IMG/VR virus record: IMGVR_UViG_3300033143_001962
Span: 185,798-249,797 of that record
Strand: one strand, 5' to 3'
Origin: a virus
DNA length: 64,000 nucleotides
The first letter of the stretch is position 1. Each line of letters opens with the position of its first letter. The notes beneath the pieces were generated by a model. That model saw only the letters and a program-made list of their open reading frames with translations. It had not been told where the DNA came from and searched no databases. Position numbers and translations under genes: made by a program. Below, piece after piece: positions 1-64,000 of the stretch.

Positions 1-654
1 ACCTTTCTTTCTAACGCCTGGATATGCACTAAAGACATTGTCACTCTTATCACCCCTAATGCACTTCTCAAATAGTATCCAATCTGGCTCACCAATTTGT
101 TTAGGCAATCCAGTCTTCTTATCCATTACTAATTTGTTCTTGTCGTCGAACACACCGTCTAGTGTAATTCTGTGTTTCATAATTCCGTTGTATTGTGTAA
201 CTTGATCGGAGATAAGCTGGTAGTAATCTGTGTCACTACTTAAAATAACATGCTCGTCATCCGGGTGTAGTTGTACCCAACGTGCAATAACATCATCTGC
301 TTCTGCTGTCGGTGCCGCTATAACTGAACAGTTTGTTTTTTCTGCTAGGTAAGTTACGAATTGATTGTATACTTCAAAGTACAAATCATCTTCTTCAACT
401 TCTACTTCACTGCGTTTCTGTCTTTCTGCTGCACGTTGCTTCTTGTAAGGAGTATAAAAATCCTTACGCCAGTTGTTGCCACCTTCCAAACAAAATACTA
501 CGTGATCAACTTTTGAGCTTTTAACTACTTTGTTAGCCGCAGCTAACATCATGTGCATACTCATACCTAGTTTATCGTGTAAGTCTGCGCTTGGGTGAAG
601 TGAGTGTTTTGCTCTGAAGAACAAATTCATTGTGTCTACTAGTATATATCTCAT
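1..654 (-). CDS. rnh: RNase H / 5'-3' FEN-type nuclease (T4 rnh family), 3' end cut by window edge
   Basis: I translated 218 residues from the ATG at 652-654; the frame is still open at base 1, so the C-terminus is missing. FEN/5'-nuclease hallmarks are in order: VDTMNLFFRAKH at 6-17 with the first metal Asp (D7), an EADD acidic cluster at 118-121, SSDTD at 139-143 and RGDKSDN at 200-206 (helix-3-turn region). In T4 this enzyme removes RNA primers and flaps behind the replication fork. The start overlaps the upstream 56-residue gene by ATGA. Family assignment is firm; the symbol is by analogy with T4. Confidence 0.9.
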   Translation of the reverse strand, partial: MRYILVDTMNLFFRAKHSLHPSADLHDKLGMSMHMMLAAANKVVKSSKVDHVVFCLEGGNNWRKDFYTPYKKQRAAERQKRSEVEVEEDDLYFEVYNQFVTYLAEKTNCSVIAAPTAEADDVIARWVQLHPDDEHVILSSDTDYYQLISDQVTQYNGIMKHRITLDGVFDDKNKLVMDKKTGLPKQIGEPDWILFEKCIRGDKSDNVFSAYPGVRKKG

Positions 655-821
655 TTTAATCCTTTTAATGATACAGGGTGATACTGACGCACTATTCTAT
701 TAGATTCGATAATAGCCGGTATGAACTCCCGGTACCATGCGAAGTTGATTGTTTCGTTGAACGGATGCTTACTGTGACGAATTGCTGTGCGTTTTATATC
801 TTTAATAATTTTTAAAATCAT
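651..821 (-). CDS. Small basic protein (56 aa) coupled to rnh
   Basis: Reading 821 to 651 gives a 56-residue protein starting MILKIIKDIKRT with the segment FNETINFAWYREFIPAI in the middle. Its TGA overlaps the rnh ATG (ATGA, 651-654), and its start lies 1 nt after the TAA of the preceding gene, the standard packing here. It is basic, with no Cys and no clear membrane segment. I do not recognise a family; coupling suggests co-expression with the nuclease. Confidence 0.6.
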   Translation of the reverse strand: MILKIIKDIKRTAIRHSKHPFNETINFAWYREFIPAIIESNRIVRQYHPVSLKGLK

Positions 822-822
822 T

Positions 823-1542
823 TTATACCATTTTGTGTTTTATAATATGCTTAAGCAATACATTGTTCGCCCAAGCTGCATGTGCATCGTGTCCGTAATG
901 ATAGTTAGACGTAATGACATGATCGTATCCGTTTGTTTGCAACCAACCATCAAAGCTACCTTCTGGCAGGTATGGTTCTATGTAGCTTTCCTTAAAGTCT
1001 ACGTGCTCGTCGTTACGTATATCGTAGAACGTGTTGTTGCCGTTAAAGAATATGTGCTTGTAGCCTAAGTTAGTTAAGTACGCATCAAAGTCACAAATGT
1101 CCTGATACGCTTCTTCTGTCTTTTGATCCCAGTCAATATCTGCAATGTACTTTTTATACTGTTCGACGTACTCTGCTGGCACATCATCTATGCCGCTTGC
1201 ATTAACTTGGAAGTACGTGCCATCAATTAACCATTCTTCACGTTCCCATGTGCTCCATTGGATGACCATTAACACATCTTCAGCAGGAATAATATCTTGT
1301 GTGCGTTCTATGTACGCTTTAGTTGTTCTAATAGTACGTGCATTAGAACTAGCACTTTCAGCATCACATTGAAGCGTTGCCTTAATTGTACTAGCAAGAA
1401 CTGTGCTCCATGCAACCTTTAAGTTGTCAGGATGTGGTTGACGCTTTTGCATCCAGTACTTAGGATCATCCTCAGCGAACGAATAACTGTTTACTGCTTC
1501 CGCACCTGCTGTATGACTATCGCCGTTAGTATAAAGTATCAC
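823..1542 (-). CDS. SGNH/GDSL hydrolase-like protein
   Basis: The 239-residue protein opens with MILYTNGDSHTAG, the block I of SGNH hydrolases with the nucleophile Ser in GDS. Near the C-terminus GHDAHAAWANN supplies the block V Asp-x-His pair. SGNH enzymes are esterases or lipases, some acting on sugar O-acetyl groups. Phages carry many such proteins of unproven activity. This is one of three SGNH-like genes in the window (others at 18.0 and 49.4 kb). No signal peptide is seen, so a cytoplasmic or virion role is more likely than secretion. Substrate is unknown. Confidence 0.65.
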   Translation of the reverse strand: MILYTNGDSHTAGAEAVNSYSFAEDDPKYWMQKRQPHPDNLKVAWSTVLASTIKATLQCDAESASSNARTIRTTKAYIERTQDIIPAEDVLMVIQWSTWEREEWLIDGTYFQVNASGIDDVPAEYVEQYKKYIADIDWDQKTEEAYQDICDFDAYLTNLGYKHIFFNGNNTFYDIRNDEHVDFKESYIEPYLPEGSFDGWLQTNGYDHVITSNYHYGHDAHAAWANNVLLKHIIKHKMV

Positions 1543-1838
1543 TCACATTCACCTAATGTGCCTTTAAGCCTTTCAAGTACAAATGTTTCTTTCTTTAAGT
1601 ACTGCCTAATAGTCACAGGAGGCCCACCAAACAATGCACCTACATTATTTTCATGTGTGCCTGTGTACATTTTAGTGAATGGATAAATGTCTTCCTCTGT
1701 GATACTATCGACACGGAATTTAAAATTCCAAATGTATTCCCAGTCATTATTCGATTTTATTAAATTCAGATTCATACGTGGTAACCTCTTAACTTTATAA
1801 GTTATTATATTATCAACGGCTGCATAGCTACTGCCCAT
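1539..1838 (-). CDS. Outlying member of small paralog family A (99 aa)
   Basis: The C-terminal half carries the family A layout also seen at 3.3-5.5 kb: a YPFTKMYTGT segment (compare MPFTKAYKGT), a glycine-rich GGPP turn as in the 4085-4366 copy, and an ending of the type ETFVLERLKG. The N-terminal 40 residues are unrelated to the others and it lacks the conserved Pro-x-x-Cys segment. The start overlaps the upstream stop by one base (TAATG). Function unknown; possibly an early offshoot of the array. Confidence 0.6.
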   Translation of the reverse strand: MGSSYAAVDNIITYKVKRLPRMNLNLIKSNNDWEYIWNFKFRVDSITEEDIYPFTKMYTGTHENNVGALFGGPPVTIRQYLKKETFVLERLKGTLGECE

Positions 1839-2314
1839 TATTCTTCCAGTTTTTCCAAACGTTCAATTTCTGCTAAAATGTAGTACTTAATTTTCTTAGC
1901 ATCACGCATCTTAGCACTGTGCTCTACTTCGCCATAACGGTAAACTGCACGGAAGATTTCACCCATCTGTGCATTCATATCTTTATGTGATATTAAGTGT
2001 TGTAACTCACAAGCGCATTCTGGCAATTCATAATAGCTTGCAGTACTGCCATCACTTGCTTCTTTACTTGTAGTTTCTTCTTCACTATCAAGAAGAGCAC
2101 GAGTCTTTTTTATTTCCGCTGTTACTGTCTGATAATCGTCCGCGTCTGCAGGCCCTACAGCTGGCGTGAAAACAGTATCTGCTTCAAAATTAATATTGCT
2201 TTCGTCAACTAACACCACTGGTTTTGCAGGCCCTAAATCTATCCCATTTTCTTCAGTTGCGCTTCCATCCTTCTCGTCCTGGTCTTTTAAAGGTGTTCCC
2301 ATTCCTTGTGCCAT
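1838..2314 (-). CDS. Acidic protein of unknown function (158 aa)
   Basis: The start at 2314 is preceded by a strong Shine-Dalgarno (GGAGGAAG, 7 nt before ATG). The N-terminal half is acidic and low-complexity; the C-terminal half (from about residue 95) has ELPECACELQHLISHKD and a helical Lys/Glu segment ending ILAEIERLEKLEE. The ordered part may be a small helical domain. I recognise no family. It may head the small cluster down to rnh because of its strong ribosome-binding site. Confidence 0.55.
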   Translation of the reverse strand: MAQGMGTPLKDQDEKDGSATEENGIDLGPAKPVVLVDESNINFEADTVFTPAVGPADADDYQTVTAEIKKTRALLDSEEETTSKEASDGSTASYYELPECACELQHLISHKDMNAQMGEIFRAVYRYGEVEHSAKMRDAKKIKYYILAEIERLEKLEE

Positions 2315-2332
2315 TATACTTCCTCCATTATG

Positions 2333-2542
2333 TTACTTGATGATATTACCGTCATCGTCGGTCGTCACTAACTCTATGTAGTCTATCTTATGCGGTGGTA
2401 TCCAGTGCCGCATATCACTTGTTGTAAATTTAAATAGTCCATTTATCCAGAATCCGTCTTTCAGATCTGCTAAATTATCAGCAAGGACAAAACCAAATGG
2501 TGTTGTGTTTTTCTCTAAGTGAGCTTTGTGATAATGTTTCAT
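2333..2542 (-). CDS. Small protein of unknown function (69 aa)
   Basis: The chosen start is the ATG at 2540-2542 (MKHYHKAHLEKNT), which overlaps the upstream TGA as ATGA; a longer reading to 2572 would run through the end of the neighbour. The protein has a mixed alpha/beta look with aromatic residues (FWINGLFKF, HWIPPHKIDYIELV). No recognised motif. Confidence 0.55.
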   Translation of the reverse strand: MKHYHKAHLEKNTTPFGFVLADNLADLKDGFWINGLFKFTTSDMRHWIPPHKIDYIELVTTDDDGNIIK

Positions 2543-2937
2543 TTTGTTTCCTCTTCGACACCATCGGGGCAAAATGTCTCTAAGACAGTTAATAATGATT
2601 TTGCAATATCGTACTGTCCTGCTAGTGTAGAGTAACTTATCACTTGGCGAACTTGTTCTGCAATTTCATCACGGATTGGATTATTCTCGTATGCGTATTG
2701 CACGAACAATCCAGCTCCTCTCAATGATCCCACCCACTCTGCAATGAACTCATCATTGCGTCCAGTAACATCAATATTAATTACATCACCATCATCACGA
2801 ATACGCTCAATGGCTTCTTTAGATTCTTTTAACCCGTACCCAGTTAACGCGCGGAACGATTTAATAGCCTGCACGAAATGATTAATATCGCCGCGCGATG
2901 TAATCAATAGCCTTTTAAATTGGTGTTCCATTGTCAT
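2539..2937 (-). CDS. Ribosomal L7/L12 C-terminal-domain-like protein
   Basis: The 132-residue product contains AIKSFRALTGYGLKESKEAI at about residues 23-42, followed by an acidic strand and EFIAEWVGSLRGAGLFVQ. This order matches the bL12 C-terminal domain (VIKxVREITGLGLKEAKxLV, then a helix ending in GAxVxL). In ribosomes that domain recruits translation GTPases. The phage protein lacks the L12 N-terminal dimerisation domain and hinge, and adds an unrelated helical tail. Phage-encoded bL12-like proteins have been reported in marine phages; binding to host ribosomes is inference here. Start overlaps upstream stop (TAATG). Confidence 0.5.
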   Translation of the reverse strand: MTMEHQFKRLLITSRGDINHFVQAIKSFRALTGYGLKESKEAIERIRDDGDVINIDVTGRNDEFIAEWVGSLRGAGLFVQYAYENNPIRDEIAEQVRQVISYSTLAGQYDIAKSLLTVLETFCPDGVEEETK

Positions 2938-3347
2938 TATCTGTACTCTCTACGGCCGCCATCTAATTTTCTGTTTTGTGGATCTGCTTGTTCTTGTTCG
3001 AATGTTTCAAGTACTACATTTCTGCATACATCAGTAAACCACTGATCAACTAAGTCAGCATCTTCTTTACCTTGGTAACCAAAACGCATTAACTTTGCAA
3101 TAAAGTAATCATTCCAGTCAAGTTCGAAATTACCATTACTTAAATCATTGTAATCAACATCCATATCAACGATAGTAACCCACGGTTCTTTACGCTTGTC
3201 GGCTTCTGCTTTTTGCTTTGCTAATGTTTCGTCACGCTTCTGCACATCTGTCTTACTTGGCTTGCGTTTTTTAACAGGCTTGTCTACGTCTTTGTTTCTT
3301 ATTACTGCCCACGTTGCACTTGCAGTTTCTCTTAATTTCTTAAACAT
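2937..3347 (-). CDS. Conserved T4-like phage protein of unknown function (136 aa)
   Basis: I place the start at the ATG at 3345-3347 (MFKKLRETASATW), with GGAAAAAAG just upstream, rather than at 3401, because the region above 3347 encodes the end of a family A paralog in another frame. The N-terminal third is Lys-rich; the C-terminal part has PWVTIVDMDVDY, FELDWNDYFIAKLM and LVDQWFTDVCRNV. This pattern resembles a hypothetical protein I associate with T4-like cyanophages. Role unknown. Confidence 0.6.
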   Translation of the reverse strand: MFKKLRETASATWAVIRNKDVDKPVKKRKPSKTDVQKRDETLAKQKAEADKRKEPWVTIVDMDVDYNDLSNGNFELDWNDYFIAKLMRFGYQGKEDADLVDQWFTDVCRNVVLETFEQEQADPQNRKLDGGRREYR

Positions 3348-3553
3348 CTTTTTTCCGTACCTTTTAATTTTAGTAGTACTAATTCTTTTTCGGATATCCA
3401 CTCTTTAAATACAACTTGATACCCATCTACTTCACCTATACGCTCTCTCCAATACACTGTGGAAAGTGGCCGTATACTGTTACCTGTTACCTGACATGTG
3501 CGCGGCAATATGGTTCTTGTCTTAGTCCAATGTATATTAATACTGTAGATTAT
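3332..3553 (-). CDS. Family A paralog with no ATG/GTG/TTG start (about 73 aa)
   Basis: Frame 3571-3332 is open and encodes an unmistakable family A protein: WTKTRTILPRTCQVTGNSI, then FKEWISEKELVLLKLKG, ending LRN before TAA at 3332-3334. No ATG, GTG or TTG exists between the upstream in-frame stop (3572-3574) and the conserved Trp at 3527-3529. The best-placed codon is AUA (3551-3553), 6 nt after AAAAGG; AUC or AUU codons are alternatives. Either it uses a rare start, is reached from the preceding gene, or has lost its start. Coding conservation seems intact. Confidence 0.45.
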   Translation of the reverse strand: MIYSINIHWTKTRTILPRTCQVTGNSIRPLSTVYWRERIGEVDGYQVVFKEWISEKELVLLKLKGTEKRCLRN

Positions 3554-3840
3554 ATTATACCTTTTAATTTGTTAAATGTAAACTCTTCTGGCAACATCCA
3601 GAAGTATTCTTTCATAGTTGGGTGTTTGCCACCTTCATAACCTTCATTTGTAATTCTCCTAGTTCCTTTGTACGCTTTAGTAAATGGCATTAATAATTTA
3701 CCAGTAGCCAAACACCGTGTTGGTACAATATTGCGCGTTTCTACCCACGTTGTATTGCTTAAGTATACGTCAGCGCCGTACCATGATTTAAATGTTCTAG
3801 GTAATGTCTCCACTTCCGTTACGCGACTATGCAGTCTCAT
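3550..3840 (-). CDS. Family A small paralog (96 aa)
   Basis: Contains the full family A core: TTWVETRNIVPTRCLATGK, LMPFTKAYKGTR, a Gly-rich linker, and MLPEEFTFNKLKG at the C-terminus. The start overlaps the upstream stop by ATGA (3837-3840). The conserved Cys following Pro-x-x and the Lys-Ala-Tyr-Lys-Gly segment are the most constant positions. Function unknown; the array arrangement suggests repeated duplication and coupled translation. Confidence 0.65.
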   Translation of the reverse strand: MRLHSRVTEVETLPRTFKSWYGADVYLSNTTWVETRNIVPTRCLATGKLLMPFTKAYKGTRRITNEGYEGGKHPTMKEYFWMLPEEFTFNKLKGII

Positions 3841-4088
3841 ATATCTTCGCCCTTTATCTTTGCAAATATAAACGCTTCTTTGCTTGCGTACTTAATATCT
3901 ATACTATGCGGAATAAACGGATGCTTTTTTACACCTCTGTATATTGTGCTGCCAAACTTAGTGTACTGCTTAGTGATACAACATTTGTGTGGGAAGAATG
4001 CATACACTTCAGTCCACTCAAACGTACCCATTAACTTTTTCTGAAAGTCTGTAATTTCCTTAATTGCTTCGTCACCGATTATGATCAC
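3837..4088 (-). CDS. Family A small paralog (83 aa)
   Basis: Diverged member: FEWTEVYAFFPHKCCITKQY replaces the usual Pro-x-x-Cys-x-x-Thr-Gly stretch, followed by GSTIYRGVKKHPF and a C-terminal segment SKEAFIFAKIKG. It starts MIIIGDEAIKEI, unlike its neighbours, and overlaps the genes on both sides by ATGA. Unknown function. Confidence 0.6.
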   Translation of the reverse strand: MIIIGDEAIKEITDFQKKLMGTFEWTEVYAFFPHKCCITKQYTKFGSTIYRGVKKHPFIPHSIDIKYASKEAFIFAKIKGEDI

Positions 4089-4366
4089 AGTGATCCTTTT
4101 AGTTTAAGTATCAAGTACTCTGCACTTGTTAACCACTTGTGCAATATAACAGGAGGCTCACCTGCTAAGCCGTATATCTTCCGTGTACCTTTGTATGCAT
4201 AAGTGAACATAGGAATACGCATCCTAGATAGTACACAAATATGCGGACGTATTGCTAATCGTGCCTGCCACTCGTACTTTTGTATCGGATCGTCAGAGTG
4301 TGCTTTGAGTACACGTTCTTCTTCATCTAAGAATATGTCTTGTATTGTTGGTCTTAAATCACTCAT
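4085..4366 (-). CDS. Family A small paralog (93 aa)
   Basis: Core elements: EWQARLAIRPHICVLSRMRI, then PMFTYAYKGTRKIYG, AGEPPVILHKW, and a C-terminal LTSAEYLILKLKG. The GEPP/GGPP turn links it to the outlying member at 1539-1838. Overlaps both neighbours by 4 nt (ATGA). N-terminal 30 residues are acidic and unique. Function unknown. Confidence 0.65.
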   Translation of the reverse strand: MSDLRPTIQDIFLDEEERVLKAHSDDPIQKYEWQARLAIRPHICVLSRMRIPMFTYAYKGTRKIYGLAGEPPVILHKWLTSAEYLILKLKGSL

Positions 4367-4602
4367 ACATTTCCTTTAATCTTTTCAAATAAGAATTCTC
4401 GTTCAGTCATCCATTGATCTGTTTCTAATGTCATGACACCGTCATCGGTACAATTAAGTATATCTTGCTTTAAATGATAAGCTGTACTGAACATAGGAAT
4501 CTTATTGCCCGACACTACACTCTTCTTAGGCCACAATGTTTTAACCCTGCACCAACTTGGTGCTTGTGAATGGTTATTAGATGACGGTGTTGCTGGAGCC
4601 AC
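4363..4602 (-). CDS. Family A small paralog, GTG start (79 aa)
   Basis: Begins at GTG 4600-4602, overlapping the TAG stop of the preceding gene as TAGTG. Core: CRVKTLWPKKSVVSGNKIP, MFSTAYHLKQ, WMTEREFLFEKIKGNV. Here Ser replaces the conserved Cys (KKSVVSG). The short Ser/Asn/Pro-rich N-terminus looks disordered. Function unknown. Confidence 0.65.
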   Translation of the reverse strand: MAPATPSSNNHSQAPSWCRVKTLWPKKSVVSGNKIPMFSTAYHLKQDILNCTDDGVMTLETDQWMTEREFLFEKIKGNV

Positions 4603-4880
4603 TACACTTCACCTTGCAACTTTTTAAAGACGTACTGTTTTTCAGACATCCAGTGTACCTCTGGGATAGAGTGCGTATCATGCCCGTGAAACGAGGTTAC
4701 ATTCTTAAAGTACGCTTTAGTGAACATTGGAATATATTCATCACTCACTGAACAGCGTTTCGGCCAAAATGTTCTTCCTGGTGTCCATAGATGTGTGACA
4801 AATTGCTGTGTGTTTGTTTGGTCTGTAGTTCCGCCATCGTACTGTGTACTCATTGTATAACCCTCGTCTCTAACTGGCAT
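4602..4880 (-). CDS. Family A small paralog ending in TAG (92 aa)
   Basis: Core: LWTPGRTFWPKRCSVSDEYI, PMFTKAYFKN, VHWMSEKQYVFKKLQG. The stop is TAG (4602-4604), one of few in the window. An internal ATG at 4851-4853 (MSTQYDGG) is an alternative start; the ATG at 4880 overlaps the upstream gene by 11 nt. The N-terminal 25 residues are Thr/Gln-rich and probably flexible. Confidence 0.65.
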   Translation of the reverse strand: MPVRDEGYTMSTQYDGGTTDQTNTQQFVTHLWTPGRTFWPKRCSVSDEYIPMFTKAYFKNVTSFHGHDTHSIPEVHWMSEKQYVFKKLQGEV

Positions 4881-5235
4881 GTTTAATTTTCAATTTATAA
4901 AACACCATTTGTGCTTCACTAACCCATATAGTGCGTTCTCTGCCTTTGTACGCTAAAGTACCTTTAAATACTTTATTAACAAATGGCATAATAACTTTGC
5001 CAGACAATAAACACTTTCTTATTTTATAAGACGTCTCGTGTTCCCACTTAGCATTTGGTAGTACGTCTTCTACAAAAACATCAGGATCTGCTAGGTACTT
5101 GTCTACACTAGCCATAGCTAAATGTAACCGTATGTCGTTACAATCTGTGTGTAGCTTTGCACGTTGCCCACGTATTTCTTCCTGGAGTACAGCAAGTCTA
5201 TCTTTAACATTTTGTATTTCTTCTGGCCTAATCAT
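4870..5235 (-). CDS. Family A paralog with N-terminal coiled coil (121 aa)
   Basis: I start at the ATG 5233-5235 (MIRPEEIQNVKDRL), which overlaps the TAG of the preceding gene by 8 nt; a longer start at 5277 is possible. It adds a predicted coiled-coil segment (about residues 5-30, LAVLQEEIRGQRAKL) to the family core: WEHETSYKIRKCLLSGKVIM, PFVNKVFKGTLAYKG, WVSEAQMVFYKLK. The added helix suggests this copy may oligomerise. Function unknown. Confidence 0.65.
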   Translation of the reverse strand: MIRPEEIQNVKDRLAVLQEEIRGQRAKLHTDCNDIRLHLAMASVDKYLADPDVFVEDVLPNAKWEHETSYKIRKCLLSGKVIMPFVNKVFKGTLAYKGRERTIWVSEAQMVFYKLKIKHAS

Positions 5236-5500
5236 CAATTTTACCTTGTAGTCGTAATAGAACAAAACTTTTTTCACTCACCCAACGTGTCTCAGTGATG
5301 TGTACCATGCCCATGTTGCCATCTGCTTTGATACGGCCGGACACACCTTTTAAATGCGTTCCAGTCCACAACCACTGTTTAGTAACTGCGTCTATGCGCG
5401 GCAATAATATTCTTTCCTCTTGCCAATTTGCGCCCTTAAAGAATTCGTCACTTACGTTAGGATAAACTTGGCTAAGTAGTGTGTCTCTTACGTACCCCAT
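5228..5500 (-). CDS. Family A small paralog, first of the array (90 aa)
   Basis: Transcriptionally the first array gene, directly after queE (13-nt overlap). Core: NWQEERILLPRIDAVTKQW, a WTGTHLKGVSG segment in place of FTKAYKG, and RWVSEKSFVLLRLQG. Ala replaces the conserved Cys. Ends in TAG (5228-5230). Its overlap with queE means the array shares a transcript with the 7-deazaguanine gene, though a functional link is not shown. Confidence 0.65.
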   Translation of the reverse strand: MGYVRDTLLSQVYPNVSDEFFKGANWQEERILLPRIDAVTKQWLWTGTHLKGVSGRIKADGNMGMVHITETRWVSEKSFVLLRLQGKIDD

Positions 5501-6360
5501 TCATTCTTCCATAAGTCAACTTGTAAACGTGCGCTATATCTAAAACCGTACAACATTGCTAACTTAGCCACCTCAGGAGCATTAACATCATACAATTCAG
5601 GATCACCACCACATGGCATTAAGTACACCTCACCGTGGAACCCCGCGTCTCTGTACTTTTCAACAAAGAAATTAACATCACGCATATCTGTTTGCTTGCT
5701 TACAACGAACTTTAAGTACACACTACCATACCTTTGATAGCTTGCTACAATTTCAGGTTGTAGTGCATCCTCCATTGCTTCACCAGAACTGCTAATCTTA
5801 GGACTAACACTAAATGTAAGCTGGTGAGATTCAGAATTTTTAATCTGATCTCTTAGTAAGTAATCTGCAAAGTCGTCTGTAATCTTTTGTGTGCCGTTTG
5901 TTTCAAATGTAACTTGTTTGTAGCCCATGTCACGTGCTGTACTTAGTAACTCAGGATAAGCTCGTTGCCACCCTAGTAGTGGCTCACCACCAGTTATAAC
6001 TAAGTGTGTGCTACCGTTGTTTTCTGCTACCGGGTTATTTTCTAAACGGACAACTTCCATTTGTCTAATAATCTCGTCAACTTCTAACATTGGACTTAAA
6101 TTCTTAAAACCTTTATGCCAACTTGCATAACTGTCACATCCGTACTTAGCAAGCGGCAGGCTATTATAACCCCAACCTGGATTATTTTTGTATTCTTTTG
6201 CAAACTGTTCCGGCTCTGTCGTTTCTTCGCCATCTTCTAATCCAAATGATCTACACTCAAAGTTGCAACCGAATGTTCTCACGAATACCGACGGAACGCC
6301 TGTGTATAATCCTTCGCCTTGTAAGCTGTGGAATATTTCTGCTATTTTAATTTTTGCCAT
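5488..6360 (-). CDS. queE: QueE-like 7-carboxy-7-deazaguanine synthase (radical SAM)
   Basis: The 290-residue protein starts with the QueE signature (AEIFHSLQGEGLYTG, VPSVFVRTFGCNFEC). QueE converts 6-carboxytetrahydropterin to 7-carboxy-7-deazaguanine (CDG) using SAM and a 4Fe-4S cluster. The cluster motif is atypical: Cys32 and Cys36 are present, but the third Cys of CxxxCxxC is Phe39; a Cys at 75 (GCDSYASW), after an insertion, is the likely third ligand. A later GGEPLLGW motif is SAM-binding. With folE, queD and dpdA it forms a DNA-modification route. Confidence 0.85.
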   Translation of the reverse strand: MAKIKIAEIFHSLQGEGLYTGVPSVFVRTFGCNFECRSFGLEDGEETTEPEQFAKEYKNNPGWGYNSLPLAKYGCDSYASWHKGFKNLSPMLEVDEIIRQMEVVRLENNPVAENNGSTHLVITGGEPLLGWQRAYPELLSTARDMGYKQVTFETNGTQKITDDFADYLLRDQIKNSESHQLTFSVSPKISSSGEAMEDALQPEIVASYQRYGSVYLKFVVSKQTDMRDVNFFVEKYRDAGFHGEVYLMPCGGDPELYDVNAPEVAKLAMLYGFRYSARLQVDLWKNEWGT

Positions 6361-6562
6361 ACTTTCCTTCTACGTAGTCAAGTAAAGCTAGTTGATCTTT
6401 AGTCTTACGAGAATCGCCGTAAGCCTTCACTAGCTTTATAATTTCATTTAATTCATATCGTTTTGTAATATTGTTTATTACCGCTTGCGCATGTAACGTC
6501 GAGTCATACTGATCAACATTATTGTTAATCCAATCTATTTCTGCTTGTAAACAAACGCCCAT
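6347..6562 (-). CDS. Small helical protein (71 aa)
   Basis: I choose the ATG at 6560-6562 (MGVCLQAEIDWINNN) because it overlaps the upstream TAA (TAATG); a GTG start 9 nt earlier is possible. The protein is mostly helical and charged, ending LALLDYVEGKYGKN, and overlaps the queE start by 14 nt. No family recognised. Confidence 0.5.
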   Translation of the reverse strand: MGVCLQAEIDWINNNVDQYDSTLHAQAVINNITKRYELNEIIKLVKAYGDSRKTKDQLALLDYVEGKYGKN

Positions 6563-6762
6563 TACATCCACCTCAATTTATAAAGCATTGCATCTTTCTC
6601 TCTGACAAAGCCTAACCGTTTCCAATCTAAGTACATGAAGTTCTTTTCGCCTACAGACTTCATAAGCCAGCGTAATTTATCGTCCTCAACCCTCGGGTGA
6701 TAGTTAGCAGGCATTGTGTACTTAAACTTCCGAGATTGGTTGCGTCGTTGTTTAGCGTTCAT
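6562..6762 (-). CDS. Small basic protein (66 aa)
   Basis: Very basic N-terminus (MNAKQRRNQSRKFKY) followed by a segment with DDKLRWLMKSVGEKNF and LDWKRLGFVREKDAM. It could bind nucleic acid, but no motif is recognised. Overlaps its upstream neighbour's stop. Confidence 0.5.
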   Translation of the reverse strand: MNAKQRRNQSRKFKYTMPANYHPRVEDDKLRWLMKSVGEKNFMYLDWKRLGFVREKDAMLYKLRWM

Positions 6763-6908
6763 TATAACACCTTAGGTTCGTCATACCAAATACATTCTTC
6801 GTCGTGTCCGTCGACAAAGATGTGATCGATTGCTATTGCACCGCAACATCCGCAGTGCCCGACATTGTCTGCTAACTTAGCCCACATTTGTATTTGTTCT
6901 TGGTCCAT
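6762..6908 (-). CDS. Tiny Cys-rich protein (48 aa)
   Basis: Reading 6908 to 6762 gives MDQEQIQMWAKLADN followed by a GHCGCCGAIAIDHIFVDGHD segment and ECIWYDE before TAA. Four Cys plus three His in 30 residues suggest metal binding. Start overlaps the phosphoribosyltransferase TAA (TAATG), and the stop overlaps the next ATG, so it fits the packed operon. Confidence 0.55.
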   Translation of the reverse strand: MDQEQIQMWAKLADNVGHCGCCGAIAIDHIFVDGHDEECIWYDEPKVL

Positions 6909-7411
6909 TACTTTGGTTTACTCATCCACCAATCTTCAAATGGGAATACAACCCAAACATCGTTTTCTGCTTTGTTAATTTCTAATCCGGTGTATCCAAC
7001 TTCATTGAAGTCACTACTTTGATTATCCACTACTGTTGCAAAGCGTACATTGTTACCGAATACATTTTGGAATTCATCGTGAATGCTTATTTGCCAATCT
7101 TCTTTAATCCAATTAAGCGTTGCACCTGAGTCGTTGATGTCATCTACAATAAGAATGTTCTTACCATTGAACGCATCTTCTGCCATCCAGCAATTACTTT
7201 CCGGGCCTTCTTTGTTTGCATTGTCACGTAAACTTACATCTAAACTGTACATAGGTACATTCATGTATTGGCTGATTAGTACTGCTGGGAGCAATCCACC
7301 GCGTGTAATGCCCACAATGTAATCTGGTTTGTAGCCGTCTAAGTTAATGTCCCGAATAATGGTTTGCACCATACGTTCCATGTCTGTGTAGTCTAAATAT
7401 AGTTTGTTCAT
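6908..7411 (-). CDS. Phosphoribosyltransferase
   Basis: 167 residues. The PRPP-binding loop of type I PRTases is present: ILIVDDINDSGATLNW, with the two acidic residues and the DSGAT turn. An N-terminal IVGITRGGLLPAVLISQYM is the PPi-loop region typical of xanthine/guanine PRTases (gpt-like). It would transfer ribose-5-phosphate to a nucleobase or related compound; the base is not evident. A sigma70-type promoter lies just upstream (7430-7458) and an AGGAGA ribosome site precedes the ATG, so it heads a transcription unit running to the array. Confidence 0.75.
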   Translation of the reverse strand: MNKLYLDYTDMERMVQTIIRDINLDGYKPDYIVGITRGGLLPAVLISQYMNVPMYSLDVSLRDNANKEGPESNCWMAEDAFNGKNILIVDDINDSGATLNWIKEDWQISIHDEFQNVFGNNVRFATVVDNQSSDFNEVGYTGLEINKAENDVWVVFPFEDWWMSKPK

Positions 7412-7429
7412 AAGGTCTCCTATGTGTAC

Positions 7430-7458
7430 ATTATACTATATTAGTTAAATAAAGTCAA
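7430..7458 (-). promoter_or_regulatory. Sigma70-type early promoter for the phosphoribosyltransferase unit
   Basis: On the minus strand the -35 is TTGACT (7453-7458) and the -10 is TATAAT (7430-7435), with exactly 17 nt between. It sits in the gap after the 7445-8467 gene and before the 7411 ATG, with an AGGAGA site in the leader. Confidence 0.8.
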
Positions 7459-8467
7459 TTTCTTTTAGATGTTTTCCGAGGGTTATTTCGACACGGTCCA
7501 TTTTGGATATAACCTGTTTATTATGTTCGAAGATATCATTGCACTTAGTAAGCACTACATCTTGCGGTAATAGTGTTAACTGATGTGCCGAATCAATAGC
7601 TGCTAACCACCGTTCTTCTTGATTTTCAATCTCATCGTAGCTTTCGTCAACTACGTCACCGAACGTCTTAAACCCAAGGCTACGTAAATTACGAAGATAG
7701 TGCTGCCCGCTAATTATAATGAATAAACGTCCGGCTGTTAACGGTTTGGCTATTTTCTCTGTAAAGAAACTAAACCAATTATGGTAGTTAGTTTCACAAA
7801 CAATTGAGTACGCTGCCTTGTTATAAATTTTATACGGCATAACCTGACTTGGTAGCATGACATGACCATTGAACTCCACACGAGAAGAATTAACATGTAT
7901 TATATCATCTTCCCATAAATCACCAGGCGAAATTGATTCAGTACTAACCGAGCTTGTTTTTAAAAATGGTGTTTCGAAGATCTTATCTCGAAAATGTGAT
8001 ACGTTATCGTTAACAAAAACTCTATGGTATCGAGAAACTCCGTACATTATTTCAAAGTGATATTCCTTTGTATGAGAGAGATGCTTATTATTACGGTTGT
8101 AAAAACTTCCTGTACTTACTAGCCAACTGCTGTTATAAAGTAATTTAGCATCTACCTGTAGCTGATCATTTAATATACCGCCTATGATATATGTGAATCT
8201 CTTACTACTATTCTTTTTCATGAATACCAGTGATTCAATGTGTAGCTCCATTGAGATTATTATTATTTGTACGTCTTCTGGTAACTTGTTGATTGTGTCC
8301 TGTAACGCATAAAACCTTTCAGATTCGTATTCTTGCTGCAATACCGCTACTTTGTTATCGCATTTAGCTGCAATGAATTTATCTAGCGAAGGAGAATACA
8401 CCACACCTTTAGCTAACTCAGTGTAGTGCATGTCATCGAAGTTAGAAATATAAATTAATCGATCCAT
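7445..8467 (-). CDS. Conserved phage protein, possible glycosyltransferase-like (340 aa)
   Basis: Full-length protein with a C-terminal block FFTEKIAKPLTAGRLFIIIS, then GQHYLRNLRSLGFKTF and DESYDEIENQEERW. I associate this block with large marine phage proteins annotated only as hypothetical; its layout is like some nucleotide-sugar transferases that end in a 'TEK-KP' region, which is weak evidence. No membrane segment. A role in surface or DNA glycan work is speculative. Confidence 0.55.
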   Translation of the reverse strand: MDRLIYISNFDDMHYTELAKGVVYSPSLDKFIAAKCDNKVAVLQQEYESERFYALQDTINKLPEDVQIIIISMELHIESLVFMKKNSSKRFTYIIGGILNDQLQVDAKLLYNSSWLVSTGSFYNRNNKHLSHTKEYHFEIMYGVSRYHRVFVNDNVSHFRDKIFETPFLKTSSVSTESISPGDLWEDDIIHVNSSRVEFNGHVMLPSQVMPYKIYNKAAYSIVCETNYHNWFSFFTEKIAKPLTAGRLFIIISGQHYLRNLRSLGFKTFGDVVDESYDEIENQEERWLAAIDSAHQLTLLPQDVVLTKCNDIFEHNKQVISKMDRVEITLGKHLKEIDFI

Positions 8468-8491
8468 TTAGTTCAATGTCAGTAACTTAGC

Positions 8492-8752
8492 TTATCTGAA
8501 GCAGGGTTCTGCTACTTTTTCTTTGATTTCAACACTTGTTGGGGTGATTTTGCGTAATGTTGCCTGTTCGAAGCGTTTATCGCAAATATTGACTTCGTAT
8601 ACATACGTAGACGCCATTGGCATGCCGTGTATGTCCAATGGATTTTCTATCCACTGCACGGCTGTGATAGTTACGTGTGCATTCCAAAGATTTTGCGGGG
8701 CATCAGTACTTTGCAATATAGCTACCTCACCAAGTTGAAATAGTTGGATCAT
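8492..8752 (-). CDS. Small protein of unknown function (86 aa)
   Basis: Starts MIQLFQLGEVAILQ and is rich in beta-type segments (TITAVQWIENPLDIHGM, YVYEVNICDKRF). The ATG overlaps the upstream TGA (ATGA). A small beta-barrel is possible. No recognised family. Confidence 0.5.
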   Translation of the reverse strand: MIQLFQLGEVAILQSTDAPQNLWNAHVTITAVQWIENPLDIHGMPMASTYVYEVNICDKRFEQATLRKITPTSVEIKEKVAEPCFR

Positions 8753-9021
8753 TGCGATACTGAGTTATCCGGATCTACACAATATCCTTTCCAGTTATTT
8801 AATTCTGCTCTGAAGTGTCTTAGTTTTAACTTAACTACTGCGCTTCTTTTACTAGTAGGAATAAGTTCGTACTTGTTAACAATCTGTTGTAATGCTGTGA
8901 TCTTATCATCGCATTTTTTAGTCATTGCAGGAGAGCGTTGTAACTTCTGCTCAATTGCATTAAGACCAGCAAACGATGGAGTTGCAAATAACATTGTTAA
9001 TATAATTGCAATATGTTTCAT
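8749..9021 (-). CDS. Exported small protein with Sec signal peptide (90 aa)
   Basis: The first 18 residues (MKHIAIILTMLFATPSFA) form a classic Sec signal with an SFA cleavage site before Gly19. The mature part is helical and basic with two Cys (KKCDDK, KGYCVDP) that could form a disulfide. It would act in the host periplasm. The upstream gene is a single-pass membrane protein, so the two may work together at the envelope, for example in lysis or superinfection control, though nothing proves this. Confidence 0.6.
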   Translation of the reverse strand: MKHIAIILTMLFATPSFAGLNAIEQKLQRSPAMTKKCDDKITALQQIVNKYELIPTSKRSAVVKLKLRHFRAELNNWKGYCVDPDNSVSQ

Positions 9022-9422
9022 TATTTTGTGCCTCGTAATGTATCTATTTTCTTATTCAATGCATCAATCTGTATAGTGTAATACTTAATTTCACCTTCAC
9101 GCTCTGACTTTCTAACAAGTTCGCCTAACTTTGTAACTTGCTCAGTTAAGTCTGCAATATACACTCCGCGTATAACTATCGCTTCGTCGTGAAAAGTTGA
9201 AGTAATACGATCTTCTGAATCTTTAAGCTGTTGCGGTGAAACAAAGCTCTTATCTACGTAAGATTCTACTTTTTCGTACAATGCAAAGCCCTGCATAATT
9301 AATACTACTAACGCTGTTGGTACCGCGATCAATGCAGATACCGTCCTAATTGGATGCGCTACGAATTGAGCCTTGATGTTATTAACTACACCTTCAGCTG
9401 TAACCTTTACTTCCTTAACCAT
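9021..9422 (-). CDS. Single-pass membrane protein with coiled coil (133 aa)
   Basis: I use the ATG at 9420-9422 (MVKEVKVTAEG), 8 nt after AGGAG, rather than the GTG at 9431. A transmembrane helix lies near residues 30-50 (TVSALIAVPTALVVLIMQGF), followed by a long heptad-like region (LTEQVTKLGELVRKSERE, LNKKIDTLRG). The topology resembles a spanin- or holin-accessory-like protein, but no family is recognised. A late-promoter motif lies upstream at 9445-9452. Confidence 0.55.
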   Translation of the reverse strand: MVKEVKVTAEGVVNNIKAQFVAHPIRTVSALIAVPTALVVLIMQGFALYEKVESYVDKSFVSPQQLKDSEDRITSTFHDEAIVIRGVYIADLTEQVTKLGELVRKSEREGEIKYYTIQIDALNKKIDTLRGTK

Positions 9423-9444
9423 AATAAACACTCCTGTTATAGAG

Positions 9445-9452
9445 TATTTATT
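9445..9452 (-). promoter_or_regulatory. Late-promoter-like AATAAATA box
   Basis: Minus-strand AATAAATA between queD and the membrane-protein gene, 22 nt before the chosen ATG, with AGGAG in between. It matches the T4-like NATAAATA late box and would give a normal leader. Confidence 0.5.
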
Positions 9453-9458
9453 CTGATA

Positions 9459-10046
9459 TTAGTATTCTACCTTGCAGTGACTCTTAGGTGTTTCCCAGAA
9501 CTCAACAGCTACAACATCAACACCAAGTCCTAGCATTTTCTTCTGAGCTAATGTAAGTAACCAAGCCGCTAAGTTTTCACTTGTTGGAATAAAGTCTACA
9601 AACACCATACCTTCGTACTTTTCGATTACTGGTACTATGTTAGGCACGTACTCTAGATTTGGCGTATAATACCCTTCAGCATGTTCTATGCACTTATCAA
9701 AGTCTAAGATCTTTTTAGGCGCTGAATGTGTACCCGATGTATGATCAAACCCAATCAGTTCAGGCACTTCGTGTGGTAATAGTGGATCGTTAATATCCAT
9801 TATGAACTTATGATCAAGTACATCATCAATGAAGTCTTTCATCCAACCTAAGTGTTTAAAATCTGTAACCATACCACGTGTTAGTTCATCACCTTCAAGC
9901 ATAACTTTAAGCTTACCTTGATGCCCATGCAAATGTCTACATGCTAAACATGTATCACCTTCCGCTGTAAATTCTGCATTTAATTCTTGCGACCAAACCC
10001 TGTGCCCGTAGCACCAGTCAAAACTTTTATCTATCGTCCACTTCAT
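9459..10046 (-). CDS. queD: QueD-like 6-carboxytetrahydropterin synthase
   Basis: 195 residues with the 6-PTPS/QueD fold signature: an N-terminal FDWCYGHRVW (zinc His), CRHLHGHQGKLKV (the other two zinc His plus the conserved Gly), DFKHLGWMKDFIDDVLDHKF, PTSENLAAWLL and a C-terminal FWETPKSHCKVEY. The enzyme turns 7,8-dihydroneopterin triphosphate, made by FolE, into 6-carboxytetrahydropterin for QueE. It is longer than typical QueD (about 120-140 aa) because of an insertion around residues 85-140. Confidence 0.85.
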   Translation of the reverse strand: MKWTIDKSFDWCYGHRVWSQELNAEFTAEGDTCLACRHLHGHQGKLKVMLEGDELTRGMVTDFKHLGWMKDFIDDVLDHKFIMDINDPLLPHEVPELIGFDHTSGTHSAPKKILDFDKCIEHAEGYYTPNLEYVPNIVPVIEKYEGMVFVDFIPTSENLAAWLLTLAQKKMLGLGVDVVAVEFWETPKSHCKVEY

Positions 10047-10261
10047 TCTTTTTCCTTTATTTCAATTGATGTACTAAATTCTCTAGATATTAACTCGCTA
10101 GTGTACGGCGCGAATGATGATGTCACAATCCAATGTAGATCTGTGCTATCGTCTAAATTGTACTGTGATCGCAAGTACTGTTCAGCGTTTGCTTGTTCTT
10201 CGTGTTCGCTAACACTAACTTCTACCCTTGTGTACTTCTGTTCAGTTACGTTCATACTCAT
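10043..10261 (-). CDS. Small acidic protein next to queD (72 aa)
   Basis: Starts MSMNVTEQKYTRVEVSV and overlaps queD by ATGA. It contains LHWIVTSSFAPYTSEL and an acidic tail. No motif recognised; coupling to queD is the only functional hint. Confidence 0.5.
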   Translation of the reverse strand: MSMNVTEQKYTRVEVSVSEHEEQANAEQYLRSQYNLDDSTDLHWIVTSSFAPYTSELISREFSTSIEIKEKE

Positions 10262-10422
10262 GTGTTTTTCCTAGATAATATTCTATATGTTATTTCTTTA
10301 CCGTTATTCTTTTTAAACTGATCTAACTGGTCAGTTGTCATTCCAAACTTTCGTTGCATACGTAGTGGGTGCATATCACCCCTTACGATCCAATATATAA
10401 GTCTTCTTTTACGTTCGCCCAT
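10258..10422 (-). CDS. Small basic protein, possible DNA-binding (54 aa)
   Basis: Reading 10422 to 10258 gives MGERKRRLIYWIVRGDM followed by HPLRMQRKFGMTTDQLDQFK. The second segment looks like a helix-turn-helix pair, and the protein is strongly basic. Its stop overlaps the next ATG (ATGA). A TATAAT sequence lies 5 nt before the ATG, so a leaderless transcript is possible. Confidence 0.5.
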   Translation of the reverse strand: MGERKRRLIYWIVRGDMHPLRMQRKFGMTTDQLDQFKKNNGKEITYRILSRKNT

Positions 10423-10436
10423 AGTATATTATAACA

Positions 10437-10841
10437 TTACTTGTACTTCAACGCAATCATAATGGCATCGTCGTCGTTATTGGTACCAATGTACACACGA
10501 TCACCACCACAGATTTCATTGAATTCAAATATGCTAGTTTCGTCGTATAACCCGCGTCCTGATTTAATTGTTGTGTGGTCTCCTAGCTCCCTTGCTGGGT
10601 AACAGTACGTATCCCTAAATGTTTTGTCGACATACCATCCCATCATCGGGCAATCGCCAAACACTTTATGCCAGTCTACCTCAATAATGTGCTTGTAGTT
10701 ATAGAAGACTGTTTTTATATTAGGCGCATGTAGCCACAAGTTTTCAGCATTCCACTTATCTATCTCACGCTCGTGATAAGTTCGTCCTGTCTTCCAGGTT
10801 AGGTACTTGTCTTTAAGATTTTCAAGAATTTTACTTGTCAC
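10437..10841 (-). CDS. Conserved phage protein of unknown function (134 aa)
   Basis: Contains WKTGRTYHEREIDKWN, HIIEVDWHKVFGDCPMMGWY and ends DDDAIMIALKYK. It overlaps the sugar-dehydrogenase gene by 11 nt. Unknown function; no membrane or metal motif. Confidence 0.5.
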   Translation of the reverse strand: MTSKILENLKDKYLTWKTGRTYHEREIDKWNAENLWLHAPNIKTVFYNYKHIIEVDWHKVFGDCPMMGWYVDKTFRDTYCYPARELGDHTTIKSGRGLYDETSIFEFNEICGGDRVYIGTNNDDDAIMIALKYK

Positions 10842-11637
10842 GGTACTTAGTGTTAAGTTCGCGAGCCTTTTCTAAAAGGTGTAATGGAGATCCCATTTCG
10901 TTAGCCCATGCTGTAAATTCTTTTGTATCCTTAGGGAAACAATGTCCACCAAAGCCGTACTGTCCATCTGGACCTGGTACTTGTGTATGTGACATTCCGA
11001 TGCGCTTGTCAAGTGCAAGTGCTTCTATCATTGCGTCCCAGTTAGTGTCGTATGTTTCTTTGTACAGTGCTTCTAGTTCATTAAAGAACATAACCTTCAT
11101 TGCTAAGAACGAGTTTTCTGCGTACTTTAAAAAGCCTGCGCTTGCAATATCTAAAAAGCGTACATCCTTAATAGTCATTAATTGGCTAAGCACTTCATGC
11201 CACCAACGTCCACCTTTGCCTCCAAATATAGCAAACTCTGAATCACGGAACTCTTGTGTCGGGTCAGTACCTACACTACCTCTAAGGAATTCAGGACTGA
11301 ATGTTACTTTATCTCTGACACCGAGAATGTCTAGTGTATCAACACTAGTAGTCGACTTAATAAGAATTTGTGCATTAGGGTAATGCTGTTGAATCTCAAG
11401 AGTGTACTCAGTTACTAAGCTATCATCAACACGACCATTGTCTGATTCAGGAGTAGGAACACAAATAACAAAACCGTCTACATCAGTGTATCTGTTATGT
11501 AACGCACCTAAATTCGCAAAGTAATTAGTCATTGGTTGGAAGTTATAAGGGTCAACAATGTACACATCATGCTTGTCACTTAAAACACTGTAAATGGCTT
11601 TGCCAACAAAGCCTAATCCTACTACGCAAAATTTCAA
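10831..11637 (-). CDS. UDP-glucose/GDP-mannose dehydrogenase-like protein, short form, TTG start
   Basis: 268 residues beginning at TTG (11635-11637), overlapping the upstream TGA as TTGA. An N-terminal Rossmann motif (VVGLGFVGKAI), FVICVPTPESDNGRVDD, KSTTSVDTL, FSPEFLRGS and the catalytic GFGGHCFPKD with its Cys are all present. Family members oxidise UDP- or GDP-sugars to uronic acids in two NAD-dependent steps. The usual C-terminal UDP-binding domain (about 100-150 residues) is absent, so substrate handling may differ. It may work with galE, the GT and the aminotransferase nearby. Confidence 0.75.
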   Translation of the reverse strand: MKFCVVGLGFVGKAIYSVLSDKHDVYIVDPYNFQPMTNYFANLGALHNRYTDVDGFVICVPTPESDNGRVDDSLVTEYTLEIQQHYPNAQILIKSTTSVDTLDILGVRDKVTFSPEFLRGSVGTDPTQEFRDSEFAIFGGKGGRWWHEVLSQLMTIKDVRFLDIASAGFLKYAENSFLAMKVMFFNELEALYKETYDTNWDAMIEALALDKRIGMSHTQVPGPDGQYGFGGHCFPKDTKEFTAWANEMGSPLHLLEKARELNTKYRDK

Positions 11638-11792
11638 CTTAGTACATCTCCAAGTCCTTCAGCTATATCACCTAAGGTGTCTACTGCTGATTCCGCTGTA
11701 TCAGATGCTGCATCTGTAACTACATCAACCACTCCGACTACAACGTCAATTGCTGTGTCTAAAATACCTTCATTATCATTTTTCTTTGTCAT
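11634..11792 (-). CDS. Tiny acidic amphipathic protein (52 aa)
   Basis: Reading 11792 to 11634 yields MTKKNDNEGILDTAIDVV, then alternating Val/Asp/Ala repeats (VVDVVTDAASDTAESAVDTL) and an acidic end. It looks like one long amphipathic helix, reminiscent of small phage membrane-associated or packing proteins. Both ends overlap neighbours by 4 nt, supporting it as a real gene. Confidence 0.55.
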   Translation of the reverse strand: MTKKNDNEGILDTAIDVVVGVVDVVTDAASDTAESAVDTLGDIAEGLGDVLS

Positions 11793-12139
11793 TTTATTAC
11801 CTCTGATACTACATAGCTATCGATACTACATTCAAATAATCTACCATCCCAACATGCGGATCTTTCCATTTTACGCGGCCAAACCCCGTACAGTGTTATT
11901 CCATCTTCTGGGAAATCTAGTACTTCAATTTTTTGGTGCGAGTGCATAGCTTCACCTAAGTCTGGCTCCATGCCGTACTTCAATCTATTCCATACTTTGT
12001 CTTTACTGCTATCATCATCTGGGCAAATAATTTCAACGTCAGTGATAGTTCTCTTGCCCGGCGAGTGTGATGCCATTCCACCGTTACCGTATACTTCGAT
12101 TGTTGCTACTACTGTTGTTGGTGCCGTCTTTAATATCAA
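11789..12139 (-). CDS. Small beta-rich protein, TTG start (116 aa)
   Basis: I place the start at TTG 12137-12139, which overlaps the previous TGA as TTGA; the longer open frame to 12247 lies antiparallel in register with the neighbour and is probably not translated. The product begins ILKTAPTTVVATIEVYGNGG and contains CWDGRLFECSIDSYV. Beta-rich; no family recognised. Confidence 0.5.
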   Translation of the reverse strand: MILKTAPTTVVATIEVYGNGGMASHSPGKRTITDVEIICPDDDSSKDKVWNRLKYGMEPDLGEAMHSHQKIEVLDFPEDGITLYGVWPRKMERSACWDGRLFECSIDSYVVSEVIK

Positions 12140-12867
12140 GCTGCTTCTTCTTTTGGTGTTAACTTTCTGTACTCGCCAATGCCATGTACAATAGCGTACA
12201 ATATCCAAATGTAATGATACGTGTAATCTGTGTTGCTGTAGTCCCAAAAGTCTTGCATGTCGAACTTTAACTCACCGTCGTCACTTTTCCAAGTAAAGTC
12301 ACTTGCTGCATCATAAGCACGTACACCGTTTTCATCACAGTTAAGTACTTCATCTTCTAGTGCTTCTAGTAGCTCCGCTGCCATTTCTCTTAACGTTTGT
12401 GTATCCTGTGGATATGCTTCTGCAATTTCTGCATCGTCACCTTCATCATCAAACACATCTTCGTCTGTTTGGAATTGTTCGATAAAGTTATTGTACTCGT
12501 TCATAACGTTTTGTTTGAACATATCCATGCTAAACGCTTCTATGCCTTCGCCATTCTTGTTTGCTGCAACAACTTTCTCTGCCCAGTAACCAGGATTAAT
12601 AACGTGCTTCTTATTAAAATCGTTATCGTCCATAATGAAGAATTCAAACATATCGTACAGGCGATTAAACATATAATCGCCCATGTCTCCACTTACTGCT
12701 AAGTGTCCAGGCCATGTCACTAAATCAAATCTATAACACTGCGACCCGTTGTTAGTAAACTTTAAGTGTCGGTAAACACCATCGTCCTTAAGCACTTCCA
12801 TTGTGTGATTTTTAGTGTCACGTTCAAATGCTTCTTTAATTTGTTCTCTAGTCTGTTTCATTACCAT
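12136..12867 (-). CDS. Conserved phage protein with 'YRFDLVTWPGHLAVSGDMG' core (243 aa)
   Basis: The segment CYRFDLVTWPGHLAVSGDMG followed by NRLYDMFEFF (about residues 43-75) is a hallmark of a widespread tailed-phage protein family without known function. The C-terminal half is acidic (DEDVFDDEGDDAEIAE) and ends near DYTYHYIWILYAIVHGIGEY. It probably acts in the cytoplasm early in infection, which is inference. Confidence 0.6.
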   Translation of the reverse strand: MVMKQTREQIKEAFERDTKNHTMEVLKDDGVYRHLKFTNNGSQCYRFDLVTWPGHLAVSGDMGDYMFNRLYDMFEFFIMDDNDFNKKHVINPGYWAEKVVAANKNGEGIEAFSMDMFKQNVMNEYNNFIEQFQTDEDVFDDEGDDAEIAEAYPQDTQTLREMAAELLEALEDEVLNCDENGVRAYDAASDFTWKSDDGELKFDMQDFWDYSNTDYTYHYIWILYAIVHGIGEYRKLTPKEEAA

Positions 12868-13055
12868 GTACTCATTGTGCTTGCAGATGCGCTTGCGGTT
12901 GATAAAGCTGAAGCTCGTTTAATCGGTTGTAATTGTCTCGAAGGGTCTGTATCTAAATGACAATCTTTATGCCCCCAACGAGGCGTATGCTCTTCGGAAC
13001 ACGGCTTCTTATGCTCTTCGCATGATTCGCATCCGTGTTTATAATAATGTTTCAT
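12861..13055 (-). CDS. Cys/His-rich small protein (64 aa)
   Basis: N-terminus MKHYYKHGCESCEEHKKPC is followed by HKDCHL; four Cys and five His in 32 residues look metal-binding. The second half (ASALSTASASAST) is low-complexity. Overlaps the next gene by 7 nt. Confidence 0.5.
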   Translation of the reverse strand: MKHYYKHGCESCEEHKKPCSEEHTPRWGHKDCHLDTDPSRQLQPIKRASALSTASASASTMSTW

Positions 13056-13182
13056 ATTTCTTTTCCTTGCAACTACAATAGGGATATTCGCAGTACTTCT
13101 CGCCCTGGTGCGGACAACTTGGTTTGTTCTGCTCGTTGATTTGTTTTGATAACTGTTCGAGATCGTCTTTAGCTTTCCGCAT
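13039..13182 (-). CDS. Tiny zinc-ribbon-like protein (47 aa)
   Basis: Reading 13182 to 13039 gives MRKAKDDLEQLSKQINEQNK, then CPHQGEKYCEYPYCSC with four Cys and one His. A short helix plus a compact metal site is likely. It overlaps both neighbours by 14-17 nt. Confidence 0.5.
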   Translation of the reverse strand: MRKAKDDLEQLSKQINEQNKPSCPHQGEKYCEYPYCSCKEKKYETLL

Positions 13183-13405
13183 CAGATGTCTCCTTAACTA
13201 CTATGCTATCGCCATTGATGGATGGTGCATTTAATACAGCGTCCCAACATGCCATGTGTTCTTCCTTTGGCTCTGTTGCCATACCACATGCTTTCTTAGT
13301 GTCGACAATGTAAGTAATTGCTGTGTCTATTTGCGATTGCATACCTTCTATTACTGCTTTATAGTAGGCTTCTTTATTTGCAAATTGGCTCATTGATAGT
13401 GTCAT
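13169..13405 (-). CDS. Small protein of unknown function (78 aa)
   Basis: Starts MTLSMSQFANKEAYYKAV (Met5 is an alternative start). Helical, then KACGMATEPKEEHMACWDAV with two Cys. It lies immediately downstream of the tRNA. No family recognised. Confidence 0.5.
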   Translation of the reverse strand: MTLSMSQFANKEAYYKAVIEGMQSQIDTAITYIVDTKKACGMATEPKEEHMACWDAVLNAPSINGDSIVVKETSDAES

Positions 13406-13423
13406 TTACTTTCCTCTGTTGTT

Positions 13424-13497
13424 TGGTGCTCGGTGCGGGATTCGAACCCGCGTCTTAAGATTTAGAATCCCGCGCTAAGCCACTCAGCTAACCGAAC
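13424..13497 (-). tRNA. tRNA with predicted CUA anticodon (putative amber suppressor)
   Basis: A full cloverleaf with encoded CCA (13424-13426) folds on the minus strand. The acceptor GUUCGGU pairs with ACCGAGC; the D stem is GCUG/UAGC; the T arm GCGGG-UUCGAAU-CCCGC is perfect. The anticodon stem CGGGA/UCUUA has two Watson-Crick and two G-U pairs and one C-A mismatch, with loop UUCUAAA: U33 then CUA. Shifting the loop to read UCU breaks the stem. The tRNA identity is firm; the CUA anticodon is probable given the weak stem. Confidence 0.8.
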
Positions 13498-13696
13498 TTT
13501 TATCTGGTACGCATGTTGGTAATGGTTTTCTTGTATCTAGTGTGCCTGCTGGTAAATTAACCATTACGGTTATAACTGTTGTTAGTAGTATAACATAGGG
13601 CCATGCCACTTTGCAAGCTTTTCCTTTACCTAATGCTTCACACACTCCTTTTGGGAGTGGCTTATTTAGGAACTTTAATACTTTCTTTATGATCAT
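13484..13696 (-). CDS. Small membrane protein whose 3' end overlaps the tRNA (70 aa)
   Basis: One transmembrane helix (VAWPYVILLTTVITVMVNL, about 29-47) between a basic N-terminus and a short tail with two prolines. The last codons and TGA lie inside the 5' end of the tRNA (13484-13497), so message and tRNA share sequence. Overlaps the metallopeptidase-like gene by 35 nt. Function unknown. Confidence 0.5.
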   Translation of the reverse strand: MIIKKVLKFLNKPLPKGVCEALGKGKACKVAWPYVILLTTVITVMVNLPAGTLDTRKPLPTCVPDKSSVS

Positions 13697-14321
13697 CTAA
13701 GGCCTTCTGAAATTTAACAATCCATTCCCAAGGTATCTTCACTTTGGAATCTTTCATGTACGTAACTGTGTCTAACATCGTATTGGTGCTTAGGTATGCT
13801 TGTATTTCATCGTACATTACTTGAGAGCAATAGCCTTTCTTTTTGAGCATATCAATAAACGCACTGCGGAAATAAACTGGCATTGTACCAGCTAACGTAT
13901 ACATTGTCTTTTTGTACTTAGGATATAAATGGTAGTATGCATGAGCGTACTCGTGATCTAGTGCGGCAGCTTCATCACCGTGTACTCCAATGATATAAAA
14001 CTTTTTGTCTTCAAACAAGTAATCATGCAATAAATCTTGTAGCTTTTGTTCTTTCTTAAATAATTTACCACTGTACAAACTAAAGAACTTATCCACAATA
14101 TGCCCAGGAACATTAAAACCACCCCAGTCACTTGTGTATGTAAAGTTACCGTTTTCTTTTGCGTACCAGTCCATGTAGTCTTCTAGCTCGAAATACTTAT
14201 TGCGGAACTTTGGATTAGGACTTTCGTAGAACTCTTGTAAGCGTAAAAACGTAGCACAAAGCTCGTACTGTGTTTCAGCGTGGAGCATAATAATGTTATT
14301 CTTTGTTGATTTTATTTTCAT
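13662..14321 (-). CDS. HEXXH-containing putative metallopeptidase (219 aa)
   Basis: The motif DHEYAHAYYHLYPKYK holds HEYAH, a perfect HExxH zinc site, at about residue 120-130, with YDEIQAYLS about 45 residues later as a candidate third-ligand region (Glu). I associate similar sequences with marine phage proteins lacking an assigned role. A second Met (14286-14288, MLHAETQ) after the upstream stop is an alternative start. No signal peptide, so any peptidase activity would be cytoplasmic. Catalysis is unproven. Confidence 0.55.
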   Translation of the reverse strand: MKIKSTKNNIIMLHAETQYELCATFLRLQEFYESPNPKFRNKYFELEDYMDWYAKENGNFTYTSDWGGFNVPGHIVDKFFSLYSGKLFKKEQKLQDLLHDYLFEDKKFYIIGVHGDEAAALDHEYAHAYYHLYPKYKKTMYTLAGTMPVYFRSAFIDMLKKKGYCSQVMYDEIQAYLSTNTMLDTVTYMKDSKVKIPWEWIVKFQKALDDHKESIKVPK

Positions 14322-14574
14322 CTCTGTACTCTTCTAATATTGGACAATTATCCATGTTACAAAACATTCCGTCAATGTGTGCGCAGCCTATTGTTTTAAA
14401 GACTTCGCAATGCTTAACCGGATCATTTTTATTCCAGAATATAAAGTCTTGTAATGTCACTCCGGGTAAATATCCTAGCTTAACTGCTGCGGCTGTTACA
14501 ATAACAAATAATACAAATGTCACCGCAAATACTGCTAAGAGTATTGCTGTTAGTGATAACCAAAATTCCATCAT
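14296..14574 (-). CDS. Membrane protein with Cys-rich tail (92 aa)
   Basis: Start at the ATG 14572-14574, overlapping the previous TGA as ATGA. A long N-terminal hydrophobic helix (WLSLTAILLAVFAVTFVLF) is followed by a soluble tail with six Cys (KHCEVFKTIGCAHIDGMFCN and DNCP), likely metal-binding or disulfide-bonded. Function unknown. Confidence 0.55.
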   Translation of the reverse strand: MMEFWLSLTAILLAVFAVTFVLFVIVTAAAVKLGYLPGVTLQDFIFWNKNDPVKHCEVFKTIGCAHIDGMFCNMDNCPILEEYRDENKINKE

Positions 14575-14663
14575 CCTACTATCCTGCATTGGTCAAAAAA
14601 TGTACATACAAAAGTCGTAAGTACGATTGTTACTGTAATTGGAATTATAAATAAAAGTTTCAT
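14571..14663 (-). CDS. 30-residue single-helix membrane peptide
   Basis: Reading 14663 to 14571 gives MKLLFIIPITVTIVLTTF, then VCTFFDQCRIVG and TGA. It overlaps both neighbours by ATGA, the strongest evidence that it is translated. Almost the entire peptide is one hydrophobic helix. Confidence 0.5.
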   Translation of the reverse strand: MKLLFIIPITVTIVLTTFVCTFFDQCRIVG

Positions 14664-14863
14664 TTCTTCCATCCCTTGTTTAGATCGCTTTCTTCGCCGC
14701 AGTCTTTACAGTACATCTTAGCGTAATCGAAAAAGCCTTCTACTCCGGCGTTAGTTTGAATGAGGCTAGGCTTAATACCTTCTTGTGCTTTACTAGTCCA
14801 ATTGTGCATACCCATCATTTTACATCCGACTATTATACTGAACCATCTTCTTATCCGTTCCAT
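14660..14863 (-). CDS. Small protein with CxxC motif (67 aa)
   Basis: An amphipathic, basic N-terminus (MERIRRWFSIIVGCK) precedes a KMYCKDCGEESD knuckle. It may be a membrane-peripheral metal-binding peptide. No family recognised. Confidence 0.5.
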   Translation of the reverse strand: MERIRRWFSIIVGCKMMGMHNWTSKAQEGIKPSLIQTNAGVEGFFDYAKMYCKDCGEESDLNKGWKK

Positions 14864-15078
14864 TTTTTCACTACCTCTTCGGCGGTCTTAGCTGAGACTT
14901 CATGTTGACAATCATCGCAAGCTAACGCACAATTACTAATTGGCCCAGATAGGCCTTCTCTCATTAAACTTATATTATTACTGTTACAACGCCTACAGCT
15001 TCTAACTGAAAGAAACCGCATATAGCCTTCGTCAAATGTTTTAATGCCACCATTGACATTAATCCGTATTAGACTCAT
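14851..15078 (-). CDS. Small zinc-ribbon-like protein (75 aa)
   Basis: Two Cys pairs (SCRRCNSNNISLM at about residues 28-40 and CALACDDCQHEV near 52-63) form a probable treble-clef or ribbon resembling the phage 'restriction alleviation/Lar' layout, where a second CDxC-x-H pair is followed by AxxxWN. The ending SAKTAEEVVKKWNG fits that pattern. In Rac prophage Lar protects DNA from type I restriction; that function is only a suggestion here. Confidence 0.5.
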   Translation of the reverse strand: MSLIRINVNGGIKTFDEGYMRFLSVRSCRRCNSNNISLMREGLSGPISNCALACDDCQHEVSAKTAEEVVKKWNG

Positions 15079-15364
15079 TGAGAAGTTTCTCTAGCATTTT
15101 GTATTGTTCGTAAGCATCTTTAAGTGCTGGATACTTCTCGTGCATTGCAAAGTTCGGTTCAAGTATAAGTAAACGTTCTTTAATTTGCTCTAACGTTTCT
15201 TTAATATCAACACCGTCAAGTGTTAAGTTGTCAGCTACCATGTCGCCATACGAAGATGCAAATGAAATTCCATCGTTGATTACATACATGCCATCGGCGT
15301 CAGTAATTAAGTCTGCACAGGCCGACAACACGTTTGGGTCTGTGCTGTGCGATTCACTTGCCAT
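15059..15364 (-). CDS. Family B protein (101 aa)
   Basis: The C-terminus EKYPALKDAYEQYKMLEKLL is the family B signature shared with the tandem genes at 26-27 kb. Preceding it is a helical segment with ILEPNFAMH. The N-terminal half (NVLSACADLITDADGMYV) is unique to this copy. Function unknown. Confidence 0.6.
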   Translation of the reverse strand: MASESHSTDPNVLSACADLITDADGMYVINDGISFASSYGDMVADNLTLDGVDIKETLEQIKERLLILEPNFAMHEKYPALKDAYEQYKMLEKLLNESNTD

Positions 15365-15650
15365 GCTTCATTGCTTCGAGTGTTATGAACTGAGTCAAAG
15401 CTTTATCAAAGTCTTCGTTCTCGGCAACTAAGTACAAGTTCTCTTTAGTTTGATGAACATGGTCATCGTACCAACTAAACCTAATAATCTTACCACCTGT
15501 TGCGTGAAGTATTTGGATGTTAAGTGGACGTTGCGAAAACACTCCACTATCATCACCTTCACGTACTGGCGCGTCGACTGAGCAATTACTGTACTTTGAT
15601 TGCTGGCCTTCTTCTGCCCACTGTGCTATTTTACGTTTGAACCATTTCAT
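15354..15650 (-). CDS. Small protein of unknown function (98 aa)
   Basis: Basic start (MKWFKRKIAQWAEEGQQ) then a beta-rich region (PLNIQILHATGGKIIRFSWY) and a helical end. It lies 8 nt downstream of folE. No motif recognised. Confidence 0.5.
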   Translation of the reverse strand: MKWFKRKIAQWAEEGQQSKYSNCSVDAPVREGDDSGVFSQRPLNIQILHATGGKIIRFSWYDDHVHQTKENLYLVAENEDFDKALTQFITLEAMKHGK

Positions 15651-15658
15651 AAATCACC

Positions 15659-16339
15659 TTAACACTTGTTGTTATGGAATATAGACATAAACTCTTGTCT
15701 AGTACTAGGATCAGATTTAAATACGCCACCAAGCTTGCTTGTAATTGTGCTACTACCTACATCTTCAACACCGCGTGACTTAACACAAAAATGTTGTGCA
15801 TCCATAATAACTGCAACATCTTCTGTGTCTAATATAAATTGTAATGCGTTAAACACTTGCTCTGTTAAGCGTTCTTGTATTTGTGGACGTTTTGCAAAGT
15901 ACTCTACAATACGATTAATTTTACTCAACCCTAGTACAGTTTTCTTTGGAATGTAACCCACTGTAGCGAAGCCATCAATGACAACAAAGTGATGTTCGCA
16001 ATTTGATTGTACGTTTATGTTACGTTCAACAACCATTGCATCGTACTTCATCTTGTTTTCGACTGTTGTACACTTTGGAAATGCGGCTGGATCTAAGCCC
16101 CAAAACACTTCACCTACGTACATTTTCGCTACACGTTTAGGAGTATCAATGAGACTATCATCAGTCATGTCTAATCCTAACGTTTCCATAATATCCTTGA
16201 ACTTTGTTTCAATTATGTCAATTTTTGCTGATCTACTAAGTCCATTGTCGACCATTGGAGTTTGTACACCTTTTTCTTTAAGGTAGTCGTTTACCTCTTT
16301 ACCTAAATCTGAATCTGTTTTTACCTTGTTAAAACTCAT
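15659..16339 (-). CDS. folE: GTP cyclohydrolase I
   Basis: 226 residues, the usual size. The type I signature is clear: TPKRVAKMYVGEVFWGL, a zinc-site NCEHHFVVIDGFATVGYIP (Cys and His ligands), GLSKINRIVEYFAKRPQIQE, and HFCVKSRGVED with the last zinc Cys. It converts GTP to dihydroneopterin triphosphate and formate, the first step shared by folate and 7-deazaguanine synthesis. With queD, queE and dpdA in the window the 7-deazaguanine route is the likely use. It also carries an N-terminal extension of about 40 residues. Confidence 0.92.
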   Translation of the reverse strand: MSFNKVKTDSDLGKEVNDYLKEKGVQTPMVDNGLSRSAKIDIIETKFKDIMETLGLDMTDDSLIDTPKRVAKMYVGEVFWGLDPAAFPKCTTVENKMKYDAMVVERNINVQSNCEHHFVVIDGFATVGYIPKKTVLGLSKINRIVEYFAKRPQIQERLTEQVFNALQFILDTEDVAVIMDAQHFCVKSRGVEDVGSSTITSKLGGVFKSDPSTRQEFMSIFHNNKC

Positions 16340-17012
16340 TTGTCTTCCTTTTCATGTGTTGTGTATAATTACCTATATCCCACTCTCTAGTGCAACATAA
16401 GCAACAAGCATTTCTGCCATTGAATCTTTTTCCATTGTGATTTATTATAGCAGCCTTTGCCATGCGTTGTCTAGTCTTTTGACTCTTAGGTTTATCTTTA
16501 TGCGTTGCTGCAATCAGGTCTTTTGTCTTATTAGTGTGCTTATGCCCTTCTGCGAACTTGTTACCTGTTACCGCTATAGATTGCGCAAGTCGTCCTGCAT
16601 CTGTTTCTTTAGTTTTGCCAAGTTGTCTTTCACGTTGATCTTGTGCAAGTTTTGCTTTTCGCTCAGGTGATCGTGTTGCTATAGTTTTTCTGCGCTTACT
16701 ATTAACGACTTCACCAAGGTCCCCACCACATCCGCCGTTAGCTACATTGTATCCATTCTGTGTGACATGTGACTCGTATAACTCTATAACAGGTTGTTCA
16801 AGGATTGAGATGTACTCTTTAGTTGGCCCTATACATAATGTTTCAATGATGAAATTTTCTACTCCGTACTTAGCAAACGCATATTGTACAGGATATTTAG
16901 GATTTTTAGCAGTACTTAAATGAATAGCCAGACGTTCTTCTACCTCTAGCTTAGTGAATCCGATATACGTTTTTCTGTTTATCAGATTTGTGATTTTGTA
17001 TAATTTATACAT
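16329..17012 (-). CDS. GIY-YIG homing endonuclease (seg-like)
   Basis: The first 100 residues form a GIY-YIG domain: MYKLYKITNLINRKTYIGFT (the GIY-YIG pair appears as LYK...YIG), with a catalytic-type Arg in EERLAIHLSTAK and Glu in the SILEQPVIELY region. The middle has Lys-rich repeats typical of DNA-binding NUMOD-type segments, and the end (CCLCCTREWDIGNYTQHMKR) is a zinc-finger-like unit. Such free-standing endonucleases spread by cutting related phage DNA. It sits between folE and the aminotransferase as a likely insertion. Confidence 0.8.
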   Translation of the reverse strand: MYKLYKITNLINRKTYIGFTKLEVEERLAIHLSTAKNPKYPVQYAFAKYGVENFIIETLCIGPTKEYISILEQPVIELYESHVTQNGYNVANGGCGGDLGEVVNSKRRKTIATRSPERKAKLAQDQRERQLGKTKETDAGRLAQSIAVTGNKFAEGHKHTNKTKDLIAATHKDKPKSQKTRQRMAKAAIINHNGKRFNGRNACCLCCTREWDIGNYTQHMKRKTNEF

Positions 17013-17089
17013 GTGTAATTCCTTTTATCGCATCTATCGTATATACGTAACGAGGCTGTTGCCTAAATACTACCGCTGTGTAGTTAAAA
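17013..17089. other. Short intergenic stretch before the endonuclease gene
   Basis: About 77 bases with no open frame of note. It contains TATA-rich sequence just upstream of the endonuclease ATG. It is the largest unexplained gap in the first 30 kb and may mark one edge of the endonuclease insertion. Confidence 0.4.
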
Positions 17090-17716
17090 CTATTTATCCT
17101 TATTTATCGTTATTTCTCGCAGGTCTGGATATTCTTTGTACCCAGGACTACTTATTGTATTGATCTCATTGTTAGCTAATTTGTTCAAGCCGATTACTGC
17201 ATCTTCTGGACGCATCATATAGTGATAACCAATATCAAATTCTTTTTGATCTTTCCAGTGCTTAATGTCTGGATCACGCCCATCGTAAGATGCACGTTTA
17301 AGCCATTTGTATACTTCTCTGTTGTCTGTTAGTATTGCGCCACCATGTCCAATCTCAAGTGGCTTACCATGACCAAATGATAAGCATTGTACAGTCCTAG
17401 GTACGAACATATCTTTTTCAAATGTTCTAGCAAAATCCCAAATACCTGTACCACCTATGTTGTAGCCCTTATCCCACTTTTCTTCAGTGAACATATAACT
17501 AACGTCTAACTTTTCAAGTGTCATTAATACACTCAAGTAAGTGTTAGCAGGAATAGATGCGTACATTGGCGGACGCTTTCTACGTATGCCTAACTCAATT
17601 GCATGTGTGCAAGAGTCTGTTAACACGACACCAGGAGCACCTGTGTACTCGCTTATTGCTTTTTCAAATTCTTCAATTGCGTCAAATGGGTCTGTGTAGT
17701 CACTAATGTTTTTCAT
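17090..17716 (-). CDS. Short DegT/DnrJ/EryC1-type aminotransferase
   Basis: 208 residues covering the PLP large domain: GVVLTDSCTHAIELGIRRK, YASIPANTYLSVLMTLEKL, and SFGHGKPLEIGHGGAIL, in which the Lys is the expected PLP-binding residue. The family is usually 360-400 residues; the C-terminal small domain is missing and I found no continuation in the other frames before 17013. The usual substrates are keto-sugars in surface glycan synthesis. It lies beside galE, a sugar dehydrogenase and a GT, so sugar modification is likely, but activity of the short form is uncertain. Confidence 0.7.
   Translation of the reverse strand: MKNISDYTDPFDAIEEFEKAISEYTGAPGVVLTDSCTHAIELGIRRKRPPMYASIPANTYLSVLMTLEKLDVSYMFTEEKWDKGYNIGGTGIWDFARTFEKDMFVPRTVQCLSFGHGKPLEIGHGGAILTDNREVYKWLKRASYDGRDPDIKHWKDQKEFDIGYHYMMRPEDAVIGLNKLANNEINTISSPGYKEYPDLREITINKDK
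17091..17108 (-). promoter_or_regulatory. Tandem GATAAATA late-promoter-like boxes
   Basis: Two minus-strand GATAAATA boxes (17101-17108 and 17091-17098) separated by 2 nt overlap the last codons and stop of the aminotransferase gene. They would direct late transcription into the endonuclease. Because they coincide with Asp-Lys-stop codons, chance is possible. Confidence 0.35.
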
Positions 17717-18471
17717 AAGTATGCCTTTAGTTTTTCTGCGACAATCCGATTTGATTGTGGGCCAAGATGCCCAGCTGAATCGGATTGGTCCACAGACATT
17801 GTTTTAAAATCTGATTGTGTAAAATCCATATAAAAATCTTTATCAACTTGTGATATTAGCATCATAATATGATCGAGCCGTTGCTGTAACACATCATCTG
17901 GATATGCTGCTCCGTCAAACACTGCTTCCATTGCATCATTTAGTAAATGGTTACTCAACGGTACGTCCATTTGCACTATCTTATTAAGATAATTCGAAAA
18001 ACCGCTAACAAAAACGTACGGTATGTCTTTTTGTTTTAGCATACCCTGTAATGCTATAACATAGCTCAACCAATTGCAAATTTCAATGTACGTGTTCATA
18101 AAATGCTTCAAGTAGATTTTCCTAAAAGCACGAAAATCTTTATTCAATAACTTTGTACCTGTTGGTACAATACAGATCATATCTTCTCTGTCCGAATTCA
18201 ATGACCGGTGCATTGATAATCTACTCACCCCCGACCATTGAACTATAACACGATCATAGTCATTGATCGATAATGCTTGTACAGTCCTGCAGAAAATTTC
18301 GTGGTTAGACGAGCCGTCCCTTGCTCTATTATCTATTTTAACATTAAGATCCTGTTCTAATAGATTACTGTACAGGTACTTATTAATATCTTCGTCGGTT
18401 AGATACCCTGATGACTTCGAATGTGAGCATCCTACTAGTAAAATGTTTTCAATGTTTGTTGTAGTAGTCAT
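17713..18471 (-). CDS. SGNH-hydrolase-like protein (252 aa)
   Basis: NILLVGCSHSKSSGYLTDED at the N-terminus is a block I variant with GCS in place of GDS. DRVIVQWSGVSRLSMH forms the mid-core, and DQSDSAGHLGPQSNRIVAEK carries the block V His. The start is the ATG at 18469-18471 (MTTTTNIENILL); the frame extends to a TTG at 18483. A related role to the SGNH proteins at 1.2 and 49.4 kb is likely, but substrate unknown. Confidence 0.6.
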   Translation of the reverse strand: MTTTTNIENILLVGCSHSKSSGYLTDEDINKYLYSNLLEQDLNVKIDNRARDGSSNHEIFCRTVQALSINDYDRVIVQWSGVSRLSMHRSLNSDREDMICIVPTGTKLLNKDFRAFRKIYLKHFMNTYIEICNWLSYVIALQGMLKQKDIPYVFVSGFSNYLNKIVQMDVPLSNHLLNDAMEAVFDGAAYPDDVLQQRLDHIMMLISQVDKDFYMDFTQSDFKTMSVDQSDSAGHLGPQSNRIVAEKLKAYL

Positions 18472-19447
18472 TAAATGATTCAATTATAGTTTTCATATCG
18501 CTAAATTGCGGTTGTGTGCTATTATAGTATAAACTAGCGTCTGCCACAAGTGAATCTGGGTCACCTTCACGTCTGGATTTTACCAAAACGTCTACTTTTC
18601 CGACAATATCTTCAAAAATATCAATTATTTGCTGATTACTGTACCCATCGTTCGTACCCAAATTGAATACTGCTGAGGATTGCCCTTCACTTAGGTCAAC
18701 ACATGCTTTTAAGTGTGCTAATGCGAGATCGCAGACATGAATATAATCACGAACGCAAGTGCCGTCAGGCGTATCGTAATCTGAGCCAAACAATTTAAAC
18801 ACGGTGTCGTTTTGATACGCTTCGAAAATGCGCGGTATAATGTGCGTATCATTTGGCTCTGGTCCTAGTTCGTTGTCCCATACATCTGCTCCTGCTGCGT
18901 TAAAATATCTAAAGCAATAACTTCTAAGGTCGTATGCTTTGTCATAATCTTCTAAGATAAGTTCAATCATCATCTTAGTACTACCATAAGGGTTACAAGG
19001 TACCGTTGGATCGGTCTCTTGTATCATAGCCGCGCAATTATCTGCATTGCCGTACACCGCGGCTGAGCTACTGAAAACAACGAATGGTGTATGCTTCAGC
19101 TTTCGCAGCTGATCTAGCATTTGAATTGTTTTAACCACATTGTTATTGTAGTACTCAGACGGGTCTAGTACACTTGGCCCAACTAAACTTGTTCCAGCAC
19201 AATGGACGACACCATCTAATGTACCGTATTTTTTAATATTTTCTTCATCAACGCAAAGCGCATCCCATAAGTCAGGATCGCCGTAATCGTTAGTAATGTA
19301 TTCAACACCTTTAACGATGTTTTGCTCAACGTGTCTGTTGTCGACTGAGATAACGTATGCACCTGCCTTGTGTAGTACTTTACAAGTGTGACTACCTACG
19401 TAGCCCATACCACCTGTTACTACTATTTTTAATCCGTCTAGTCTCAT
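18449..19447 (-). CDS. galE: UDP-glucose 4-epimerase-like SDR
   Basis: Start at ATG 19445-19447 (MRLDGLKIVVTGGMGYVGSH), overlapping the upstream stop as ATGA; the longer frame is an artefact. 332 residues, the usual GalE size. NAD-binding TGGMGYVG, the catalytic Tyr-x-x-x-Lys (NPYGSTKMMIE), a Ser-rich FVVFSSSAAVYGN strand and C-terminal RDYIHVCDLALAHL all match extended SDR epimerases. It interconverts UDP-glucose and UDP-galactose or related sugars. Confidence 0.88.
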   Translation of the reverse strand: MRLDGLKIVVTGGMGYVGSHTCKVLHKAGAYVISVDNRHVEQNIVKGVEYITNDYGDPDLWDALCVDEENIKKYGTLDGVVHCAGTSLVGPSVLDPSEYYNNNVVKTIQMLDQLRKLKHTPFVVFSSSAAVYGNADNCAAMIQETDPTVPCNPYGSTKMMIELILEDYDKAYDLRSYCFRYFNAAGADVWDNELGPEPNDTHIIPRIFEAYQNDTVFKLFGSDYDTPDGTCVRDYIHVCDLALAHLKACVDLSEGQSSAVFNLGTNDGYSNQQIIDIFEDIVGKVDVLVKSRREGDPDSLVADASLYYNSTQPQFSDMKTIIESFNDYYNKH

Positions 19448-19719
19448 TTTGATAATTCCAATAATGTTATTAAGTGATTGTATGTTTCGTGTACTGCGGG
19501 GTTTTTGCTTTCGCACATCATATCAGTAAAACGTATTAAGTGACACATAGAATAAAAACGCTCATCGTCTATTTCAACTTTCATCTCAGTAATTACTTTA
19601 ACTGGATTTTCCATAGTGTCATGTGTCATTTCACGGATAGGCAACGGAACGTGCGTGTGCTTAACGTCCATTACTCTGAGTCCAAGTTTAGCTAATAGTT
19701 TCTGATTGATATTGGGCAT
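19444..19719 (-). CDS. Family B-like protein (91 aa)
   Basis: C-terminal SKNPAVHETYNHLITLLELS matches the family B signature (NPAxxxxYxxxxxxxxL). The N-terminal part is basic with MTHDTMENPVKVITEMKVEI. It overlaps galE by ATGA. Function unknown. Confidence 0.55.
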   Translation of the reverse strand: MPNINQKLLAKLGLRVMDVKHTHVPLPIREMTHDTMENPVKVITEMKVEIDDERFYSMCHLIRFTDMMCESKNPAVHETYNHLITLLELSK

Positions 19720-20215
19720 CTATTACTCCTGTGCAATTACAAGTATAACATCTAACATCGTTCATGTCAATAGTGTGTTCGCCACCTTCAAAGTCTTCTA
19801 TAGATGGAGGCGGTAGTACATGATATCCTTTGCCGTTGCATTCTGGGCACGTCCTAGGGTTGCGTAATTTCCTACTTTCGGTTATCATTACTTCTAAGCG
19901 TATTTCGGTTGCCTGGATGTCTTCATGCCATGATGTACGCTGGATGAACAGGCCGTTTTCTTCATGCTTGTAAATTTGAATAGGTACTGCGCCACTGAAC
20001 CAATGCCCGTGTAACTTCCAATGCACTACAGGATCGTAGAACTTAACTTCTGTTATCTTCTGGCCAGGTACAAATGCTGCGGACCACTTATCCATTTCGA
20101 TCTTAGCAGGATCACGTAAGTACGTTGCTGTTACATCGTACTTAAAATCTTCAACCATAAACTTGTTACACAGGTAGTTATGCGACTCCTGATTTATTAA
20201 CTCAGTCGGTAACAC
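19688..20215 (-). CDS. Protein with DnaJ-type zinc knuckles (175 aa)
   Basis: The C-terminus has CPECNGKGYHVLPPP and CYTCNCTGV, two CxxC knuckles like the DnaJ Cys-rich domain (CxxCxGxG). The N-terminal 120 residues include VVHWKLHGHWFSGAVPIQIY and lack a J domain. Possibly a zinc-stabilised adaptor. Overlaps its neighbour by TAATG. Confidence 0.55.
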   Translation of the reverse strand: MLPTELINQESHNYLCNKFMVEDFKYDVTATYLRDPAKIEMDKWSAAFVPGQKITEVKFYDPVVHWKLHGHWFSGAVPIQIYKHEENGLFIQRTSWHEDIQATEIRLEVMITESRKLRNPRTCPECNGKGYHVLPPPSIEDFEGGEHTIDMNDVRCYTCNCTGVIDAQYQSETIS

Positions 20216-20508
20216 TAAGGATCGTCCATGACAGGAACTTCATTTGCATTGCGACCATTCACTAATGCCATTGTAGTTAGTAGTCCTTCGAACGCATCTT
20301 TAATTGCCGGGTCATGTGAATTACGTATAGTATCCATTAGCTCTAAGTCTTTAATAAATTTTCCTAAGTTAATGTCCACGCCGTATATACTACCAGCAAA
20401 TGTTATCTCAGTATTCGTTGTTGCTGTATTATCGTACTTTTCAGTAACGCTTGCTACCATTAAATTATAATAAGATAGGTTTACTTTAAATGTGTCTTCA
20501 TTATTCAT
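20215..20508 (-). CDS. Family B-like protein (97 aa)
   Basis: Start chosen at ATG 20506-20508 (MNNEDTFKVNLSYYN), overlapping the GT stop by 8 nt. The segment SHDPAIKDAFEGLLTTMALV is a family B signature, followed here by a 12-residue tail. Mid part is beta-rich. Function unknown. Confidence 0.5.
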   Translation of the reverse strand: MNNEDTFKVNLSYYNLMVASVTEKYDNTATTNTEITFAGSIYGVDINLGKFIKDLELMDTIRNSHDPAIKDAFEGLLTTMALVNGRNANEVPVMDDP

Positions 20509-21679
20509 ACTTTCCTGCTTGCACCATGTCTCTATAGCGCATATCATCTCGGTTCCATTCCTCACCACCACCTTGCATTATGTCAATGCACCGATCAATA
20601 GTACCGTTTGTCCAATCGCTTATCTTGCCTATGTTAGGACTTGGTGCATCTAATAATTTCATAAGTTTAGCTTCCGCATCATCTAAACTCCAAGGTACGT
20701 ATAAGCGATCTGCATCATTAGCAAATGTTTCCGGGAATGAACGGTATGCTGGATATAATACATTACATCCTAATGCGTCTGCTTCACTTACTGTATTACT
20801 AACCCAATCTTGTAATGCACAATTGAACATTATTCGACTATCGTTAACAATATCGTAGTACTGGTTCTTCTTTAAGTCTTCGTGTATAGTAAGTTTACCT
20901 TCTGCTTCTAACTTGCGAGCACGGTTAATAAACTTCTGATTGTTACTACGTAGTGGACCACCTTGCATAATTGCAAACTCCACTGTTGGATCTTTAGCTG
21001 TTACACGTTCAATTAAGTCCATGTAGAAGTCTGGTTGCTTCTCTTGATCCCAACGTGCGCCAAATACTACTCTGCGCTTACGTTCGTTAAAAGGTTTAAT
21101 GTTGTTATCAACTCTACCTTGTACTTCTTCTTTGCCAAATGCTAGTCCACTAATGTTATACAGTGGAGCAGTCCAGTTAGCTATCTTCATGTGTGCAACC
21201 ATTTCTTCATTAGTTGCAAGTACATGACAATTTGGAATTTCGTTAACCATTGCTTCGTACAATGACATCCACTTAGCCATACCCCATACATGAACAAAGT
21301 CATCTGGGTCTACTGCTTGTGCTAAACATCTTACGTATACTTGCGGTTGATCTTCTTTTGGTATCTGATTCATAATGTAAGGTAACGACTCGATACCAGG
21401 GCTAAACATATCTTCAAAAAAGATACAGTCTTCCCCGGTAACGTCACCGTTCCGCATCATTTGAACTAAGTTCATCATCTGCGACATTGAGAAATATGAT
21501 CTGCCATGGGCATCAAGCACTTGTCCCACTTGAATAGACTTAGTGTTGTCGATTTCCGTTCCGGGCACTATCACGTAATCTATGCCACGTTTCTTAAATG
21601 CCGCTTCGCTCCAGTCCTGTAACTGTAAGGTATATCTACCTTCATACGATTCCAAACCCATGTAAATCAATTTTCTCAT
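20501..21679 (-). CDS. GT-B (GT4-like) glycosyltransferase
   Basis: 392 residues in a two-Rossmann GT-B layout. The second domain has RRVVFGARWDQEKQPDFYMD (the donor-site entry of GT4 enzymes), EFAIMQGGPLRSN and SNTVSEADALGCNVLYPAY, in which the Glu of the GT4 'E-x7-E' region is conserved. The acceptor is unknown. Neighbouring galE, sugar dehydrogenase and aminotransferase suggest a nucleotide-sugar pathway feeding this enzyme, either for DNA or for virion/host glycans. Confidence 0.7.
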   Translation of the reverse strand: MRKLIYMGLESYEGRYTLQLQDWSEAAFKKRGIDYVIVPGTEIDNTKSIQVGQVLDAHGRSYFSMSQMMNLVQMMRNGDVTGEDCIFFEDMFSPGIESLPYIMNQIPKEDQPQVYVRCLAQAVDPDDFVHVWGMAKWMSLYEAMVNEIPNCHVLATNEEMVAHMKIANWTAPLYNISGLAFGKEEVQGRVDNNIKPFNERKRRVVFGARWDQEKQPDFYMDLIERVTAKDPTVEFAIMQGGPLRSNNQKFINRARKLEAEGKLTIHEDLKKNQYYDIVNDSRIMFNCALQDWVSNTVSEADALGCNVLYPAYRSFPETFANDADRLYVPWSLDDAEAKLMKLLDAPSPNIGKISDWTNGTIDRCIDIMQGGGEEWNRDDMRYRDMVQAGKYE

Positions 21680-21688
21680 TTTCTTTCC

Positions 21689-21922
21689 TTATCGTTTGCC
21701 GGTGTATACTGGCTTGCTATGGAATCGGCGTAAGTCGAAATCCCATTGGTTCTTGCAATTTTTATTATTGCGGAACTTGTTGTACTGCTGGAAGGGATAT
21801 GTACGCATATTGTACATGTCAGCTTCGTTAAATTTATATCCGTGACTCACGCAAAATGCTTTGTACTTTTCTAAGTCATCAAACACTTGTTCCGTGCGCG
21901 GGTTTTTCTTTTTATACTTCAT
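21689..21922 (-). CDS. Small basic protein of unknown function (77 aa)
   Basis: Start ATG 21920-21922 with AAAGGAAT 6 nt upstream; the open frame to 21973 is not supported by a ribosome site. Sequence: MKYKKKNPRTEQVFDDLEKY, then YKFNEADMYNMRTYPFQQYN and a basic tail. It resembles other small basic phage proteins; function unknown. Confidence 0.55.
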   Translation of the reverse strand: MKYKKKNPRTEQVFDDLEKYKAFCVSHGYKFNEADMYNMRTYPFQQYNKFRNNKNCKNQWDFDLRRFHSKPVYTGKR

Positions 21923-21941
21923 TGTTAATTCCTTTATGGGA

Positions 21942-22376
21942 TTATAGTTTAGTGTAATGGATCTCCGATCCATTTTCGTTATCTTCGCTTACGCTTATTG
22001 TGATATCTCTTTCAGGATATCTGTTCGCAATGTAATTATAAAGTTCGTCGGATAGCATCTCGCATGACTTATAATCTAGTTGCAGAATATCTTGGTTGAA
22101 GCCATTAAGGCACCAACGCTTAAATTGTATAAATTCTATTTCTCTATCATTGTGGAATACTTCGATTGCAATTTTAAAATGGAACATGTGCCTATGTGGG
22201 TGGGCAAGGAAACTTACATCGTACTCGTCACCTGTTGCAAGGGCAGGATTAATCTTTGCGTCTGGGTAGTTGTGAACGCCTTCGCGTTGGAATGTTACCC
22301 AAATAAACCGCTGTGCGTTAGTCTTTACTGTATCAACTTTATCTTGCTTTGCTTGTATTCTTTGTTCTGTATCCAT
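21942..22376 (-). CDS. QueD/6-PTPS-fold paralog (144 aa)
   Basis: The order HPHRHMFHFKIAIEV, then FIQFKRWCLNGF, LDYKSCEMLSDELYNYI and DITISVSEDNENG parallels QueD (HxHxxxxxxVEV; D-F-LK; PT-EN-A; V-V-ET). One zinc-type His pair is kept (RH...FH), but the conserved Cys and the first His of QueD are not obvious. It could be a degenerate subunit or act on another pterin. It lies close to dpdA. A TATAAT preceded by TG sits just upstream (about 22382-22387). Confidence 0.45.
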   Translation of the reverse strand: MDTEQRIQAKQDKVDTVKTNAQRFIWVTFQREGVHNYPDAKINPALATGDEYDVSFLAHPHRHMFHFKIAIEVFHNDREIEFIQFKRWCLNGFNQDILQLDYKSCEMLSDELYNYIANRYPERDITISVSEDNENGSEIHYTKL

Positions 22377-22411
22377 GTCTTATTATAACACCTTTAGTAA
22401 GTTAATGCTAG

Positions 22412-22639
22412 TTAAACGGTTCCACGTGCTTGTTTTTCAACAATTTCAATTTCAACTCGTTCTCGAATTGAATCCAATGCGTCCATTAAGTCGTCTTCAT
22501 TGCGTGGCTCGTGCTCGTCATTGATAAAATTCAATGTAGCATTAAACCCGTTTTCTTCTAAGAATTCATGTAGTGCTTGTGAAATTGCTGACTTGCCTAC
22601 ACCGGCTGCGCCAGTAACGGTTATTGTAATTTTACTCAT
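22412..22639 (-). CDS. Mini P-loop NTPase (75 aa)
   Basis: Walker A GAAGVGKSAISQALHEFL at residues 10-27, preceded by a beta strand KITITVT. The protein ends after a second acidic helix and lacks a Walker B, so it is smaller than any known active kinase. It may be a fragment or a nucleotide-binding regulator. Start overlaps upstream stop (ATGA). Confidence 0.55.
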   Translation of the reverse strand: MSKITITVTGAAGVGKSAISQALHEFLEENGFNATLNFINDEHEPRNEDDLMDALDSIRERVEIEIVEKQARGTV

Positions 22640-23271
22640 ACTATTTTATCATCCTTGTATTTTTTCCAATTTGTGTACTTGTCTGGATCCATTAAGCTAT
22701 GTAACTTATGACACCATACACCTGGGTTCGATGCATCAAAATCTTTATCATCGATCTTAACTGTAGCGTTATATCCCATTTGGTTAGCATAAGGAATCTT
22801 ACAACTAATCATCGGAATGAAGTTATGCTTTTCGACTAAAATAGTTTCAACAATATCTTCTGCGTACTTAACGTCAAAGTCTAACGTACACCAAAAGTCA
22901 TCTACGTGCATAAGACAACCATTGATCATCTCAACCCATTCTCGCAACTGGTCCGACAGACTTGGCAACGGAGTGTTAATAAGATCAAAACTTTGATTGG
23001 CACCGAAGTAAATAGCCTGACATTGTAATGTGTTAGCTCTTGTAAGTATTTCTCTAAGGGGCTGCACACCTACAACAAATAATGTTTTAAGTTCATGTGC
23101 TGGTGTATGCTCTACTTCATAACCTATGAAGAAGTTAGCATCTGTATTTTCTGTTTCGTTTGTATAATCTCTTTTCATTTTCTTTCCTTGTGAACATTTA
23201 GGGCATGTTGCGCCATGTGGGTATTGTACCTTGTGCGTTGGACACAAATGATATGTATCTGCATTTAACAT
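22636..23271 (-). CDS. Protein with N-terminal zinc ribbon (211 aa)
   Basis: The N-terminus holds CPTHKVQYPHGATCPKC, a C-x12-C-x2-C metal site. The rest is a mixed alpha/beta domain with REILTRANTLQCQAIYFGAN and DDFWCTLDFDVKYAEDIVET. Proximity to dpdA and the QueD-like paralog suggests a link to DNA modification, but the sequence itself does not show one. Confidence 0.5.
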   Translation of the reverse strand: MLNADTYHLCPTHKVQYPHGATCPKCSQGKKMKRDYTNETENTDANFFIGYEVEHTPAHELKTLFVVGVQPLREILTRANTLQCQAIYFGANQSFDLINTPLPSLSDQLREWVEMINGCLMHVDDFWCTLDFDVKYAEDIVETILVEKHNFIPMISCKIPYANQMGYNATVKIDDKDFDASNPGVWCHKLHSLMDPDKYTNWKKYKDDKIV

Positions 23272-23513
23272 TTCTTATCCCAGTTTATATCTTCTTTGTT
23301 TGTCTTGTCTGTTAATATGTACGCAATGTAATGTCGCTCACCTTCCGGACCATCATCCCTTGCAACTTTATGTAATGTTAACGGTCTGCCTGGATCTCGC
23401 TTTAATAAATGCCAAATCTTTTCGGCATCGGGCAAGTCATCTACAATCATATCTCGTATAATGTGGTGTGGTATTTCAGCCATAGCTTCCGTGATTAACT
23501 GTTCTAGTTTCAC
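23265..23513 (-). CDS. Small protein with capsid-targeting-like N-terminus (82 aa)
   Basis: Begins MKLEQLITEAMAEIPHHII: the LITEA stretch at residues 6-10 resembles T4 gp21-protease cleavage sites ([LI]-x-E) found 8-10 residues into internal head proteins. It is also like those at 32-36 kb. The rest includes RHYIAYILTDKTN. Head packaging is inference. Confidence 0.45.
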   Translation of the reverse strand: MKLEQLITEAMAEIPHHIIRDMIVDDLPDAEKIWHLLKRDPGRPLTLHKVARDDGPEGERHYIAYILTDKTNKEDINWDKKC

Positions 23514-23736
23514 CTTCTGTACCGCATAGTTCGCAATACGGCGTATAGTCTGTATAATCTGTATCTAAGTATCCGCCTGGGCTGTAGTACTCCCTGGTCT
23601 TAACGTACTGCTGAGGATGGTGACATATACTTTTTAATTCTTCTTTCGCGTCCATGATTTCTTGAGACATTGCATCACGTTCAGCTTCTAATTCTGCAAT
23701 GTTTTTGTTCCAAGCTTTAATATCACGTATGTACAT
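23476..23736 (-). CDS. Small coiled-coil/zinc protein behind dpdA (86 aa)
   Basis: Start at ATG 23734-23736, just after the dpdA TAA (TAATATG), with GGAGAG inside the dpdA end acting as ribosome site. An N-terminal coiled coil (IAELEAERDAMSQEIMDA) is followed by CHHPQQYVKTREYY and YCELCGTEGE, a Cys/His zinc-ribbon arrangement. It may pair with DpdA; unproven. Confidence 0.5.
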   Translation of the reverse strand: MYIRDIKAWNKNIAELEAERDAMSQEIMDAKEELKSICHHPQQYVKTREYYSPGGYLDTDYTDYTPYCELCGTEGETRTVNHGSYG

Positions 23737-23737
23737 A

Positions 23738-25318
23738 TTACTCTCCAAATTCAAATAACGATGTTTCTGCTACTGAAGCCTTAACTAACTTTTCTTCTTC
23801 TTTTGCTGTTGCCTTAGCAACATCAAGATCAAACATATCGTCGAACTGTCCAGCTGCACTAATAGCTTTCTTACCGCCCATGCCACGTGCGCCACTGATC
23901 CCCATAAAGAACTTACTGTACACATCTAAAATTGCCATACGTTCTTCGTATGCATCTGTTGAGAACACTGCGTCAATAATATCAGTAATAGTTGTGCCTG
24001 TGTGAAGGTCTACTAACATTTTCGGCATAATACCTGCATCGTACTTGCGGTTAGCTTCTTGTACTGAATTAATATGGTGCCAAACATTGTGCCCCATCAT
24101 TAATGCATAACTGAAACTATCCCAAGATGTTTTACCTTCCTTCTTAATCTTATTAAGGTCGCCCGGTGCGTAAACATCAATGTCACTAATAAGTAGTTGT
24201 TCAGATATAGGACTGTCTTCAAATACATCATGAAACACCTTGCCAGTCTTTGGGTTAATGTCAGTTGTTGCAACTTCTGAGAACTTACGATTGTCTGTTG
24301 CGTACTTCTTATCGTCCATTGTAGGATTCATTCTATAACTCCACTTACCACTTTTGTTTGCTTTAGTAAGTGTTCTGTAATCAGGAGTAACAGTCTCATG
24401 ATATATTTGTCCATTGGCGGTAGCAAGAAACGGGCTGGCGCAATCAAAGGATATTGTAAAATTCTTATTATGTGTGCGTCTTACTGCCCGTTGTAATGCT
24501 GTTAATAACACCGCCCATTCTAGTTTTGATGTGCCTAAGAAATGCATCCAGTCTTGCTTGCCTTCCTCTAATAGACCATCATGAATAAGTGTAACTACTC
24601 GTTTAATAGCTAGGTGGGGATCAGCCATGTTAGCTCCTCCCATTGCCCAACCTTTAAAATACTTTTCGTGCTTAGTCGGATCGCTGTACTCTTTCATTTC
24701 TTCGTACCAACGATCAGCGTCGGCATGGTTACTTCCTTGTAGTACATTAAGGAACTTTGCATCGCCTGTAGCATGTTCCATAAAGTATTCGTGATTGTAC
24801 TTAGTCGCATCTACTGCGTCTTGGTAACTTTTAATATTTGTTTTCTTAACGGACTCTGGATTAGTACAAGTCCATGTAGGTATATCAAGTGTCATACTGT
24901 AATCACTAATGCTGCATAGCCATTTAAGTACTGTGCTTCTGTATTTTTCAGCTTTAGGACATTTAGGGTCAAGCCAGTCTGCTTCCCACACACCTTTTGC
25001 AATTTGGAATCCACCACTATCAGCTAACAGTAATGTATCACTGCTACGCTTACGGATCATATCTTCTTTAGGTACTTCCTTAGTTAAATCTAAGTTAGCG
25101 TGTCCTGCTGAGTACAATCCCCATTTGTACTTAAACAAACCTTCCTTGTTATTAAAGAAGTTCATCATTTCCATATCAGGAATGCCTGTAGGCATACGCT
25201 CTTGCGGAACGTTCTCTGGATCACTTTGCTGCTTACCAATGTAAGTGCTGTAGAAGCTACTAATAGCTGGTAAGAATAATGCGTAATCTTCTTGCTTATC
25301 TGTTAAATTTTTATTCAT
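23738..25318 (-). CDS. dpdA: DpdA-type DNA 7-deazaguanine transglycosylase
   Basis: 526 residues of the TGT superfamily. DTLLLADSGGFQIAKG carries the first catalytic Asp (DSGGFQ); LNVLQGSNHADADRWYEEM matches the QGG region; KGWAMGGANM matches the GG-L region; FLGTSKLEWAVLLTALQ and ISFDCASPF give the nucleophile Asp. The C-terminal half is phage/DpdA-like rather than tRNA-TGT. The enzyme swaps guanine for a 7-deazaguanine base in DNA, protecting against host nucleases. With folE, queD and queE here but no queC found, the inserted base may be CDG rather than preQ0 (inference). Confidence 0.82.
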   Translation of the reverse strand: MNKNLTDKQEDYALFLPAISSFYSTYIGKQQSDPENVPQERMPTGIPDMEMMNFFNNKEGLFKYKWGLYSAGHANLDLTKEVPKEDMIRKRSSDTLLLADSGGFQIAKGVWEADWLDPKCPKAEKYRSTVLKWLCSISDYSMTLDIPTWTCTNPESVKKTNIKSYQDAVDATKYNHEYFMEHATGDAKFLNVLQGSNHADADRWYEEMKEYSDPTKHEKYFKGWAMGGANMADPHLAIKRVVTLIHDGLLEEGKQDWMHFLGTSKLEWAVLLTALQRAVRRTHNKNFTISFDCASPFLATANGQIYHETVTPDYRTLTKANKSGKWSYRMNPTMDDKKYATDNRKFSEVATTDINPKTGKVFHDVFEDSPISEQLLISDIDVYAPGDLNKIKKEGKTSWDSFSYALMMGHNVWHHINSVQEANRKYDAGIMPKMLVDLHTGTTITDIIDAVFSTDAYEERMAILDVYSKFFMGISGARGMGGKKAISAAGQFDDMFDLDVAKATAKEEEKLVKASVAETSLFEFGE

Positions 25319-25544
25319 AATCTGATTCGTGTGGTCCGTCTGTTAATGCATAGAAGGTGCCTAGTGCCGTTACCTTATCAAATGCTTCTCTAATCTCAGG
25401 GATTGCGTTGTGTACGCTTGCCCTGTCATATCCTTTGGCGTTGTTTTTGTCAAGTAAAAGTTCATAGTACGCCCATACTTCATTTTCTAATGGAGTTGTG
25501 TGTCTGCCATACTGGCCGTGATTGGGACTATCTTCTTGTATCAT
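25311..25544 (-). CDS. Small protein overlapping dpdA start (77 aa)
   Basis: Begins MIQEDSPNHGQYGRHTTPLE and has a helical body (WAYYELLLDKNNAKGYDRA, IREAFDKVTALG). It overlaps dpdA by 8 nt. The ending DGPHESDYE is acidic. Unknown function. Confidence 0.5.
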   Translation of the reverse strand: MIQEDSPNHGQYGRHTTPLENEVWAYYELLLDKNNAKGYDRASVHNAIPEIREAFDKVTALGTFYALTDGPHESDYE

Positions 25545-25765
25545 AGTTTGTATTTTAACATAAATGCTGTCTTACTACTATCGTTCTGGAACTTTACATC
25601 TTTAATACCGTAGTTGCATTCATCCATAATAAGCTTGCAGCCGTAGTCTTCTTGAAACTGTTCTAGTGTTTTGCCATCAAAGACATAACTTTTAAGTGCG
25701 GTAGCAAGCACCTTTAACTCTTCGCGGTCGAGTTTAATGTCTAGGAACATGTGTTCCTTCTTCAC
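25541..25765 (-). CDS. Small protein with 'TAFMLKYKL' end (74 aa), paralog of its neighbour
   Basis: The C-terminal SSKTAFMLKYKL matches the RTAFVLKWGSL ending of the adjacent gene (25762-25956), indicating a duplicated pair. Body: LDREELKVLATALKSYVF. Overlaps neighbours by ATGA. Function unknown. Confidence 0.55.
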   Translation of the reverse strand: MKKEHMFLDIKLDREELKVLATALKSYVFDGKTLEQFQEDYGCKLIMDECNYGIKDVKFQNDSSKTAFMLKYKL

Positions 25766-25956
25766 AAGCTACCCCATTTAAGTACAAATGCAGTTCTATC
25801 TTTTTCATCTGCTATGTACACTCTGACAATACTTTTAAATGTTATTGGATCCACAATAGGTTCTACTATGTTTGCTATGATATCTGAATCAAGTATCCAC
25901 TCTTTCATTAGCTTGTAAGTATCTGGTTCTGTAAGTTCAGCTTTTATTATTTGCAT
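25762..25956 (-). CDS. Small protein with 'TAFVLKWGSL' end (64 aa)
   Basis: Ends KDRTAFVLKWGSL, paralogous at the C-terminus to the 25541-25765 product. The N-terminal body (MQIIKAELTEPDTYKLMKEW) differs. I associate this ending with small marine T4-like phage proteins of unknown role. Overlaps neighbours. Confidence 0.55.
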   Translation of the reverse strand: MQIIKAELTEPDTYKLMKEWILDSDIIANIVEPIVDPITFKSIVRVYIADEKDRTAFVLKWGSL

Positions 25957-26225
25957 TATCTAACTAAACTCTTAAGCATTTGGTACTTTTCCCAAGCTTC
26001 TGCAATTGCTGGATTATCACCATCTGCATCGGCTTGATCCATTAGCTTCCAGTAGTTCTTCTCCCACTGTGGTCTGTCTTCTAAGTGTTTACGTTCAGTA
26101 ACCTTAACGCCCATTAATGTACGTATAACATCAATTTGTTCAAACGCATCTTTAAGTGCTGGGTTGTCGTCGTGAAACTTTGTTTGTGATTCTAGCCAAG
26201 ACAGTTCTTTTTCCATGTCGTTCAT
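25956..26225 (-). CDS. Family B small paralog, with duplicated signature (89 aa)
   Basis: It carries the signature twice: DNPALKDAFEQIDVIRTLMG in the middle and DNPAIAEAWEKYQMLKSLVR at the C-terminus, implying an internal duplication of the helix-turn unit. Start and stop overlap neighbours by 1-4 nt. Likely helical. Function unknown. Confidence 0.65.
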   Translation of the reverse strand: MNDMEKELSWLESQTKFHDDNPALKDAFEQIDVIRTLMGVKVTERKHLEDRPQWEKNYWKLMDQADADGDNPAIAEAWEKYQMLKSLVR

Positions 26226-26416
26226 GTTACTAACCTCAATGTTACTCGATACTGCTCGTATGCATCCATTACTGCTGGATGCAGCCTGCGGATGTTTGCT
26301 TCCTGCACTGCGAGGGATTGTAGTCTTATCAACTCAGATTGCAACTCATCAATGCGATGTTGCTTCTCGTCAAGTTCGCTGTGAGTTGGTGGACGTTTTG
26401 ATCTGTACTCTATCAT
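26222..26416 (-). CDS. Family B small paralog (64 aa)
   Basis: Start at ATG 26414-26416 (MIEYRSKRPPTHS), giving an ATGA overlap. A coiled-coil-like middle (LDEKQHRIDELQSELIRLQS) precedes LHPAVMDAYEQYRVTLRLVT. Function unknown. Confidence 0.65.
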   Translation of the reverse strand: MIEYRSKRPPTHSELDEKQHRIDELQSELIRLQSLAVQEANIRRLHPAVMDAYEQYRVTLRLVT

Positions 26417-26607
26417 TGTATTAACTCCAACATAAGTTGATATTGATCCCACAGTTCTTTGAGACCTGGATGCTCGGCACGTAATTCTTCCTGTACTTCA
26501 TCAATCTGATCACGCGCCCTGATTTCAGCAGTAAGTTGTCTAATAATAGTACTACGGTTATCACGTATGTCACCGTCTATTGTGTACTCTTGGCCTTCTT
26601 CTAACAT
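26413..26607 (-). CDS. Family B small paralog (64 aa)
   Basis: A helix with heptad pattern (TIIRQLTAEIRARDQIDEVQ) leads to EHPGLKELWDQYQLMLELIQ, the family B signature. Overlaps both neighbours (ATGA, TAATG type). Function unknown. Confidence 0.65.
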   Translation of the reverse strand: MLEEGQEYTIDGDIRDNRSTIIRQLTAEIRARDQIDEVQEELRAEHPGLKELWDQYQLMLELIQ

Positions 26608-26798
26608 TATGCTATCAGCCTTTTAGTCAATTGAAACTTTTCGTATAAGTCTTGTAGTGCTGGGTTTTGTTCACGTAAGTATTCGTCCCAGTTAAGCGCG
26701 TCTTCAAGATCTCTAACCCTGGCGTCAAGGTCACGTATAACCGTAGACAGATCCTCTCCTGCTGTGTAACCACCAGAAAAGTTACGCGATATTGACAT
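26607..26798 (-). CDS. Family B small paralog (63 aa)
   Basis: Similar design: STVIRDLDARVRDLEDALNW as coiled coil, then QNPALQDLYEKFQLTKRLIA. N-terminus MSISRNFSGGYTAGED is flexible. Overlaps both neighbours. Function unknown. Confidence 0.65.
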   Translation of the reverse strand: MSISRNFSGGYTAGEDLSTVIRDLDARVRDLEDALNWDEYLREQNPALQDLYEKFQLTKRLIA

Positions 26799-27072
26799 CT
26801 GCTGTTACCTTTGCTAATGCTGCTATTACTTTGTACTTGTCGTAAGCATCTTTAACAGATGGGTTACTTTTAATTAACGCGTCTTCTTCCATTAATCTAC
26901 TTTCAAGTAGCTCAAAGTTCACTTGTAACATATCAAGTCTACGCTGCATATCCTGCATACCAAATCCTGGACTAACCTGTACTTCCATTGTAGGACTTCC
27001 GTCGTGGTTACTATAAGTTTGAAACTTATTAATCATAATAAGATTCTCGTCCATGGATTTGATATCAAACAT
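26782..27072 (-). CDS. Family B small paralog, first of the array (96 aa)
   Basis: Longest simple member: an N-terminal beta-like part (MFDIKSMDENLIMINKFQ, PTMEVQVSPGFGMQDM), a coiled coil (RRLDMLQVNFELLESRLME) and SNPSVKDAYDKYKVIAALAK. It follows the sliding clamp by 3 nt and probably shares its early promoter, so the array is likely expressed with replication genes. Confidence 0.65.
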   Translation of the reverse strand: MFDIKSMDENLIMINKFQTYSNHDGSPTMEVQVSPGFGMQDMQRRLDMLQVNFELLESRLMEEDALIKSNPSVKDAYDKYKVIAALAKVTADVNIA

Positions 27073-27075
27073 ATT

Positions 27076-27795
27076 TTACTTGCTCTGTGCTGGTAAGATG
27101 TAAGTGTATTCAGCCATACCGCTGTCTACAATGATTTGTGCTGCGCCATCATCACTGATGCGTAGTACCTTGTCGCCTGGTAGGCTTAAGATGTTAATAA
27201 CATGAGCTACAGGCCAATGCCACTTGCGCTTAAGTTCACCTTGCACGTCTGCTGCAAACACAAAGTTACCTGCGTGTGTGCTATGATCGCCGAAGTAAAA
27301 CTTCAAGTCACCATCTTCGGTTGTTGCAATAAATGTAGTTTCACCTGGGTTAGCTTGTGCTTGATACTTAAGACGCATAATAGCTGCTACTGTAGGTTCA
27401 AGTTCAACGTTCCAGTTAACACCTTTAAACTTAACTTCTTTTAATTTTTCTTCAACAACTTCTTGAGCCATAAAGCGGAAATCGTTTGTGAAGTCACCTG
27501 TGTCATTTTTGAAGTTCATGTTAGACGGACCTTTGTCACTTTGCACTACTGTAATTGTAGCGTTTTCAGCGTAAGGTTCAAGACTGATAATAGTCTTTAA
27601 TGTACTCATTGTTGGCATACCAAATGTTCCTACGAACTCTGGAATTGCAGTATGGAACTTTGCTTGAATAACAACACTGTGGTCGTCTGCTAATCCATCT
27701 ACTACTGTTGACTTATCGTCTCCAGTTATTTTTACTAAATCAACACATCCTAAATCATGTGTATGTGTAATCAAATCCTTTAAATTGTCAATCAT
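27076..27795 (-). CDS. 45: DNA polymerase sliding clamp (gp45 type)
   Basis: 239 residues, close to T4 gp45 (228). Starts MIDNLKDLITHTHDLGCVDL and shows the PCNA-like two-repeat layout: FVGTFGMPTMSTLKTIISL, then KYQAQANPGETTFIATTEDG, FYFGDHSTHAGNF and a C-terminal GDKVLRISDDGAAQIIVDSG. It forms a ring around DNA that tethers gp43 polymerase and, in T4, activates late transcription. A strong sigma70 promoter lies just upstream. Confidence 0.88.
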   Translation of the reverse strand: MIDNLKDLITHTHDLGCVDLVKITGDDKSTVVDGLADDHSVVIQAKFHTAIPEFVGTFGMPTMSTLKTIISLEPYAENATITVVQSDKGPSNMNFKNDTGDFTNDFRFMAQEVVEEKLKEVKFKGVNWNVELEPTVAAIMRLKYQAQANPGETTFIATTEDGDLKFYFGDHSTHAGNFVFAADVQGELKRKWHWPVAHVINILSLPGDKVLRISDDGAAQIIVDSGMAEYTYILPAQSK

Positions 27796-27819
27796 TTTAT
27801 TTCCTTATATTATCTTTGT

Positions 27820-27848
27820 ATTATACATTATGTATAACAGTATATCAA
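27820..27848 (-). promoter_or_regulatory. Sigma70-type promoter for the sliding clamp
   Basis: Minus strand: -35 TTGATA (27843-27848), 17-nt spacer, -10 TATAAT (27820-27825), 25 nt before the clamp ATG. The -35 overlaps the stop region of the preceding gene. Confidence 0.8.
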
Positions 27849-28807
27849 GTCTTCTGGTTACTTTCTTTAAGAATACACCCTAATGTCTTTCCACCTTTAA
27901 GCGTACTAAGCTCGCCTGGTTTCTTTATACACAACCATGAAACTCGATCATTATATTCTGCTCTTTCTATTTCAAACCCAGTTAATGCACATAATTCGCG
28001 TACAAGTGTGCCCGGTGTAAAACTGTTTAACCCATTTTCAAAATTGATGGCACCGCTTGCATAATCGCAATCGTTATATGTGAATATTAAATAGCCACCT
28101 TCGCGAAGCACTGTAAATGTTTCTTCTAAGTATTGCTTCATAACATCAATTGGTTTATAGTTCATAAAGTTATCCATTACTATTAATCCAATTTGCCCTT
28201 CGGGCAATGAGTTAGATATAAACTCATCTTTATATTCATCAATTAACTTAAAATGAATTGTGTTAAATTCTGCTGTACTTAGATTTTTAAACATATACGG
28301 AACTGCACTACTCTGTTCCATTACATAAAGCACATCACTTGCTTTTAATGCATTAAAGAATCGTAACGAGTTTGGCCTAATGTATACCGATGGGTACTTC
28401 CACGACGTATGCTTTTTAATTAGATCATTAAATGTTGTTCTATTAGCTTCATCAGTGAACAAATCTAAATCCCTGTACTTGTCAATCGTTTCAATATTCG
28501 GCCAGTTACGTTTGGTCTCGTCGTAATGATCTCGGCTTTCAACCAATGGCTCATGTGATTTTTCTTGCATCAATTCAGCTGCTTGTTCTTTAGCTCCAGA
28601 GATTGCACTTTCCATTTCGTACATGTCTTGTGTTAAGTCTCTGATTCTATCGCCTAACGTGCAGAACCAATCACCTAACTCGGTGCCTTCCATTGCTTCC
28701 ATGTTATTATTAATGTCTGAGATAGCACGATCTAATGCGCGTACTTCTTTATCAATATTCCAACTATCAATAGTTGCTTTGTCTGTTAGTAAGTCACTTA
28801 ATTTCAT
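27845..28807 (-). CDS. Coiled-coil plus methyltransferase-like protein (320 aa)
   Basis: Start at ATG 28805-28807 (MKLSDLLTDKATIDSW), which overlaps the polymerase TAA (TAATG); the longer frame is not used. Residues 20-95 are a long helical region (ALDRAISDINNNMEAMEGTE). The C-terminal half is a class I methyltransferase-like Rossmann fold: ALKASDVLYVMEQSS, IGLIVMDNFMNYKPI, FTVLREGGYLIFTYND, typical of SAM enzymes, though the first Gly-rich SAM loop is degenerate. Substrate unknown; activity uncertain. Confidence 0.6.
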   Translation of the reverse strand: MKLSDLLTDKATIDSWNIDKEVRALDRAISDINNNMEAMEGTELGDWFCTLGDRIRDLTQDMYEMESAISGAKEQAAELMQEKSHEPLVESRDHYDETKRNWPNIETIDKYRDLDLFTDEANRTTFNDLIKKHTSWKYPSVYIRPNSLRFFNALKASDVLYVMEQSSAVPYMFKNLSTAEFNTIHFKLIDEYKDEFISNSLPEGQIGLIVMDNFMNYKPIDVMKQYLEETFTVLREGGYLIFTYNDCDYASGAINFENGLNSFTPGTLVRELCALTGFEIERAEYNDRVSWLCIKKPGELSTLKGGKTLGCILKESNQKT

Positions 28808-31578
28808 TAGAACTCGAATAAATTTCCAAAAGTACTGCTTGTGTCTGTATGTGCTGCTAAATCCCAATCAAGCACACCTAATAAGTTTTCAATCTTTTGC
28901 GTAACTACAGACTCTTCCATACCTTCTTCGTCAAAGGGTAAGTCCTTAAACCATTGCGGTATATTGTTTTCGTCTGTTGGTCGTGCAACACTTGTATATC
29001 CAAGTGGATTCTCTCTTAACTTACATACAATACACTTTGTACCATCTGAGATAGCAGCGGTGTACTTGTCGTCGTGCATCTTAAGTAACTTATTGTAATT
29101 GTAACCTGCTCGTACGTGTCCAGGTAACCGTGCTTTCTCACCTTTGCTTTGTGCCATGTCTTCTAATGCGCTGTACTTGGTTAAGTTATTAACACGTTTA
29201 GGAGCACCCTTTTCCCAAGGTTCTAAGTCACCGAATGTTGTTTTAAAGTCCATTATTTGCTCAATTACTCTATCCTTACCTTGTTCAGTAAGTGTTGACT
29301 CAAGTATATCCTTTAAGAACTCTTGCACAACTGGTGGAGTATCAGAACGTTTTAAGTCTAAGCCCATAGCTTTAATCTTGCCAGGCTTGCCATCTACGTC
29401 ACAACGTTGTCCTTCATTGTCTACTACCATTAATGCATAACGCTTCTTAGTAATAAACAAACCGTTAACTGCTACAACTTCTCGACCGCACTTAATAAGC
29501 TCGCCGTACTTCTGTGGCGCGTTAAACGCACGTTTCATAAATGGTGGAAAGCTAACATTACATTCGTCTGCTAATCCATCGTACAATGCAATAGCCGAAT
29601 CTACGTTCCATGGCATTTTACCTTTTTCAACTTGGTCTTTAATAACAGGCCATGCACTAAAGTAAGCGGAATCTGTATCGCCGTAAACAATAGTTTCGCC
29701 AGTGTGATCGTACACGCCAGTTAAACATTCATTAACATGTGCGTCCATGTGCTGTGCAATAGCTCGGCCAGTTAATGTAGTACTTTGTCCGATACGCTTA
29801 TCAAAGAATCTACAGTGCTGATTTAATATCGCACCGTACAGTGAGTTAAGATTGATCTTTTTAACAAGCTGTCGCTTATCCCAGTATTCGATCTCTACTT
29901 TGTTTCCTGCTTTGTACGCTTCTTTAAGTTTAGCTTGCATGACTTTACGTTCTGCGTACCAGTGCTTAAGTAGGCCAGGTATAATGCCTTCGCGTTCAAG
30001 TGTAAAGATAGTACCGTTAGCAGTTATTACCCAAGGTAAGCCACTATCAAATATCATCTTATGTACATCGTCTGCTTGCATACGCATACCATCAGCGATA
30101 GCACCGTATGTAACATAACTACCAAATCCAAGTTCGGTTAACTTTTCACTTGCATTTCTATCCCAGTCTATTGTAACTGTAACGTCTGGATCCTTGTCCA
30201 TAACCGCAGTGTATTCTAAGCTGCCGAACATTCCTTCCCAACTTGCTGCAAAGGTTTTACCCTTCTTAGTTTTACGTGTTTTAGGATTAACTTGATCGGC
30301 CATTTGTGACGCAATGTGCTCATCTGTCATTATAGGACGTAATTGTCCCATGATAGTTTCAGGAGCCATGTTCAATGATTGAATAGCACTTGGATACAGT
30401 GAGTTAATATCAACACTGCCTATCCACTTGTGTATACCTTTCTTAGGATATGCTACGTATGCGCCTGCTGCTTGTGTGTTATCATCATCACTGTAACGTA
30501 TCTTGTCAGGAACAATAAAGCCTTGCTTGTGTGCTTCGTTTATAATAGCTTGTTCTGTTTGTGCTACTGCGCCCATTGTCTTAGGAAGTAGAACAGTGTT
30601 TTCATGTGCAACTGAATTCGCTAAGTCAATGAACTTAAGTTTAACGTCAAGCTTATGTAACAACAAAGTATCTTGTATGTTGTACTCGATGAACTTTTTA
30701 AAGTCATAATTGTATAAGTGATCAAGTGTGCCTTTATACGCAACCTTAGTTTCGTTAAGTTCGTACTCGCCAATTGCATCTAAGCTGTAGCTATGCATTT
30801 CGTGATACGTGTACTTTCTGTATAGTTGCATGTAATCTAAATGCACACGACCAAACAAATCGTATGTTGTATTTTCAGCACCAAATCGTTCAAATGTACG
30901 CTTCTTAGGAAGCTTATCCCATAAGCAGAAACGTCTGGTGTCATTTTTACTTAGCACTCTTGTTATTCTATTAACCATGTACGGAATATCGTAGCCTTCA
31001 CTGTTCCATCCGCTTAGTATATCAGCATCTTCTATAACATCGAGCCAGTCTTTGAACATTTCCTTTTCATCTGTATATAATATACAGTTATCAAAGTGTG
31101 CTACAATAGCTTTAGCTTGCTCGTTAGATAATGTGTCTGGAGCGATTACTTGCGTAACCATTGTCTTAGACCAATTAAGATACGTTGAGATAGCTGTTAC
31201 TTTATTAAACGGATCATCTGTAGGTGAGAAACCTTTCACCTTATCGAAGTCTACCTCGATATCGAAGAACGCTGTATGCAACTCAGGAAACTCTGCACCA
31301 CCGTAGTTCTTTTCGAGACATCGTTGCAAGGGAGTGAAGTCACTTTCAAATAACTTCGTGCCACTGTGCATACGTTTCTCTTTCTGGAACTCTTTATTAG
31401 ACCGTGTGGTGAATTTACTAACTGGTGTATCGTAAACAGTCCTGTACTTGCCGCCTCTATCTTCGAAATAGAATGTGTGGTCTGCCGGGTAATCGACAAA
31501 GATACGTTTACCATGTACACGTTCTACTACGTGTACTGTATCTTTGTCCTTGTTGTAGAATGCATCTACAAAACTCAT
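28807..31578 (-). CDS. 43: Family B DNA polymerase (gp43 type)
   Basis: 923 residues, complete (T4 gp43 is 898). Exonuclease motif I LHTAFFDIEVDFD (about residues 98-110), polymerase motif A GSVDINSLYPSAIQSLNMAP, motif B KKINLNSLYGAILNQH and motif C TIVYGDTDSAYFSAW with both catalytic Asp are intact. It replicates phage DNA and proofreads. No intron or intein is seen. It is followed by a methyltransferase-like gene and preceded by the DsbA-like gene under a consensus sigma70 promoter. Confidence 0.97.
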   Translation of the reverse strand: MSFVDAFYNKDKDTVHVVERVHGKRIFVDYPADHTFYFEDRGGKYRTVYDTPVSKFTTRSNKEFQKEKRMHSGTKLFESDFTPLQRCLEKNYGGAEFPELHTAFFDIEVDFDKVKGFSPTDDPFNKVTAISTYLNWSKTMVTQVIAPDTLSNEQAKAIVAHFDNCILYTDEKEMFKDWLDVIEDADILSGWNSEGYDIPYMVNRITRVLSKNDTRRFCLWDKLPKKRTFERFGAENTTYDLFGRVHLDYMQLYRKYTYHEMHSYSLDAIGEYELNETKVAYKGTLDHLYNYDFKKFIEYNIQDTLLLHKLDVKLKFIDLANSVAHENTVLLPKTMGAVAQTEQAIINEAHKQGFIVPDKIRYSDDDNTQAAGAYVAYPKKGIHKWIGSVDINSLYPSAIQSLNMAPETIMGQLRPIMTDEHIASQMADQVNPKTRKTKKGKTFAASWEGMFGSLEYTAVMDKDPDVTVTIDWDRNASEKLTELGFGSYVTYGAIADGMRMQADDVHKMIFDSGLPWVITANGTIFTLEREGIIPGLLKHWYAERKVMQAKLKEAYKAGNKVEIEYWDKRQLVKKINLNSLYGAILNQHCRFFDKRIGQSTTLTGRAIAQHMDAHVNECLTGVYDHTGETIVYGDTDSAYFSAWPVIKDQVEKGKMPWNVDSAIALYDGLADECNVSFPPFMKRAFNAPQKYGELIKCGREVVAVNGLFITKKRYALMVVDNEGQRCDVDGKPGKIKAMGLDLKRSDTPPVVQEFLKDILESTLTEQGKDRVIEQIMDFKTTFGDLEPWEKGAPKRVNNLTKYSALEDMAQSKGEKARLPGHVRAGYNYNKLLKMHDDKYTAAISDGTKCIVCKLRENPLGYTSVARPTDENNIPQWFKDLPFDEEGMEESVVTQKIENLLGVLDWDLAAHTDTSSTFGNLFEF

Positions 31579-31841
31579 TACTCAGTGCGACCAACTGTTT
31601 CCAATATGTTCTCAAGTAATTCAAAATCTGTAGTTGCTTGATGGAAGCCTGACTTGTGTGCTGTTTTAATTGCTTTAGTAAGCACTGCTGGTTTGATTTC
31701 CATTTCTTCAGCAATAGCTTTTACTGTATCTTTTAAACCGCCGTTTAGTACTTCGATTTCTTCCATAACAGAAAGACCTTCTGTCATTAATTGCTTTAGT
31801 TTTAACTGTTCCTCTACGTTAAAAATTTTATCGTCCGACAT
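31578..31841 (-). CDS. DsbA-like dsDNA-binding protein (87 aa)
   Basis: Size equals T4 DsbA (89 aa). The middle LKDTVKAIAEEMEIKPAVLT, then KAIKTAHKSGF and an acidic C-terminal helix (FELLENILETVGR), aligns with T4 DsbA (IKDIRIRAKDELGV..., LYHKDN..., VVELYDTV). T4 DsbA binds near late promoters. In T4 the gene is next to rnh; here it is coupled to polymerase (TAATG). GGAG precedes the ATG. Confidence 0.6.
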   Translation of the reverse strand: MSDDKIFNVEEQLKLKQLMTEGLSVMEEIEVLNGGLKDTVKAIAEEMEIKPAVLTKAIKTAHKSGFHQATTDFELLENILETVGRTE

Positions 31842-31866
31842 TTATACTTCTCCTTTGTAATGTAGT

Positions 31867-31895
31867 ATTATAGCTTATTACTTAGGCTTTGTCAA
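31867..31895 (-). promoter_or_regulatory. Consensus sigma70 promoter for the dsbA-like/polymerase unit
   Basis: Minus strand: -35 TTGACA (31890-31895), exactly 17 nt, -10 TATAAT (31867-31872): a perfect consensus. It sits between the terminator at 31905-31929 and the ATG at 31841, so it should drive the dsbA-like gene, polymerase and the methyltransferase-like gene. Confidence 0.92.
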
Positions 31896-31904
31896 CAAGA
31901 AGTC

Positions 31905-31929
31905 AAAAAAATAGACACCGAAGTGTCTA
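31905..31929 (-). terminator. Rho-independent terminator (UUCG tetraloop) closing the head-effector block
   Basis: On the minus strand TAGACAC-TTCG-GTGTCTA forms a 7-bp stem with a UUCG tetraloop, followed by seven T. It ends transcripts coming from the 31953-42 kb block and insulates the early promoter just downstream. Confidence 0.93.
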
Positions 31930-31952
31930 CTAAACTATGGTTTTGGAAAACT

Positions 31953-32288
31953 TTATGTTAGTGTAATGCCTTTACCTTGAGCGGCCGCTTTAATCTTTTG
32001 CTTTAGGATTGCGATGTGTTTTGCACTAGCCCCTTGCTTTGCAAGTTTAGAAATGTGATTCCATTGCGCAATTAATTTTTCTTTTTCAGCTTTGTCAGTA
32101 TGTGCTTTACGTTGCTCTATGCCGACGCCACTGTCTGTTGTTTTGCCTTTACCTACAAATGACTTGTCTGACTTAAAGTCCATTGGATCCATCTCATTAA
32201 TCATTGTCATAATGGATTCAAAAAGTCTATCAGCTTTACTGTTTAACTGTGCTTCTGTAAGTGGTTGGTATAATTCAAATAATCTCAT
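31953..32288 (-). CDS. Small protein with capsid-targeting-like N-terminus (111 aa)
   Basis: Begins MRLFELYQPLTEAQLNSKAD: LTEA at residues 10-13 fits the T4 prohead-protease consensus [LI]-x-E within a 10-20-residue leader. The C-terminal half is helical and basic (ISKLAKQGASAKHIAILKQK). Last gene before the terminator. Proposed as a head-packaged DNA-associated protein; unproven. Confidence 0.55.
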   Translation of the reverse strand: MRLFELYQPLTEAQLNSKADRLFESIMTMINEMDPMDFKSDKSFVGKGKTTDSGVGIEQRKAHTDKAEKEKLIAQWNHISKLAKQGASAKHIAILKQKIKAAAQGKGITLT

Positions 32289-33481
32289 TTTATTTCGCCT
32301 GGCGGTGTTAATTTAATTCCACGTTTTCTTGCAAGTTCAACTAACTTACTGACTTGTTCTATTGTATCCATATCATCAAGTGCATCACCTGATTTAATGT
32401 CGAGGATTAATTGTCTCCAAGTTGCGTTTATACGTTTATTTAGCTGTTCTTCTGTACCTTCTGGCATAGTTTCCAATAACGACATCATACTGTTAATTGA
32501 CTCTGCCATTGGGTTAGCTATCATTTCAATTCCCCAACCTTCACGTTGGAATTCATGGAACTCTTTAGCTGATTCAAACTTACCACTTGGGTAAATTGCA
32601 AACTTACGGTTACCTAATATGCCAAAGTACGCAACTTCATCACCGCGTACTAGTTTAGTCTTATTATATAAATTTCCGCCTTTTTCGATAAGCTCGTCCA
32701 TTGTTTCATGTTGTGCTGGTGTTGGACCTGTTGGCGCAGCTTCTGTTACTGCGTCTTCTGGCATGTACTTTGCAAAGTCTCTATGCCCGCGACGTCTAAG
32801 TTCACGGTCGATCATTTTAATTTGGAATGCTCTCGGAGTTCCTCCTCCGCCTGCTTGATGACTGTCGATACCTTGTCCAGCTAATGCTTTTAATTCATCA
32901 TCGTCCATTTTATTAATTCGTGCCATCATATCTTTCGGAGTAAGGTAGCCGTCCCACCAAAACATTTTATTAAACTTACGTCCTAAGCTATCACCACGTG
33001 CTTCATCAATACCTTCGCCGAACCATTGTTCTGGATTTTCTAATGCTTGTATAGTATCGCTTGCTAATTCGTCCATGTCACCGTCTAGAGTTAGGACTTT
33101 TTGCATAATGTCAGCTACGTATTCGTCACCGTACTGGCTAAAAATGTCTGGGTTAATTGCTAACAACTTTTGTGTTAATAATTCCATACCGTTATTAGTA
33201 TCGTAAGTATCTTCACCTAAGGACATAGCCTTACCGGATTCAAGTGCATCTAACCGTGCAACAATGTTGCCTAAGTCAAACTCTTGATCTTTATTAACTT
33301 CTGCATTAATGTCGATTTCGCTGTCGTGACCTGCATCCATATCACGTGACAGTGATGCTACTGCACCTAAGTCATCGTCGACTGATCCTTTGTATCTCGA
33401 TCTGGCTTGTTTAATAGCCATTGCCGTACCTGCATCTCTTGTTTTTATATCTGTCTTTTCAAATAATTGAAATAGTTTCAT
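32285..33481 (-). CDS. 398-aa protein with capsid-targeting-like N-terminus
   Basis: Begins MKLFQLFEKTDIKTRDAG (LFE at 6-8). The body contains a helical region with MSLGEDTYDTNNGMELLTQK, FNKMFWWDGYLTPKDMMARI and GHRDFAKYMPE, plus internal TEAAP and MAESIN segments that could be further L/I/x-E-type cut sites. The C-terminus ends KLVELARKRGIKLTPPGEIK. No enzyme family recognised. Start overlaps the stop of the preceding gene. Confidence 0.55.
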   Translation of the reverse strand: MKLFQLFEKTDIKTRDAGTAMAIKQARSRYKGSVDDDLGAVASLSRDMDAGHDSEIDINAEVNKDQEFDLGNIVARLDALESGKAMSLGEDTYDTNNGMELLTQKLLAINPDIFSQYGDEYVADIMQKVLTLDGDMDELASDTIQALENPEQWFGEGIDEARGDSLGRKFNKMFWWDGYLTPKDMMARINKMDDDELKALAGQGIDSHQAGGGGTPRAFQIKMIDRELRRRGHRDFAKYMPEDAVTEAAPTGPTPAQHETMDELIEKGGNLYNKTKLVRGDEVAYFGILGNRKFAIYPSGKFESAKEFHEFQREGWGIEMIANPMAESINSMMSLLETMPEGTEEQLNKRINATWRQLILDIKSGDALDDMDTIEQVSKLVELARKRGIKLTPPGEIK

Positions 33482-34302
33482 TACTTAAATCCTTTGTCTC
33501 TGTACTGTTGTACAGTGTTTTTAGTGCTAGAGCGAACTGCTTCTACTGCGCTGATAACTTTATTTGCAAATGCAATAAATGTCTCACCATCGTTTGTTCT
33601 AAACTCTTCGTCTACTTCGTCAATATTCCCACCGAAGTATGCAAGGTTTTTAATCTGTGCCATTAATTCTTGTATACTAAGCATACGACTACTTTCAGAT
33701 AAATTAGATTTACCATTGTCGCCTTTAGTTAATTCTTTGTTAGTTATTTCGTCATGTAGCTCACGCTTAAAACGTGTCTCCATGTTCTCGTGTTCTTCGT
33801 CCATTGACTTAAATATATCTGCAAAGGATTGTTTCTGATTCATTGCTTGCTTTGGTGCTAATTTTGGGCTTAGTTGTTCTTCTACAGCGCCTTCGTGTAG
33901 TTCGCCTACCCCGTCGCATCTGCTGCACTCTTCGCCACTGTGGGTAAAACCGTTGCCTTGGCAAGATGGGCATTCTGTTGTAGCTGGTTCAAATGATTGT
34001 TTACTTTTCTTTTTATTCTTTTGTACGTCAGCCCAAGTAGTAACTAAGTCACCTTCTTCTAAATCCACTTCATCATCAAACTCACCGCCAACTAAGTACT
34101 TACTTGCAGGGTGTTTTGTTTTTGTATTCTTAGCCATTTTATGTTGTGCTGGCATTCGATTAACACTTTTTTGTTGTGAGTCTAACCCTTCTAACAATAT
34201 TTTCATAGCATCTTTTTCTACTGCAGCGTTGATAATAACAGGATTCTCTTGTCCTGCGCCTGCAAAATTCTTAAGTATGTTTGTCATGTTGTCGTCTATC
34301 AT
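33481..34302 (-). CDS. Protein with DnaJ-like zinc knuckles (273 aa)
   Basis: The middle has CPSCQGNGFTHSGEECSRCD followed by GVGE: two CxxCxGxG-type knuckles as in the DnaJ Cys-rich domain, without a J domain. Flanks are low-complexity and charged. The N-terminus (MIDDNMTNILKNFAGAGQEN) lacks the leader seen in neighbours, but an ILLEG segment occurs at about residue 35. T4-like marine phages have similar zinc-knuckle proteins of unknown role. Start overlaps upstream TAA (TAATG). Confidence 0.55.
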   Translation of the reverse strand: MIDDNMTNILKNFAGAGQENPVIINAAVEKDAMKILLEGLDSQQKSVNRMPAQHKMAKNTKTKHPASKYLVGGEFDDEVDLEEGDLVTTWADVQKNKKKSKQSFEPATTECPSCQGNGFTHSGEECSRCDGVGELHEGAVEEQLSPKLAPKQAMNQKQSFADIFKSMDEEHENMETRFKRELHDEITNKELTKGDNGKSNLSESSRMLSIQELMAQIKNLAYFGGNIDEVDEEFRTNDGETFIAFANKVISAVEAVRSSTKNTVQQYRDKGFK

Positions 34303-34718
34303 TAGTCTAAATCCTTGCTATTCTTATATTTACCGGATTTTTTCTTCTTCTTCTTCTTTTTTGCAGGGTTGCCATAAATTGATGCATTGCGAGTTAATGT
34401 AGACCCCATGCCTGTTGCTACTGTTGCAACACACCCTGCTGTAGTTGTTTCATTTAGGTTAGCTTGCTGGAACTTACGTCTGGATTTTTCAAACCTGAGT
34501 CCGTCACCTTTACCACCTTTGTACGCTGTACCAACACCTTTGTAATCGCTCCATGTACCTTTAAGTCTGGTGCCACCTGCGTCTACTGCGTAAATTAAAT
34601 CTGTGTTAAATTCTTTCTCATTGACAAATTCCACGGCTCCCATTGATCGCATATCTTCTATCCAATCGCCCTTAACTGTGTACTCTATGCCTTCTATTAA
34701 AAAATCACTTGCTCTCAT
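34302..34718 (-). CDS. Protein with 'MRASDFLIEG' leader and poly-Lys tail (138 aa)
   Basis: I choose ATG 34716-34718 so that the leader is MRASDFLIEG, nearly the length and form of the T4 internal-protein leader (MKTYQEFIAE); an ATG 9 nt earlier is possible. Glu9-Gly10 is a likely prohead-protease cut. The C-terminus has eight consecutive Lys, suited to binding DNA. A packaged internal head protein is the best guess. Confidence 0.6.
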   Translation of the reverse strand: MRASDFLIEGIEYTVKGDWIEDMRSMGAVEFVNEKEFNTDLIYAVDAGGTRLKGTWSDYKGVGTAYKGGKGDGLRFEKSRRKFQQANLNETTTAGCVATVATGMGSTLTRNASIYGNPAKKKKKKKKSGKYKNSKDLD

Positions 34719-34998
34719 AAATCTCAAACCTATTGTTATCTAGTACTTCTGCGTTACCAATTAATACTGTTGGTGCGCTTATATCAAATGTGCCAGTAAA
34801 TGGAGATAGCTGGTCAACCCGTATTGTATATATCCCTGGCACCGCTTCTATCTGTAATACTTCTTTAATAAATGTATCGTTGCGCCATTTAAATGTACGC
34901 TCTGCAAACATTTCGTCGTTTACGTACACTCTGTAGTCTGGTGGAAATCCTTCCCAATCACAACGTACTTCAAAATTAACTTTAATAAACTGCTCCAT
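34705..34998 (-). CDS. Beta-rich small protein on a leaderless late message (97 aa)
   Basis: The ATG at 34996-34998 (MEQFIKVNFEVRCDW) lies exactly 5 nt after a GATAAATA box, so this start is chosen over 35022. The protein is strand-rich, with PPDYRVYVNDEMFAERTFKW and GIYTIRVDQLSPFTGTFDIS, like a small beta-sandwich of the carbohydrate- or virion-binding type. Function unknown; late structural role likely. Confidence 0.6.
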   Translation of the reverse strand: MEQFIKVNFEVRCDWEGFPPDYRVYVNDEMFAERTFKWRNDTFIKEVLQIEAVPGIYTIRVDQLSPFTGTFDISAPTVLIGNAEVLDNNRFEIYESK

Positions 34999-35003
34999 AG
35001 CAG

Positions 35004-35011
35004 TATTTATC
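35004..35011 (-). promoter_or_regulatory. Late promoter box GATAAATA, 5 nt before ATG
   Basis: Minus strand GATAAATA followed by CTGCT? spacing of 5 nt (34999-35003) and then ATG at 34998. No Shine-Dalgarno fits, so the predicted start of transcription is at or next to the A of the ATG. Confidence 0.65.
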
Positions 35012-35606
35012 CGTATATCCAATCTCCGACCATTTTGTACTTAATGTTAAATGCATTCATTAATAACTGCATTTCTTTTAAGCATTCGTGCTGCCCACCA
35101 CCACCTAGCAATGATCCACTAAGTGCTTTTAAATCACCTATGCTAATTTCAGGGAGGTAAATTCCATCATCGTACATCCAAGAGCCACCGTCGTCTCCGA
35201 CAAGCTTCTGGAATATTTCTACTCCGTTTTCTTGTTGTTCGATTATATCTCTGCTGTCGTTCATATCGTTCATAACCATATAACGCACTACTCTTATAAT
35301 AGTACTGTTATCAACACCTTGATCCATCCAGCCACGTAACCATGCATAACTCTTTTCTTTGTACGTAATGCTTTGTGCTATATCTTCATCTAACCCGTAC
35401 TCTACAAAATGTTCTGCAACTTCGTACGCTGTATCTTCTATACCTACATCTTCGCCATTGAAGAATGCTGTAATGTTAGGGTTCTTTTCGTTTAAGTAAT
35501 GCATACATCGTTCAATTGCATCTCTGTATCCGAACTGATCAGAGTCGTATGCTGGTTGAAAATCAACTAAAATTACACTATTGCCTCTTGCTTCAATTAG
35601 TTTCAT
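35007..35606 (-). CDS. 199-aa protein with possible very short targeting leader
   Basis: Begins MKLIEARGNSVILVDFQPAY, with LIEA at 3-6. The C-terminal GGGGQHECLKEMQLLMNAFN ends in a compact Cys-containing helix and KMVGDWIYG. The VILVDFQPAYD strand followed by Asp resembles a Rossmann-like start, but no family is certain. Overlaps the next gene by TAATG. Confidence 0.5.
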   Translation of the reverse strand: MKLIEARGNSVILVDFQPAYDSDQFGYRDAIERCMHYLNEKNPNITAFFNGEDVGIEDTAYEVAEHFVEYGLDEDIAQSITYKEKSYAWLRGWMDQGVDNSTIIRVVRYMVMNDMNDSRDIIEQQENGVEIFQKLVGDDGGSWMYDDGIYLPEISIGDLKALSGSLLGGGGQHECLKEMQLLMNAFNIKYKMVGDWIYG

Positions 35607-36487
35607 TATTTTCCGGCAGCGTCATTCATTGCGTTTTTAAGTATATCCATTTTAAGCTCTTGTACTTCGTCGTAATACTCTCTACCGTACTCTAATAATG
35701 CTTTAGCTAGTTTGGCTCTTGCCGCAGGCTCTTCTTTAAGTAATCGTTCAAGTTCACGTGCATTGTTAGGAACACTTGCCCAACCGTGATGCAATGTACC
35801 GTACGTGTTTAAGAATCTATCCATTGTTTTTCTGTTAAATCCTTCTTCAGCAACTTCTTCGATTGTTTCTGCTGCTTCAAGTGCTAGTTCCCTTGCACTT
35901 TGCGTACCACGTGTAAACGATGGGTTGCGTCCGTACTTGTCATAGCCTCGTGGTATTTCACGTAAGCCTGCGTAAATAGCATCTGCCATTTTATTTAACT
36001 TGTCTTGTATTTTTGGTAAGAATGTTTTATCCATGTACTCGTAAATATCATAATCACTGACAACACCAACTTCTTCTCTGTCCCTGACACTTGCGACATC
36101 ACTTGCTGGTTTGTCGCCTCTGTACTCATGGAATGTATTAAGGAAGTAAAACTTTCCGTTGCCTTTTTTAGCACCAAATCGTTTCTTAGCATCGGAGAAT
36201 TTTTGTTCAGTGCTTTCTTTAACCTTGTCGGTCTTTGGATCGTATGTCCAAACTGTCCAGCCGGAACCGCCCCACTTACCTTTACGTATTGCATAAGCTG
36301 TCCCATCGTTGTTAACACGGAAAATTATACCGTGTTCCATATCTTTCATGTTAAGCTTTGTAACTTCTTTTGGCGTGTCTTTATGCCCGATAGTGTACTC
36401 TTTAGCAACTCTCGCAGCAAGCTTCTTCGGAACACCCACTGATTCCAGCCCTGGTGTTGCTTCTATTAAAAATTCTGTTGCTTTCAT
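35606..36487 (-). CDS. 293-aa protein with 'MKATEFLIEA' capsid-targeting-like leader
   Basis: The first ten residues MKATEFLIEA are the closest match in the window to the T4 internal-protein leader; cleavage after Glu9 is expected. The body has GIIFRVNNDGTAYAIRKGKW and WTVWTYDPKTDKV, and a helical C-terminus (AKALLEYGREYYDEVQELKM). No enzyme motif recognised. Probably packaged in the head and delivered with DNA (inference). Confidence 0.6.
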   Translation of the reverse strand: MKATEFLIEATPGLESVGVPKKLAARVAKEYTIGHKDTPKEVTKLNMKDMEHGIIFRVNNDGTAYAIRKGKWGGSGWTVWTYDPKTDKVKESTEQKFSDAKKRFGAKKGNGKFYFLNTFHEYRGDKPASDVASVRDREEVGVVSDYDIYEYMDKTFLPKIQDKLNKMADAIYAGLREIPRGYDKYGRNPSFTRGTQSARELALEAAETIEEVAEEGFNRKTMDRFLNTYGTLHHGWASVPNNARELERLLKEEPAARAKLAKALLEYGREYYDEVQELKMDILKNAMNDAAGK

Positions 36488-39400
36488 ACGTAATGTCCTA
36501 TATCCATGTATAAATTTTTAAATGCCGCTCTCGCTGCACTCTTCGGGGCTCCTGTTCTGCCCATTTCGATTTCCATTGCTTCCATCCAACGCATTTCACA
36601 TTGCATATCAAGTATAGCATGTCTGTCTGCTAACATTTCTATTGCCTCGCGTTCGTTCTTAGGACTAGGTATTTGTACCTCGCCTGGCTTTCCAGTGTCG
36701 ACTGCTTCACCTGCTTCTGCTGCCGCTCTTGCTTCTGCACGTTTTGCCGCAGCTTTCTTTAAGTTTACTATAAGTTGATCTTTAGTAATCATACCTGCGT
36801 TAAATGCTGCAAACAATGTCATTGCTGTTTTATCATTTGCTCGTTTATGTGTTGGCAAGTTAGTTGCCATCTTATAAAGCTTCTTAGCGTATTCTTTCTT
36901 ATGTGCTTCTGGATCTGCTGCCACTGCATACGCAACAACAAATCTGTTAATCGAATGGGTAATAGCTTCTATATCGTGTATATAATCTGCACCGCCGGCT
37001 GCTCGAAACTCTATTCTATCAGCTTTAATGCCTACTGAACTGAACTTACCAAAATCAACGTTCTCAAATGAACTCATTAAGCTGTGACTTAAGTTGTTTT
37101 TCATCTTACCCATCATGTCTGCATAGCCTTTAGCTTTTGCAGGGCGATCTTTTTCATAACCTTGTGTGCTATCAATGAAGTCAGTTAACTTAGCCAGTGA
37201 GTTTACAGCAAATTCGCTGTACTCACGACCAAACTCTCTTGCGACTTTATTATCGCCGACCATTAATACTAACTTAGCGTAATCTAGTTTACTGTGATCT
37301 ATGTTCTTCATGCTTACGTTAACATGTAAGCCTGTAGACTCATTTGCGTACCCGCCATTTTGTTTAAGGAACTGCACTATATCTTCTACGTCAGCGATAC
37401 CTTCTTCGTATTCTGTAGGAGGCATAATAATTTCCATGCCTGCATCATCATCGTCGTTAGGCTTAACAGAACTGTCTGGCATTATTATCCAATCTTCTGA
37501 TGCTACTGCTAAATCATCAGCATCATCTCCAGGTTCGCCTTCGTTTTCTTCAACGGTACGTACTTCAACAGTGTGCCCTAATTGTTGTTCCATTTTACTA
37601 GCCATATTATGCGCTGCTTCTTCGTCGAAGCTTCCATTGCTATAATCACCAGTAAAGAAACTATGCTCACTGTATAATCTGCCATCGTACTCTCTACCAA
37701 TTTCTTTAAAAGATCTAATAGTGTCTTTAATGAACCAACTACCTAAACTATATGCTGAATCATCCGGGTATGCGCTTTCCCAGAAGTCTGCTTGTACTAA
37801 CTCTCTTAGAGGCTGTACTGCTTCATCTGCATCTTCTATAAATATTTCATAGTACAATGATAGGTACGGGTTTGTACCTATTTGTGGCGTTGGCCAACTA
37901 CCAACCGCTCCTATTTCTTTATACGCTTCCTGTGATTTAGATATAACTAATTTTGCCATTTCTTCAGTAAGTTCAATGTCATCATCGTCGCCTGTAATTC
38001 TAATTATAATGTCGTCCATGTCACCTGTCGTCGTCATGTTAACCATAGCTTCAACCTTTTCATCATCGTTATAATACGGTACATTAATAATATGTTTTAA
38101 TTGATCCTCAACCCATTCAGGCTCTTTCTCGGCACTAATCCATTCCATGTGCTCTTGTTCCATTTCTACCCAGACTTCATCATCGTCGCTGTTGTCGAAG
38201 TAGTCTTGTAAGTCTCTTAAAGATGTTTCATCTGTCACCTTAGGGTTACTGTCATCATCGGATGCTACGCATACTTCAAACTCTAATCCTATAACCGGAC
38301 GGGCTGTTTGTACTATTTTGTTTACTTGTTTTCGGAGGCCACCCGGTGTCATATCCAGTTCAAATAATGCACCTTCCATTATGTTTGATACTGTCTTGTA
38401 ACTACCGTTTGATTTAAGTAAAGGGGGAATGCCACCTTTATCTACTGTAAGGCCTAACTTGGCTGCTTCACGTTTAGTACTGTTCTCATCAACGTCTGCT
38501 GTCGTGTTAACACCTTTAACTATAATGCCTACACCTTCATTGACGCCTTTATCATTCCAACGTGTGAGGAATTCACCTTCGTCATCTACTACATCGAACG
38601 TAGCTTGCCCTGGTCTAATAAATTCCTTAGGACGTGGGTATTTGCTAAGTTTAAGTTTTGATAGTTTAATTACTTTTTCTAAAATGCCCGGATCAATATC
38701 TGCAAAATCCTTTATTAAATCAGGTTCATTGGCAAATGCTATAACCTTGACTTCGTCAGTTGGGTTATTGATATTATTAAACACAAAGGCAACACCAACA
38801 CTAACTTCGCTACCTAGCTGGATTGCTTTAAGTTGTATCTCTGGATCTGGGTTTTTAATGTATTTAATGTTCTGCAAGCCGCCATCTCTCAATACAACAG
38901 ACTGCAATTCTTTAGATGGATTGTCTATGTACTTTAAATTCCACGGACTTGTGTGTACAGCATCATACAACTCGGAGTCTGATGGATTGTCCATCAATGG
39001 AACCATGCCGTGTCGTGTTGCGTACTTATTGAGTACTTTCTTTATCTGAGGATAGGTGTCTACTAGCTCTTTCATTTCTTCTGGCGTTAACTCTTGATCT
39101 CGTGCGTTCATGTACGAGTTGCTTTGGAAATGGAATTGGAACTTACCTAGCTTTTTGGTTTGTATAATCCAAAGCGGACCTTGTTGATGATAATGCTCAA
39201 AATAATTGTCGCCGCCGTAGCTTGCTGCTGTACACCACTTAGTGCCTTTACCAAAGAAACAACTTGCTTCTTCAGTAGCTGGTACTACTATCTCAACATC
39301 TTTATCCTTGTACATTAATTCAGCTGCGGAGCTATCCAGGAACGCTTTCTTTTCTCTGCGGTCAGCTTCTCTATTTGATACTGTATCTTTTTCTTCAAAC

Positions 39401-40788
39401 GGTTCCAGCACATTGTATAAATCATCCAACGATAATCTGTTTAAGTCTCTGTGCTCTGGTGGTAGTTTTGATTTAACTTTTGCGAACTTCATTAGCTCTT
39501 GTTTAATTTGTCCGATATCTTCTAGCTTGTACTCGCCAGCTATGTATCGATTTGCTAACCACTGTATTGCTTTTGTGCTTGCTACTGCGAGCTTATTGAT
39601 TATTTCTAATGCGGTAACTTCAGTATGTGTATTACCAGTTTCTTCTTCGTAACGTGCAATTAACTTATCATTTAATTGATCTGCTACGTGCTGTGCTCTG
39701 TCTTCGTCAAGCATTTCGCCTTCGTGGAATTCATCACCGACTAAGTCAACACCAGTAAACCTTTGTATCATTTCCCAAGCTTCTTTATGCTTGCGTAATG
39801 CTAACAAGTTTCTAAATTGATCTATAAGTCCTTGGTTAGCTTCTTTGTAAAATTTCATTACTTCCATAGCACCTAAGTTGCCGCTGTACGCTGCTTCCAT
39901 TGTTGCTATATCAGATGCTTGTTCGTGCAATGAATCGTAGTCGTAATCATCAAACAGTGTATCTGCACCGCTGTATAATTCTTTTATGATATCTTCTGCT
40001 GTGCGACCACTTTCACCGTAGTTGTTAAAGTCTGCTGCGAGCTCTTGCTCTAAGTCTGTATCTACTTCGTCGTTCACGTGTTCTAAACTTAAATGTTCAT
40101 CTTCAAAGCTGCGTCTCTTATCCCATAGCTTATCAAAGTATCCATCTTTACGTAACATCTTAAATGCTAAGTTCTCTGGACCAAACTCACCGTTCTCACT
40201 TAGTCCTGCTTTTCTATAACGTTTTACAATGTCAAGCACATCATCAAGGTATTGTCTATTGTCGGTTGCGAGTGCTCTAATTGCAAGTTGCTTTAACTTA
40301 TTGTATTTGAAGTAACTTGCTTCTTCATCTACGTTTGCACGTTGCTTAGTTGGAAAACGGTTCCATTCGTTATTGAAAACACTATAGTTTCCTAAGCTCA
40401 CATGCGGTTGCGCTGCATCTTGTACATACAGTTCAACATCGTACCCCTTGATCTTAATATCGTGCTGATCATTATATTGGTACTTTTTAGAATCAAATAA
40501 CTCTCTGTATACTTCGTTGTCTGGTAGTTGAGAGAAGTCAACGATTAAATGCAAGTCAACGTCTGAGTGAGGCGTGTAACTATATGCTGCATTAGACCCG
40601 CTTAAAGTAATATCAACTAAAGACGTAAGTTCAACGCCGAGAAATTCACGAAAATGATCAGCTATACCAATCAAGGACTGATGAACCTCAGGACGCATCA
40701 CTTCATCTACGAAGAGTTGCGGATTAAGATCATTATTGAAATTAATTGCTTTTGTTATTTGAAACTTGTCAAGTTCTTCTAAATTCAT
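36484..40788 (-). CDS. Giant fusion: nucleotidyltransferase + GKGTKWC domain + amidoligase-like domain (1434 aa)
   Basis: At about residues 62-130 a Pol-beta-type nucleotidyltransferase is clear: LSGSNAAYSYTPHSDVDLHL (GS...DxD) with a third acidic strand YDVELYVQD. At about 505-560 is a CFFGKGTKWCTAAS...FHFQ domain found in many phage proteins. From about 830, IGLEFEVCV and STGLHVNVSM (about 1153) match the start and GLHVxV motif of amidoligase-2 (ATP-dependent carboxylate-amine ligases). A late box lies 5 nt upstream. Proposed as an injected or late enzyme that modifies host targets; activity untested. Confidence 0.65.
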   Translation of the reverse strand: MNLEELDKFQITKAINFNNDLNPQLFVDEVMRPEVHQSLIGIADHFREFLGVELTSLVDITLSGSNAAYSYTPHSDVDLHLIVDFSQLPDNEVYRELFDSKKYQYNDQHDIKIKGYDVELYVQDAAQPHVSLGNYSVFNNEWNRFPTKQRANVDEEASYFKYNKLKQLAIRALATDNRQYLDDVLDIVKRYRKAGLSENGEFGPENLAFKMLRKDGYFDKLWDKRRSFEDEHLSLEHVNDEVDTDLEQELAADFNNYGESGRTAEDIIKELYSGADTLFDDYDYDSLHEQASDIATMEAAYSGNLGAMEVMKFYKEANQGLIDQFRNLLALRKHKEAWEMIQRFTGVDLVGDEFHEGEMLDEDRAQHVADQLNDKLIARYEEETGNTHTEVTALEIINKLAVASTKAIQWLANRYIAGEYKLEDIGQIKQELMKFAKVKSKLPPEHRDLNRLSLDDLYNVLEPFEEKDTVSNREADRREKKAFLDSSAAELMYKDKDVEIVVPATEEASCFFGKGTKWCTAASYGGDNYFEHYHQQGPLWIIQTKKLGKFQFHFQSNSYMNARDQELTPEEMKELVDTYPQIKKVLNKYATRHGMVPLMDNPSDSELYDAVHTSPWNLKYIDNPSKELQSVVLRDGGLQNIKYIKNPDPEIQLKAIQLGSEVSVGVAFVFNNINNPTDEVKVIAFANEPDLIKDFADIDPGILEKVIKLSKLKLSKYPRPKEFIRPGQATFDVVDDEGEFLTRWNDKGVNEGVGIIVKGVNTTADVDENSTKREAAKLGLTVDKGGIPPLLKSNGSYKTVSNIMEGALFELDMTPGGLRKQVNKIVQTARPVIGLEFEVCVASDDDSNPKVTDETSLRDLQDYFDNSDDDEVWVEMEQEHMEWISAEKEPEWVEDQLKHIINVPYYNDDEKVEAMVNMTTTGDMDDIIIRITGDDDDIELTEEMAKLVISKSQEAYKEIGAVGSWPTPQIGTNPYLSLYYEIFIEDADEAVQPLRELVQADFWESAYPDDSAYSLGSWFIKDTIRSFKEIGREYDGRLYSEHSFFTGDYSNGSFDEEAAHNMASKMEQQLGHTVEVRTVEENEGEPGDDADDLAVASEDWIIMPDSSVKPNDDDDAGMEIIMPPTEYEEGIADVEDIVQFLKQNGGYANESTGLHVNVSMKNIDHSKLDYAKLVLMVGDNKVAREFGREYSEFAVNSLAKLTDFIDSTQGYEKDRPAKAKGYADMMGKMKNNLSHSLMSSFENVDFGKFSSVGIKADRIEFRAAGGADYIHDIEAITHSINRFVVAYAVAADPEAHKKEYAKKLYKMATNLPTHKRANDKTAMTLFAAFNAGMITKDQLIVNLKKAAAKRAEARAAAEAGEAVDTGKPGEVQIPSPKNEREAIEMLADRHAILDMQCEMRWMEAMEIEMGRTGAPKSAARAAFKNLYMDIGHYV

Positions 40789-40793
40789 ATCTG

Positions 40794-40801
40794 TATTTAT
40801 G
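40794..40801 (-). promoter_or_regulatory. Late promoter box CATAAATA, 5 nt before the giant-fusion ATG
   Basis: Minus strand CATAAATA, spacer CAGAT, ATG at 40788. No ribosome-binding site fits between box and ATG, predicting a leaderless mRNA. Confidence 0.7.
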
Positions 40802-40826
40802 CCTAACTAGACACTGTACAGAAATG

Positions 40827-41492
40827 TTATAGTCGGAAGTTGTTTATGAATTCGTTAAATTCGCGGATTAGTGATTCAGTTTGTACAACGCCTAAGCGTT
40901 TGTCAAACAATTTTTTAAGAGTTGCAGTTGGTTTCTTATCGTACATATCTGCTAATATTTGTGTACGCTGTTCATCGCTTGCATTTGCATACATATCGCG
41001 TATCTCTGTTGCACCTGTAATAGCTTGTCCTGCTATTGTAAATTCAACTGTCGGAGTTACTTCTACGTATATATGGCCATTAGCTACCGGTTGTGGGTTG
41101 TCTGTTAACCATTGTATAGCTGCTCTACTACCGTCTTTCTTAAGTGCAAAACCTTCTGCATCTTTAGTTTTACCGATTAAACGGTCACCATCTTTTCTGC
41201 TTAGTGCTACAATTAGAACAGTGTTCTTTTCATTGAATGGAAGTACTGCTTGTATTAAGTCTTTATTGTAAACACTTTTAGGTGCGATGAATTTGTCTAC
41301 TGGAATGCCCATCATCTTAGCAATTTTTTGTTTCTCTTTCCAAGCAAATGGATCTTTAGGACCTGTTGGTTTATCCGCAGATGCTACATACACCGCACCA
41401 TTGCCGAACTTACTTACAAGTGCATCGTAAGAAGCTTTGTGGCCTTTATGCATTGGTTGGAATCGTCCACCATAAATTACTATTGTTTTCAT
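40827..41492 (-). CDS. Nucleotidylyltransferase (HxGH type)
   Basis: 221 residues with IVIYGGRFQPMHKGHKASYD, the GRFQPxHxGH ATP-binding motif of the cytidylyl/NMN-adenylyltransferase superfamily, and a later TGATEIRDMY that resembles the ISxTxIR motif. Such phage enzymes join a nucleotide to a phosphate ester, for example in NAD synthesis or CDP-alcohol synthesis; the substrate is open. The C-terminus carries a helical tail (SLIREFNEFINNFRL). It is under a leaderless-type late box. Confidence 0.75.
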   Translation of the reverse strand: MKTIVIYGGRFQPMHKGHKASYDALVSKFGNGAVYVASADKPTGPKDPFAWKEKQKIAKMMGIPVDKFIAPKSVYNKDLIQAVLPFNEKNTVLIVALSRKDGDRLIGKTKDAEGFALKKDGSRAAIQWLTDNPQPVANGHIYVEVTPTVEFTIAGQAITGATEIRDMYANASDEQRTQILADMYDKKPTATLKKLFDKRLGVVQTESLIREFNEFINNFRL

Positions 41493-41496
41493 AGTA

Positions 41497-41799
41497 CTAT
41501 TTATTCGGTTCGAATGGTATTACTTCGGCTTCTTGTGTTGTGTCTAAATCATTAAAGCGATCAAGCTCACTGTAGAACATTTCAACAAGTGCATTAAAAC
41601 GTACAATAGGATCTTTGTACTTTTGCAACTCTCTGTCCATGCGCCATACTGCTTTGCGACAGCGTTCTGCTCCGCACTCAGTTACACACATGTCTTGTAT
41701 TTTTTGTTCGAGGATTTCGATACGTTTTTCGTGAAACGCATCCTCATTTGTTTGATATAGTTTTACTAAGTCTGTATACAGTTCGTTAAAATTGCACAC
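41497..41799 (-). CDS. Small helical protein with Cys pair (100 aa)
   Basis: MCNFNELYTDLVKLYQTNED start; KIQDMCVTECGAERCRKAVW carries three Cys in 11 residues; helical throughout and acidic at the end. Follows the Ig-like gene by zero bases. Function unknown. Confidence 0.5.
   Translation of the reverse strand: MCNFNELYTDLVKLYQTNEDAFHEKRIEILEQKIQDMCVTECGAERCRKAVWRMDRELQKYKDPIVRFNALVEMFYSELDRFNDLDTTQEAEVIPFEPNK
41498..41505 (-). promoter_or_regulatory. Late promoter box AATAAATA, 5 nt before the nucleotidylyltransferase ATG
   Basis: Minus strand AATAAATA, spacer GTACT, ATG at 41492. It overlaps the stop of the preceding gene. No Shine-Dalgarno. Confidence 0.68.
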
Positions 41800-42165
41800 T
41801 TAGTGGCCTAAAGAAACCTTCTGGATAGAACCTGCTGTGAAGTCAGTCACTGTAGCTCTAATCCAAGTATATTTTCCTTTAAGATTAATGAAGTCATTTA
41901 TTGTTACTGGTGTCACTGTGCCATCTACTGTTGCAATAGCTGAGTAATTAGTTGTATCTGGATCTGCATCTAACGTTGCTTCAATTAGCAACTTAGCATT
42001 GAAATTAGTTAAGTACCATGACGCTGTCTGTGTGTCTTTTGCCTTAGAGTAATAAGCCGATGCTTTTACTGGAACACCGCTGAATGTTGCTGCTAATCCA
42101 TCGTAGTTACCTACGGCTGTTCCGAATGTTGTTGCTGGTATTAAATTGTAAGATAAAGTTTTCAT
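41800..42165 (-). CDS. Virion-type beta-rich protein on a leaderless late message (121 aa)
   Basis: The ATG at 42163-42165 (MKTLSYNLIPATTFGTAVG) is 5 nt after a GATAAATA box and replaces an upstream ATG at 42180. Sequence is Thr/Ala-rich with regular beta strands (ATVDGTVTPVTINDFINL, WIRATVTDFTAGSIQKVSL), typical of small neck/tail or decoration proteins. Late expression fits a structural role. Confidence 0.6.
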   Translation of the reverse strand: MKTLSYNLIPATTFGTAVGNYDGLAATFSGVPVKASAYYSKAKDTQTASWYLTNFNAKLLIEATLDADPDTTNYSAIATVDGTVTPVTINDFINLKGKYTWIRATVTDFTAGSIQKVSLGH

Positions 42166-42169
42166 ATTG

Positions 42170-42823
42170 TTATTTATCACTAATTATCGTGTATATTTTA
42201 CTTGTTACGCCCGGGGCCATTAAATCTAGTACCACCTGCATCTTTGCATCATTAACATCAATGAAAAAATGTGTTTCTGTATGCTGCCACCAATATTTAC
42301 CAAATGCCCATCTTAGCAAAGACCCGCTCGAGCGTACATCAGCGTCATACGACGTTAAAAATTTAGCAATATTCTCACGCACATCCTTTCCACATTTAAC
42401 ATGCCTAAATGGAATGCGGTACTTGTACTCTGAGTTTTTCCTGTATATTGTTCCTGGCTCGCATGTAACACTAGCTTCTGTAATAACACCAGTTTTATCA
42501 AAAGCTAGTAACTCATGAATAGTATCTATGTTATTTGTGTACGCTATTGTTGTATTACGAGATGCAGCAAATCGCATATCTTCACTCTGCACTATGTAAT
42601 CATGTAAGTTGCATAAGTTATCAAGCAATAGTGCTAATCCCTCAGGAGCACGGTTGTGTATGTGATATTTTTCAGCCCGCGTACATATTCTCTCATGTGA
42701 CACCGGACGGTGCTTGGCCCCGCGTATAACCGAGGAGCCTGGCACACTTAATCTTACACTGTACTTGTACTTGTTAAAGAATAACTTATCAGTACTCTTA
42801 AGCTTTAGGTTTAAATTGGTCAA
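42170..42823 (-). CDS. Unknown conserved protein, TTG start (217 aa)
   Basis: Starts at TTG 42821-42823 within the ClpA gene end (26-nt overlap). Basic N-terminus with KLFFNKYKYSVRLSVPGSS; the middle EDMRFAASRNTTIAYTNNID and the end RWAFGKYWWQHTETHFFIDV look like a compact alpha/beta fold. No family assigned. Confidence 0.55.
   Translation of the reverse strand: MTNLNLKLKSTDKLFFNKYKYSVRLSVPGSSVIRGAKHRPVSHERICTRAEKYHIHNRAPEGLALLLDNLCNLHDYIVQSEDMRFAASRNTTIAYTNNIDTIHELLAFDKTGVITEASVTCEPGTIYRKNSEYKYRIPFRHVKCGKDVRENIAKFLTSYDADVRSSGSLLRWAFGKYWWQHTETHFFIDVNDAKMQVVLDLMAPGVTSKIYTIISDK
42171..42178 (-). promoter_or_regulatory. Late promoter box GATAAATA, 5 nt before ATG
   Basis: Minus strand GATAAATA, spacer ACAAT, ATG at 42165. 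The box overlaps the last codons and stop of the preceding gene. Confidence 0.68.
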
Positions 42824-45104
42824 GTACTACGTACCCTTCGTCGTCTGTATGCCCTGCAGGTGTTTTCGCAGGCAACATTGGAGGTGGTAACAATTGACTA
42901 GTAGTAAACGTAATTTTATCACCTTCGTAATCTACTCTAACAGTACAATCTGTTAACCCATCGAATAAAATCTTTTTACTTAACGGAGTTTTAATAATCT
43001 CGTTAATCTTTCTGTCGATTGGTCTTGCACCTAAGCTTGAATCGTAACCAGCTTCAGCAATATGTTGTACCGCTGCTTCTGTTATGTTCAATACAATCTT
43101 CTTAGCTTTTAAACTTTCCTTAAGTACGTTAATGAACTTAACCACAATTTTCTTAATGTTAATATCTTCAAGCTTCTGGAACTTAACAATACCATCAAGT
43201 CTGTTACGTAATTCTGGCTTGAAGAATTCTTTAGTAGCTTTATCTTCTTCGCCTGTACGTTCTAGTGATTTGCCAAAGCCAATGTTGTTCTGCTCGTTAG
43301 CCGATGCACCCAAGTTTGAAGTAAGTATAATAATACAGTTAGTAAGGTTAACTTCTTTACCACCTGCACTTGTAATTTTACCTTCATCAAGTATTTGTAA
43401 TAACACTGAACTAATATCTTGGTGTGCTTTTTCAATTTCATCAAACAATACAACTGAGTAAGGATGTTTACTTACATCACTAATAAGTTTACCGCCACCT
43501 TGTGATCCATCTTCAAATCCAACGTAACCCGGAGGTGCACCGATTAATGTACTAAGCGAATGTTTCTCTTGGTACTCGGACATATCGTAACGTAACAATT
43601 TCATGTCTAAGTTCGAGCTTAATAATTTAGCAAGTTCTGTTTTACCTGTACCAGTTGGTCCTAAGAATAAGAAACTAGCTACCGGCTTAGTTGCTGAACC
43701 TAACCCACTAAAGTTAACATAGATCTTCTCGAGTACTTGCTCGACGGCTTCTTCCTGACCGTACAATTTGTCATCTATGTTACTCTTTAGTGACATTAAG
43801 TTTGCGCTTTGTTCGTTACCTAGTCTTTCAACTGGAACGCTTGCCATCTTGCTAACTTGAGCTAGTACTTTTTCTTCGTTAATGATAGCTGACTTATTAT
43901 CTATCGCACGTTCTCTTGCACATGCCGCATCAATAATGTCAATTGACTTATCCGGATTCTTTCTGTCATGAATGTAACGTGTGCTTAAATCAACTGCTGA
44001 CTTAATAGCATCTGCTGTAATAGTAACACTATGGAACTCAGACAAACGTTTAGCAACACCAGTAATAATTTTAATAGTGCTATCGTAATCTGGCTCGTCT
44101 ACTGTTAAGTTAAAGAAGCGGCGCATAAGTGCCTTATCTTTCTCAAAGGATTCGTAGTACTCGTCCCAAGTAGTGTTTGCAATAACTTTAATCTTACCAC
44201 GTGTGATAGCTGGCTTCAACATGTTTGCAAAGTCTAAACTGCCGCCTGTAGTTGCACCAGCACCTTTCATAGTATGTGCTTCATCAATAAACAGTACTGC
44301 CTTGCCACTTGCTTCAAGTGCTGTAATAATCTTTTGGAACTTCTCTTCAAAGTCACCACGGTACTTACTGCCAGCTAACATGCTGCCAATCTCTAAGCTC
44401 CATACAGTGTGATCTTTTAAGAACTCAGGTACATCGTTAGCAAGGATCTTTTGTGCAAGTCCTTCTACGATTGCAGTTTTACCTACACCTGGGTCGCCAA
44501 TCATTAGTACGTTAGACTTAAACTTCTTAGCAAGTATTTCAATGGTGCTTTTAATTTCTTCGCCGCGGCCGATAAGTGGTTCTAAGTCACCGTCTTCTGC
44601 TTGTCTGCTTAAGTTAATACAATGTTCTTCAAGTAACTCTTCAGACTGTGTTGGTGTTAATACTACATTACCATCACTGTAATGTTCATTCCAGTAATCA
44701 GCAAATGAATCCCTATCATCAATGCCGTACTTAAGTATAAAATAATTTGCGTGGCTATTTGCTTCGCCTGTGATACTTAAAAACAAATCAACTGTAGTAA
44801 CATAACGTCGGTTGCTGAACAGTACCTGTGTTACTGCTCTATTAAATACACGTTCTAATGTGTTTGTACGCTTTGGTTGTGTGTTTGGCGGAAGTGGTGT
44901 AGTAAGTAAACTATCTAAGTACTCGTCTACATCATTGATCATGTCATCAATTTCAACGCCATAGCCTTTTAAGCAATTATAAAATGGCTGATAACTTAAA
45001 AGTGCTTCTAATAAGTGTTCCACAAGTACGTACTCGTGTCCTTTCTTCTTTGCTAAGTTAATAGCATAGTCTGTAATTTGTTCAATCTCTGGATTAATTT
45101 GCAT
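42798..45104 (-). CDS. clpA: ClpA-like AAA+ unfoldase
   Basis: 768 residues, matching ClpA (about 758). N-domain EHLLEALLSYQPF; first AAA+ module with GDPGVGKTAIVEGLAQ and Walker B KAVLFIDEAH; second module with GPTGTGKTELAKLLSS and VVLFDEIEKAH. Between the second Walker B and sensor region, NNIGFGKSLE puts an IGF tripeptide at the position of the ClpP-docking loop (IGL in ClpA, IGF in ClpX). No ClpP is encoded here, so docking to host ClpP is plausible. The C-terminus adds a Pro-rich tail. Confidence 0.88.
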   Translation of the reverse strand: MQINPEIEQITDYAINLAKKKGHEYVLVEHLLEALLSYQPFYNCLKGYGVEIDDMINDVDEYLDSLLTTPLPPNTQPKRTNTLERVFNRAVTQVLFSNRRYVTTVDLFLSITGEANSHANYFILKYGIDDRDSFADYWNEHYSDGNVVLTPTQSEELLEEHCINLSRQAEDGDLEPLIGRGEEIKSTIEILAKKFKSNVLMIGDPGVGKTAIVEGLAQKILANDVPEFLKDHTVWSLEIGSMLAGSKYRGDFEEKFQKIITALEASGKAVLFIDEAHTMKGAGATTGGSLDFANMLKPAITRGKIKVIANTTWDEYYESFEKDKALMRRFFNLTVDEPDYDSTIKIITGVAKRLSEFHSVTITADAIKSAVDLSTRYIHDRKNPDKSIDIIDAACARERAIDNKSAIINEEKVLAQVSKMASVPVERLGNEQSANLMSLKSNIDDKLYGQEEAVEQVLEKIYVNFSGLGSATKPVASFLFLGPTGTGKTELAKLLSSNLDMKLLRYDMSEYQEKHSLSTLIGAPPGYVGFEDGSQGGGKLISDVSKHPYSVVLFDEIEKAHQDISSVLLQILDEGKITSAGGKEVNLTNCIIILTSNLGASANEQNNIGFGKSLERTGEEDKATKEFFKPELRNRLDGIVKFQKLEDINIKKIVVKFINVLKESLKAKKIVLNITEAAVQHIAEAGYDSSLGARPIDRKINEIIKTPLSKKILFDGLTDCTVRVDYEGDKITFTTSQLLPPPMLPAKTPAGHTDDEGYVVLDQFKPKA

Positions 45105-45505
45105 TATTTTGCCTTCTTCTTTGCTTTCTTTTTAGCAACCTTTTTAACTACTGTACCGTTATGTAAGTACTCTATAGCTGTCCGGATTGCTCCGTCTGCA
45201 TCATTGATCTCAATCTTCTTATCTTTCCCGAGATAGTTTTGATAACTTATATGTATTATACTATCTTTTGAATCGGTTGTCGACTGTTTTGAATCCAAAA
45301 TAGCCGGATTAAAGAAGAAATGTGGCTTTATTTTGGTTACAAGTATCTTTGAATCTACGTTCACTTCAGGTGCTGTAATAACATCCTTAGTGGTTAGGTT
45401 CAATGCAATGAGCATTTCGATGCCAAGTTTTTGTACGGTTGTTGGCGTAGTGTAATCTACGTCTTGTGCTGGTGTTTTTTGTGGTTTTTCAATTATTTTT
45501 AACAT
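45104..45505 (-). CDS. 133-aa protein with Lys/Ala-rich tail, leaderless late start
   Basis: The ATG at 45503-45505 (MLKIIEKPQKTP) lies 5 nt after a GCTAAATA box; an earlier ATG (45523) overlaps dnaJ. The end KKVAKKKAKKKAK is DNA-binding-like. The middle has VNVDSKILVTKIKPHFFFNP and a helical DGAIRTAIEYLHNG. Function unknown. Confidence 0.55.
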   Translation of the reverse strand: MLKIIEKPQKTPAQDVDYTTPTTVQKLGIEMLIALNLTTKDVITAPEVNVDSKILVTKIKPHFFFNPAILDSKQSTTDSKDSIIHISYQNYLGKDKKIEINDADGAIRTAIEYLHNGTVVKKVAKKKAKKKAK

Positions 45506-45510
45506 AAAAT

Positions 45511-45518
45511 TATTTAGC
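45511..45518 (-). promoter_or_regulatory. Late-promoter-like GCTAAATA box, 5 nt before ATG
   Basis: Minus strand GCTAAATA, spacer ATTTT, ATG at 45505. One base off the NATAAATA consensus, but the 5-nt spacing is the same as at the other sites. Confidence 0.5.
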
Positions 45519-45519
45519 T

Positions 45520-46263
45520 TCACTTGTGGTGTTGCTTAATAATATTTATTATGTCCTCCGGAATGTTATCTGGTATTATTGCTTCGATGTGAACTAGCAT
45601 ATCACCTACGGCTAACATATTCTGTCTAGTACGCATACCTTTACCTTTCACTCTTAGGTAAGTGCCTGGTTGTGTGCCCTTTGGAACCTTTAAGCGTATA
45701 GTCTTTTTATCTATTGTAGTAACGTCAACTTCCGTGCCTAAAATTAAATCCCATATATTAACCTTAACAGATTTAATAAGATTCATCTCACTTACTTCCC
45801 ACTCAGAGTCGGGCAGAATCAAGTACGATATTATTATATCACGTCCTTCTGCAAGGTTAGGATACCTAACAGTTTCGCCATGACGTGTACCAGGCGGTAT
45901 GTCAATTTCGAATGATTTGTTTTGTCCATTGATAGTTAGTTCTATGTACTTAGTGCCACCGTTTATTGCGTCGGACAATGTAATATTAATATTAACTCTA
46001 TAAAACTGTTGCCTTTGTTGTTGCTGGTGTCTTTTAAAGAAATCACTGAAGTCGGATGCTGAAGTAAACTTGTACTCGTTGACATCCGGAGCGGGTGGCC
46101 CGTCTTTAACTTGGTCGTACGCTGCTTGCACTTCCTTGAACTTTTCATCCTTGCCATCGTTGCGGTCCGGGTGATGTTTCATAGCAAGTTTTTTGTATGC
46201 TTTTTTAATGTCTGGCAGCGGAGTGTCACGGGTGACACCTAATGTAACATACGGGTCACTCAT
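45520..46263 (-). CDS. DnaJ/CbpA-like co-chaperone
   Basis: 247 residues: J domain with KKAYKKLAMKHHPDRNDGKD (the HPD tripeptide) and FKEVQAAYDQVKDG, then a DnaJ C-terminal peptide-binding region (YRVNINITLSDAINGGTKYI, PGTRHGETVRYPN, IRLKVPKGTQPGTYLRVKGK). The zinc domain and Gly/Phe-rich linker are reduced, as in CbpA. It would stimulate host DnaK. It follows tctC directly and precedes the ClpA unit, suggesting a protein-remodelling module. Confidence 0.88.
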   Translation of the reverse strand: MSDPYVTLGVTRDTPLPDIKKAYKKLAMKHHPDRNDGKDEKFKEVQAAYDQVKDGPPAPDVNEYKFTSASDFSDFFKRHQQQQRQQFYRVNINITLSDAINGGTKYIELTINGQNKSFEIDIPPGTRHGETVRYPNLAEGRDIIISYLILPDSEWEVSEMNLIKSVKVNIWDLILGTEVDVTTIDKKTIRLKVPKGTQPGTYLRVKGKGMRTRQNMLAVGDMLVHIEAIIPDNIPEDIINIIKQHHK

Positions 46264-47336
46264 TACTTAGATACTAGCTCAGGTTTGTAAACTGATGCTA
46301 ATCCAAGTGCTTCTTTGTTGAATTTAACAAGTGCCTTAAGTGCTGGTGCTGTTGTCATACCTTTTAAGATACTAACAGTCTTGTTACCGTCTTCGCCGAT
46401 AACCCAATCGTACTTGCCAATCTTCTTTTCAAGTATAGCAATCGATTCTGGATTCTGTGACATTTGCGTACACGCTAAACGGAACTTTTCTGTATTAGGA
46501 TTTCCTTTGTTAACCCATAGTGCTTTTTGAATACTATCACGCCATGTATGAATCATCGTGTAAGCATCGTATAAGTCACCGAATGGTTCCATGCCCCACT
46601 TAGCTTTAAATACTTCTTCAAAACGCAATCCTGGATAGTTAATGTCATCGCCGGGCTTGCCTGTAGCTAAATCAAGTACGCCGTGATGGAACCAAGTCTC
46701 AACCTTACCTTCTTTAATTAAAGGAAGTACCTTAGATTTGTATGCTGCTGGATTTTCACGTGTGCCTAGTAACTCTTTCTTAGCAAATGCTAAACGTCTG
46801 CCCTTGCCATTTACCCATGTCACCTTGTCGTTAAAAATAGCAATGTACTCATCAACTGTTCTATTAGGGCCGCCAATCATCATTGCAATTGATAAACCTT
46901 CTGGTACCATGCCGCTTCCTGCTGAAAAACTAAATCCATTGTCTTCATTGACACCAACGTGCTTTGCTACAATAATGTTTAAGTTCTGATGGCAAATAGA
47001 ATCATACTTAGTGTAATCGTACTTTACATTTTCTTGTACGTAACTAATACCGTTACCACCATGTGATACCATTATAGTGTTGTCTTTAAAACGTTCTGTT
47101 TTATGAAACTTATTAAAGCCTGCTTGATCACGTGCGCCTGGGTTATAAGAGATAATAATGTTCTCTCCCTTAAGTGCATCTGTCTTTGCTAATTCTTTAG
47201 CAATAATTCCTGCCCATTGACTTGTACCTTTGCCTGGTTTTTGTGGCACCATTAATGTTACGTCTGCCTTTAGTGGTGAAATAGCTGCCATCAATCCTAT
47301 GATCGCACCCACTAATATAATTTGTGTTAATTTCAT
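46263..47336 (-). CDS. tctC: Tripartite tricarboxylate transporter substrate-binding protein (TctC type)
   Basis: 357 residues with a Sec signal peptide (MKLTQIILVGAIIGLMAAIS, cleavage near LKA). Mature part: TLMVPQKPGKGTSQWAGIIA, YNPGARDQAGFNKFHK, and EAL-type C-terminal helix; these match TctC/Bug proteins, though the sequence is diverged (a typical GG(xx)D ligand loop is not obvious). It should bind carboxylates in the host periplasm and deliver them to TctAB. Its overlap with the 63-aa gene and near-adjacency to tctA indicate one operon. Confidence 0.75.
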   Translation of the reverse strand: MKLTQIILVGAIIGLMAAISPLKADVTLMVPQKPGKGTSQWAGIIAKELAKTDALKGENIIISYNPGARDQAGFNKFHKTERFKDNTIMVSHGGNGISYVQENVKYDYTKYDSICHQNLNIIVAKHVGVNEDNGFSFSAGSGMVPEGLSIAMMIGGPNRTVDEYIAIFNDKVTWVNGKGRRLAFAKKELLGTRENPAAYKSKVLPLIKEGKVETWFHHGVLDLATGKPGDDINYPGLRFEEVFKAKWGMEPFGDLYDAYTMIHTWRDSIQKALWVNKGNPNTEKFRLACTQMSQNPESIAILEKKIGKYDWVIGEDGNKTVSILKGMTTAPALKALVKFNKEALGLASVYKPELVSK

Positions 47337-47524
47337 TCTTCTCTTTTTCCTTGTGTTAGTCTGTAGATTACAATAGCATCTTCATACGCTTCGAGTTGAT
47401 TGAACGTTTTCTTTAATGATGCTGCCGAGCGGCCTTTTCGTAATCCTTCTAATAGTTTATTTCTAAAGTACTGTAAGTCTTCATCGTTTACAATGTGACC
47501 TTCTGGCAATAATGTGTCTTCCAT
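47333..47524 (-). CDS. 63-aa helical protein between tctC and tctA
   Basis: Charged helices (LQYFRNKLLEGLRKGRSAAS, FNQLEAYEDAIVIYRLTQ) with no membrane segment, so it is not TctB despite its position. ATGA overlap with tctC. Function unknown. Confidence 0.5.
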   Translation of the reverse strand: MEDTLLPEGHIVNDEDLQYFRNKLLEGLRKGRSAASLKKTFNQLEAYEDAIVIYRLTQGKREE

Positions 47525-47533
47525 ATTTTAATC

Positions 47534-49102
47534 CTATGCGTAATCAATCTTACTTTTATTCTTATATCCCCATACTAGTACAAGTACGGTTAATAGAACA
47601 ATAGCTATAAATGTAGGATGCTGTAACAAATCTTTACCTGGCAATAAAGCTGCGTTGATTTGTCCTTGTCCTACATTGTATCCGAATAATTCTTTTAATT
47701 TAATTAACGGATAGCCTGCAACATTAAACAATTGAAATGTTTGTAGTGCAAGTTCCTCAATTCTGTACCCTAATATAAATCCTATCATTAGCGCGGGTCT
47801 GCTAAATCTGTACTTCTTTAATTGCAATCCTAGCACTGTAAAAAACACTAACAGTATAACATTTTCTACGCCATAAGTCGCGAATCCTGACGTGTAAGTT
47901 GCCCAAACTATTAAAGATAGTATAATGGGAAAGTAGTATTTATAGGGTACATAGGTGATCCTCGAAATATACTTAATCAAAACTAAGCAAATTATACCTG
48001 TTAATAATGTAGCTGCTAAGAATCCTATACTCAAGGCATTAAAGAAGTTTGAGTCTGCAAGTACACTTTCACTGTCTAGCGTAAGTTCAAATCCGATGGC
48101 ACCAAACAATCCTACAACCACGGCTGCAAATGGTGCACCTGGTATTCCAAAAAGTACTGTAGGTATCATGCTTGTTGCTTTCTGTGCGTTGTTGCTACCT
48201 TCTGGTCCTATAACACCTTTAATGTTACCGTTACCAAATTCCTCTTTCGGGTTGGATGCTACTGTTGCTCCGTAACTTAACCAGTCACTTATGCCACCGC
48301 TGAGACCAGGCAAGAAGCCAACTACACTTCCTATCAGTCCTCCCTTAAGCGACAGTTTCCATTCTTTAAAAGATATTTTAATACCATCTTTAACTTGTTT
48401 ATAATTGTCTGTTGCGTAGACACTAAGTTTAGAATCTTTTTGTAACGCAAGGATAAGTTCGGGCATAGCAAATATACCTGCCATAAGTGGTATCATTGGA
48501 ATACCGTGGCCTGCGTCACCTTCTAAAAATTCCCAGCCCATCGTAAAGCGTGGAGCTGCTGTCATTGGATCTGTGCCTACTAGGCTAAAGAATATACCTA
48601 AGGATAGTGCTATAAGTGAACGTACCCAAAATTTATTAGATACAAAACTAACAGTGACAAATGCCATTATACAAAACGCAAATAGTTCTGCTTGGCCAAC
48701 GCCACCTAAGTGTGCTGGCAGTAATAAAAAATCTTTATAATAAGGTAAGAGTAAGAATGTTGCTGCACCAAATATTAATCCATTAACAGTTGACGTTGTA
48801 ATAGCTGCTGATAATGCATAACTTGCCTTACCTTGCTGAGCAAGAGGGAAGCCGTCCACCATTGTTGCTGCGCTGCTATTAGCCCCTGGTATACCTAAAA
48901 GTATACTAGCAAAGGTGTCGCCTGTTGTACTTGCTGCGACAACAGACATAATAAAGACTACAGCGAGATAAGGATCAACTGCTTGCAATATAGCAATAAA
49001 CGGAAATAGCGCGACAAGACCTGTCGTTGCGCCTGCTGCCGGGATTATGCCAACAACAAGTCCGTAAAATGTGCCCAGGAATAAGGCTAATAAGTATGTC
49101 AT
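47534..49102 (-). CDS. tctA: Tripartite tricarboxylate transporter large membrane subunit (TctA)
   Basis: 522 residues, normal for TctA (about 500). About 11-12 hydrophobic helices. Signature segments: GLVVGIIPAAGATTGLVALF (Gly/Pro-rich pore loop), FASILLGIPGANSSAATMVDGFPLAQQGK, GLIGSVVGFLPGLSGGISDW, NAQKATSMIPTVLFGIPGAPFAAVV. It is the transmembrane channel of the proton/sodium-coupled uptake of citrate-like acids. TctB, the small 4-helix subunit, is not in the window. Stop codon is TAG. An AMG of likely host origin. Confidence 0.9.
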   Translation of the reverse strand: MTYLLALFLGTFYGLVVGIIPAAGATTGLVALFPFIAILQAVDPYLAVVFIMSVVAASTTGDTFASILLGIPGANSSAATMVDGFPLAQQGKASYALSAAITTSTVNGLIFGAATFLLLPYYKDFLLLPAHLGGVGQAELFAFCIMAFVTVSFVSNKFWVRSLIALSLGIFFSLVGTDPMTAAPRFTMGWEFLEGDAGHGIPMIPLMAGIFAMPELILALQKDSKLSVYATDNYKQVKDGIKISFKEWKLSLKGGLIGSVVGFLPGLSGGISDWLSYGATVASNPKEEFGNGNIKGVIGPEGSNNAQKATSMIPTVLFGIPGAPFAAVVVGLFGAIGFELTLDSESVLADSNFFNALSIGFLAATLLTGIICLVLIKYISRITYVPYKYYFPIILSLIVWATYTSGFATYGVENVILLVFFTVLGLQLKKYRFSRPALMIGFILGYRIEELALQTFQLFNVAGYPLIKLKELFGYNVGQGQINAALLPGKDLLQHPTFIAIVLLTVLVLVWGYKNKSKIDYA

Positions 49103-49809
49103 GCACTGATGCTAATGTAATTATCTTTCAAGTATTTGTACGCTGCCTTGTGTGCATCTTCCAACGGATGCCACATAGGGCTAATCTCAAAATTGTTTTG
49201 TTTACTCCACTCATGCAAGCCTAAGTCGTCGAACCACCACATGCGTTCTTCGTACTGTTCCTTAAGAACATTTACTAGCGGTGTGTTATAGTGCTCGTCG
49301 TGATAGATTTTTTCATCTATACACGTTGCAATAAAATCTATATTACGTAACTGCATGTAGTCTAATATTAAGTTAATGGCTTTAAGTGATTCAACTTGAT
49401 CCCACATTGTGCTATGTATGTTTTTGTAGTACAGTTCGTAGTACTGGCTATCCTCTGTTCCGCTTGGCCTAATTGTTTCCCAGTTACGTTCTAAGTCATT
49501 ATAAAAGTCGTAACGGTCACGCCATGTAAAACTTATTATAACTGTGTCGCCTTTTCCTATTAGATGCACATTCTCAAAAAACTTACGTACCATTGACTGA
49601 TTGCTGCACCCTTGTTCTGCTAAACACATGTAATCCATGTTGTTATCTTTTGCAAATAACGATTGCCAAGTGCTTCGTGAGTAGGTACTGTCGAAGCTAT
49701 TTTGCTTCTTCCATGCTTCGGGTTTTGCTTGGTATTCCCATATACGCATAGTGTCTGCCATGTCACTGCCCCATGTAAAGCTGTCGCCGAATGCTATTAT
49801 TTTAGCCAT
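49099..49809 (-). CDS. SGNH-hydrolase-like protein (236 aa)
   Basis: Start at ATG 49807-49809 (MAKIIAFGDSFTWGSDMADT); the open frame further upstream overlaps the next gene. GDSFTWG is a good block I, and TVIISFTWRDRYDFY sits mid-protein; MWHPLEDAHKAAYKYL gives block V D-x-x-H. Third SGNH-like copy here; likely an esterase-fold protein of unknown substrate. Last gene behind tctA on the way from 50.6 kb. Confidence 0.68.
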   Translation of the reverse strand: MAKIIAFGDSFTWGSDMADTMRIWEYQAKPEAWKKQNSFDSTYSRSTWQSLFAKDNNMDYMCLAEQGCSNQSMVRKFFENVHLIGKGDTVIISFTWRDRYDFYNDLERNWETIRPSGTEDSQYYELYYKNIHSTMWDQVESLKAINLILDYMQLRNIDFIATCIDEKIYHDEHYNTPLVNVLKEQYEERMWWFDDLGLHEWSKQNNFEISPMWHPLEDAHKAAYKYLKDNYISISA

Positions 49810-50030
49810 AAGTAAAATAGTCCTGGTATAATAATAAAAAATTGTGGTAAGAAGTTCAATAGTAAAGACTTTTCGTCCCATTTTAGTGCTACGTAAACCC
49901 AACCACTTGCACCTAATAACTGCAAGTAACTGTTCCACGGCGTAATTCCTAACACATGAAACACCATTGCTATTAATATAATAATAGCTGATGCCCATTT
50001 AATTACTGTTGTTGCTTTATCGTCTTTCAT
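49797..50030 (-). CDS. Three-helix small membrane protein (77 aa)
   Basis: Start ATG 50028-50030 (MKDDKATTVIKW) overlapping the upstream stop as ATGA. Three hydrophobic segments (ASAIIILIAMVFHVLGIT, YLQLLGASGWVYVALKWD, LLNFLPQFFIIIPGLFYLWL) in a SemiSWEET-like size and spacing. I associate similar small proteins with cyanophages. Transport function unproven. Confidence 0.55.
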   Translation of the reverse strand: MKDDKATTVIKWASAIIILIAMVFHVLGITPWNSYLQLLGASGWVYVALKWDEKSLLLNFLPQFFIIIPGLFYLWLK

Positions 50031-50629
50031 GGTTTGTACATTGTTACTAGTACATCGTCCCATATTGGCATTACATCATCGGGCACTGCACCGAACATTT
50101 TTTCACACCATTCTACTGTGAATGATTCCCACACTAACTTATTTTCGTAAGCGAATTTCAGCATTGCGTTATTTTGGACTTGTATTTCGTAGAACATTCG
50201 CTCAGTTGTACCGTACCATGAATAATCAGGATACGTGATTTCCTTAAATCCGCCTACCATTAGCCACCATGCGAAACTTACCATGTCTGGTCTGTATACT
50301 AACATTATCCATCCGTCGTCGCAATGATACTGTTTGATGCTATCTAACATGTACGCCCAATGATGGCTTTTTGCTAACATGCAGCCTGCGTCTGGATCTG
50401 TGTACAGTGTATGCACTTCTTCTGGAATAGCATCGTGTTCCATCCCTGGACCGAAGTATGCGCCGGCATGTCGTACATCACCGTTATTGAAACCATCGTC
50501 GTAGTATTCGCGCTCTGGGCTCCTGTCAGTTGTATTGACCCCATCCATTATTTCAAGCAATTGTGAGATTCCGCTCCACTTACTTCCGGGTGCACCTGTA
50601 AAAAATATTTTATTCGGTAATTCATTCAT
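50027..50629 (-). CDS. Sulfotransferase-like P-loop protein (200 aa)
   Basis: NKIFFTGAPGSKWSGISQLL at residues 6-25 resembles the PAPS-binding P-loop of sulfotransferases (GxPRSGT). WIMLVYRPDMVSFAWWLM in the centre is like the 3'-phosphate-binding Arg region (VRNPxDxxxS). The pattern is also found in marine T4-like phage proteins I remember. The sulfate acceptor is unknown. Weak late-type sequence (AAATAAC) lies upstream. Confidence 0.5.
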   Translation of the reverse strand: MNELPNKIFFTGAPGSKWSGISQLLEIMDGVNTTDRSPEREYYDDGFNNGDVRHAGAYFGPGMEHDAIPEEVHTLYTDPDAGCMLAKSHHWAYMLDSIKQYHCDDGWIMLVYRPDMVSFAWWLMVGGFKEITYPDYSWYGTTERMFYEIQVQNNAMLKFAYENKLVWESFTVEWCEKMFGAVPDDVMPIWDDVLVTMYKP

Positions 50630-50672
50630 GTTTCTATTTCCTTTTCGTTATTTACATAGCCTGCCGTCTGCT

Positions 50673-50680
50673 TATAAATA
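50673..50680 (+). promoter_or_regulatory. Late promoter box TATAAATA (plus strand), 5 nt before ATG
   Basis: Perfect T4 late box TATAAATA, spacer TATTG, ATG at 50686. It is on the plus strand, the opposite of most genes, and lacks a Shine-Dalgarno. Same 5-nt geometry as the minus-strand sites. Confidence 0.72.
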
Positions 50681-50685
50681 TATTG

Positions 50686-51213
50686 ATGCACAACCAAACA
50701 TTTCTTAATAATTATTTTTCCGAACACTGGGACTCGGCTATTTCGCAGTACATCTACAGCGGGTATTCAATCTTAGATAAAATTCTATCGACCCAATCCG
50801 TAATTGATGTTGGGTGCGGTACTAATCCATTTAAGGACAAAATACAAAATTTAGTCGGCATCGATCCAACTGATGTTGGTGCTGATATTGTAACAACCCT
50901 CGAAGATTACACGCCAAACAATAAATATGATGTTGCATTATGTCTGGGCTCTATTAACTTTGGCTCTGAAGATATTATAGCAAATCAAATTGAAAAAGTC
51001 AATTCATTACTTAATCCATCTGCTCGAATATTTTGGAGACTTAATCCAGGACTTGCAGATCACGATAGCGAGTTATGCGATAACATTGATTTCTATCCGT
51101 GGACATTTGAAAAGTTAGATGAGTTTGCTATACGGTATGGATTCAAACAAGTAAACTGTGCCGAAGATACCGATGGCGAGAATGTGCGTTTGTACGCAGA
51201 ATGGATTAGATAA
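50686..51213 (+). CDS. Class I SAM methyltransferase (plus strand)
   Basis: 175 residues from the ATG at 50686-50688 (a TTG at 50683 is in frame). SAM motif I VIDVGCGTNPFKDKIQNLVG, motif II acidic VGIDPTDVGAD, then YDVALCLGSINFGSEDII and FWRLNPGLAD. A small-molecule or protein/sugar O/N-methyltransferase is likely, not a DNA methylase (no DPPY/NPPF). One of two plus-strand genes; the 3' end overlaps the convergent gene by 8 nt. Confidence 0.75.
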   Translation: MHNQTFLNNYFSEHWDSAISQYIYSGYSILDKILSTQSVIDVGCGTNPFKDKIQNLVGIDPTDVGADIVTTLEDYTPNNKYDVALCLGSINFGSEDIIANQIEKVNSLLNPSARIFWRLNPGLADHDSELCDNIDFYPWTFEKLDEFAIRYGFKQVNCAEDTDGENVRLYAEWIR

Positions 51214-51811
51214 TACGAGCGTTGCGTTGCATACGCTTTAAATCTTCGTCTGTTGTTTTTTCGTGTTGTGTAGGAATTTGTGCTAGTTCGCGCATTGCAT
51301 TAACATCATCAGCTTTACTTTTGTAAATTGCTTTAGTTGGCATTCCTGCTGCGATTCGCATTTCATTTAGATCCATTTCGTGCGTTTCTCTATAAGTTTG
51401 TGGGCTAAGGATTAACGCTGATTTAAGTACTTCTTCATCAAATGGGTAATCAGCTTCTTCGAACGTAACAGTCCAATCTTTTAAAGTAAATTCAGTCAGA
51501 GTTTCAAAGTCTTCAAGCATTTCGCGGAGCTGTTCTATAATTTGTGTACGTCGTTTAATTTCAACAAACACTAAGTAACGGTTAGGTTCAATTTCGCCTG
51601 GGCTGCGATCAGCATCTATAATAAAGTCATATCCGCTTTCAAACCACTGTACTAAATCTTCTGCAACAACTTGGTTGTGTACATAGAAGCTTAATACGAT
51701 GTAAGCATCATCTTCACCTACTTTACTTTTAAACTCATCAACGTATACAGTAGGTTTAATCATCTCTACCATATCTTTATATTCTAATCCTTCCTTAAGC
51801 GAACGGGTCAT
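51206..51811 (-). CDS. Conserved T4-like phage protein (201 aa)
   Basis: Start at ATG 51809-51811 (MTRSLKEGLEYKDM), within the end of the preceding gene. Includes TVYVDEFKSKVGEDDAYIVL, WFESGYDFIIDADRSPGEIE and NRYLVFVEIKRRTQIIEQL. I associate this with a marine T4-like core protein without known function. The Asp-rich DADRSPGE segment may bind metal. Paired with the next gene. Confidence 0.6.
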   Translation of the reverse strand: MTRSLKEGLEYKDMVEMIKPTVYVDEFKSKVGEDDAYIVLSFYVHNQVVAEDLVQWFESGYDFIIDADRSPGEIEPNRYLVFVEIKRRTQIIEQLREMLEDFETLTEFTLKDWTVTFEEADYPFDEEVLKSALILSPQTYRETHEMDLNEMRIAAGMPTKAIYKSKADDVNAMRELAQIPTQHEKTTDEDLKRMQRNARII

Positions 51812-52382
51812 CTTCTGCCTCTTCCTGATCTTGTGCTTCTGCTTCCACTTCTTCTTCATCATTGTCAACTACTGCATCATCCTCTAAGTCCTCTTCGTAA
51901 CTTAGATCTAAATCTTCTAGGTCAATTTCTTGTCCTTCTAATTCAATGCTACCTGAACGTATGTCTGCAATTAAGTCTTTTGGCATTGTTATCTCAACTA
52001 ACCAAACTGGAACATCTTTAAGCTTTGGCTTTTTAATCTCATCTCTGTAATCATCATTTGATTCGATTTTCATTGGAATTTTCATCTTAGTCTTCTTCCA
52101 TTTAATTTTGCAATCAAACGGTAGTAAACGTTTAGCTCCACGTGGGTCTGGCATTAAATGTGCTGGCCATAAAAATGTGCAAGCTACTGAATAACGTGTT
52201 ACTTCAGGACCTTCGACTAATTCGCCTAATATCCAGTTCTTAAATGCATATAAGTCAACTTCGTCTAGAACTGCTTCGTAGTCTAATAACGTAGTTAAGC
52301 TGCCGTCACTCATATAAATATCTTTTATATTCTCAGCAACATTCCAATAATCGGTGTCTTTTGTAAACAGTTCTTCATTCAT
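51795..52382 (-). CDS. Conserved T4-like phage protein, leaderless late start (195 aa)
   Basis: The ATG at 52380-52382 (MNEELFTKDTDYWNV) is 5 nt after CATAAATA; the open frame to 52466 is not used. Segments: YAFKNWILGELVEGPEVTRY, FLWPAHLMPDPRGAKRLLPF, VPVWLVEITMPKDLIADIRS; acidic C-terminal tail. I associate the MPDPRGAKRLLPFD region with T4-like marine phages. Function unknown. Confidence 0.6.
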   Translation of the reverse strand: MNEELFTKDTDYWNVAENIKDIYMSDGSLTTLLDYEAVLDEVDLYAFKNWILGELVEGPEVTRYSVACTFLWPAHLMPDPRGAKRLLPFDCKIKWKKTKMKIPMKIESNDDYRDEIKKPKLKDVPVWLVEITMPKDLIADIRSGSIELEGQEIDLEDLDLSYEEDLEDDAVVDNDEEEVEAEAQDQEEAEDDPFA

Positions 52383-52387
52383 AGTGT

Positions 52388-52395
52388 TATTTATG
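52388..52395 (-). promoter_or_regulatory. Late promoter box CATAAATA, 5 nt before ATG
   Basis: Minus strand CATAAATA, spacer ACACT, ATG at 52382. No Shine-Dalgarno is possible in the 5-nt spacer. Confidence 0.7.
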
Positions 52396-52431
52396 CAGAG
52401 TTGATTACGAGCTTGTATAATAAAATAGCGG

Positions 52432-52454
52432 ATATTTACCACAACGGTAAATAT
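52432..52454. repeat. Perfect 9-bp inverted repeat in the divergent phoH region
   Basis: ATATTTACC-ACAAC-GGTAAATAT (52432-52440 and 52446-52454). It sits between the divergent late gene (52382) and phoH (52521), just upstream of a TATAAT at 52466-52471 on the plus strand. An operator for a dimeric regulator or a hairpin is possible. Confidence 0.6.
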
Positions 52455-52520
52455 TAATATGTGCATATAATGGTCGCGGCGTAGGATTAGTAAATAATTT
52501 ATACAAAAGGAGAATACATT

Positions 52521-53243
52521 TTGTCAAAGAAGCAAAGAGCTAAGAAAAGAGAAAGAAGCGGAAGTGTAGTAAATTTTAATGATGCAGTAAAAGCAAAAAC
52601 AAGAGACATTAATTTAGTACCAAAAAGTATTAACCAAGAAAAGTACATTGTAGGTTTATTGGACGACAAGCAAGACATAGTCATTGCGTACGGTCCGGCC
52701 GGAACAGGCAAAACTTACTTAGCGATGCAGGCAGCGATAAAGAGCTTGCGACAAGGGACTTGTGAACGTATTGTGTTAACAAGACCAGCAGTGGGAGTAG
52801 AAGACGAAAAACACGGTTTCTTACCAGGCACATTAGAAGAAAAGATGGCGCCATGGACTAGACCATTACTAGATGTAATGCGTGAATATTATACACCACC
52901 TGAGATACAGAAGATGCTAGAAAACCAAACAGTGGAAATTTCACCCCTAGCGTTTATGCGAGGTCGAACGTTTAAAGACTCTTGGATAATTGGCGACGAG
53001 ATGCAGAACGCAACTCCAGGTCAAATGAAAATGCTATTAACACGTATAGGTGAAAATAGTAAAATTGTAGTAACAGGCGACATCGAACAAACAGATAAGC
53101 GTAAGAAGGACAATGGTCTGATGGACTTATGCGATCGACTAGACGATACAGTCTCTGGAATTACAGCATGTGAATTAACAGCAAAGGACATTCAAAGACA
53201 CAGAATAATTGCATCTGTGTTAACTATGTACAACGATATTTAA
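52521..53243 (+). CDS. phoH: PhoH-like P-loop ATPase (plus strand, TTG start)
   Basis: 240 residues. Starts at TTG 52521 with AAAAGGAG 8 nt upstream, though the translation begins MSKKQRAKKRERSG. Walker A YGPAGTGKTYLAMQAAI; DSWIIGDEMQNATPGQMKML is Walker B with sensor; RIGENSKIVVTGDIEQTDKR is the PhoH hallmark. PhoH proteins are RNA helicase/ATPase-like and common in marine phages, sometimes linked to phosphate stress. One of two plus-strand genes. Confidence 0.92.
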   Translation: MSKKQRAKKRERSGSVVNFNDAVKAKTRDINLVPKSINQEKYIVGLLDDKQDIVIAYGPAGTGKTYLAMQAAIKSLRQGTCERIVLTRPAVGVEDEKHGFLPGTLEEKMAPWTRPLLDVMREYYTPPEIQKMLENQTVEISPLAFMRGRTFKDSWIIGDEMQNATPGQMKMLLTRIGENSKIVVTGDIEQTDKRKKDNGLMDLCDRLDDTVSGITACELTAKDIQRHRIIASVLTMYNDI

Positions 53244-53500
53244 TTTTTATTTTTGCAGATGTACTTTCTATGGAAGTACATCGCGAAGGTTACGCCCAGG
53301 GCGCCGCCCGTGCCAATGTACATTGCTGCTGCCCATCCGTGCTGAACAGCAAATAACACGATTGCAATATCTGCAAATGCTAATCCATAACTAGTGGCAG
53401 CCGCCCAATAAAAGAATCTATGCTGGACATTTTGCTGCTGAAATGCTCTTAATGATACTAAGCAAAATGCAGTAAACACCATTAACAAGTTAGTAATCAA
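53240..53500 (-). CDS. Three-helix membrane protein (86 aa)
   Basis: Hydrophobic stretches at MITNLLMVFTAFCLVSLRAF, YWAAATSYGLAFADIAIVLF and AAAMYIGTGGALGVTFAMYF. Basic C-terminus. Overlaps phoH by 4 nt convergently. Function unknown. Confidence 0.55.
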   Translation of the reverse strand: MITNLLMVFTAFCLVSLRAFQQQNVQHRFFYWAAATSYGLAFADIAIVLFAVQHGWAAAMYIGTGGALGVTFAMYFHRKYICKNKN

Positions 53501-53775
53501 CTTGCTGCGCTCTCTGGACTATGTTCTGCTTCTAAACTTTTAATAGTTGTTTCGTAGTGCTTCTTGTAAAAGTCATTGAGTGTATCATAATCCGCAGCTG
53601 GCTTCATGCCTGCTTTGTCTTGCGTAAAGCGTGACTTAACGATCTTCTGCAACTTGTAATCGAGTATAACGGATGCTTCCTGGAGATGTCTGTTCTTAAT
53701 TTTATCTTCAAGATGCATTGTTTCATTGTATTTGCCGTCTGGCGTTTGGTAGTACGTAATTATAAAATATCGCAT
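53497..53775 (-). CDS. Small protein of unknown function (92 aa)
   Basis: Begins MRYFIITYYQTPDGKYNETM, then a helix-rich middle (NRHLQEASVILDYKLQKIVK) and acidic end. I recall similar short proteins in T4-like marine phages; function unknown. Overlaps the radical SAM gene by 16 nt. Confidence 0.5.
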   Translation of the reverse strand: MRYFIITYYQTPDGKYNETMHLEDKIKNRHLQEASVILDYKLQKIVKSRFTQDKAGMKPAADYDTLNDFYKKHYETTIKSLEAEHSPESAAS

Positions 53776-54851
53776 AATTGTATTCCTAAATAATCCCTGT
53801 GGTTAATATTTCTTCTTTCATCTAGTTCGTGTATAAATGCTGATAATAATTCAGGCTCACCTTCTAGCATTATTTGCCTAAGTGTACTATCTACGTTCGC
53901 TTTAAACTCACTTCCGTCAACGTAGAACTTTGATTGTTTTATCTTTTCAAATTGGTTAATTGTATTCGTTTTGTATTGATGCGGTATGTTTTCAACTTGT
54001 AACTTTTTACGTGCAATAACAAATGACAACGTCCAAAAATCAATACCATCTTCAAGTTCAATTAACTCGTGCATGTTTAATACAGATACCGCATCGATTA
54101 CAGAATTAAACATCAGTGTACAATTTAATGTCTTTGCCCATTCTAGGTTAGTTGTAAACTTACTCCACTTAAGCGGGTACCTGTGGTACTCATTGACGTC
54201 ACCATAAGCATCAACACTAATGGTTAATGTCAAGTTTGTTATTCTATTAAGTACTGCTTTAATACTATCATTGACTCTGGTTAAATTCGTATTGATAACT
54301 ACTTCTGGTTGTACTTTCGAATCTGCTATTACACCTAACAATGTAATAAACTCATCAATGATTAGTGGTTCACCACCTGCAAGATAAATTTTCTTGGAGT
54401 TTAATATCTCTGTCAAATTAATATCAATCTGTCTGTGACCTACCGGAATACCTAACTCCTTCTGCCAGAGCGAACTGTTATCAGGCTTACAAGTAATACA
54501 CGCTAGATTACATTTGTTATCGTACCGTATATCATAAAAGTATTTAGGTTCGGTGTCGTACGGTTGCCAATTATTGATGTAAAACTTTACATCTGGATCT
54601 ACCATCCAGCGTTTAGTTTCGCGGAAGCGGGGGCTAATGCCACCCTTGTCTTCAATATCGTAACATGCAGTACATTGCTCAACACGTTCACCGTTTGCTA
54701 TCTTTTCCTTAAGCTGTTCTACATGGTAGCCTTCACGTACCGGAGCATGAGTTTCGCCCATGCAACATAGATACTTGTTACCATCCAGGCTAATAAACTC
54801 CTCAATGAATGGCAGCACACAAAATGTACCATTACTTAAGTCTTTACGCAT
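53760..54851 (-). CDS. Radical SAM/SPASM-type protein
   Basis: 363 residues. The 4Fe-4S motif is YDNKCNLACITCKPDNSSLW (CxxxCxxC) at about residue 108-127; AGGEPLIIDEF is the SAM GGE motif. N-terminal FCVLPFIEEF...YLCCMGE and EQCTACYDIE add further Cys as in SPASM/twitch enzymes that carry auxiliary clusters. Substrate unknown; marine phages often carry such proteins near sugar or peptide-modifying genes. Confidence 0.75.
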   Translation of the reverse strand: MRKDLSNGTFCVLPFIEEFISLDGNKYLCCMGETHAPVREGYHVEQLKEKIANGERVEQCTACYDIEDKGGISPRFRETKRWMVDPDVKFYINNWQPYDTEPKYFYDIRYDNKCNLACITCKPDNSSLWQKELGIPVGHRQIDINLTEILNSKKIYLAGGEPLIIDEFITLLGVIADSKVQPEVVINTNLTRVNDSIKAVLNRITNLTLTISVDAYGDVNEYHRYPLKWSKFTTNLEWAKTLNCTLMFNSVIDAVSVLNMHELIELEDGIDFWTLSFVIARKKLQVENIPHQYKTNTINQFEKIKQSKFYVDGSEFKANVDSTLRQIMLEGEPELLSAFIHELDERRNINHRDYLGIQLCDIL

Positions 54852-55770
54852 TCTGCACTAATTCAATAAGTGTTGCTGATAAATTAATTTCTGGATCAGC
54901 AACAAAACTATGGTTAACTAATCCTGTGCGTATTACTAATATAGCAGCATCTTTCTTTTCATCAGTGTCACCCCATAAGCCTAACGAATCGTACATCCAT
55001 CTGTACACACCTTCCATTTCTTCTGGCCTTACACTTGCGCACAATAGCTCACGAGCCTTAGTGTACTGTTGCTTCTTCATTAAATCAACTACCGCTAACT
55101 TATAATCGTCACCACCACCTGCACCAGTGCTGCTACCAGGAGAGGCAAGCTTTAAGTCTACACTACCTTCTTGTAAGCTGTTTAAGCATTTACGCAAGTC
55201 TGGGTACGTAGCTGTAACATAGCTATCTAATGTATCGAGATCAAACTCTACACCTTCTGTTATAAGCACTTCTGCTGCTCTTGCTGTAAACTCTGTTTGA
55301 TCAACTCTATCAACATGGAAGCCTTGGCAGCGTGAATGCAACGGGCCTATAATCTTATACGGAAAGTTACATGTTAAGATAAAGCGGGCTGTACTTGCGT
55401 ACTTCTCCATTAATCCACGTAGCACTGCTTGAGCGTTAGGTGATAAGTAATCTGCTTCATCTAAGAGTACAACTTTAAAATCACCAAATGGCATTGTTTG
55501 GACAAAACCTTCAACAGTGTTTCTAATGTAATCCACGCTGTTGTCTCGACTTGCGTTAATTTCCTTAACATCGTATTCTTCAACGCCGAGTTGATTAATT
55601 AATATTTTTGCTAATGTAGTTTTGCCTACGCCTGCACTACCACTGAATAGCAAGTGCGGAATTGACTTTTCAGCAATCCAACTGTTTATTTTTGCTTTCT
55701 GATCTTCGTTCTGAAATACATATCCGTTTACTGTATTTGGTCTGTATTTTTCTACCCATAGCTCTTTCAT
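54844..55770 (-). CDS. 44: Clamp-loader large subunit (gp44 type)
   Basis: 308 residues (T4 gp44 is 319). RFC-like AAA+: N-terminal WVEKYRPNTVNGYVFQNED, Walker A LFSGSAGVGKTTLAKILINQ, Walker B VVLLDEADYLSPNAQAVLR, sensor 1 RFILTCNFPYKIIGPLHSRC with the Ser-Arg-Cys (SRC) motif. It loads the gp45 clamp with gp62. No gp62 candidate was recognised in the window. Confidence 0.93.
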   Translation of the reverse strand: MKELWVEKYRPNTVNGYVFQNEDQKAKINSWIAEKSIPHLLFSGSAGVGKTTLAKILINQLGVEEYDVKEINASRDNSVDYIRNTVEGFVQTMPFGDFKVVLLDEADYLSPNAQAVLRGLMEKYASTARFILTCNFPYKIIGPLHSRCQGFHVDRVDQTEFTARAAEVLITEGVEFDLDTLDSYVTATYPDLRKCLNSLQEGSVDLKLASPGSSTGAGGGDDYKLAVVDLMKKQQYTKARELLCASVRPEEMEGVYRWMYDSLGLWGDTDEKKDAAILVIRTGLVNHSFVADPEINLSATLIELVQNA

Positions 55771-56105
55771 TATTCTTCTCGCTTTCCATTAAACACACAA
55801 ATGAAATACATACTAGTATTCTCATCATTATTAAACACTCTATGGAAGGCGCCATCAGGAACCATTACAGTATCGCCTGCTGTTACTTCTATCATAGTGT
55901 CGTTTAATTGCATGGTGCCGTCGCCGAGTGCAAAGAAGTATATTTCTTCTTGCCCTTCGTGTGCGTGTCCACCTGTTGATTGATTAGGTTTTAATCGTGT
56001 ACTGCTAAGTACTAAATTCTTTAAGTCTGTGTTATCCTTAACAACATAGCGTTCGTCATCTCTTACGATTTTGCCGCCTATTGTCCAGTTACTGTATTTT
56101 GACAT
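55770..56105 (-). CDS. Cupin-fold protein (111 aa)
   Basis: Cupin motif 1 GGHAHEGQEEIYFFALGDGT (two His and Glu metal ligands) and motif 2 DTVMVPDGAFHRVFNNDEN with the last His, in a single-barrel protein. Likely a sugar-phosphate isomerase or small metal-dependent enzyme. A sigma70-like promoter lies just upstream, so it and gp44 may be early genes. Confidence 0.8.
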   Translation of the reverse strand: MSKYSNWTIGGKIVRDDERYVVKDNTDLKNLVLSSTRLKPNQSTGGHAHEGQEEIYFFALGDGTMQLNDTMIEVTAGDTVMVPDGAFHRVFNNDENTSMYFICVFNGKREE

Positions 56106-56123
56106 GTAGCCCTCCGTTGCGTA

Positions 56124-56152
56124 ATTATAACATTACACAACGAAGATGTCTA
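56124..56152 (-). promoter_or_regulatory. Sigma70-type promoter for the cupin/gp44 unit
   Basis: Minus strand: -35 TAGACA (56147-56152), 17-nt spacer, -10 TATAAT (56124-56129), 19 nt upstream of the cupin ATG with GGAGGG in the leader. Confidence 0.82.
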
Positions 56153-56162
56153 TAAGGTTTGG

Positions 56163-56591
56163 TTACTTTGCTATTGCGTCTCGATCTGTTCCATCGTTAT
56201 GCAACGAGCCTTCAATGCGATGTGCGTCTGAGTGTGCTGTTAGTGCAACTGATACAGTTTCGTCTTCCATTGCTTCTGTACTAACTAACAATATGTCAGC
56301 GTTGTCTACCATGCGTACTGTTAGATCTTCACCTGCGATGTTGTACTTCATACCACGTGTCCAACGACCGTGACTTACAAGTATCCATTCGCCTACTGCA
56401 ATGTCTTTCTGCTCTGGCCCTACTGCGTGTACTTCTGCCCAACGTGGGCGAATGCCTTCTGACTTTCTATCGTCACCGATCATTAGGATGCCGCCGGTGG
56501 TTAGGCGATCACCGAATACCATGTCACGTACTAAAATGCGATCACGTATTGGTTCTAGTGCGTTTGCTTCGTATATGTCAATTGATGCCAT
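56163..56591 (-). CDS. Co-chaperonin GroES/gp31-like protein (142 aa)
   Basis: LEPIRDRILVRDMVFGDRLT, then TTGGILMIGDD, RPRWAEVHAVGPEQKDIAVG and GEWILVSHGRWTRG follow the GroES barrel: N-strand with RDRxLV, mobile loop with SGGI-like TTGGI, and the K/VGPE-x-V-x-VGxWV strand. T4 gp31 replaces GroES to fold the major capsid protein in GroEL. The C-terminal extension (from about residue 100) is phage-specific. Stop is TAA; downstream is a sigma70 promoter for the next unit. Confidence 0.7.
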   Translation of the reverse strand: MASIDIYEANALEPIRDRILVRDMVFGDRLTTGGILMIGDDRKSEGIRPRWAEVHAVGPEQKDIAVGEWILVSHGRWTRGMKYNIAGEDLTVRMVDNADILLVSTEAMEDETVSVALTAHSDAHRIEGSLHNDGTDRDAIAK

Positions 56592-57100
56592 TAAATTTTC
56601 TTTACACCGTCTACGCTACGCGCTTCTTCTTGCGGGGTTTTAACCGTTTCTTGTTTTACTTCACGTGCCTTAGCAATAGCTTCTGCAAGCCCACCTTTGG
56701 CTTCTGCAACAACTTCCGTTACATCTTCAACGACTGGAGTATCGACTTCTGCGGTTATATTTTCAACTACCGGAGTAACGTCTACAATAGTAACATCATC
56801 GTCTAATCCAGTAACTTCTGTAACTTCCGTTGTTGAGTTTACATACTTTTCAGCAATTATCTGAGCTGCTTTCTTGCTGTTAACAACTGGCATGTCTTTA
56901 ACTTGTGTGCCAATTTGCTTTCTGTAATTCTTACTTACTTGCTTATTGCGATCAACAACTTTCTTGTTGTTACTATCAATAACATCACCACGAGCATTAG
57001 TATTCATGTTACCTACTGCACGTACTTCTTCGTTCTTTAGCATTAGCTTGCCGAGATCTAACTCTTTACCTTGGCTTGTTTTATAAACATTTCCTGCCAT
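56591..57100 (-). CDS. Conserved T4-like protein, probably virion-related (169 aa)
   Basis: Start ATG 57098-57100 (MAGNVYKTSQGKELDLGKLM), with GGGAGAAT before it; the longer frame to 57154 overlaps the DnaE-like gene. The NEEVRAVGNMNTNARGDVID and NKQVSKNYRKQI segments recall a protein I know from T4-like marine phages. The C-terminal half is acidic Val/Thr/Glu repeats (PVVENITAEVDTPVVEDV). Late-type box upstream at 57126. Confidence 0.6.
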   Translation of the reverse strand: MAGNVYKTSQGKELDLGKLMLKNEEVRAVGNMNTNARGDVIDSNNKKVVDRNKQVSKNYRKQIGTQVKDMPVVNSKKAAQIIAEKYVNSTTEVTEVTGLDDDVTIVDVTPVVENITAEVDTPVVEDVTEVVAEAKGGLAEAIAKAREVKQETVKTPQEEARSVDGVKKI

Positions 57101-57125
57101 TTGTATTCTCCCTATTATATACGTA

Positions 57126-57133
57126 TATTTATC
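57126..57133 (-). promoter_or_regulatory. Late-promoter-like GATAAATA box
   Basis: Minus strand GATAAATA overlapping the stop of the DnaE-like gene, 25 nt before the chosen ATG at 57100, leaving room for a leader with GGGAGA. Confidence 0.55.
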
Positions 57134-57662
57134 GTAAAAATTCACTGACGTCAAGTTTATAAAACATTGAGTCTATTCTGTGTACTTTCATTTTATATAA
57201 TACGTAACTCGACACGCTAGAACCACGTCCAACGCCCCAAATAACTCCATTTAATTCCATTAAGTCTACTAAGTATTTCATATAGCGCAATAGATCAAAC
57301 AGGTCACGTTCCATGTACATTAATAATTCTTCACCACAGCGTTGTAACTCTGCATCAGTACTGCATAAGCTTAATACATGTGCCGCAATGTCTAAATCTT
57401 TGTACTGTTGTGGCATTTGCCACTCAACTTGATTTTGTTTGTCAAATTCTTCTACAGATAAATTATCGTTATCTAACTGTTTTACTAACGCTTCGTACCC
57501 AGCGACTGTGTTTGCAGTGTCTACGTCTATGGTCTGCCCATCGTCGGCAACGACAAAAGGACCGGGTTTGAATTCTGGATCGGCATTATTTACATCGTGC
57601 ATTAAGATATCAAATATCTCAGCTTCGTTGTAAATCATTTGACCGAACTTATCAGTAATCAT
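57129..57662 (-). CDS. DNA polymerase III alpha (DnaE)-like fragment (177 aa)
   Basis: NGVIWGVGRGSSVSSYVLYK near residue 137-156 and HRIDSMFYKLDVSEFLR at the end match the DnaE core segment 'VGPGRGSAAGSLVAYxLxIxxVDPLxxxLLFERFLN', which leads into the palm. The catalytic Asp-x-Asp region that follows in DnaE is absent. It is therefore a stand-alone fragment of unknown use, seen by me in other T4-like marine phages. N-terminal half is helical. Perhaps a primase/processivity-contact protein (speculation). Confidence 0.65.
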   Translation of the reverse strand: MITDKFGQMIYNEAEIFDILMHDVNNADPEFKPGPFVVADDGQTIDVDTANTVAGYEALVKQLDNDNLSVEEFDKQNQVEWQMPQQYKDLDIAAHVLSLCSTDAELQRCGEELLMYMERDLFDLLRYMKYLVDLMELNGVIWGVGRGSSVSSYVLYKMKVHRIDSMFYKLDVSEFLR

Positions 57663-58318
57663 TTTTTCTTATTAAAATCGTTCATGTTAATAATTGTACT
57701 TTCTTCTTTCTCTTCTGTTAATGATTTCTTTAACGATTCAGGAGTGAATACAATTTCTAAGTCTTCGTCTTCGTCTTCTTCATCTACCCAATGTAACTGC
57801 AAGTCCTTCCATGTCATGGTAGTTTCAGTGGTGCCACTGACGTAGTCTGGTTCTTTCTTTGCCCACCACTTCTTCGGATCTTCTGTGTTAACTAGCTCAT
57901 GTATTTCATCTTCGTCGTCTTCGTCTGCAACATCAAACACGTATGTAACGAATCCGCCTAAGTGGCTCATTATCTCAGACTCTGTAATAATTAATGCATC
58001 TTCAAGTATTGCATTAAGCTTAGTTACAATAACGGCTTGGACGACTTGATCGTATGCACCTGGCTCCGGAACTGTTAACAGTGGAATGTCTGCATTTGCT
58101 AATTTATTAATACCGTCTTGGTCAGTTTCTGTAATGAATACACTACGCTGAACAATGTCTTGTATGAAATAGTTAATACGCTCAAAGCCAATGGTGTGGT
58201 CGCCCATGTTCTCTGAGTTAGTGTACAAGTCAAGGTTCATTTTAAATCTATTAAAGAATAACTCGTTGCCGATGTATATTCCTGCCATAAAATCATATTC
58301 GTTTTTTAGTCTTGCCAT
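57659..58318 (-). CDS. Conserved T4-like phage protein (219 aa)
   Basis: Starts MARLKNEYDFMAGIYIGNEL; the N-half has NMGDHTIGFERINYFIQDIV (a pattern I associate with a T4-like marine core gene) and the C-half is acidic (ADEDDEDEIHELVN, WVDEEDEDEDLEIVF). No enzyme motif. Overlaps the DnaE-like gene by ATGA and follows the next gene's TAG by 8 nt. Confidence 0.6.
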   Translation of the reverse strand: MARLKNEYDFMAGIYIGNELFFNRFKMNLDLYTNSENMGDHTIGFERINYFIQDIVQRSVFITETDQDGINKLANADIPLLTVPEPGAYDQVVQAVIVTKLNAILEDALIITESEIMSHLGGFVTYVFDVADEDDEDEIHELVNTEDPKKWWAKKEPDYVSGTTETTMTWKDLQLHWVDEEDEDEDLEIVFTPESLKKSLTEEKEESTIINMNDFNKKK

Positions 58319-58326
58319 TTTAATCC

Positions 58327-58806
58327 CTATTGTAGTTCTACTACTAATCTTACGTTTTTAAACGTGTCTACTATGTTAATTTTATCATGTGCTGTTATCG
58401 TCGAAGCGCCATCTATAATAACCATGCTGCGATTCTGCACAGGTTCAATTCTACGGGCTGTACTTCTATCGCCTACAATAAATACACGCTTCATCATGTC
58501 TGCACGTACTACATATAGCTTTGATAAATTATCTACATGCTCTCTAATACCGCGCATTGCACTGCCATTTCTAACATATAGTATAGCATCGTCATTAGCA
58601 AATAACAATCTTATTGCTGCGGTTGTATGCCCCATGCGTCTTGCCATTTGTATCTTAACTGTGCCGAACTCTTGCCTGAACGCGCCGCTATCTAAATTGT
58701 AATTTTCTCTGTAGTCTTTAACAACTCCACGTTCTAAGTTCTTTAGTGCTGCTTCAACTACACTACAAATCATGTCTGCATTGTCTGGCTTAACATCTTC
58801 AATCAT
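58327..58806 (-). CDS. P-loop-like protein with degenerate Walker A, TAG stop (159 aa)
   Basis: KIQMARRMGHTTAAIRLLFA has the shape of a Walker A (hydrophobic strand, G-x-T-T, helix) but with Gly-His in place of Gly-Lys. VFIVGDRSTARRI and SMVIIDGAS could be strands 2-3 of the NTPase fold. Possibly an inactive or adapted ATPase. Ends in TAG (58327-58329). Confidence 0.5.
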   Translation of the reverse strand: MIEDVKPDNADMICSVVEAALKNLERGVVKDYRENYNLDSGAFRQEFGTVKIQMARRMGHTTAAIRLLFANDDAILYVRNGSAMRGIREHVDNLSKLYVVRADMMKRVFIVGDRSTARRIEPVQNRSMVIIDGASTITAHDKINIVDTFKNVRLVVELQ

Positions 58807-59039
58807 GATATATCAATCTTACCATCCATGCCCTTATTACCTTTGAACATTTCGTCGATCATTTCGTGATGCGCACGTTGGTATGTTTCAAGAGCCATTT
58901 CAATTTGATACACGAGTTCTTGCTGCCCCATGCCGTATGAAAAGGACAAGCGTGACATAAGATCATTTATCTTCGTTTGGACTTGCTCAATAGTCATATC
59001 TTCTTTAATTGTTCTTACACTTAATCCTGGATGTTCCAT
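58803..59039 (-). CDS. Small conserved helical protein (78 aa)
   Basis: EQVQTKINDLMSRLSFSYGM and QQELVYQIEMALETYQRAHH, in a two-helix layout I recall from T4-like marine phages. Overlaps both neighbours by 4 nt or less. Function unknown. Confidence 0.6.
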   Translation of the reverse strand: MEHPGLSVRTIKEDMTIEQVQTKINDLMSRLSFSYGMGQQELVYQIEMALETYQRAHHEMIDEMFKGNKGMDGKIDIS

Positions 59040-59245
59040 TACACTTTCCTGAAAATCGGAGTAGTATTCTGCATACGTTCAAATGCAACATCAGTTAAAT
59101 CAGATATTTCAGATTCGTTAATCTTCATAACTTTAAGATTCATTCCGTTGGTACTATTAGGCGTTTTTAGCATGTAGTAAAGAAGGTCATTGTCACGTTC
59201 TTCGTTTTCTAATTGCGCTTTGAAATATTCTTTCATTTCTTTCAT
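59039..59245 (-). CDS. Small helical protein (68 aa)
   Basis: MKEMKEYFKAQLENEERDND then MLKTPNSTNGMNLKVMKINE. Charged, helical; function unknown. Confidence 0.5.
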   Translation of the reverse strand: MKEMKEYFKAQLENEERDNDLLYYMLKTPNSTNGMNLKVMKINESEISDLTDVAFERMQNTTPIFRKV

Positions 59246-59264
59246 ACTATTAATTATCCTTGTA

Positions 59265-59666
59265 TTACAAGTCGCCTGCTTTTCTGTTTTCAGATTCGTC
59301 TACTGTAAAGCCATTTACATAACGCTTATCTATCTTTTCAACGTTTTCAATAATAACTTCTTCTACGCTATATCCTAGTGCAACACATGCCATAGTTAGG
59401 TAAAATGCTGCATCGCCTAATTCACGTTTCATGTGGAATCGATTGGCTTCGTTAAGTTCTTTGCCTTGCCATTGTATTTTCTTAACAATTTCAATAAACT
59501 CACCAGCTTCTGCGGCGAGGCCTTCTGATGCTGTAATCATTAACGGAATGTTAACGTTAGGCATTGTTTCTTGTAGTTCTTCAAGACGCCTGATATAGGT
59601 ATCTAAGTCTTTACTTGTTGTTGATGTTTTGTCAAAGACAAAATCCTGGTACTTTTCTAATTCCAT
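59265..59666 (-). CDS. mazG: MazG-like nucleotide pyrophosphohydrolase
   Basis: 133 residues; EGLAAEAGEFIEIVKKIQWQ (the ExxE metal-binding pair) and KRELGDAAFYLTMACVALGY (the second ExxD) define the MazG fold. It hydrolyses NTPs or dNTPs, or lowers ppGpp in the host as proposed for cyanophage MazG. It stands in a small-gene cluster near 59 kb. Confidence 0.9.
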   Translation of the reverse strand: MELEKYQDFVFDKTSTTSKDLDTYIRRLEELQETMPNVNIPLMITASEGLAAEAGEFIEIVKKIQWQGKELNEANRFHMKRELGDAAFYLTMACVALGYSVEEVIIENVEKIDKRYVNGFTVDESENRKAGDL

Positions 59667-59668
59667 TT

Positions 59669-59908
59669 TTACTTTTCCTTATATATAAAATCGTGTATCT
59701 TTTTAATAATCCAATGTCCTACGAACATAGACATAAACCATAGTATAAAGAACAATGGCATGAGTAGACTAAACCATCTAGCTTCCGCGCTAGTAATAAA
59801 CTCTGGGCTAAATGCGTAGTCCATTATGTACATGCCGCCTATCATACATATGATAGACCATGCTATCATTGCTGCTCTGAAGAATTTTATGTGCTTGGTC
59901 TTCGCCAT
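59669..59908 (-). CDS. Two-helix membrane protein (79 aa)
   Basis: Hydrophobic helices at FRAAMIAWSIICMIGGMYIM and FSLLMPLFFILWFMSMFVGH with a charged loop and a basic C-terminus (IHDFIYKEK). Follows mazG's start by 2 nt. Function unknown. Confidence 0.55.
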   Translation of the reverse strand: MAKTKHIKFFRAAMIAWSIICMIGGMYIMDYAFSPEFITSAEARWFSLLMPLFFILWFMSMFVGHWIIKKIHDFIYKEK

Positions 59909-60189
59909 ACTTGCTCCTTTGGTGTATCGTGTTTATATCCTTGGAATTCAAACTTCCAATTCTTCTGACCTGTGTGTCCAGGCCACGTTAATGTAATCGT
60001 TGCCTTGTACAATCCTATTTTACCAGACTCCATCGGTACTTCAATGTTATTTGTTTTGAGTTGTCCGTGTTCCCACAGATTGTAATTCTGTAGCTGGTGA
60101 TCAAATACACAATTATGATTGAAGTCAAGTTTGTATTTCTTCGCTGCTCTACGCGCTTTCCAAAGATTGTACTTATCCTTTAGCTTCAT
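59887..60189 (-). CDS. Small basic protein of unknown function (100 aa)
   Basis: Basic N-terminus MKLKDKYNLWKARRAAKKYK, then HNCVFDHQLQNYNLWEHGQL and a beta segment GLYKATITLTWPGHTGQKNW. No family. Confidence 0.5.
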   Translation of the reverse strand: MKLKDKYNLWKARRAAKKYKLDFNHNCVFDHQLQNYNLWEHGQLKTNNIEVPMESGKIGLYKATITLTWPGHTGQKNWKFEFQGYKHDTPKEQVWRRPST

Positions 60190-60484
60190 ATCGCTCTGCT
60201 TCTTTTTTATAATCTATTATACAGTCAAACGGAATGTTTGAATATATTGTTAAGTCATGTGCTGCGTGTTTGACCAGTTTCATTAGTTCGTGGTTAGCGT
60301 GTTTTAATTTCGCAATGTCAACTGTGTCTATTTCTATAATTTTATTAAGTGCATCGATCTTTTCTTCAATTAATTCACACGAAAAATTTAATACGTACTT
60401 GCCGTCAGGGTCTAAGTACTCTATTAACTTTCCGTCCATTAATTCTACACTTACTCTGGTCGTCATTATACTGTCCTTGGCCAT
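60173..60484 (-). CDS. Coiled-coil-like small protein (103 aa)
   Basis: Begins MAKDSIMTTRVSVELMDGKL; a helical heptad region (LIEEKIDALNKIIEIDTVDI, AKLKHANHELMKLVKHAAHD) follows. Overlaps neighbours by 17-19 nt. Function unknown. Confidence 0.5.
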   Translation of the reverse strand: MAKDSIMTTRVSVELMDGKLIEYLDPDGKYVLNFSCELIEEKIDALNKIIEIDTVDIAKLKHANHELMKLVKHAAHDLTIYSNIPFDCIIDYKKEAERYEAKG

Positions 60485-60720
60485 TTCTTGTAGTACGCAA
60501 TAATTAAGATTAATATAACATTAAAGCCGTAGTTGGCAATAAGAGGCCATAGTAGTTGCGGAATAACATAAATCAATACAGCAACTTCGCCCCAGAACCA
60601 TAAGTTCAGGAATGTCCAAGTTAAACTATGTCCTACCTGTCCTGACTTGTATGCTTCCCATGCTAATGGCACACCGCAAATTGCTAATAGTAAGCCGCCG
60701 ATCCAACCAATTATTTCCAT
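60466..60720 (-). CDS. SemiSWEET/PQ-loop-like three-helix membrane protein (84 aa)
   Basis: Three membrane helices with PQ-loop spacing: IIGWIGGLLLAICGVPLAWE, then AYKSGQVGHSLTWTFLNLW, EVAVLIYVIPQLLW, and NYGFNVILILIIAYYKKWPR. SemiSWEETs are 80-90 residue, three-helix sugar transporters with a Pro in helix 1 ('PQ' motif; here GVP-L), an aromatic helix 2 and an Asn in helix 3 (NxG), all present. Sugar transport by the phage protein is a guess; PQ-loop proteins vary widely. Confidence 0.55.
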   Translation of the reverse strand: MEIIGWIGGLLLAICGVPLAWEAYKSGQVGHSLTWTFLNLWFWGEVAVLIYVIPQLLWPLIANYGFNVILILIIAYYKKWPRTV

Positions 60721-60721
60721 A

Positions 60722-61054
60722 TTATGAAGTACATCTTTCTAAGTAATCTTGTGCTGCTTCAAGTACAACTTCGTTTAAGTTCCGGGATGCCGCTAATATA
60801 TGTTTGCCGAACTCAGAGTCATCCCATTGATAAATGTAGTACTCGTCTACATCTTCATCTGCAAATAATTGCCAGTTGTCAATCATCATTAACTTGCTAA
60901 GTAATTTAAAACACTGCCCATCGTTTAATAGTGGTTCGTACACACAATACCCGTTTCCGTTGCATCGTACGTATTCGTTATCTGTTTGGTCTGTTAGAAT
61001 TTCTGCAGGTATTTCACAAATCGTTGCGAGTCGTAATAGGTCTTTAGCGTTCAT
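60722..61054 (-). CDS. Small acidic protein with sigma70 promoter (110 aa)
   Basis: Begins MNAKDLLRLATICEIPAEIL; includes EYVRCNGNGYCVYEPLLNDG (two Cys) and an acidic middle (DEDVDEYYIYQWDDSEFG). It heads the unit below the 61.08-61.1 kb promoter. Function unknown. Confidence 0.5.
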   Translation of the reverse strand: MNAKDLLRLATICEIPAEILTDQTDNEYVRCNGNGYCVYEPLLNDGQCFKLLSKLMMIDNWQLFADEDVDEYYIYQWDDSEFGKHILAASRNLNEVVLEAAQDYLERCTS

Positions 61055-61076
61055 AATGATTCCTTAGTAGATAACA

Positions 61077-61105
61077 ATTATAAACGATACAGAACTAGAA
61101 GTCAA
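61077..61105 (-). promoter_or_regulatory. Sigma70-type promoter below the virion-gene terminator
   Basis: Minus strand: -35 TTGACT (61100-61105), 17-nt spacer, -10 TATAAT (61077-61082), ATG at 61054 with AAGGAA in the leader. It drives the small-gene cluster from 61.05 kb down. Confidence 0.85.
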
Positions 61106-61108
61106 AAT

Positions 61109-61129
61109 AAAAGGGCGAAATGCCCTTTT
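61109..61129 (-). terminator. Terminator after the virion genes
   Basis: AAAAGGGC-GAAAT-GCCCTTTT forms an 8-bp hairpin (61109-61129) with T-rich flank on both strands; on the minus strand it is followed by TTTTATTTTGAC. It stops transcripts from 61.4-64 kb just before the early promoter. Confidence 0.9.
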
Positions 61130-61144
61130 AACATTACCGAAATG

Positions 61145-61462
61145 TTACCAAGTAGCTGGAGAGCGTACCCAAATGCCTGGATCACCGTTTACGTAGTCTG
61201 ATATACACATGTACATATAAGTCGCATCTGCTGCTATCATCCCAATTCTATCACCCGCTTGCCCAGCTGAACTAACCGGTACTGTAGTTGGAATTGCCAC
61301 TGTTGCAATTTCAGCTTGCAATGAAGATATTTCATCTTTTGCTGTTGCAAAGTTTGATAAAATGTTTGTAAAGTTATCGCGGAAGCCTTGACTGTCGTTA
61401 TCTTGTCCTGCTTGCGGGAAACCTGGGTCTATAAAATCTGTGCCTGTGTTTATTGTGCTCAT
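61145..61462 (-). CDS. Tail/fibre-type protein with 'GMIAAD...YMYMC' end (105 aa)
   Basis: Starts MSTINTGTDFIDPGFPQAGQ; a helical QGFRDNFTNILSNFATAKDE is followed by the end domain GDRIGMIAADATYMYMC then GDPGIWVRSPATW. This C-terminal pattern occurs in phage tail and fibre proteins. The partial gene at 63.8 kb ends with the same pattern, so the two are paralogs flanking the large Ig-like protein. Likely a virion protein. Confidence 0.7.
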   Translation of the reverse strand: MSTINTGTDFIDPGFPQAGQDNDSQGFRDNFTNILSNFATAKDEISSLQAEIATVAIPTTVPVSSAGQAGDRIGMIAADATYMYMCISDYVNGDPGIWVRSPATW

Positions 61463-61486
61463 TTAATTTAATTCCTTAATTTACTG

Positions 61487-61494
61487 TATTTATT
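61487..61494 (-). promoter_or_regulatory. Late promoter box AATAAATA upstream of the 105-aa tail gene
   Basis: Minus strand AATAAATA, 24 nt before the ATG at 61462, with AAGGAA in the leader. Overlaps the stop region of the large gene. A normal, leadered late promoter. Confidence 0.6.
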
Positions 61495-63793
61495 GTTCAT
61501 TATTTATTATTTTCGTTTGTGGGAACATAATATACGTGTCGTTCTTATCACTTGTTATGTACAAGTCAATTGGTGAAGTAAATCGTAAACTACCACCATC
61601 AAATGTTGTTTCAAATTCAATGCCAGCTGTTCTATCAAACGTTGTTGATACTGCCGGGAACCATTTTTGTTCAACTAAGTCCCAATTCTGTGACATTCTT
61701 GAATCTAATGTGTATCTATCTATTTCAAAATCAATTAAGTTTAATTGTGTTCCGAAAAACTCTTGTATATTGTATTGAATTAGCTTAGACTTTTCTGGCT
61801 TAGTGTACGTAATTACCCATGCTGGCGTAAACCCAAGTACTTCACCATTTTCTTGCTTTGAAAGCATCCAACGCGGTAGTACTTTTGATTGCTGTCCAAT
61901 TTGATCAACAACTTGCTCACGCATATTCTCTAAGCTGTTAGTATAAACTGCATTTACTTCTGTGCCATTATGAATAGCCGGTGCTGATATATCCTGCAGG
62001 CTTACTACACTTTCGCCTGCTGCATTTACAGCATCATCGATAATTTGACTGTACACTACTTCATATACTATATTGCCGTCATCATCAAGTGCTCTTGCTG
62101 TTTTAAGTTCGCCTAACGTAACTGTTTTATTAAAGTGATTTGTGCTTAATGCTGCAAAGTAATCTTCTATAGTTGCAGGTGTAAGCCCTAATGCATGTTG
62201 GTAGTACACACGTTTAGCTGAACCAAAATTAACATCGTCTGCTCTGTACACATGCTCAAGTGGAATAACATCACTGTTTAATAACATAGAATCTATTAGG
62301 TTTCTATCTGCTAGTGGTGGCATTGCTTTGCAATATAATATGTTCTGCGGAGTTTGAAATTCTCTGTGTACCATTACTGTAAATTCTTTTGTTACCGAAA
62401 CAAGACCACTTAAACTATAAGCTTCAACTGTAAATGTAAATGTTAAATCAAATGTAGTTGGGTTGACGTCTAAACGTGTAGCATGATCAGAATTAAATGT
62501 TGTTGTGCCACCGTCTAAGCTAAATGTTTTAAACGATGTGCGGCCGGCTAAGTTACCACTTTCGAGTAATGTTAACCCTTGCGGTAACTTATTAAATGTA
62601 CCGTTTTCAGCTATTCTATAATATAGTACAGTACCTTCGTGTACTGCTTCAACCGACAATGTACTAACTGAACCGTTGTTGATTGTTCCTAAGTCACTAT
62701 CAGTTAGCCATGTAACGCTTGTTTCGATATCACCATGTACGACCATTTGTGTGTTATAGATTCTAGAAATAATGTCCGGGTTAACTACCTTACGTACTTG
62801 TATTCCAAATTCGTGTAGTTGTTCTGTTACCCCCACACTTATTAAATGTCCGGACAACCAGCCAGTGACTGGATCAAGTGTTAGATTCAGTGGCAGTGTT
62901 CCTGTCCCTAAGAAGTACTCAACCTGATCGCCATCTGGGTCTTCACCTTGGAATTGATAAGCAAAAAAGTTATCGTGTCTATAGCGGCCCAAGTCTTCAT
63001 CGAAGTTATTAATGTACGGCGAACGGATAGCAATACTATCTGCTGTTATGTTAGTAGTATCAGCTGTAATCTCAATGGTATCAGCTGTCATGCTGCTGCG
63101 ACTAAACACAAATATTTCAAATGTGCGCATAGCAACATCTTTGCCATCTGTCACTTGTAATGTAAATTGGTAATTAGTGCTTATTGATCTTGTACTAAAA
63201 TCAAATGGGTTCTCAGCGAAGCCTGTGCCATCTCTGTCCCAGCCTGCTTGTATACCTGTTGCTAAGTCTACTATCGGATCAATGAATCCAGTTAACAAAC
63301 CATTTGAGTCTATTGTTGTGCCAGCTGGTAACTGCCCATTGGCAAATGATACAGTGAGCACGTCACCTGGATCGTCATCGTGAACTTCAAATTGGAAATT
63401 TATTTCACTACCATCAAAGTACTGTCCGATTAATCCCGGAGGTGTAACAAATTCCGGAATGTCTTGTCCTGTTACTGTAAGCGTAAATGTTCTGTCTGCT
63501 ATTCTATCTTCGTCATCAACTGCACGTATAGCAAATTTAGATGTTGTGTTTTGTGATACTTCTGCTGGTACACCTTTAAAGTCTGCCACTGAGACTGGTA
63601 TACCTTCTATTGTTCCGTTTGTGTTTACTTGTACGCCAGCAGGTAACTCGCCCGATATTAACGAGTAGGTTACTTTAGTAGGGTCTGCTGGAAAGTCTGG
63701 ATCGTAAGCTTCAAGTGCAACACGGTAGAACCTACCTTCTGGCACTACGCCTAAACTACCTGTCTCTGTTATCCAAATCGGCGGCTGCGTCAT
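61490..63793 (-). CDS. Large virion protein with repeated Ig/cadherin-like domains (767 aa)
   Basis: Repeated He_PIG/cadherin-like units are visible: YSLISGELPAGVQVNTNGTI, FANGQLPAGTTIDSNGLLTG, LGTGTLPLNLTLDPVTGWLSGH and GTFNKLPQGLTLLESGNLAG, each with an L-P-x-G/N-L-x-L turn and closing Gly. Such domains build phage fibres and baseplate-associated proteins. The C-terminal third contains ENGEVLGFTPAWVITYTKPE and FETTFDGGSLRFTSPIDLYI, a distinct module. No signal peptide. Host-receptor contact or baseplate link is the likely role. Confidence 0.75.
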   Translation of the reverse strand: MTQPPIWITETGSLGVVPEGRFYRVALEAYDPDFPADPTKVTYSLISGELPAGVQVNTNGTIEGIPVSVADFKGVPAEVSQNTTSKFAIRAVDDEDRIADRTFTLTVTGQDIPEFVTPPGLIGQYFDGSEINFQFEVHDDDPGDVLTVSFANGQLPAGTTIDSNGLLTGFIDPIVDLATGIQAGWDRDGTGFAENPFDFSTRSISTNYQFTLQVTDGKDVAMRTFEIFVFSRSSMTADTIEITADTTNITADSIAIRSPYINNFDEDLGRYRHDNFFAYQFQGEDPDGDQVEYFLGTGTLPLNLTLDPVTGWLSGHLISVGVTEQLHEFGIQVRKVVNPDIISRIYNTQMVVHGDIETSVTWLTDSDLGTINNGSVSTLSVEAVHEGTVLYYRIAENGTFNKLPQGLTLLESGNLAGRTSFKTFSLDGGTTTFNSDHATRLDVNPTTFDLTFTFTVEAYSLSGLVSVTKEFTVMVHREFQTPQNILYCKAMPPLADRNLIDSMLLNSDVIPLEHVYRADDVNFGSAKRVYYQHALGLTPATIEDYFAALSTNHFNKTVTLGELKTARALDDDGNIVYEVVYSQIIDDAVNAAGESVVSLQDISAPAIHNGTEVNAVYTNSLENMREQVVDQIGQQSKVLPRWMLSKQENGEVLGFTPAWVITYTKPEKSKLIQYNIQEFFGTQLNLIDFEIDRYTLDSRMSQNWDLVEQKWFPAVSTTFDRTAGIEFETTFDGGSLRFTSPIDLYITSDKNDTYIMFPQTKIINNEQ

Positions 63794-63798
63794 TTAGC

Positions 63799-64000
63799 TT
63801 ACCAAGTCGCTATAGCTGAACGAGCCCAAATAGGTGTTGCACCATCAAAGTATCCGGTGCATACATACACGTAAGCTGAATCGTATGCTATCATTCCAGC
63901 AATATCACCTGTTGCTCCGATCGACGCTAGTGGCGGCGTGTTACGTGCTACTGATGCAATACCTGCATAAATTTCATTGAAGTTATCGTTAGCTTTAGTG
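63799..64000 (-). CDS. Tail/fibre-type protein, 5' part beyond window
   Basis: The visible C-terminal 66 residues read FNEIYAGIASVARNTPPLAS, then GATGDIAGMIAYDSAYVYVC and a GATPIWARSAIATW end before TAA at 63799. It is paralogous to the 61145-61462 product through GD(x)GMIA-D-Y-Y-C and the closing W. The N-terminus lies upstream of base 64000. Confidence 0.7.
   Translation of the reverse strand, partial: TKANDNFNEIYAGIASVARNTPPLASIGATGDIAGMIAYDSAYVYVCTGYFDGATPIWARSAIATW

Follow-up and report, generated by a model that had tools for sequence, protein, structure and literature searches.

In the T4-like jumbo phage represented by the 249,797-bp virus record G000, the ATAAATA boxes are very probably late promoters of the gp55 type that are wired in two ways: leadered with a Shine–Dalgarno (SD) sequence, or leaderless (or with a leader of 0–3 nt) without one. 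This reading is drawn from the DNA sequence. The leaderless second class of late genes was found across related phages, and as far as we could find, it has not been reported earlier. The window analysed here is a 64-kb stretch of the record. The gp23 of G000 shows 62–68% identity to those of Vibrio 2.275.O, Phosso, PA5oct, and CBB; 20 kb compared with phage records by megablast gave no match, and the protein at 47534–49102 had only distant, uninformative matches.

The preliminary description had placed seven boxes in the window exactly 5 nt before an ATG (N5), and all seven were recovered at those places, six as exact NATAAATA-N5-ATG and one, at 45505, as GCTAAATA-N5-ATG. The three boxes that it had set against them also lie farther upstream with an SD in between, as shown in the last three lines below (window positions).

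35004..35011, minus strand: late box GATAAATA, 5 nt before ATG 34998
34705..34998, minus strand: 97-aa gene, predicted leaderless, no PHROG match
40794..40801, minus strand: late box CATAAATA, 5 nt before ATG 40788
36484..40788, minus strand: 1434-aa gene, predicted leaderless, phrog_36119, unknown function
41498..41505, minus strand: late box AATAAATA, 5 nt before ATG 41492
40827..41492, minus strand: 221-aa cytidyltransferase-like gene, predicted leaderless
42171..42178, minus strand: late box GATAAATA, 5 nt before ATG 42165
41800..42165, minus strand: 121-aa gene, predicted leaderless, unknown function
45511..45518, minus strand: variant late box GCTAAATA, 5 nt before ATG 45505
45104..45505, minus strand: 133-aa gene, predicted leaderless, no family
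52388..52395, minus strand: late box CATAAATA, 5 nt before ATG 52382
51795..52382, minus strand: 195-aa virion structural protein, predicted leaderless, phrog_12928, head and packaging
50673..50680, plus strand: late box TATAAATA, 5 nt before ATG 50686
50686..51213, plus strand: 175-aa gene, predicted leaderless, lone plus-strand gene among minus-strand genes
9445..9452, minus strand: leadered-class late box, 22 nt before ATG 9422, SD caggag
57126..57133, minus strand: leadered-class late box, 25 nt before ATG 57100, SD gggaga
61487..61494, minus strand: leadered-class late box, 24 nt before ATG 61462, SD aagga

The putative promoter box sometimes provides the preceding gene with its stop codon: the TAA of the box at 35004..35011 doubles as the stop of the gene at 35007–35606, the final TA of the box at 41498..41505 forms a TAG stop with the following G, and the box at 42171..42178 overlaps the stop of its upstream gene. 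Several N5 genes lie close behind a same-strand gene, and longer transcripts could also cover them. The gene at 50686 is alone on the plus strand and would therefore need its own promoter; for isolated-strand genes and divergent pairs (173330 minus/173377 plus), the box is the only evident promoter. An opposite-strand neighbour precedes 9 of 30 N5-class genes versus 94 of 442 genes overall, a difference that is weak alone and comes from a rough gene call.

That the fixed spacing goes beyond chance, as had been argued from the seven sites, was borne out by scanning the whole record. An ATG lies exactly 5 nt past the box at 22 of the 82 ATAAATA boxes, compared with three occurrences of the reversed pattern, and a first-order Markov control for ATAAATA-N5-ATG gave a mean of 1.92 and a maximum of 5 in 60. 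Each other spacing within 0–40 nt occurs only 0–4 times (average ~1.5; Poisson p = 1.1e-17), and the excess at 5 nt is seen across phages as well. Reading frames of 50 codons or more begin at all but one of the 22 ATGs. At −12 to −6, no 7-mer is more enriched than ATAAATA in G000 and in its close relatives G018 and G019, the variant boxes CTAAATA and ATAAGTA are likewise enriched 5 nt before ATG, and the start codon at spacing 5 in three genomes is ATG in 59 cases versus one GTG and one TTG.

The two classes also differ in their ribosome-binding signals. An SD core precedes 1 of 21 N5 starts in G000 versus 10 of 19 starts with the box 14–40 nt upstream, in agreement with the earlier claim that no SD fits in the N5 class; the corresponding values are 2/20 versus 25/42 leadered starts in G019 and 1/18 versus 22/33 in G018. 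SD use in these phages is low overall (27–30% of ORF starts). The proposal of two late promoter classes is thus strengthened by the absence of SD from one class only, together with the genome-wide and cross-phage spacing excess. A leaderless class with a host-type −10 (TATAAT) was also considered and rejected; its counts were weak and broad, without the sharp peak seen for the late box.

It has been reported that the T4 late box spans −13 to −6 (PMC2988020) and that gp55 reads A−12, A−9, and A−8 (PMC7892883). With the box at −13 to −6, +1 would therefore fall on the A of the ATG in the N5 class. The bases around this position carry a signature, with a pyrimidine at −1 in 72 of 80 N5 starts versus 821 of 1792 other starts (46%; p = 5e-16) and no bias at −2 between the same groups. 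At leadered boxes of G000, A occupies +1 in 82%, and the +1 base is a purine in 88% in G000, 78% in G019, and 70% in G018, again as a sequence signature; since A is favoured there at leadered boxes too, both classes probably share one start point. A gp55-like late sigma is encoded at 28673–29713 of G000 (phrog_12791, E = 5.4e-72; phrog_234, E = 1.5e-22). Searches for gp33 and gp45 with Pfam PF16805 and PF02916, which are T4-centred profiles, gave no match in this possibly incomplete record, and PA5oct gp214, examined as a clamp candidate, had no match and resembles an exonuclease. Among 42 distinct orthologous upstream sequences, positions −30 to −19 carry 0.02–0.3 bits, −35 itself lying just outside the stretch counted. 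The 8-bp TATAAATA-type box takes the form NATAAATA here, its −13 position being degenerate, as it is in cyanophages.

The N5 pattern is repeated in the close relatives, with 18 open frames in G018 and 20 in G019, and is present in 12 of 12 relatives examined, these two included. In Pelagibacter phage HTVC008M, 9 of 45 boxes are at N5, the N5 ATGs are annotated gene starts in 7 of 7 cases checked, and an extended motif, ATAAATAGT, is common to both promoter classes. A possible link to virion genes is suggested by the head and packaging gene at 52382, by the N5 genes of HTVC008M, which include gp2, a gp48-type tail tube cap, a baseplate wedge, and the tape measure, and by one of the eight N5 sites of PA5oct, at which gp262 begins (144985), its product being a structural protein identified by MS; many other N5 genes are of unknown function. 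Against this, the class was absent from the named relatives 2.275.O, Phosso, and KVP40, in which boxes are present, and CBB has only 2 N5 sites. In the cyanophages, the N5 sites number just 2 in S-PM2 and 3 in P-SSM2, near the control.

For the 52382 gene, the exact box-N5-ATG is kept in 51 of 80 orthologues, and a box with at most one mismatch lies within 12 nt of an in-frame ATG in 77 of 80; their N-termini vary and the box shifts along with the ATG, the spacer sequence being weakly conserved. Orthologues of the 40788 gene have a box 4–9 nt upstream in 40 of 53 loci, those of the 42165 gene in G018 and G019 belong to the same N5 class, and that of the 45505 gene (L329) has CTAAATA at 6 nt. 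Conservation of the spacing but not of the spacer sequence, together with the −1 pyrimidine and +1 A on the ATG, supports the predicted leaderless start. The 5-nt spacing holds in G000 but not as a universal rule: spacings of 4, 6, 7, and 8 nt also occur in relatives, and the leader is therefore perhaps not zero everywhere.

In the proposed mechanism, host RNA polymerase with the phage gp55-like sigma would recognize the box (−13 to −6) in the manner of a −10 element and start transcription six bases after it. In the leadered class, the start would lie 20–30 nt before the gene and the leader would carry the SD; in the leaderless class, it would be the A of the ATG, with a leader of 1–3 nt in some relatives. 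An mRNA starting at AUG would therefore be translated from its 5′-terminal AUG without SD pairing, and the genes concerned would be expressed late.

Alternatively, the box could act in RNA as an AU-rich, non-SD translation enhancer, set at a constant distance from the start codon on longer mRNAs, rather than as that gene's promoter. The low overall SD use would suit such an enhancer, and about one-third of N5-class genes sit 4–14 nt past a same-strand gene, where read-through is possible; however, the same box also occurs 20–30 nt upstream with an SD, the isolated plus-strand gene and the divergent pairs need a promoter, and this phage, which has gp55, uses a box that matches the T4 late promoter exactly. 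The −1 pyrimidine, the shared +1 A, and the extended motif at leadered boxes are likewise features of transcription starts, and we consider the enhancer quite improbable. A late promoter whose start lies 1–4 nt off the A, leaving a very short leader or an AUG without its first base at some genes, is held to be equally improbable; the other spacings in relatives speak for it, but the peak in G000, G018, and G019 is sharp at 5, and the −1 pyrimidine and +1 A fall exactly there. The genome is AT-rich and two of the 22 genes (89845 and 90132, plus strand) are clear paralogues, so chance, composition, or inheritance from duplicated genes also has to be weighed; this is contradicted by the reversed-pattern, spacing, and Markov counts, the N5 genes of G000 are otherwise unrelated by BLASTP (one pair only), and the same spacing occurs in other lineages, leaving it a negligible probability.

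Under the two-class promoter reading, the leaderless late class might form part of a late translational switch driven by phage factors, which we regard as unlikely. Ribosomes would be shifted from SD-dependent initiation by factors such as a phage bS21 or a T7-like kinase that targets initiation factors and bS1; leaderless late messages would gain over host and early phage mRNAs, and box-only operon genes would then have their own late transcript as the sole template for translation. HTVC008M, PA5oct, G003, G008, G018, and G019 carry bS21, which is absent from T4, KVP40, S-PM2, and P-SSM2 and was not found in G000; a strict association with the class was rejected as a rule, 2.275.O and Phosso having bS21 without it. 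A kinase-like gene (phrog_15752) at 169224 of G000 is itself of the N5 class. Two late classes that depend on a single promoter type, one class being leaderless, seem to operate in a large set of T4-like phages. The way in which gene starts are annotated and transcripts modelled would change in many marine and freshwater jumbo phages, and a late preference for leaderless translation in phages, with any role of phage-encoded bS21, becomes testable.

T4 late transcription, with gp55, the gp33 co-activator, and the gp45 clamp, is the textbook system. The phage studied here resembles it in the box, the predicted distance to +1, the gp55-like sigma, and the boxes before virion genes; no conserved upstream element was seen at −30 to −19. 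However, T4 boxes mostly lie 21–29 nt before an ATG with an SD, and no 50-codon frame opens 5 nt past any of the 65, whereas the present phage has a second class of boxes right next to the ATG; its −13 position is not restricted to T, and neither gp33 nor gp45 was found. The late motif reported for cyanophages S-PM2 and Syn9, NATAAATA (PMC2984593), has the same degenerate −13 and the same core. In Deinococcus-Thermus, a −10 region adjoining the ORF gives leaderless mRNA (PMC12340547), with similar features, namely a −10 element a few bp upstream of the start codon, the absence of an SD, a spacing requirement, and a 5′-terminal AUG; there, a cellular sigma and cellular genes are involved (TANNNT), while here the box is that of a phage late sigma, and the genome also contains a leadered class. 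Lambda cI is a leaderless phage mRNA (PMC9031893) that likewise starts at AUG, but it is a single repressor gene, whereas the class described here unites some 20 genes through a single type of late promoter.

The preliminary description placed a late-promoter box exactly 5 nt before ATG in seven window genes, and all seven sites are present, six as NATAAATA-N5-ATG and one as GCTAAATA-N5-ATG; the three boxes cited in contrast likewise lie 22, 25, and 24 nt upstream of ATG, each with a ribosome site. The window corresponds to 185798-249797 of record G000, which is 249,797 bp long. The entire record contains 82 ATAAATA boxes, and ATG follows exactly 5 nt past 22 of them (3 for the reversed pattern), with 0–4 at each remaining spacing from 0 to 40 nt. 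In a first-order Markov control, 60 trials averaged 1.92 such sites and never exceeded 5. Frames of at least 50 codons are opened by 21 of the 22 ATGs. Among all 7-mers compared at −12 to −6 before ATG frames, ATAAATA was the most enriched, with 20 observed against 0.46 expected (estimated from nearby offsets), and the variants CTAAATA and ATAAGTA were both within the top ten.

Genes with the box at 5 nt (N5 class) differ in translation signals from those with the same box about 20–30 nt from ATG (leadered class). A Shine–Dalgarno (SD) core occurs in 1/21 N5 starts in G000, which upholds its reported absence between box and ATG, and in 2/20 and 1/18 in the related records G019 and G018, versus 10/19, 25/42, and 22/33, respectively, of starts with a box 14–40 nt away (Fisher p 1e-3 to 2e-5 in the three genomes). 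N5 start codons in these genomes comprise 59 ATG versus one GTG and one TTG, which agrees with expectation for 5′-terminal AUG initiation. In about 10 of 30 N5 genes, box variants included, the stop codon of the preceding gene lies inside or at the end of the box, as the TAA of aTAAata or as TA plus the next base (TAR), which shows a compact arrangement; overlaps in the window include, among others:
35004-35011, box/stop overlap
41498-41505, box/stop overlap
42171-42178, box/stop overlap

For 50686, a lone plus-strand gene amid minus-strand genes, the box is the sole evident promoter; the divergent pair 173330-/173377+ has boxes about 30 nt apart and no other evident promoter. Three successive genes at G000:89845-91701 plus (L003:9845-11701) each have their own box 5 nt before ATG (ATAAATA, ATAAATA, and TTAAATA, in order); the first two are paralogues and the third is radical-SAM-like. 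Another N5 gene, G000:168508-169224 minus (L006:8508-9224:-), resembles the phage protein-kinase family phrog_15752, and since kinases of the T7 type modify translation factors (PMC9031893), it may bear on how leaderless messages are translated.

Orthologues of the structural gene at 52382 (proteins 53–78% identical) were read at 80 IMG/VR loci, and in 77 an in-frame ATG lies no more than 12 nt from a box, with one mismatch allowed. Of these boxes, 51 perfect ones and 5 with one mismatch are at exactly 5 nt, the remainder mostly at 7–8 nt. Where the N-terminus is longer or shorter, the box shifts along with the ATG. When 42 distinct upstream sequences are compared, spacer positions other than −1 hold about 0.3–0.5 bits each and the flank from −30 to −19 holds 0.02–0.3 bits, so what is kept is spacer length, not sequence; the box columns, chosen by selection, were not counted as evidence. 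The 1434-aa gene at 40788 has its box 4–9 nt away in 40/53 loci; therefore, a very short leader seems tolerated. In G018 and G019, where the 52382 gene has close orthologues, open frames at exactly 5 nt number 18 and 20, with at most 5–6 at any other spacing. The pattern was present in 12/12 relatives searched, these two included. Spacing is looser in the related records G003 (4–6 nt) and G008 (4–5 nt).

In T4, the 8-bp late box lies about one helical turn upstream of the start, with T at −13 (PMC2988020), and gp55 captures bases −12, −9, and −8 (PMC7892883). Given this geometry and five spacer bases, +1 is predicted on the A of the ATG, as proposed earlier, and two independent sequence tests agree. 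Bacterial RNA polymerases prefer to start on a purine (+1) that follows a pyrimidine (−1). A −1 pyrimidine occurs in 72/80 N5 starts from six phages, not fully independent because these phages are related, versus 821/1792 other ATG starts (p=5e-16), and −2 is no different (37/80 versus 869/1792). In the leadered class, where the sixth base past the box is not forced by an ATG, it is A in 82% (G000), 68% (G019), and 70% (G018) of cases. A start displaced by a few bases is set against these signatures and is very improbable; that the box is an AU-rich enhancer acting at the RNA level is just as doubtful, the box also occurring in the leadered class. Because the start-position signature is shared and the extended motif ATAAATAGT is common to both classes in the cultured Pelagibacter phage HTVC008M (small numbers: 9 and 7), the two late-promoter classes described earlier look like one promoter type in two placements.

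The putative late sigma factor and the capsid protein of this phage are as follows:
G000:12147-13337, major capsid protein, gp23-type
G000:28673-29713, gp55-like protein, 346 aa (phrog_12791 "sigma factor for late transcription", E=5.4e-72; phrog_234 "late sigma transcription factor", E=1.5e-22)

The capsid protein shares 62–68% identity with its counterparts in Vibrio phage 2.275.O, Sinorhizobium phage Phosso, PA5oct-like Pseudomonas phages, and the CBB/GAP32 group, and relatives of T4 DNA polymerase, gp46, gp47, and gp55 are recognisable. Profile searches of the record gave no match for gp33 or gp45; the record may be incomplete, given its linear form and the 293–344 kb size of its closest relatives. 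Most likely, a gp55-bearing polymerase would initiate late messages in two ways, with an SD-carrying leader or directly at AUG. The sequence itself shows the box, its spacing and conservation, the SD contrast, the initiator signature, and a gp55 gene, and from these we infer promoter use, the exact +1, late timing, and translation of the leaderless ends.

About 20 small ORFs, located at G000:4519-10311 minus and also at 156721-156921- and 192559-192705-, have a common short motif, [VIMF]W.[KR]L, and G018 and G019 have similar ORFs; several are fused to part of a core T4-like protein, and they look like tagged mimics. ORFs of this kind, and one without W.KL, include:
G000:5602-6003, minus, gp55 fragment with the motif, 133 aa (phrog_234, E=8e-22)
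G000:156721-156921, minus, major capsid fragment with the motif (G018 copy phrog_138, E=1.5e-11)
G000:5224-5457, minus, DNA polymerase-like in appearance (YDISSFYPG), no PHROG match
G000:6000-6311, minus, RecA-like in appearance (P-loop), no PHROG match
G000:4700-4969, minus, 89 aa, lacks W.KL, matches the major capsid protein N-terminus (PF07068, E=2e-9; phrog_138, E=9e-9)

The short gp55-like protein, present besides the full-length one, may act as an additional late sigma or as a decoy.

Among named phages, HTVC008M has 9/45 boxes at 5 nt, and in its first 50 kb 7/7 N5 ATGs are annotated start codons; its N5 genes include the DNA end protector (gp2 in T4), baseplate tail tube cap (gp48 in T4), baseplate wedge subunit, baseplate wedge initiator, and tape measure. 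In PA5oct, one of the N5 sites opens gp262, a structural protein detected by mass spectrometry. CBB has 2 sites, and S-PM2 and P-SSM2 have 2 and 3, near control level; scans of KVP40, 2.275.O, and Phosso gave none. Genes for bS21, a protein whose phage form has a reported link to late-stage replication (PMC9723584), were found in HTVC008M, PA5oct, G003, G008, G018, and G019, and were absent from T4, KVP40, S-PM2, and P-SSM2 and not found in G000; 2.275.O and Phosso have bS21 and no N5 class. bS21 may be connected with the N5 class, but this distribution does not support a general rule.

No earlier description of a leaderless class among T4-type late promoters turned up in full-text literature searches; as most subscription papers fall outside their coverage, novelty is not thereby proven. 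Phage messages without a leader are already known, lambda cI among them (PMC9031893); in Deinococcus-Thermus, a −10 element directly before the ORF is an established source of leaderless mRNA (PMC12340547); and cyanophages are known to have the NATAAATA late motif (PMC2984593). T4 differs, with no 50-codon frame at 5 nt and a broad peak at 21–29 nt instead.
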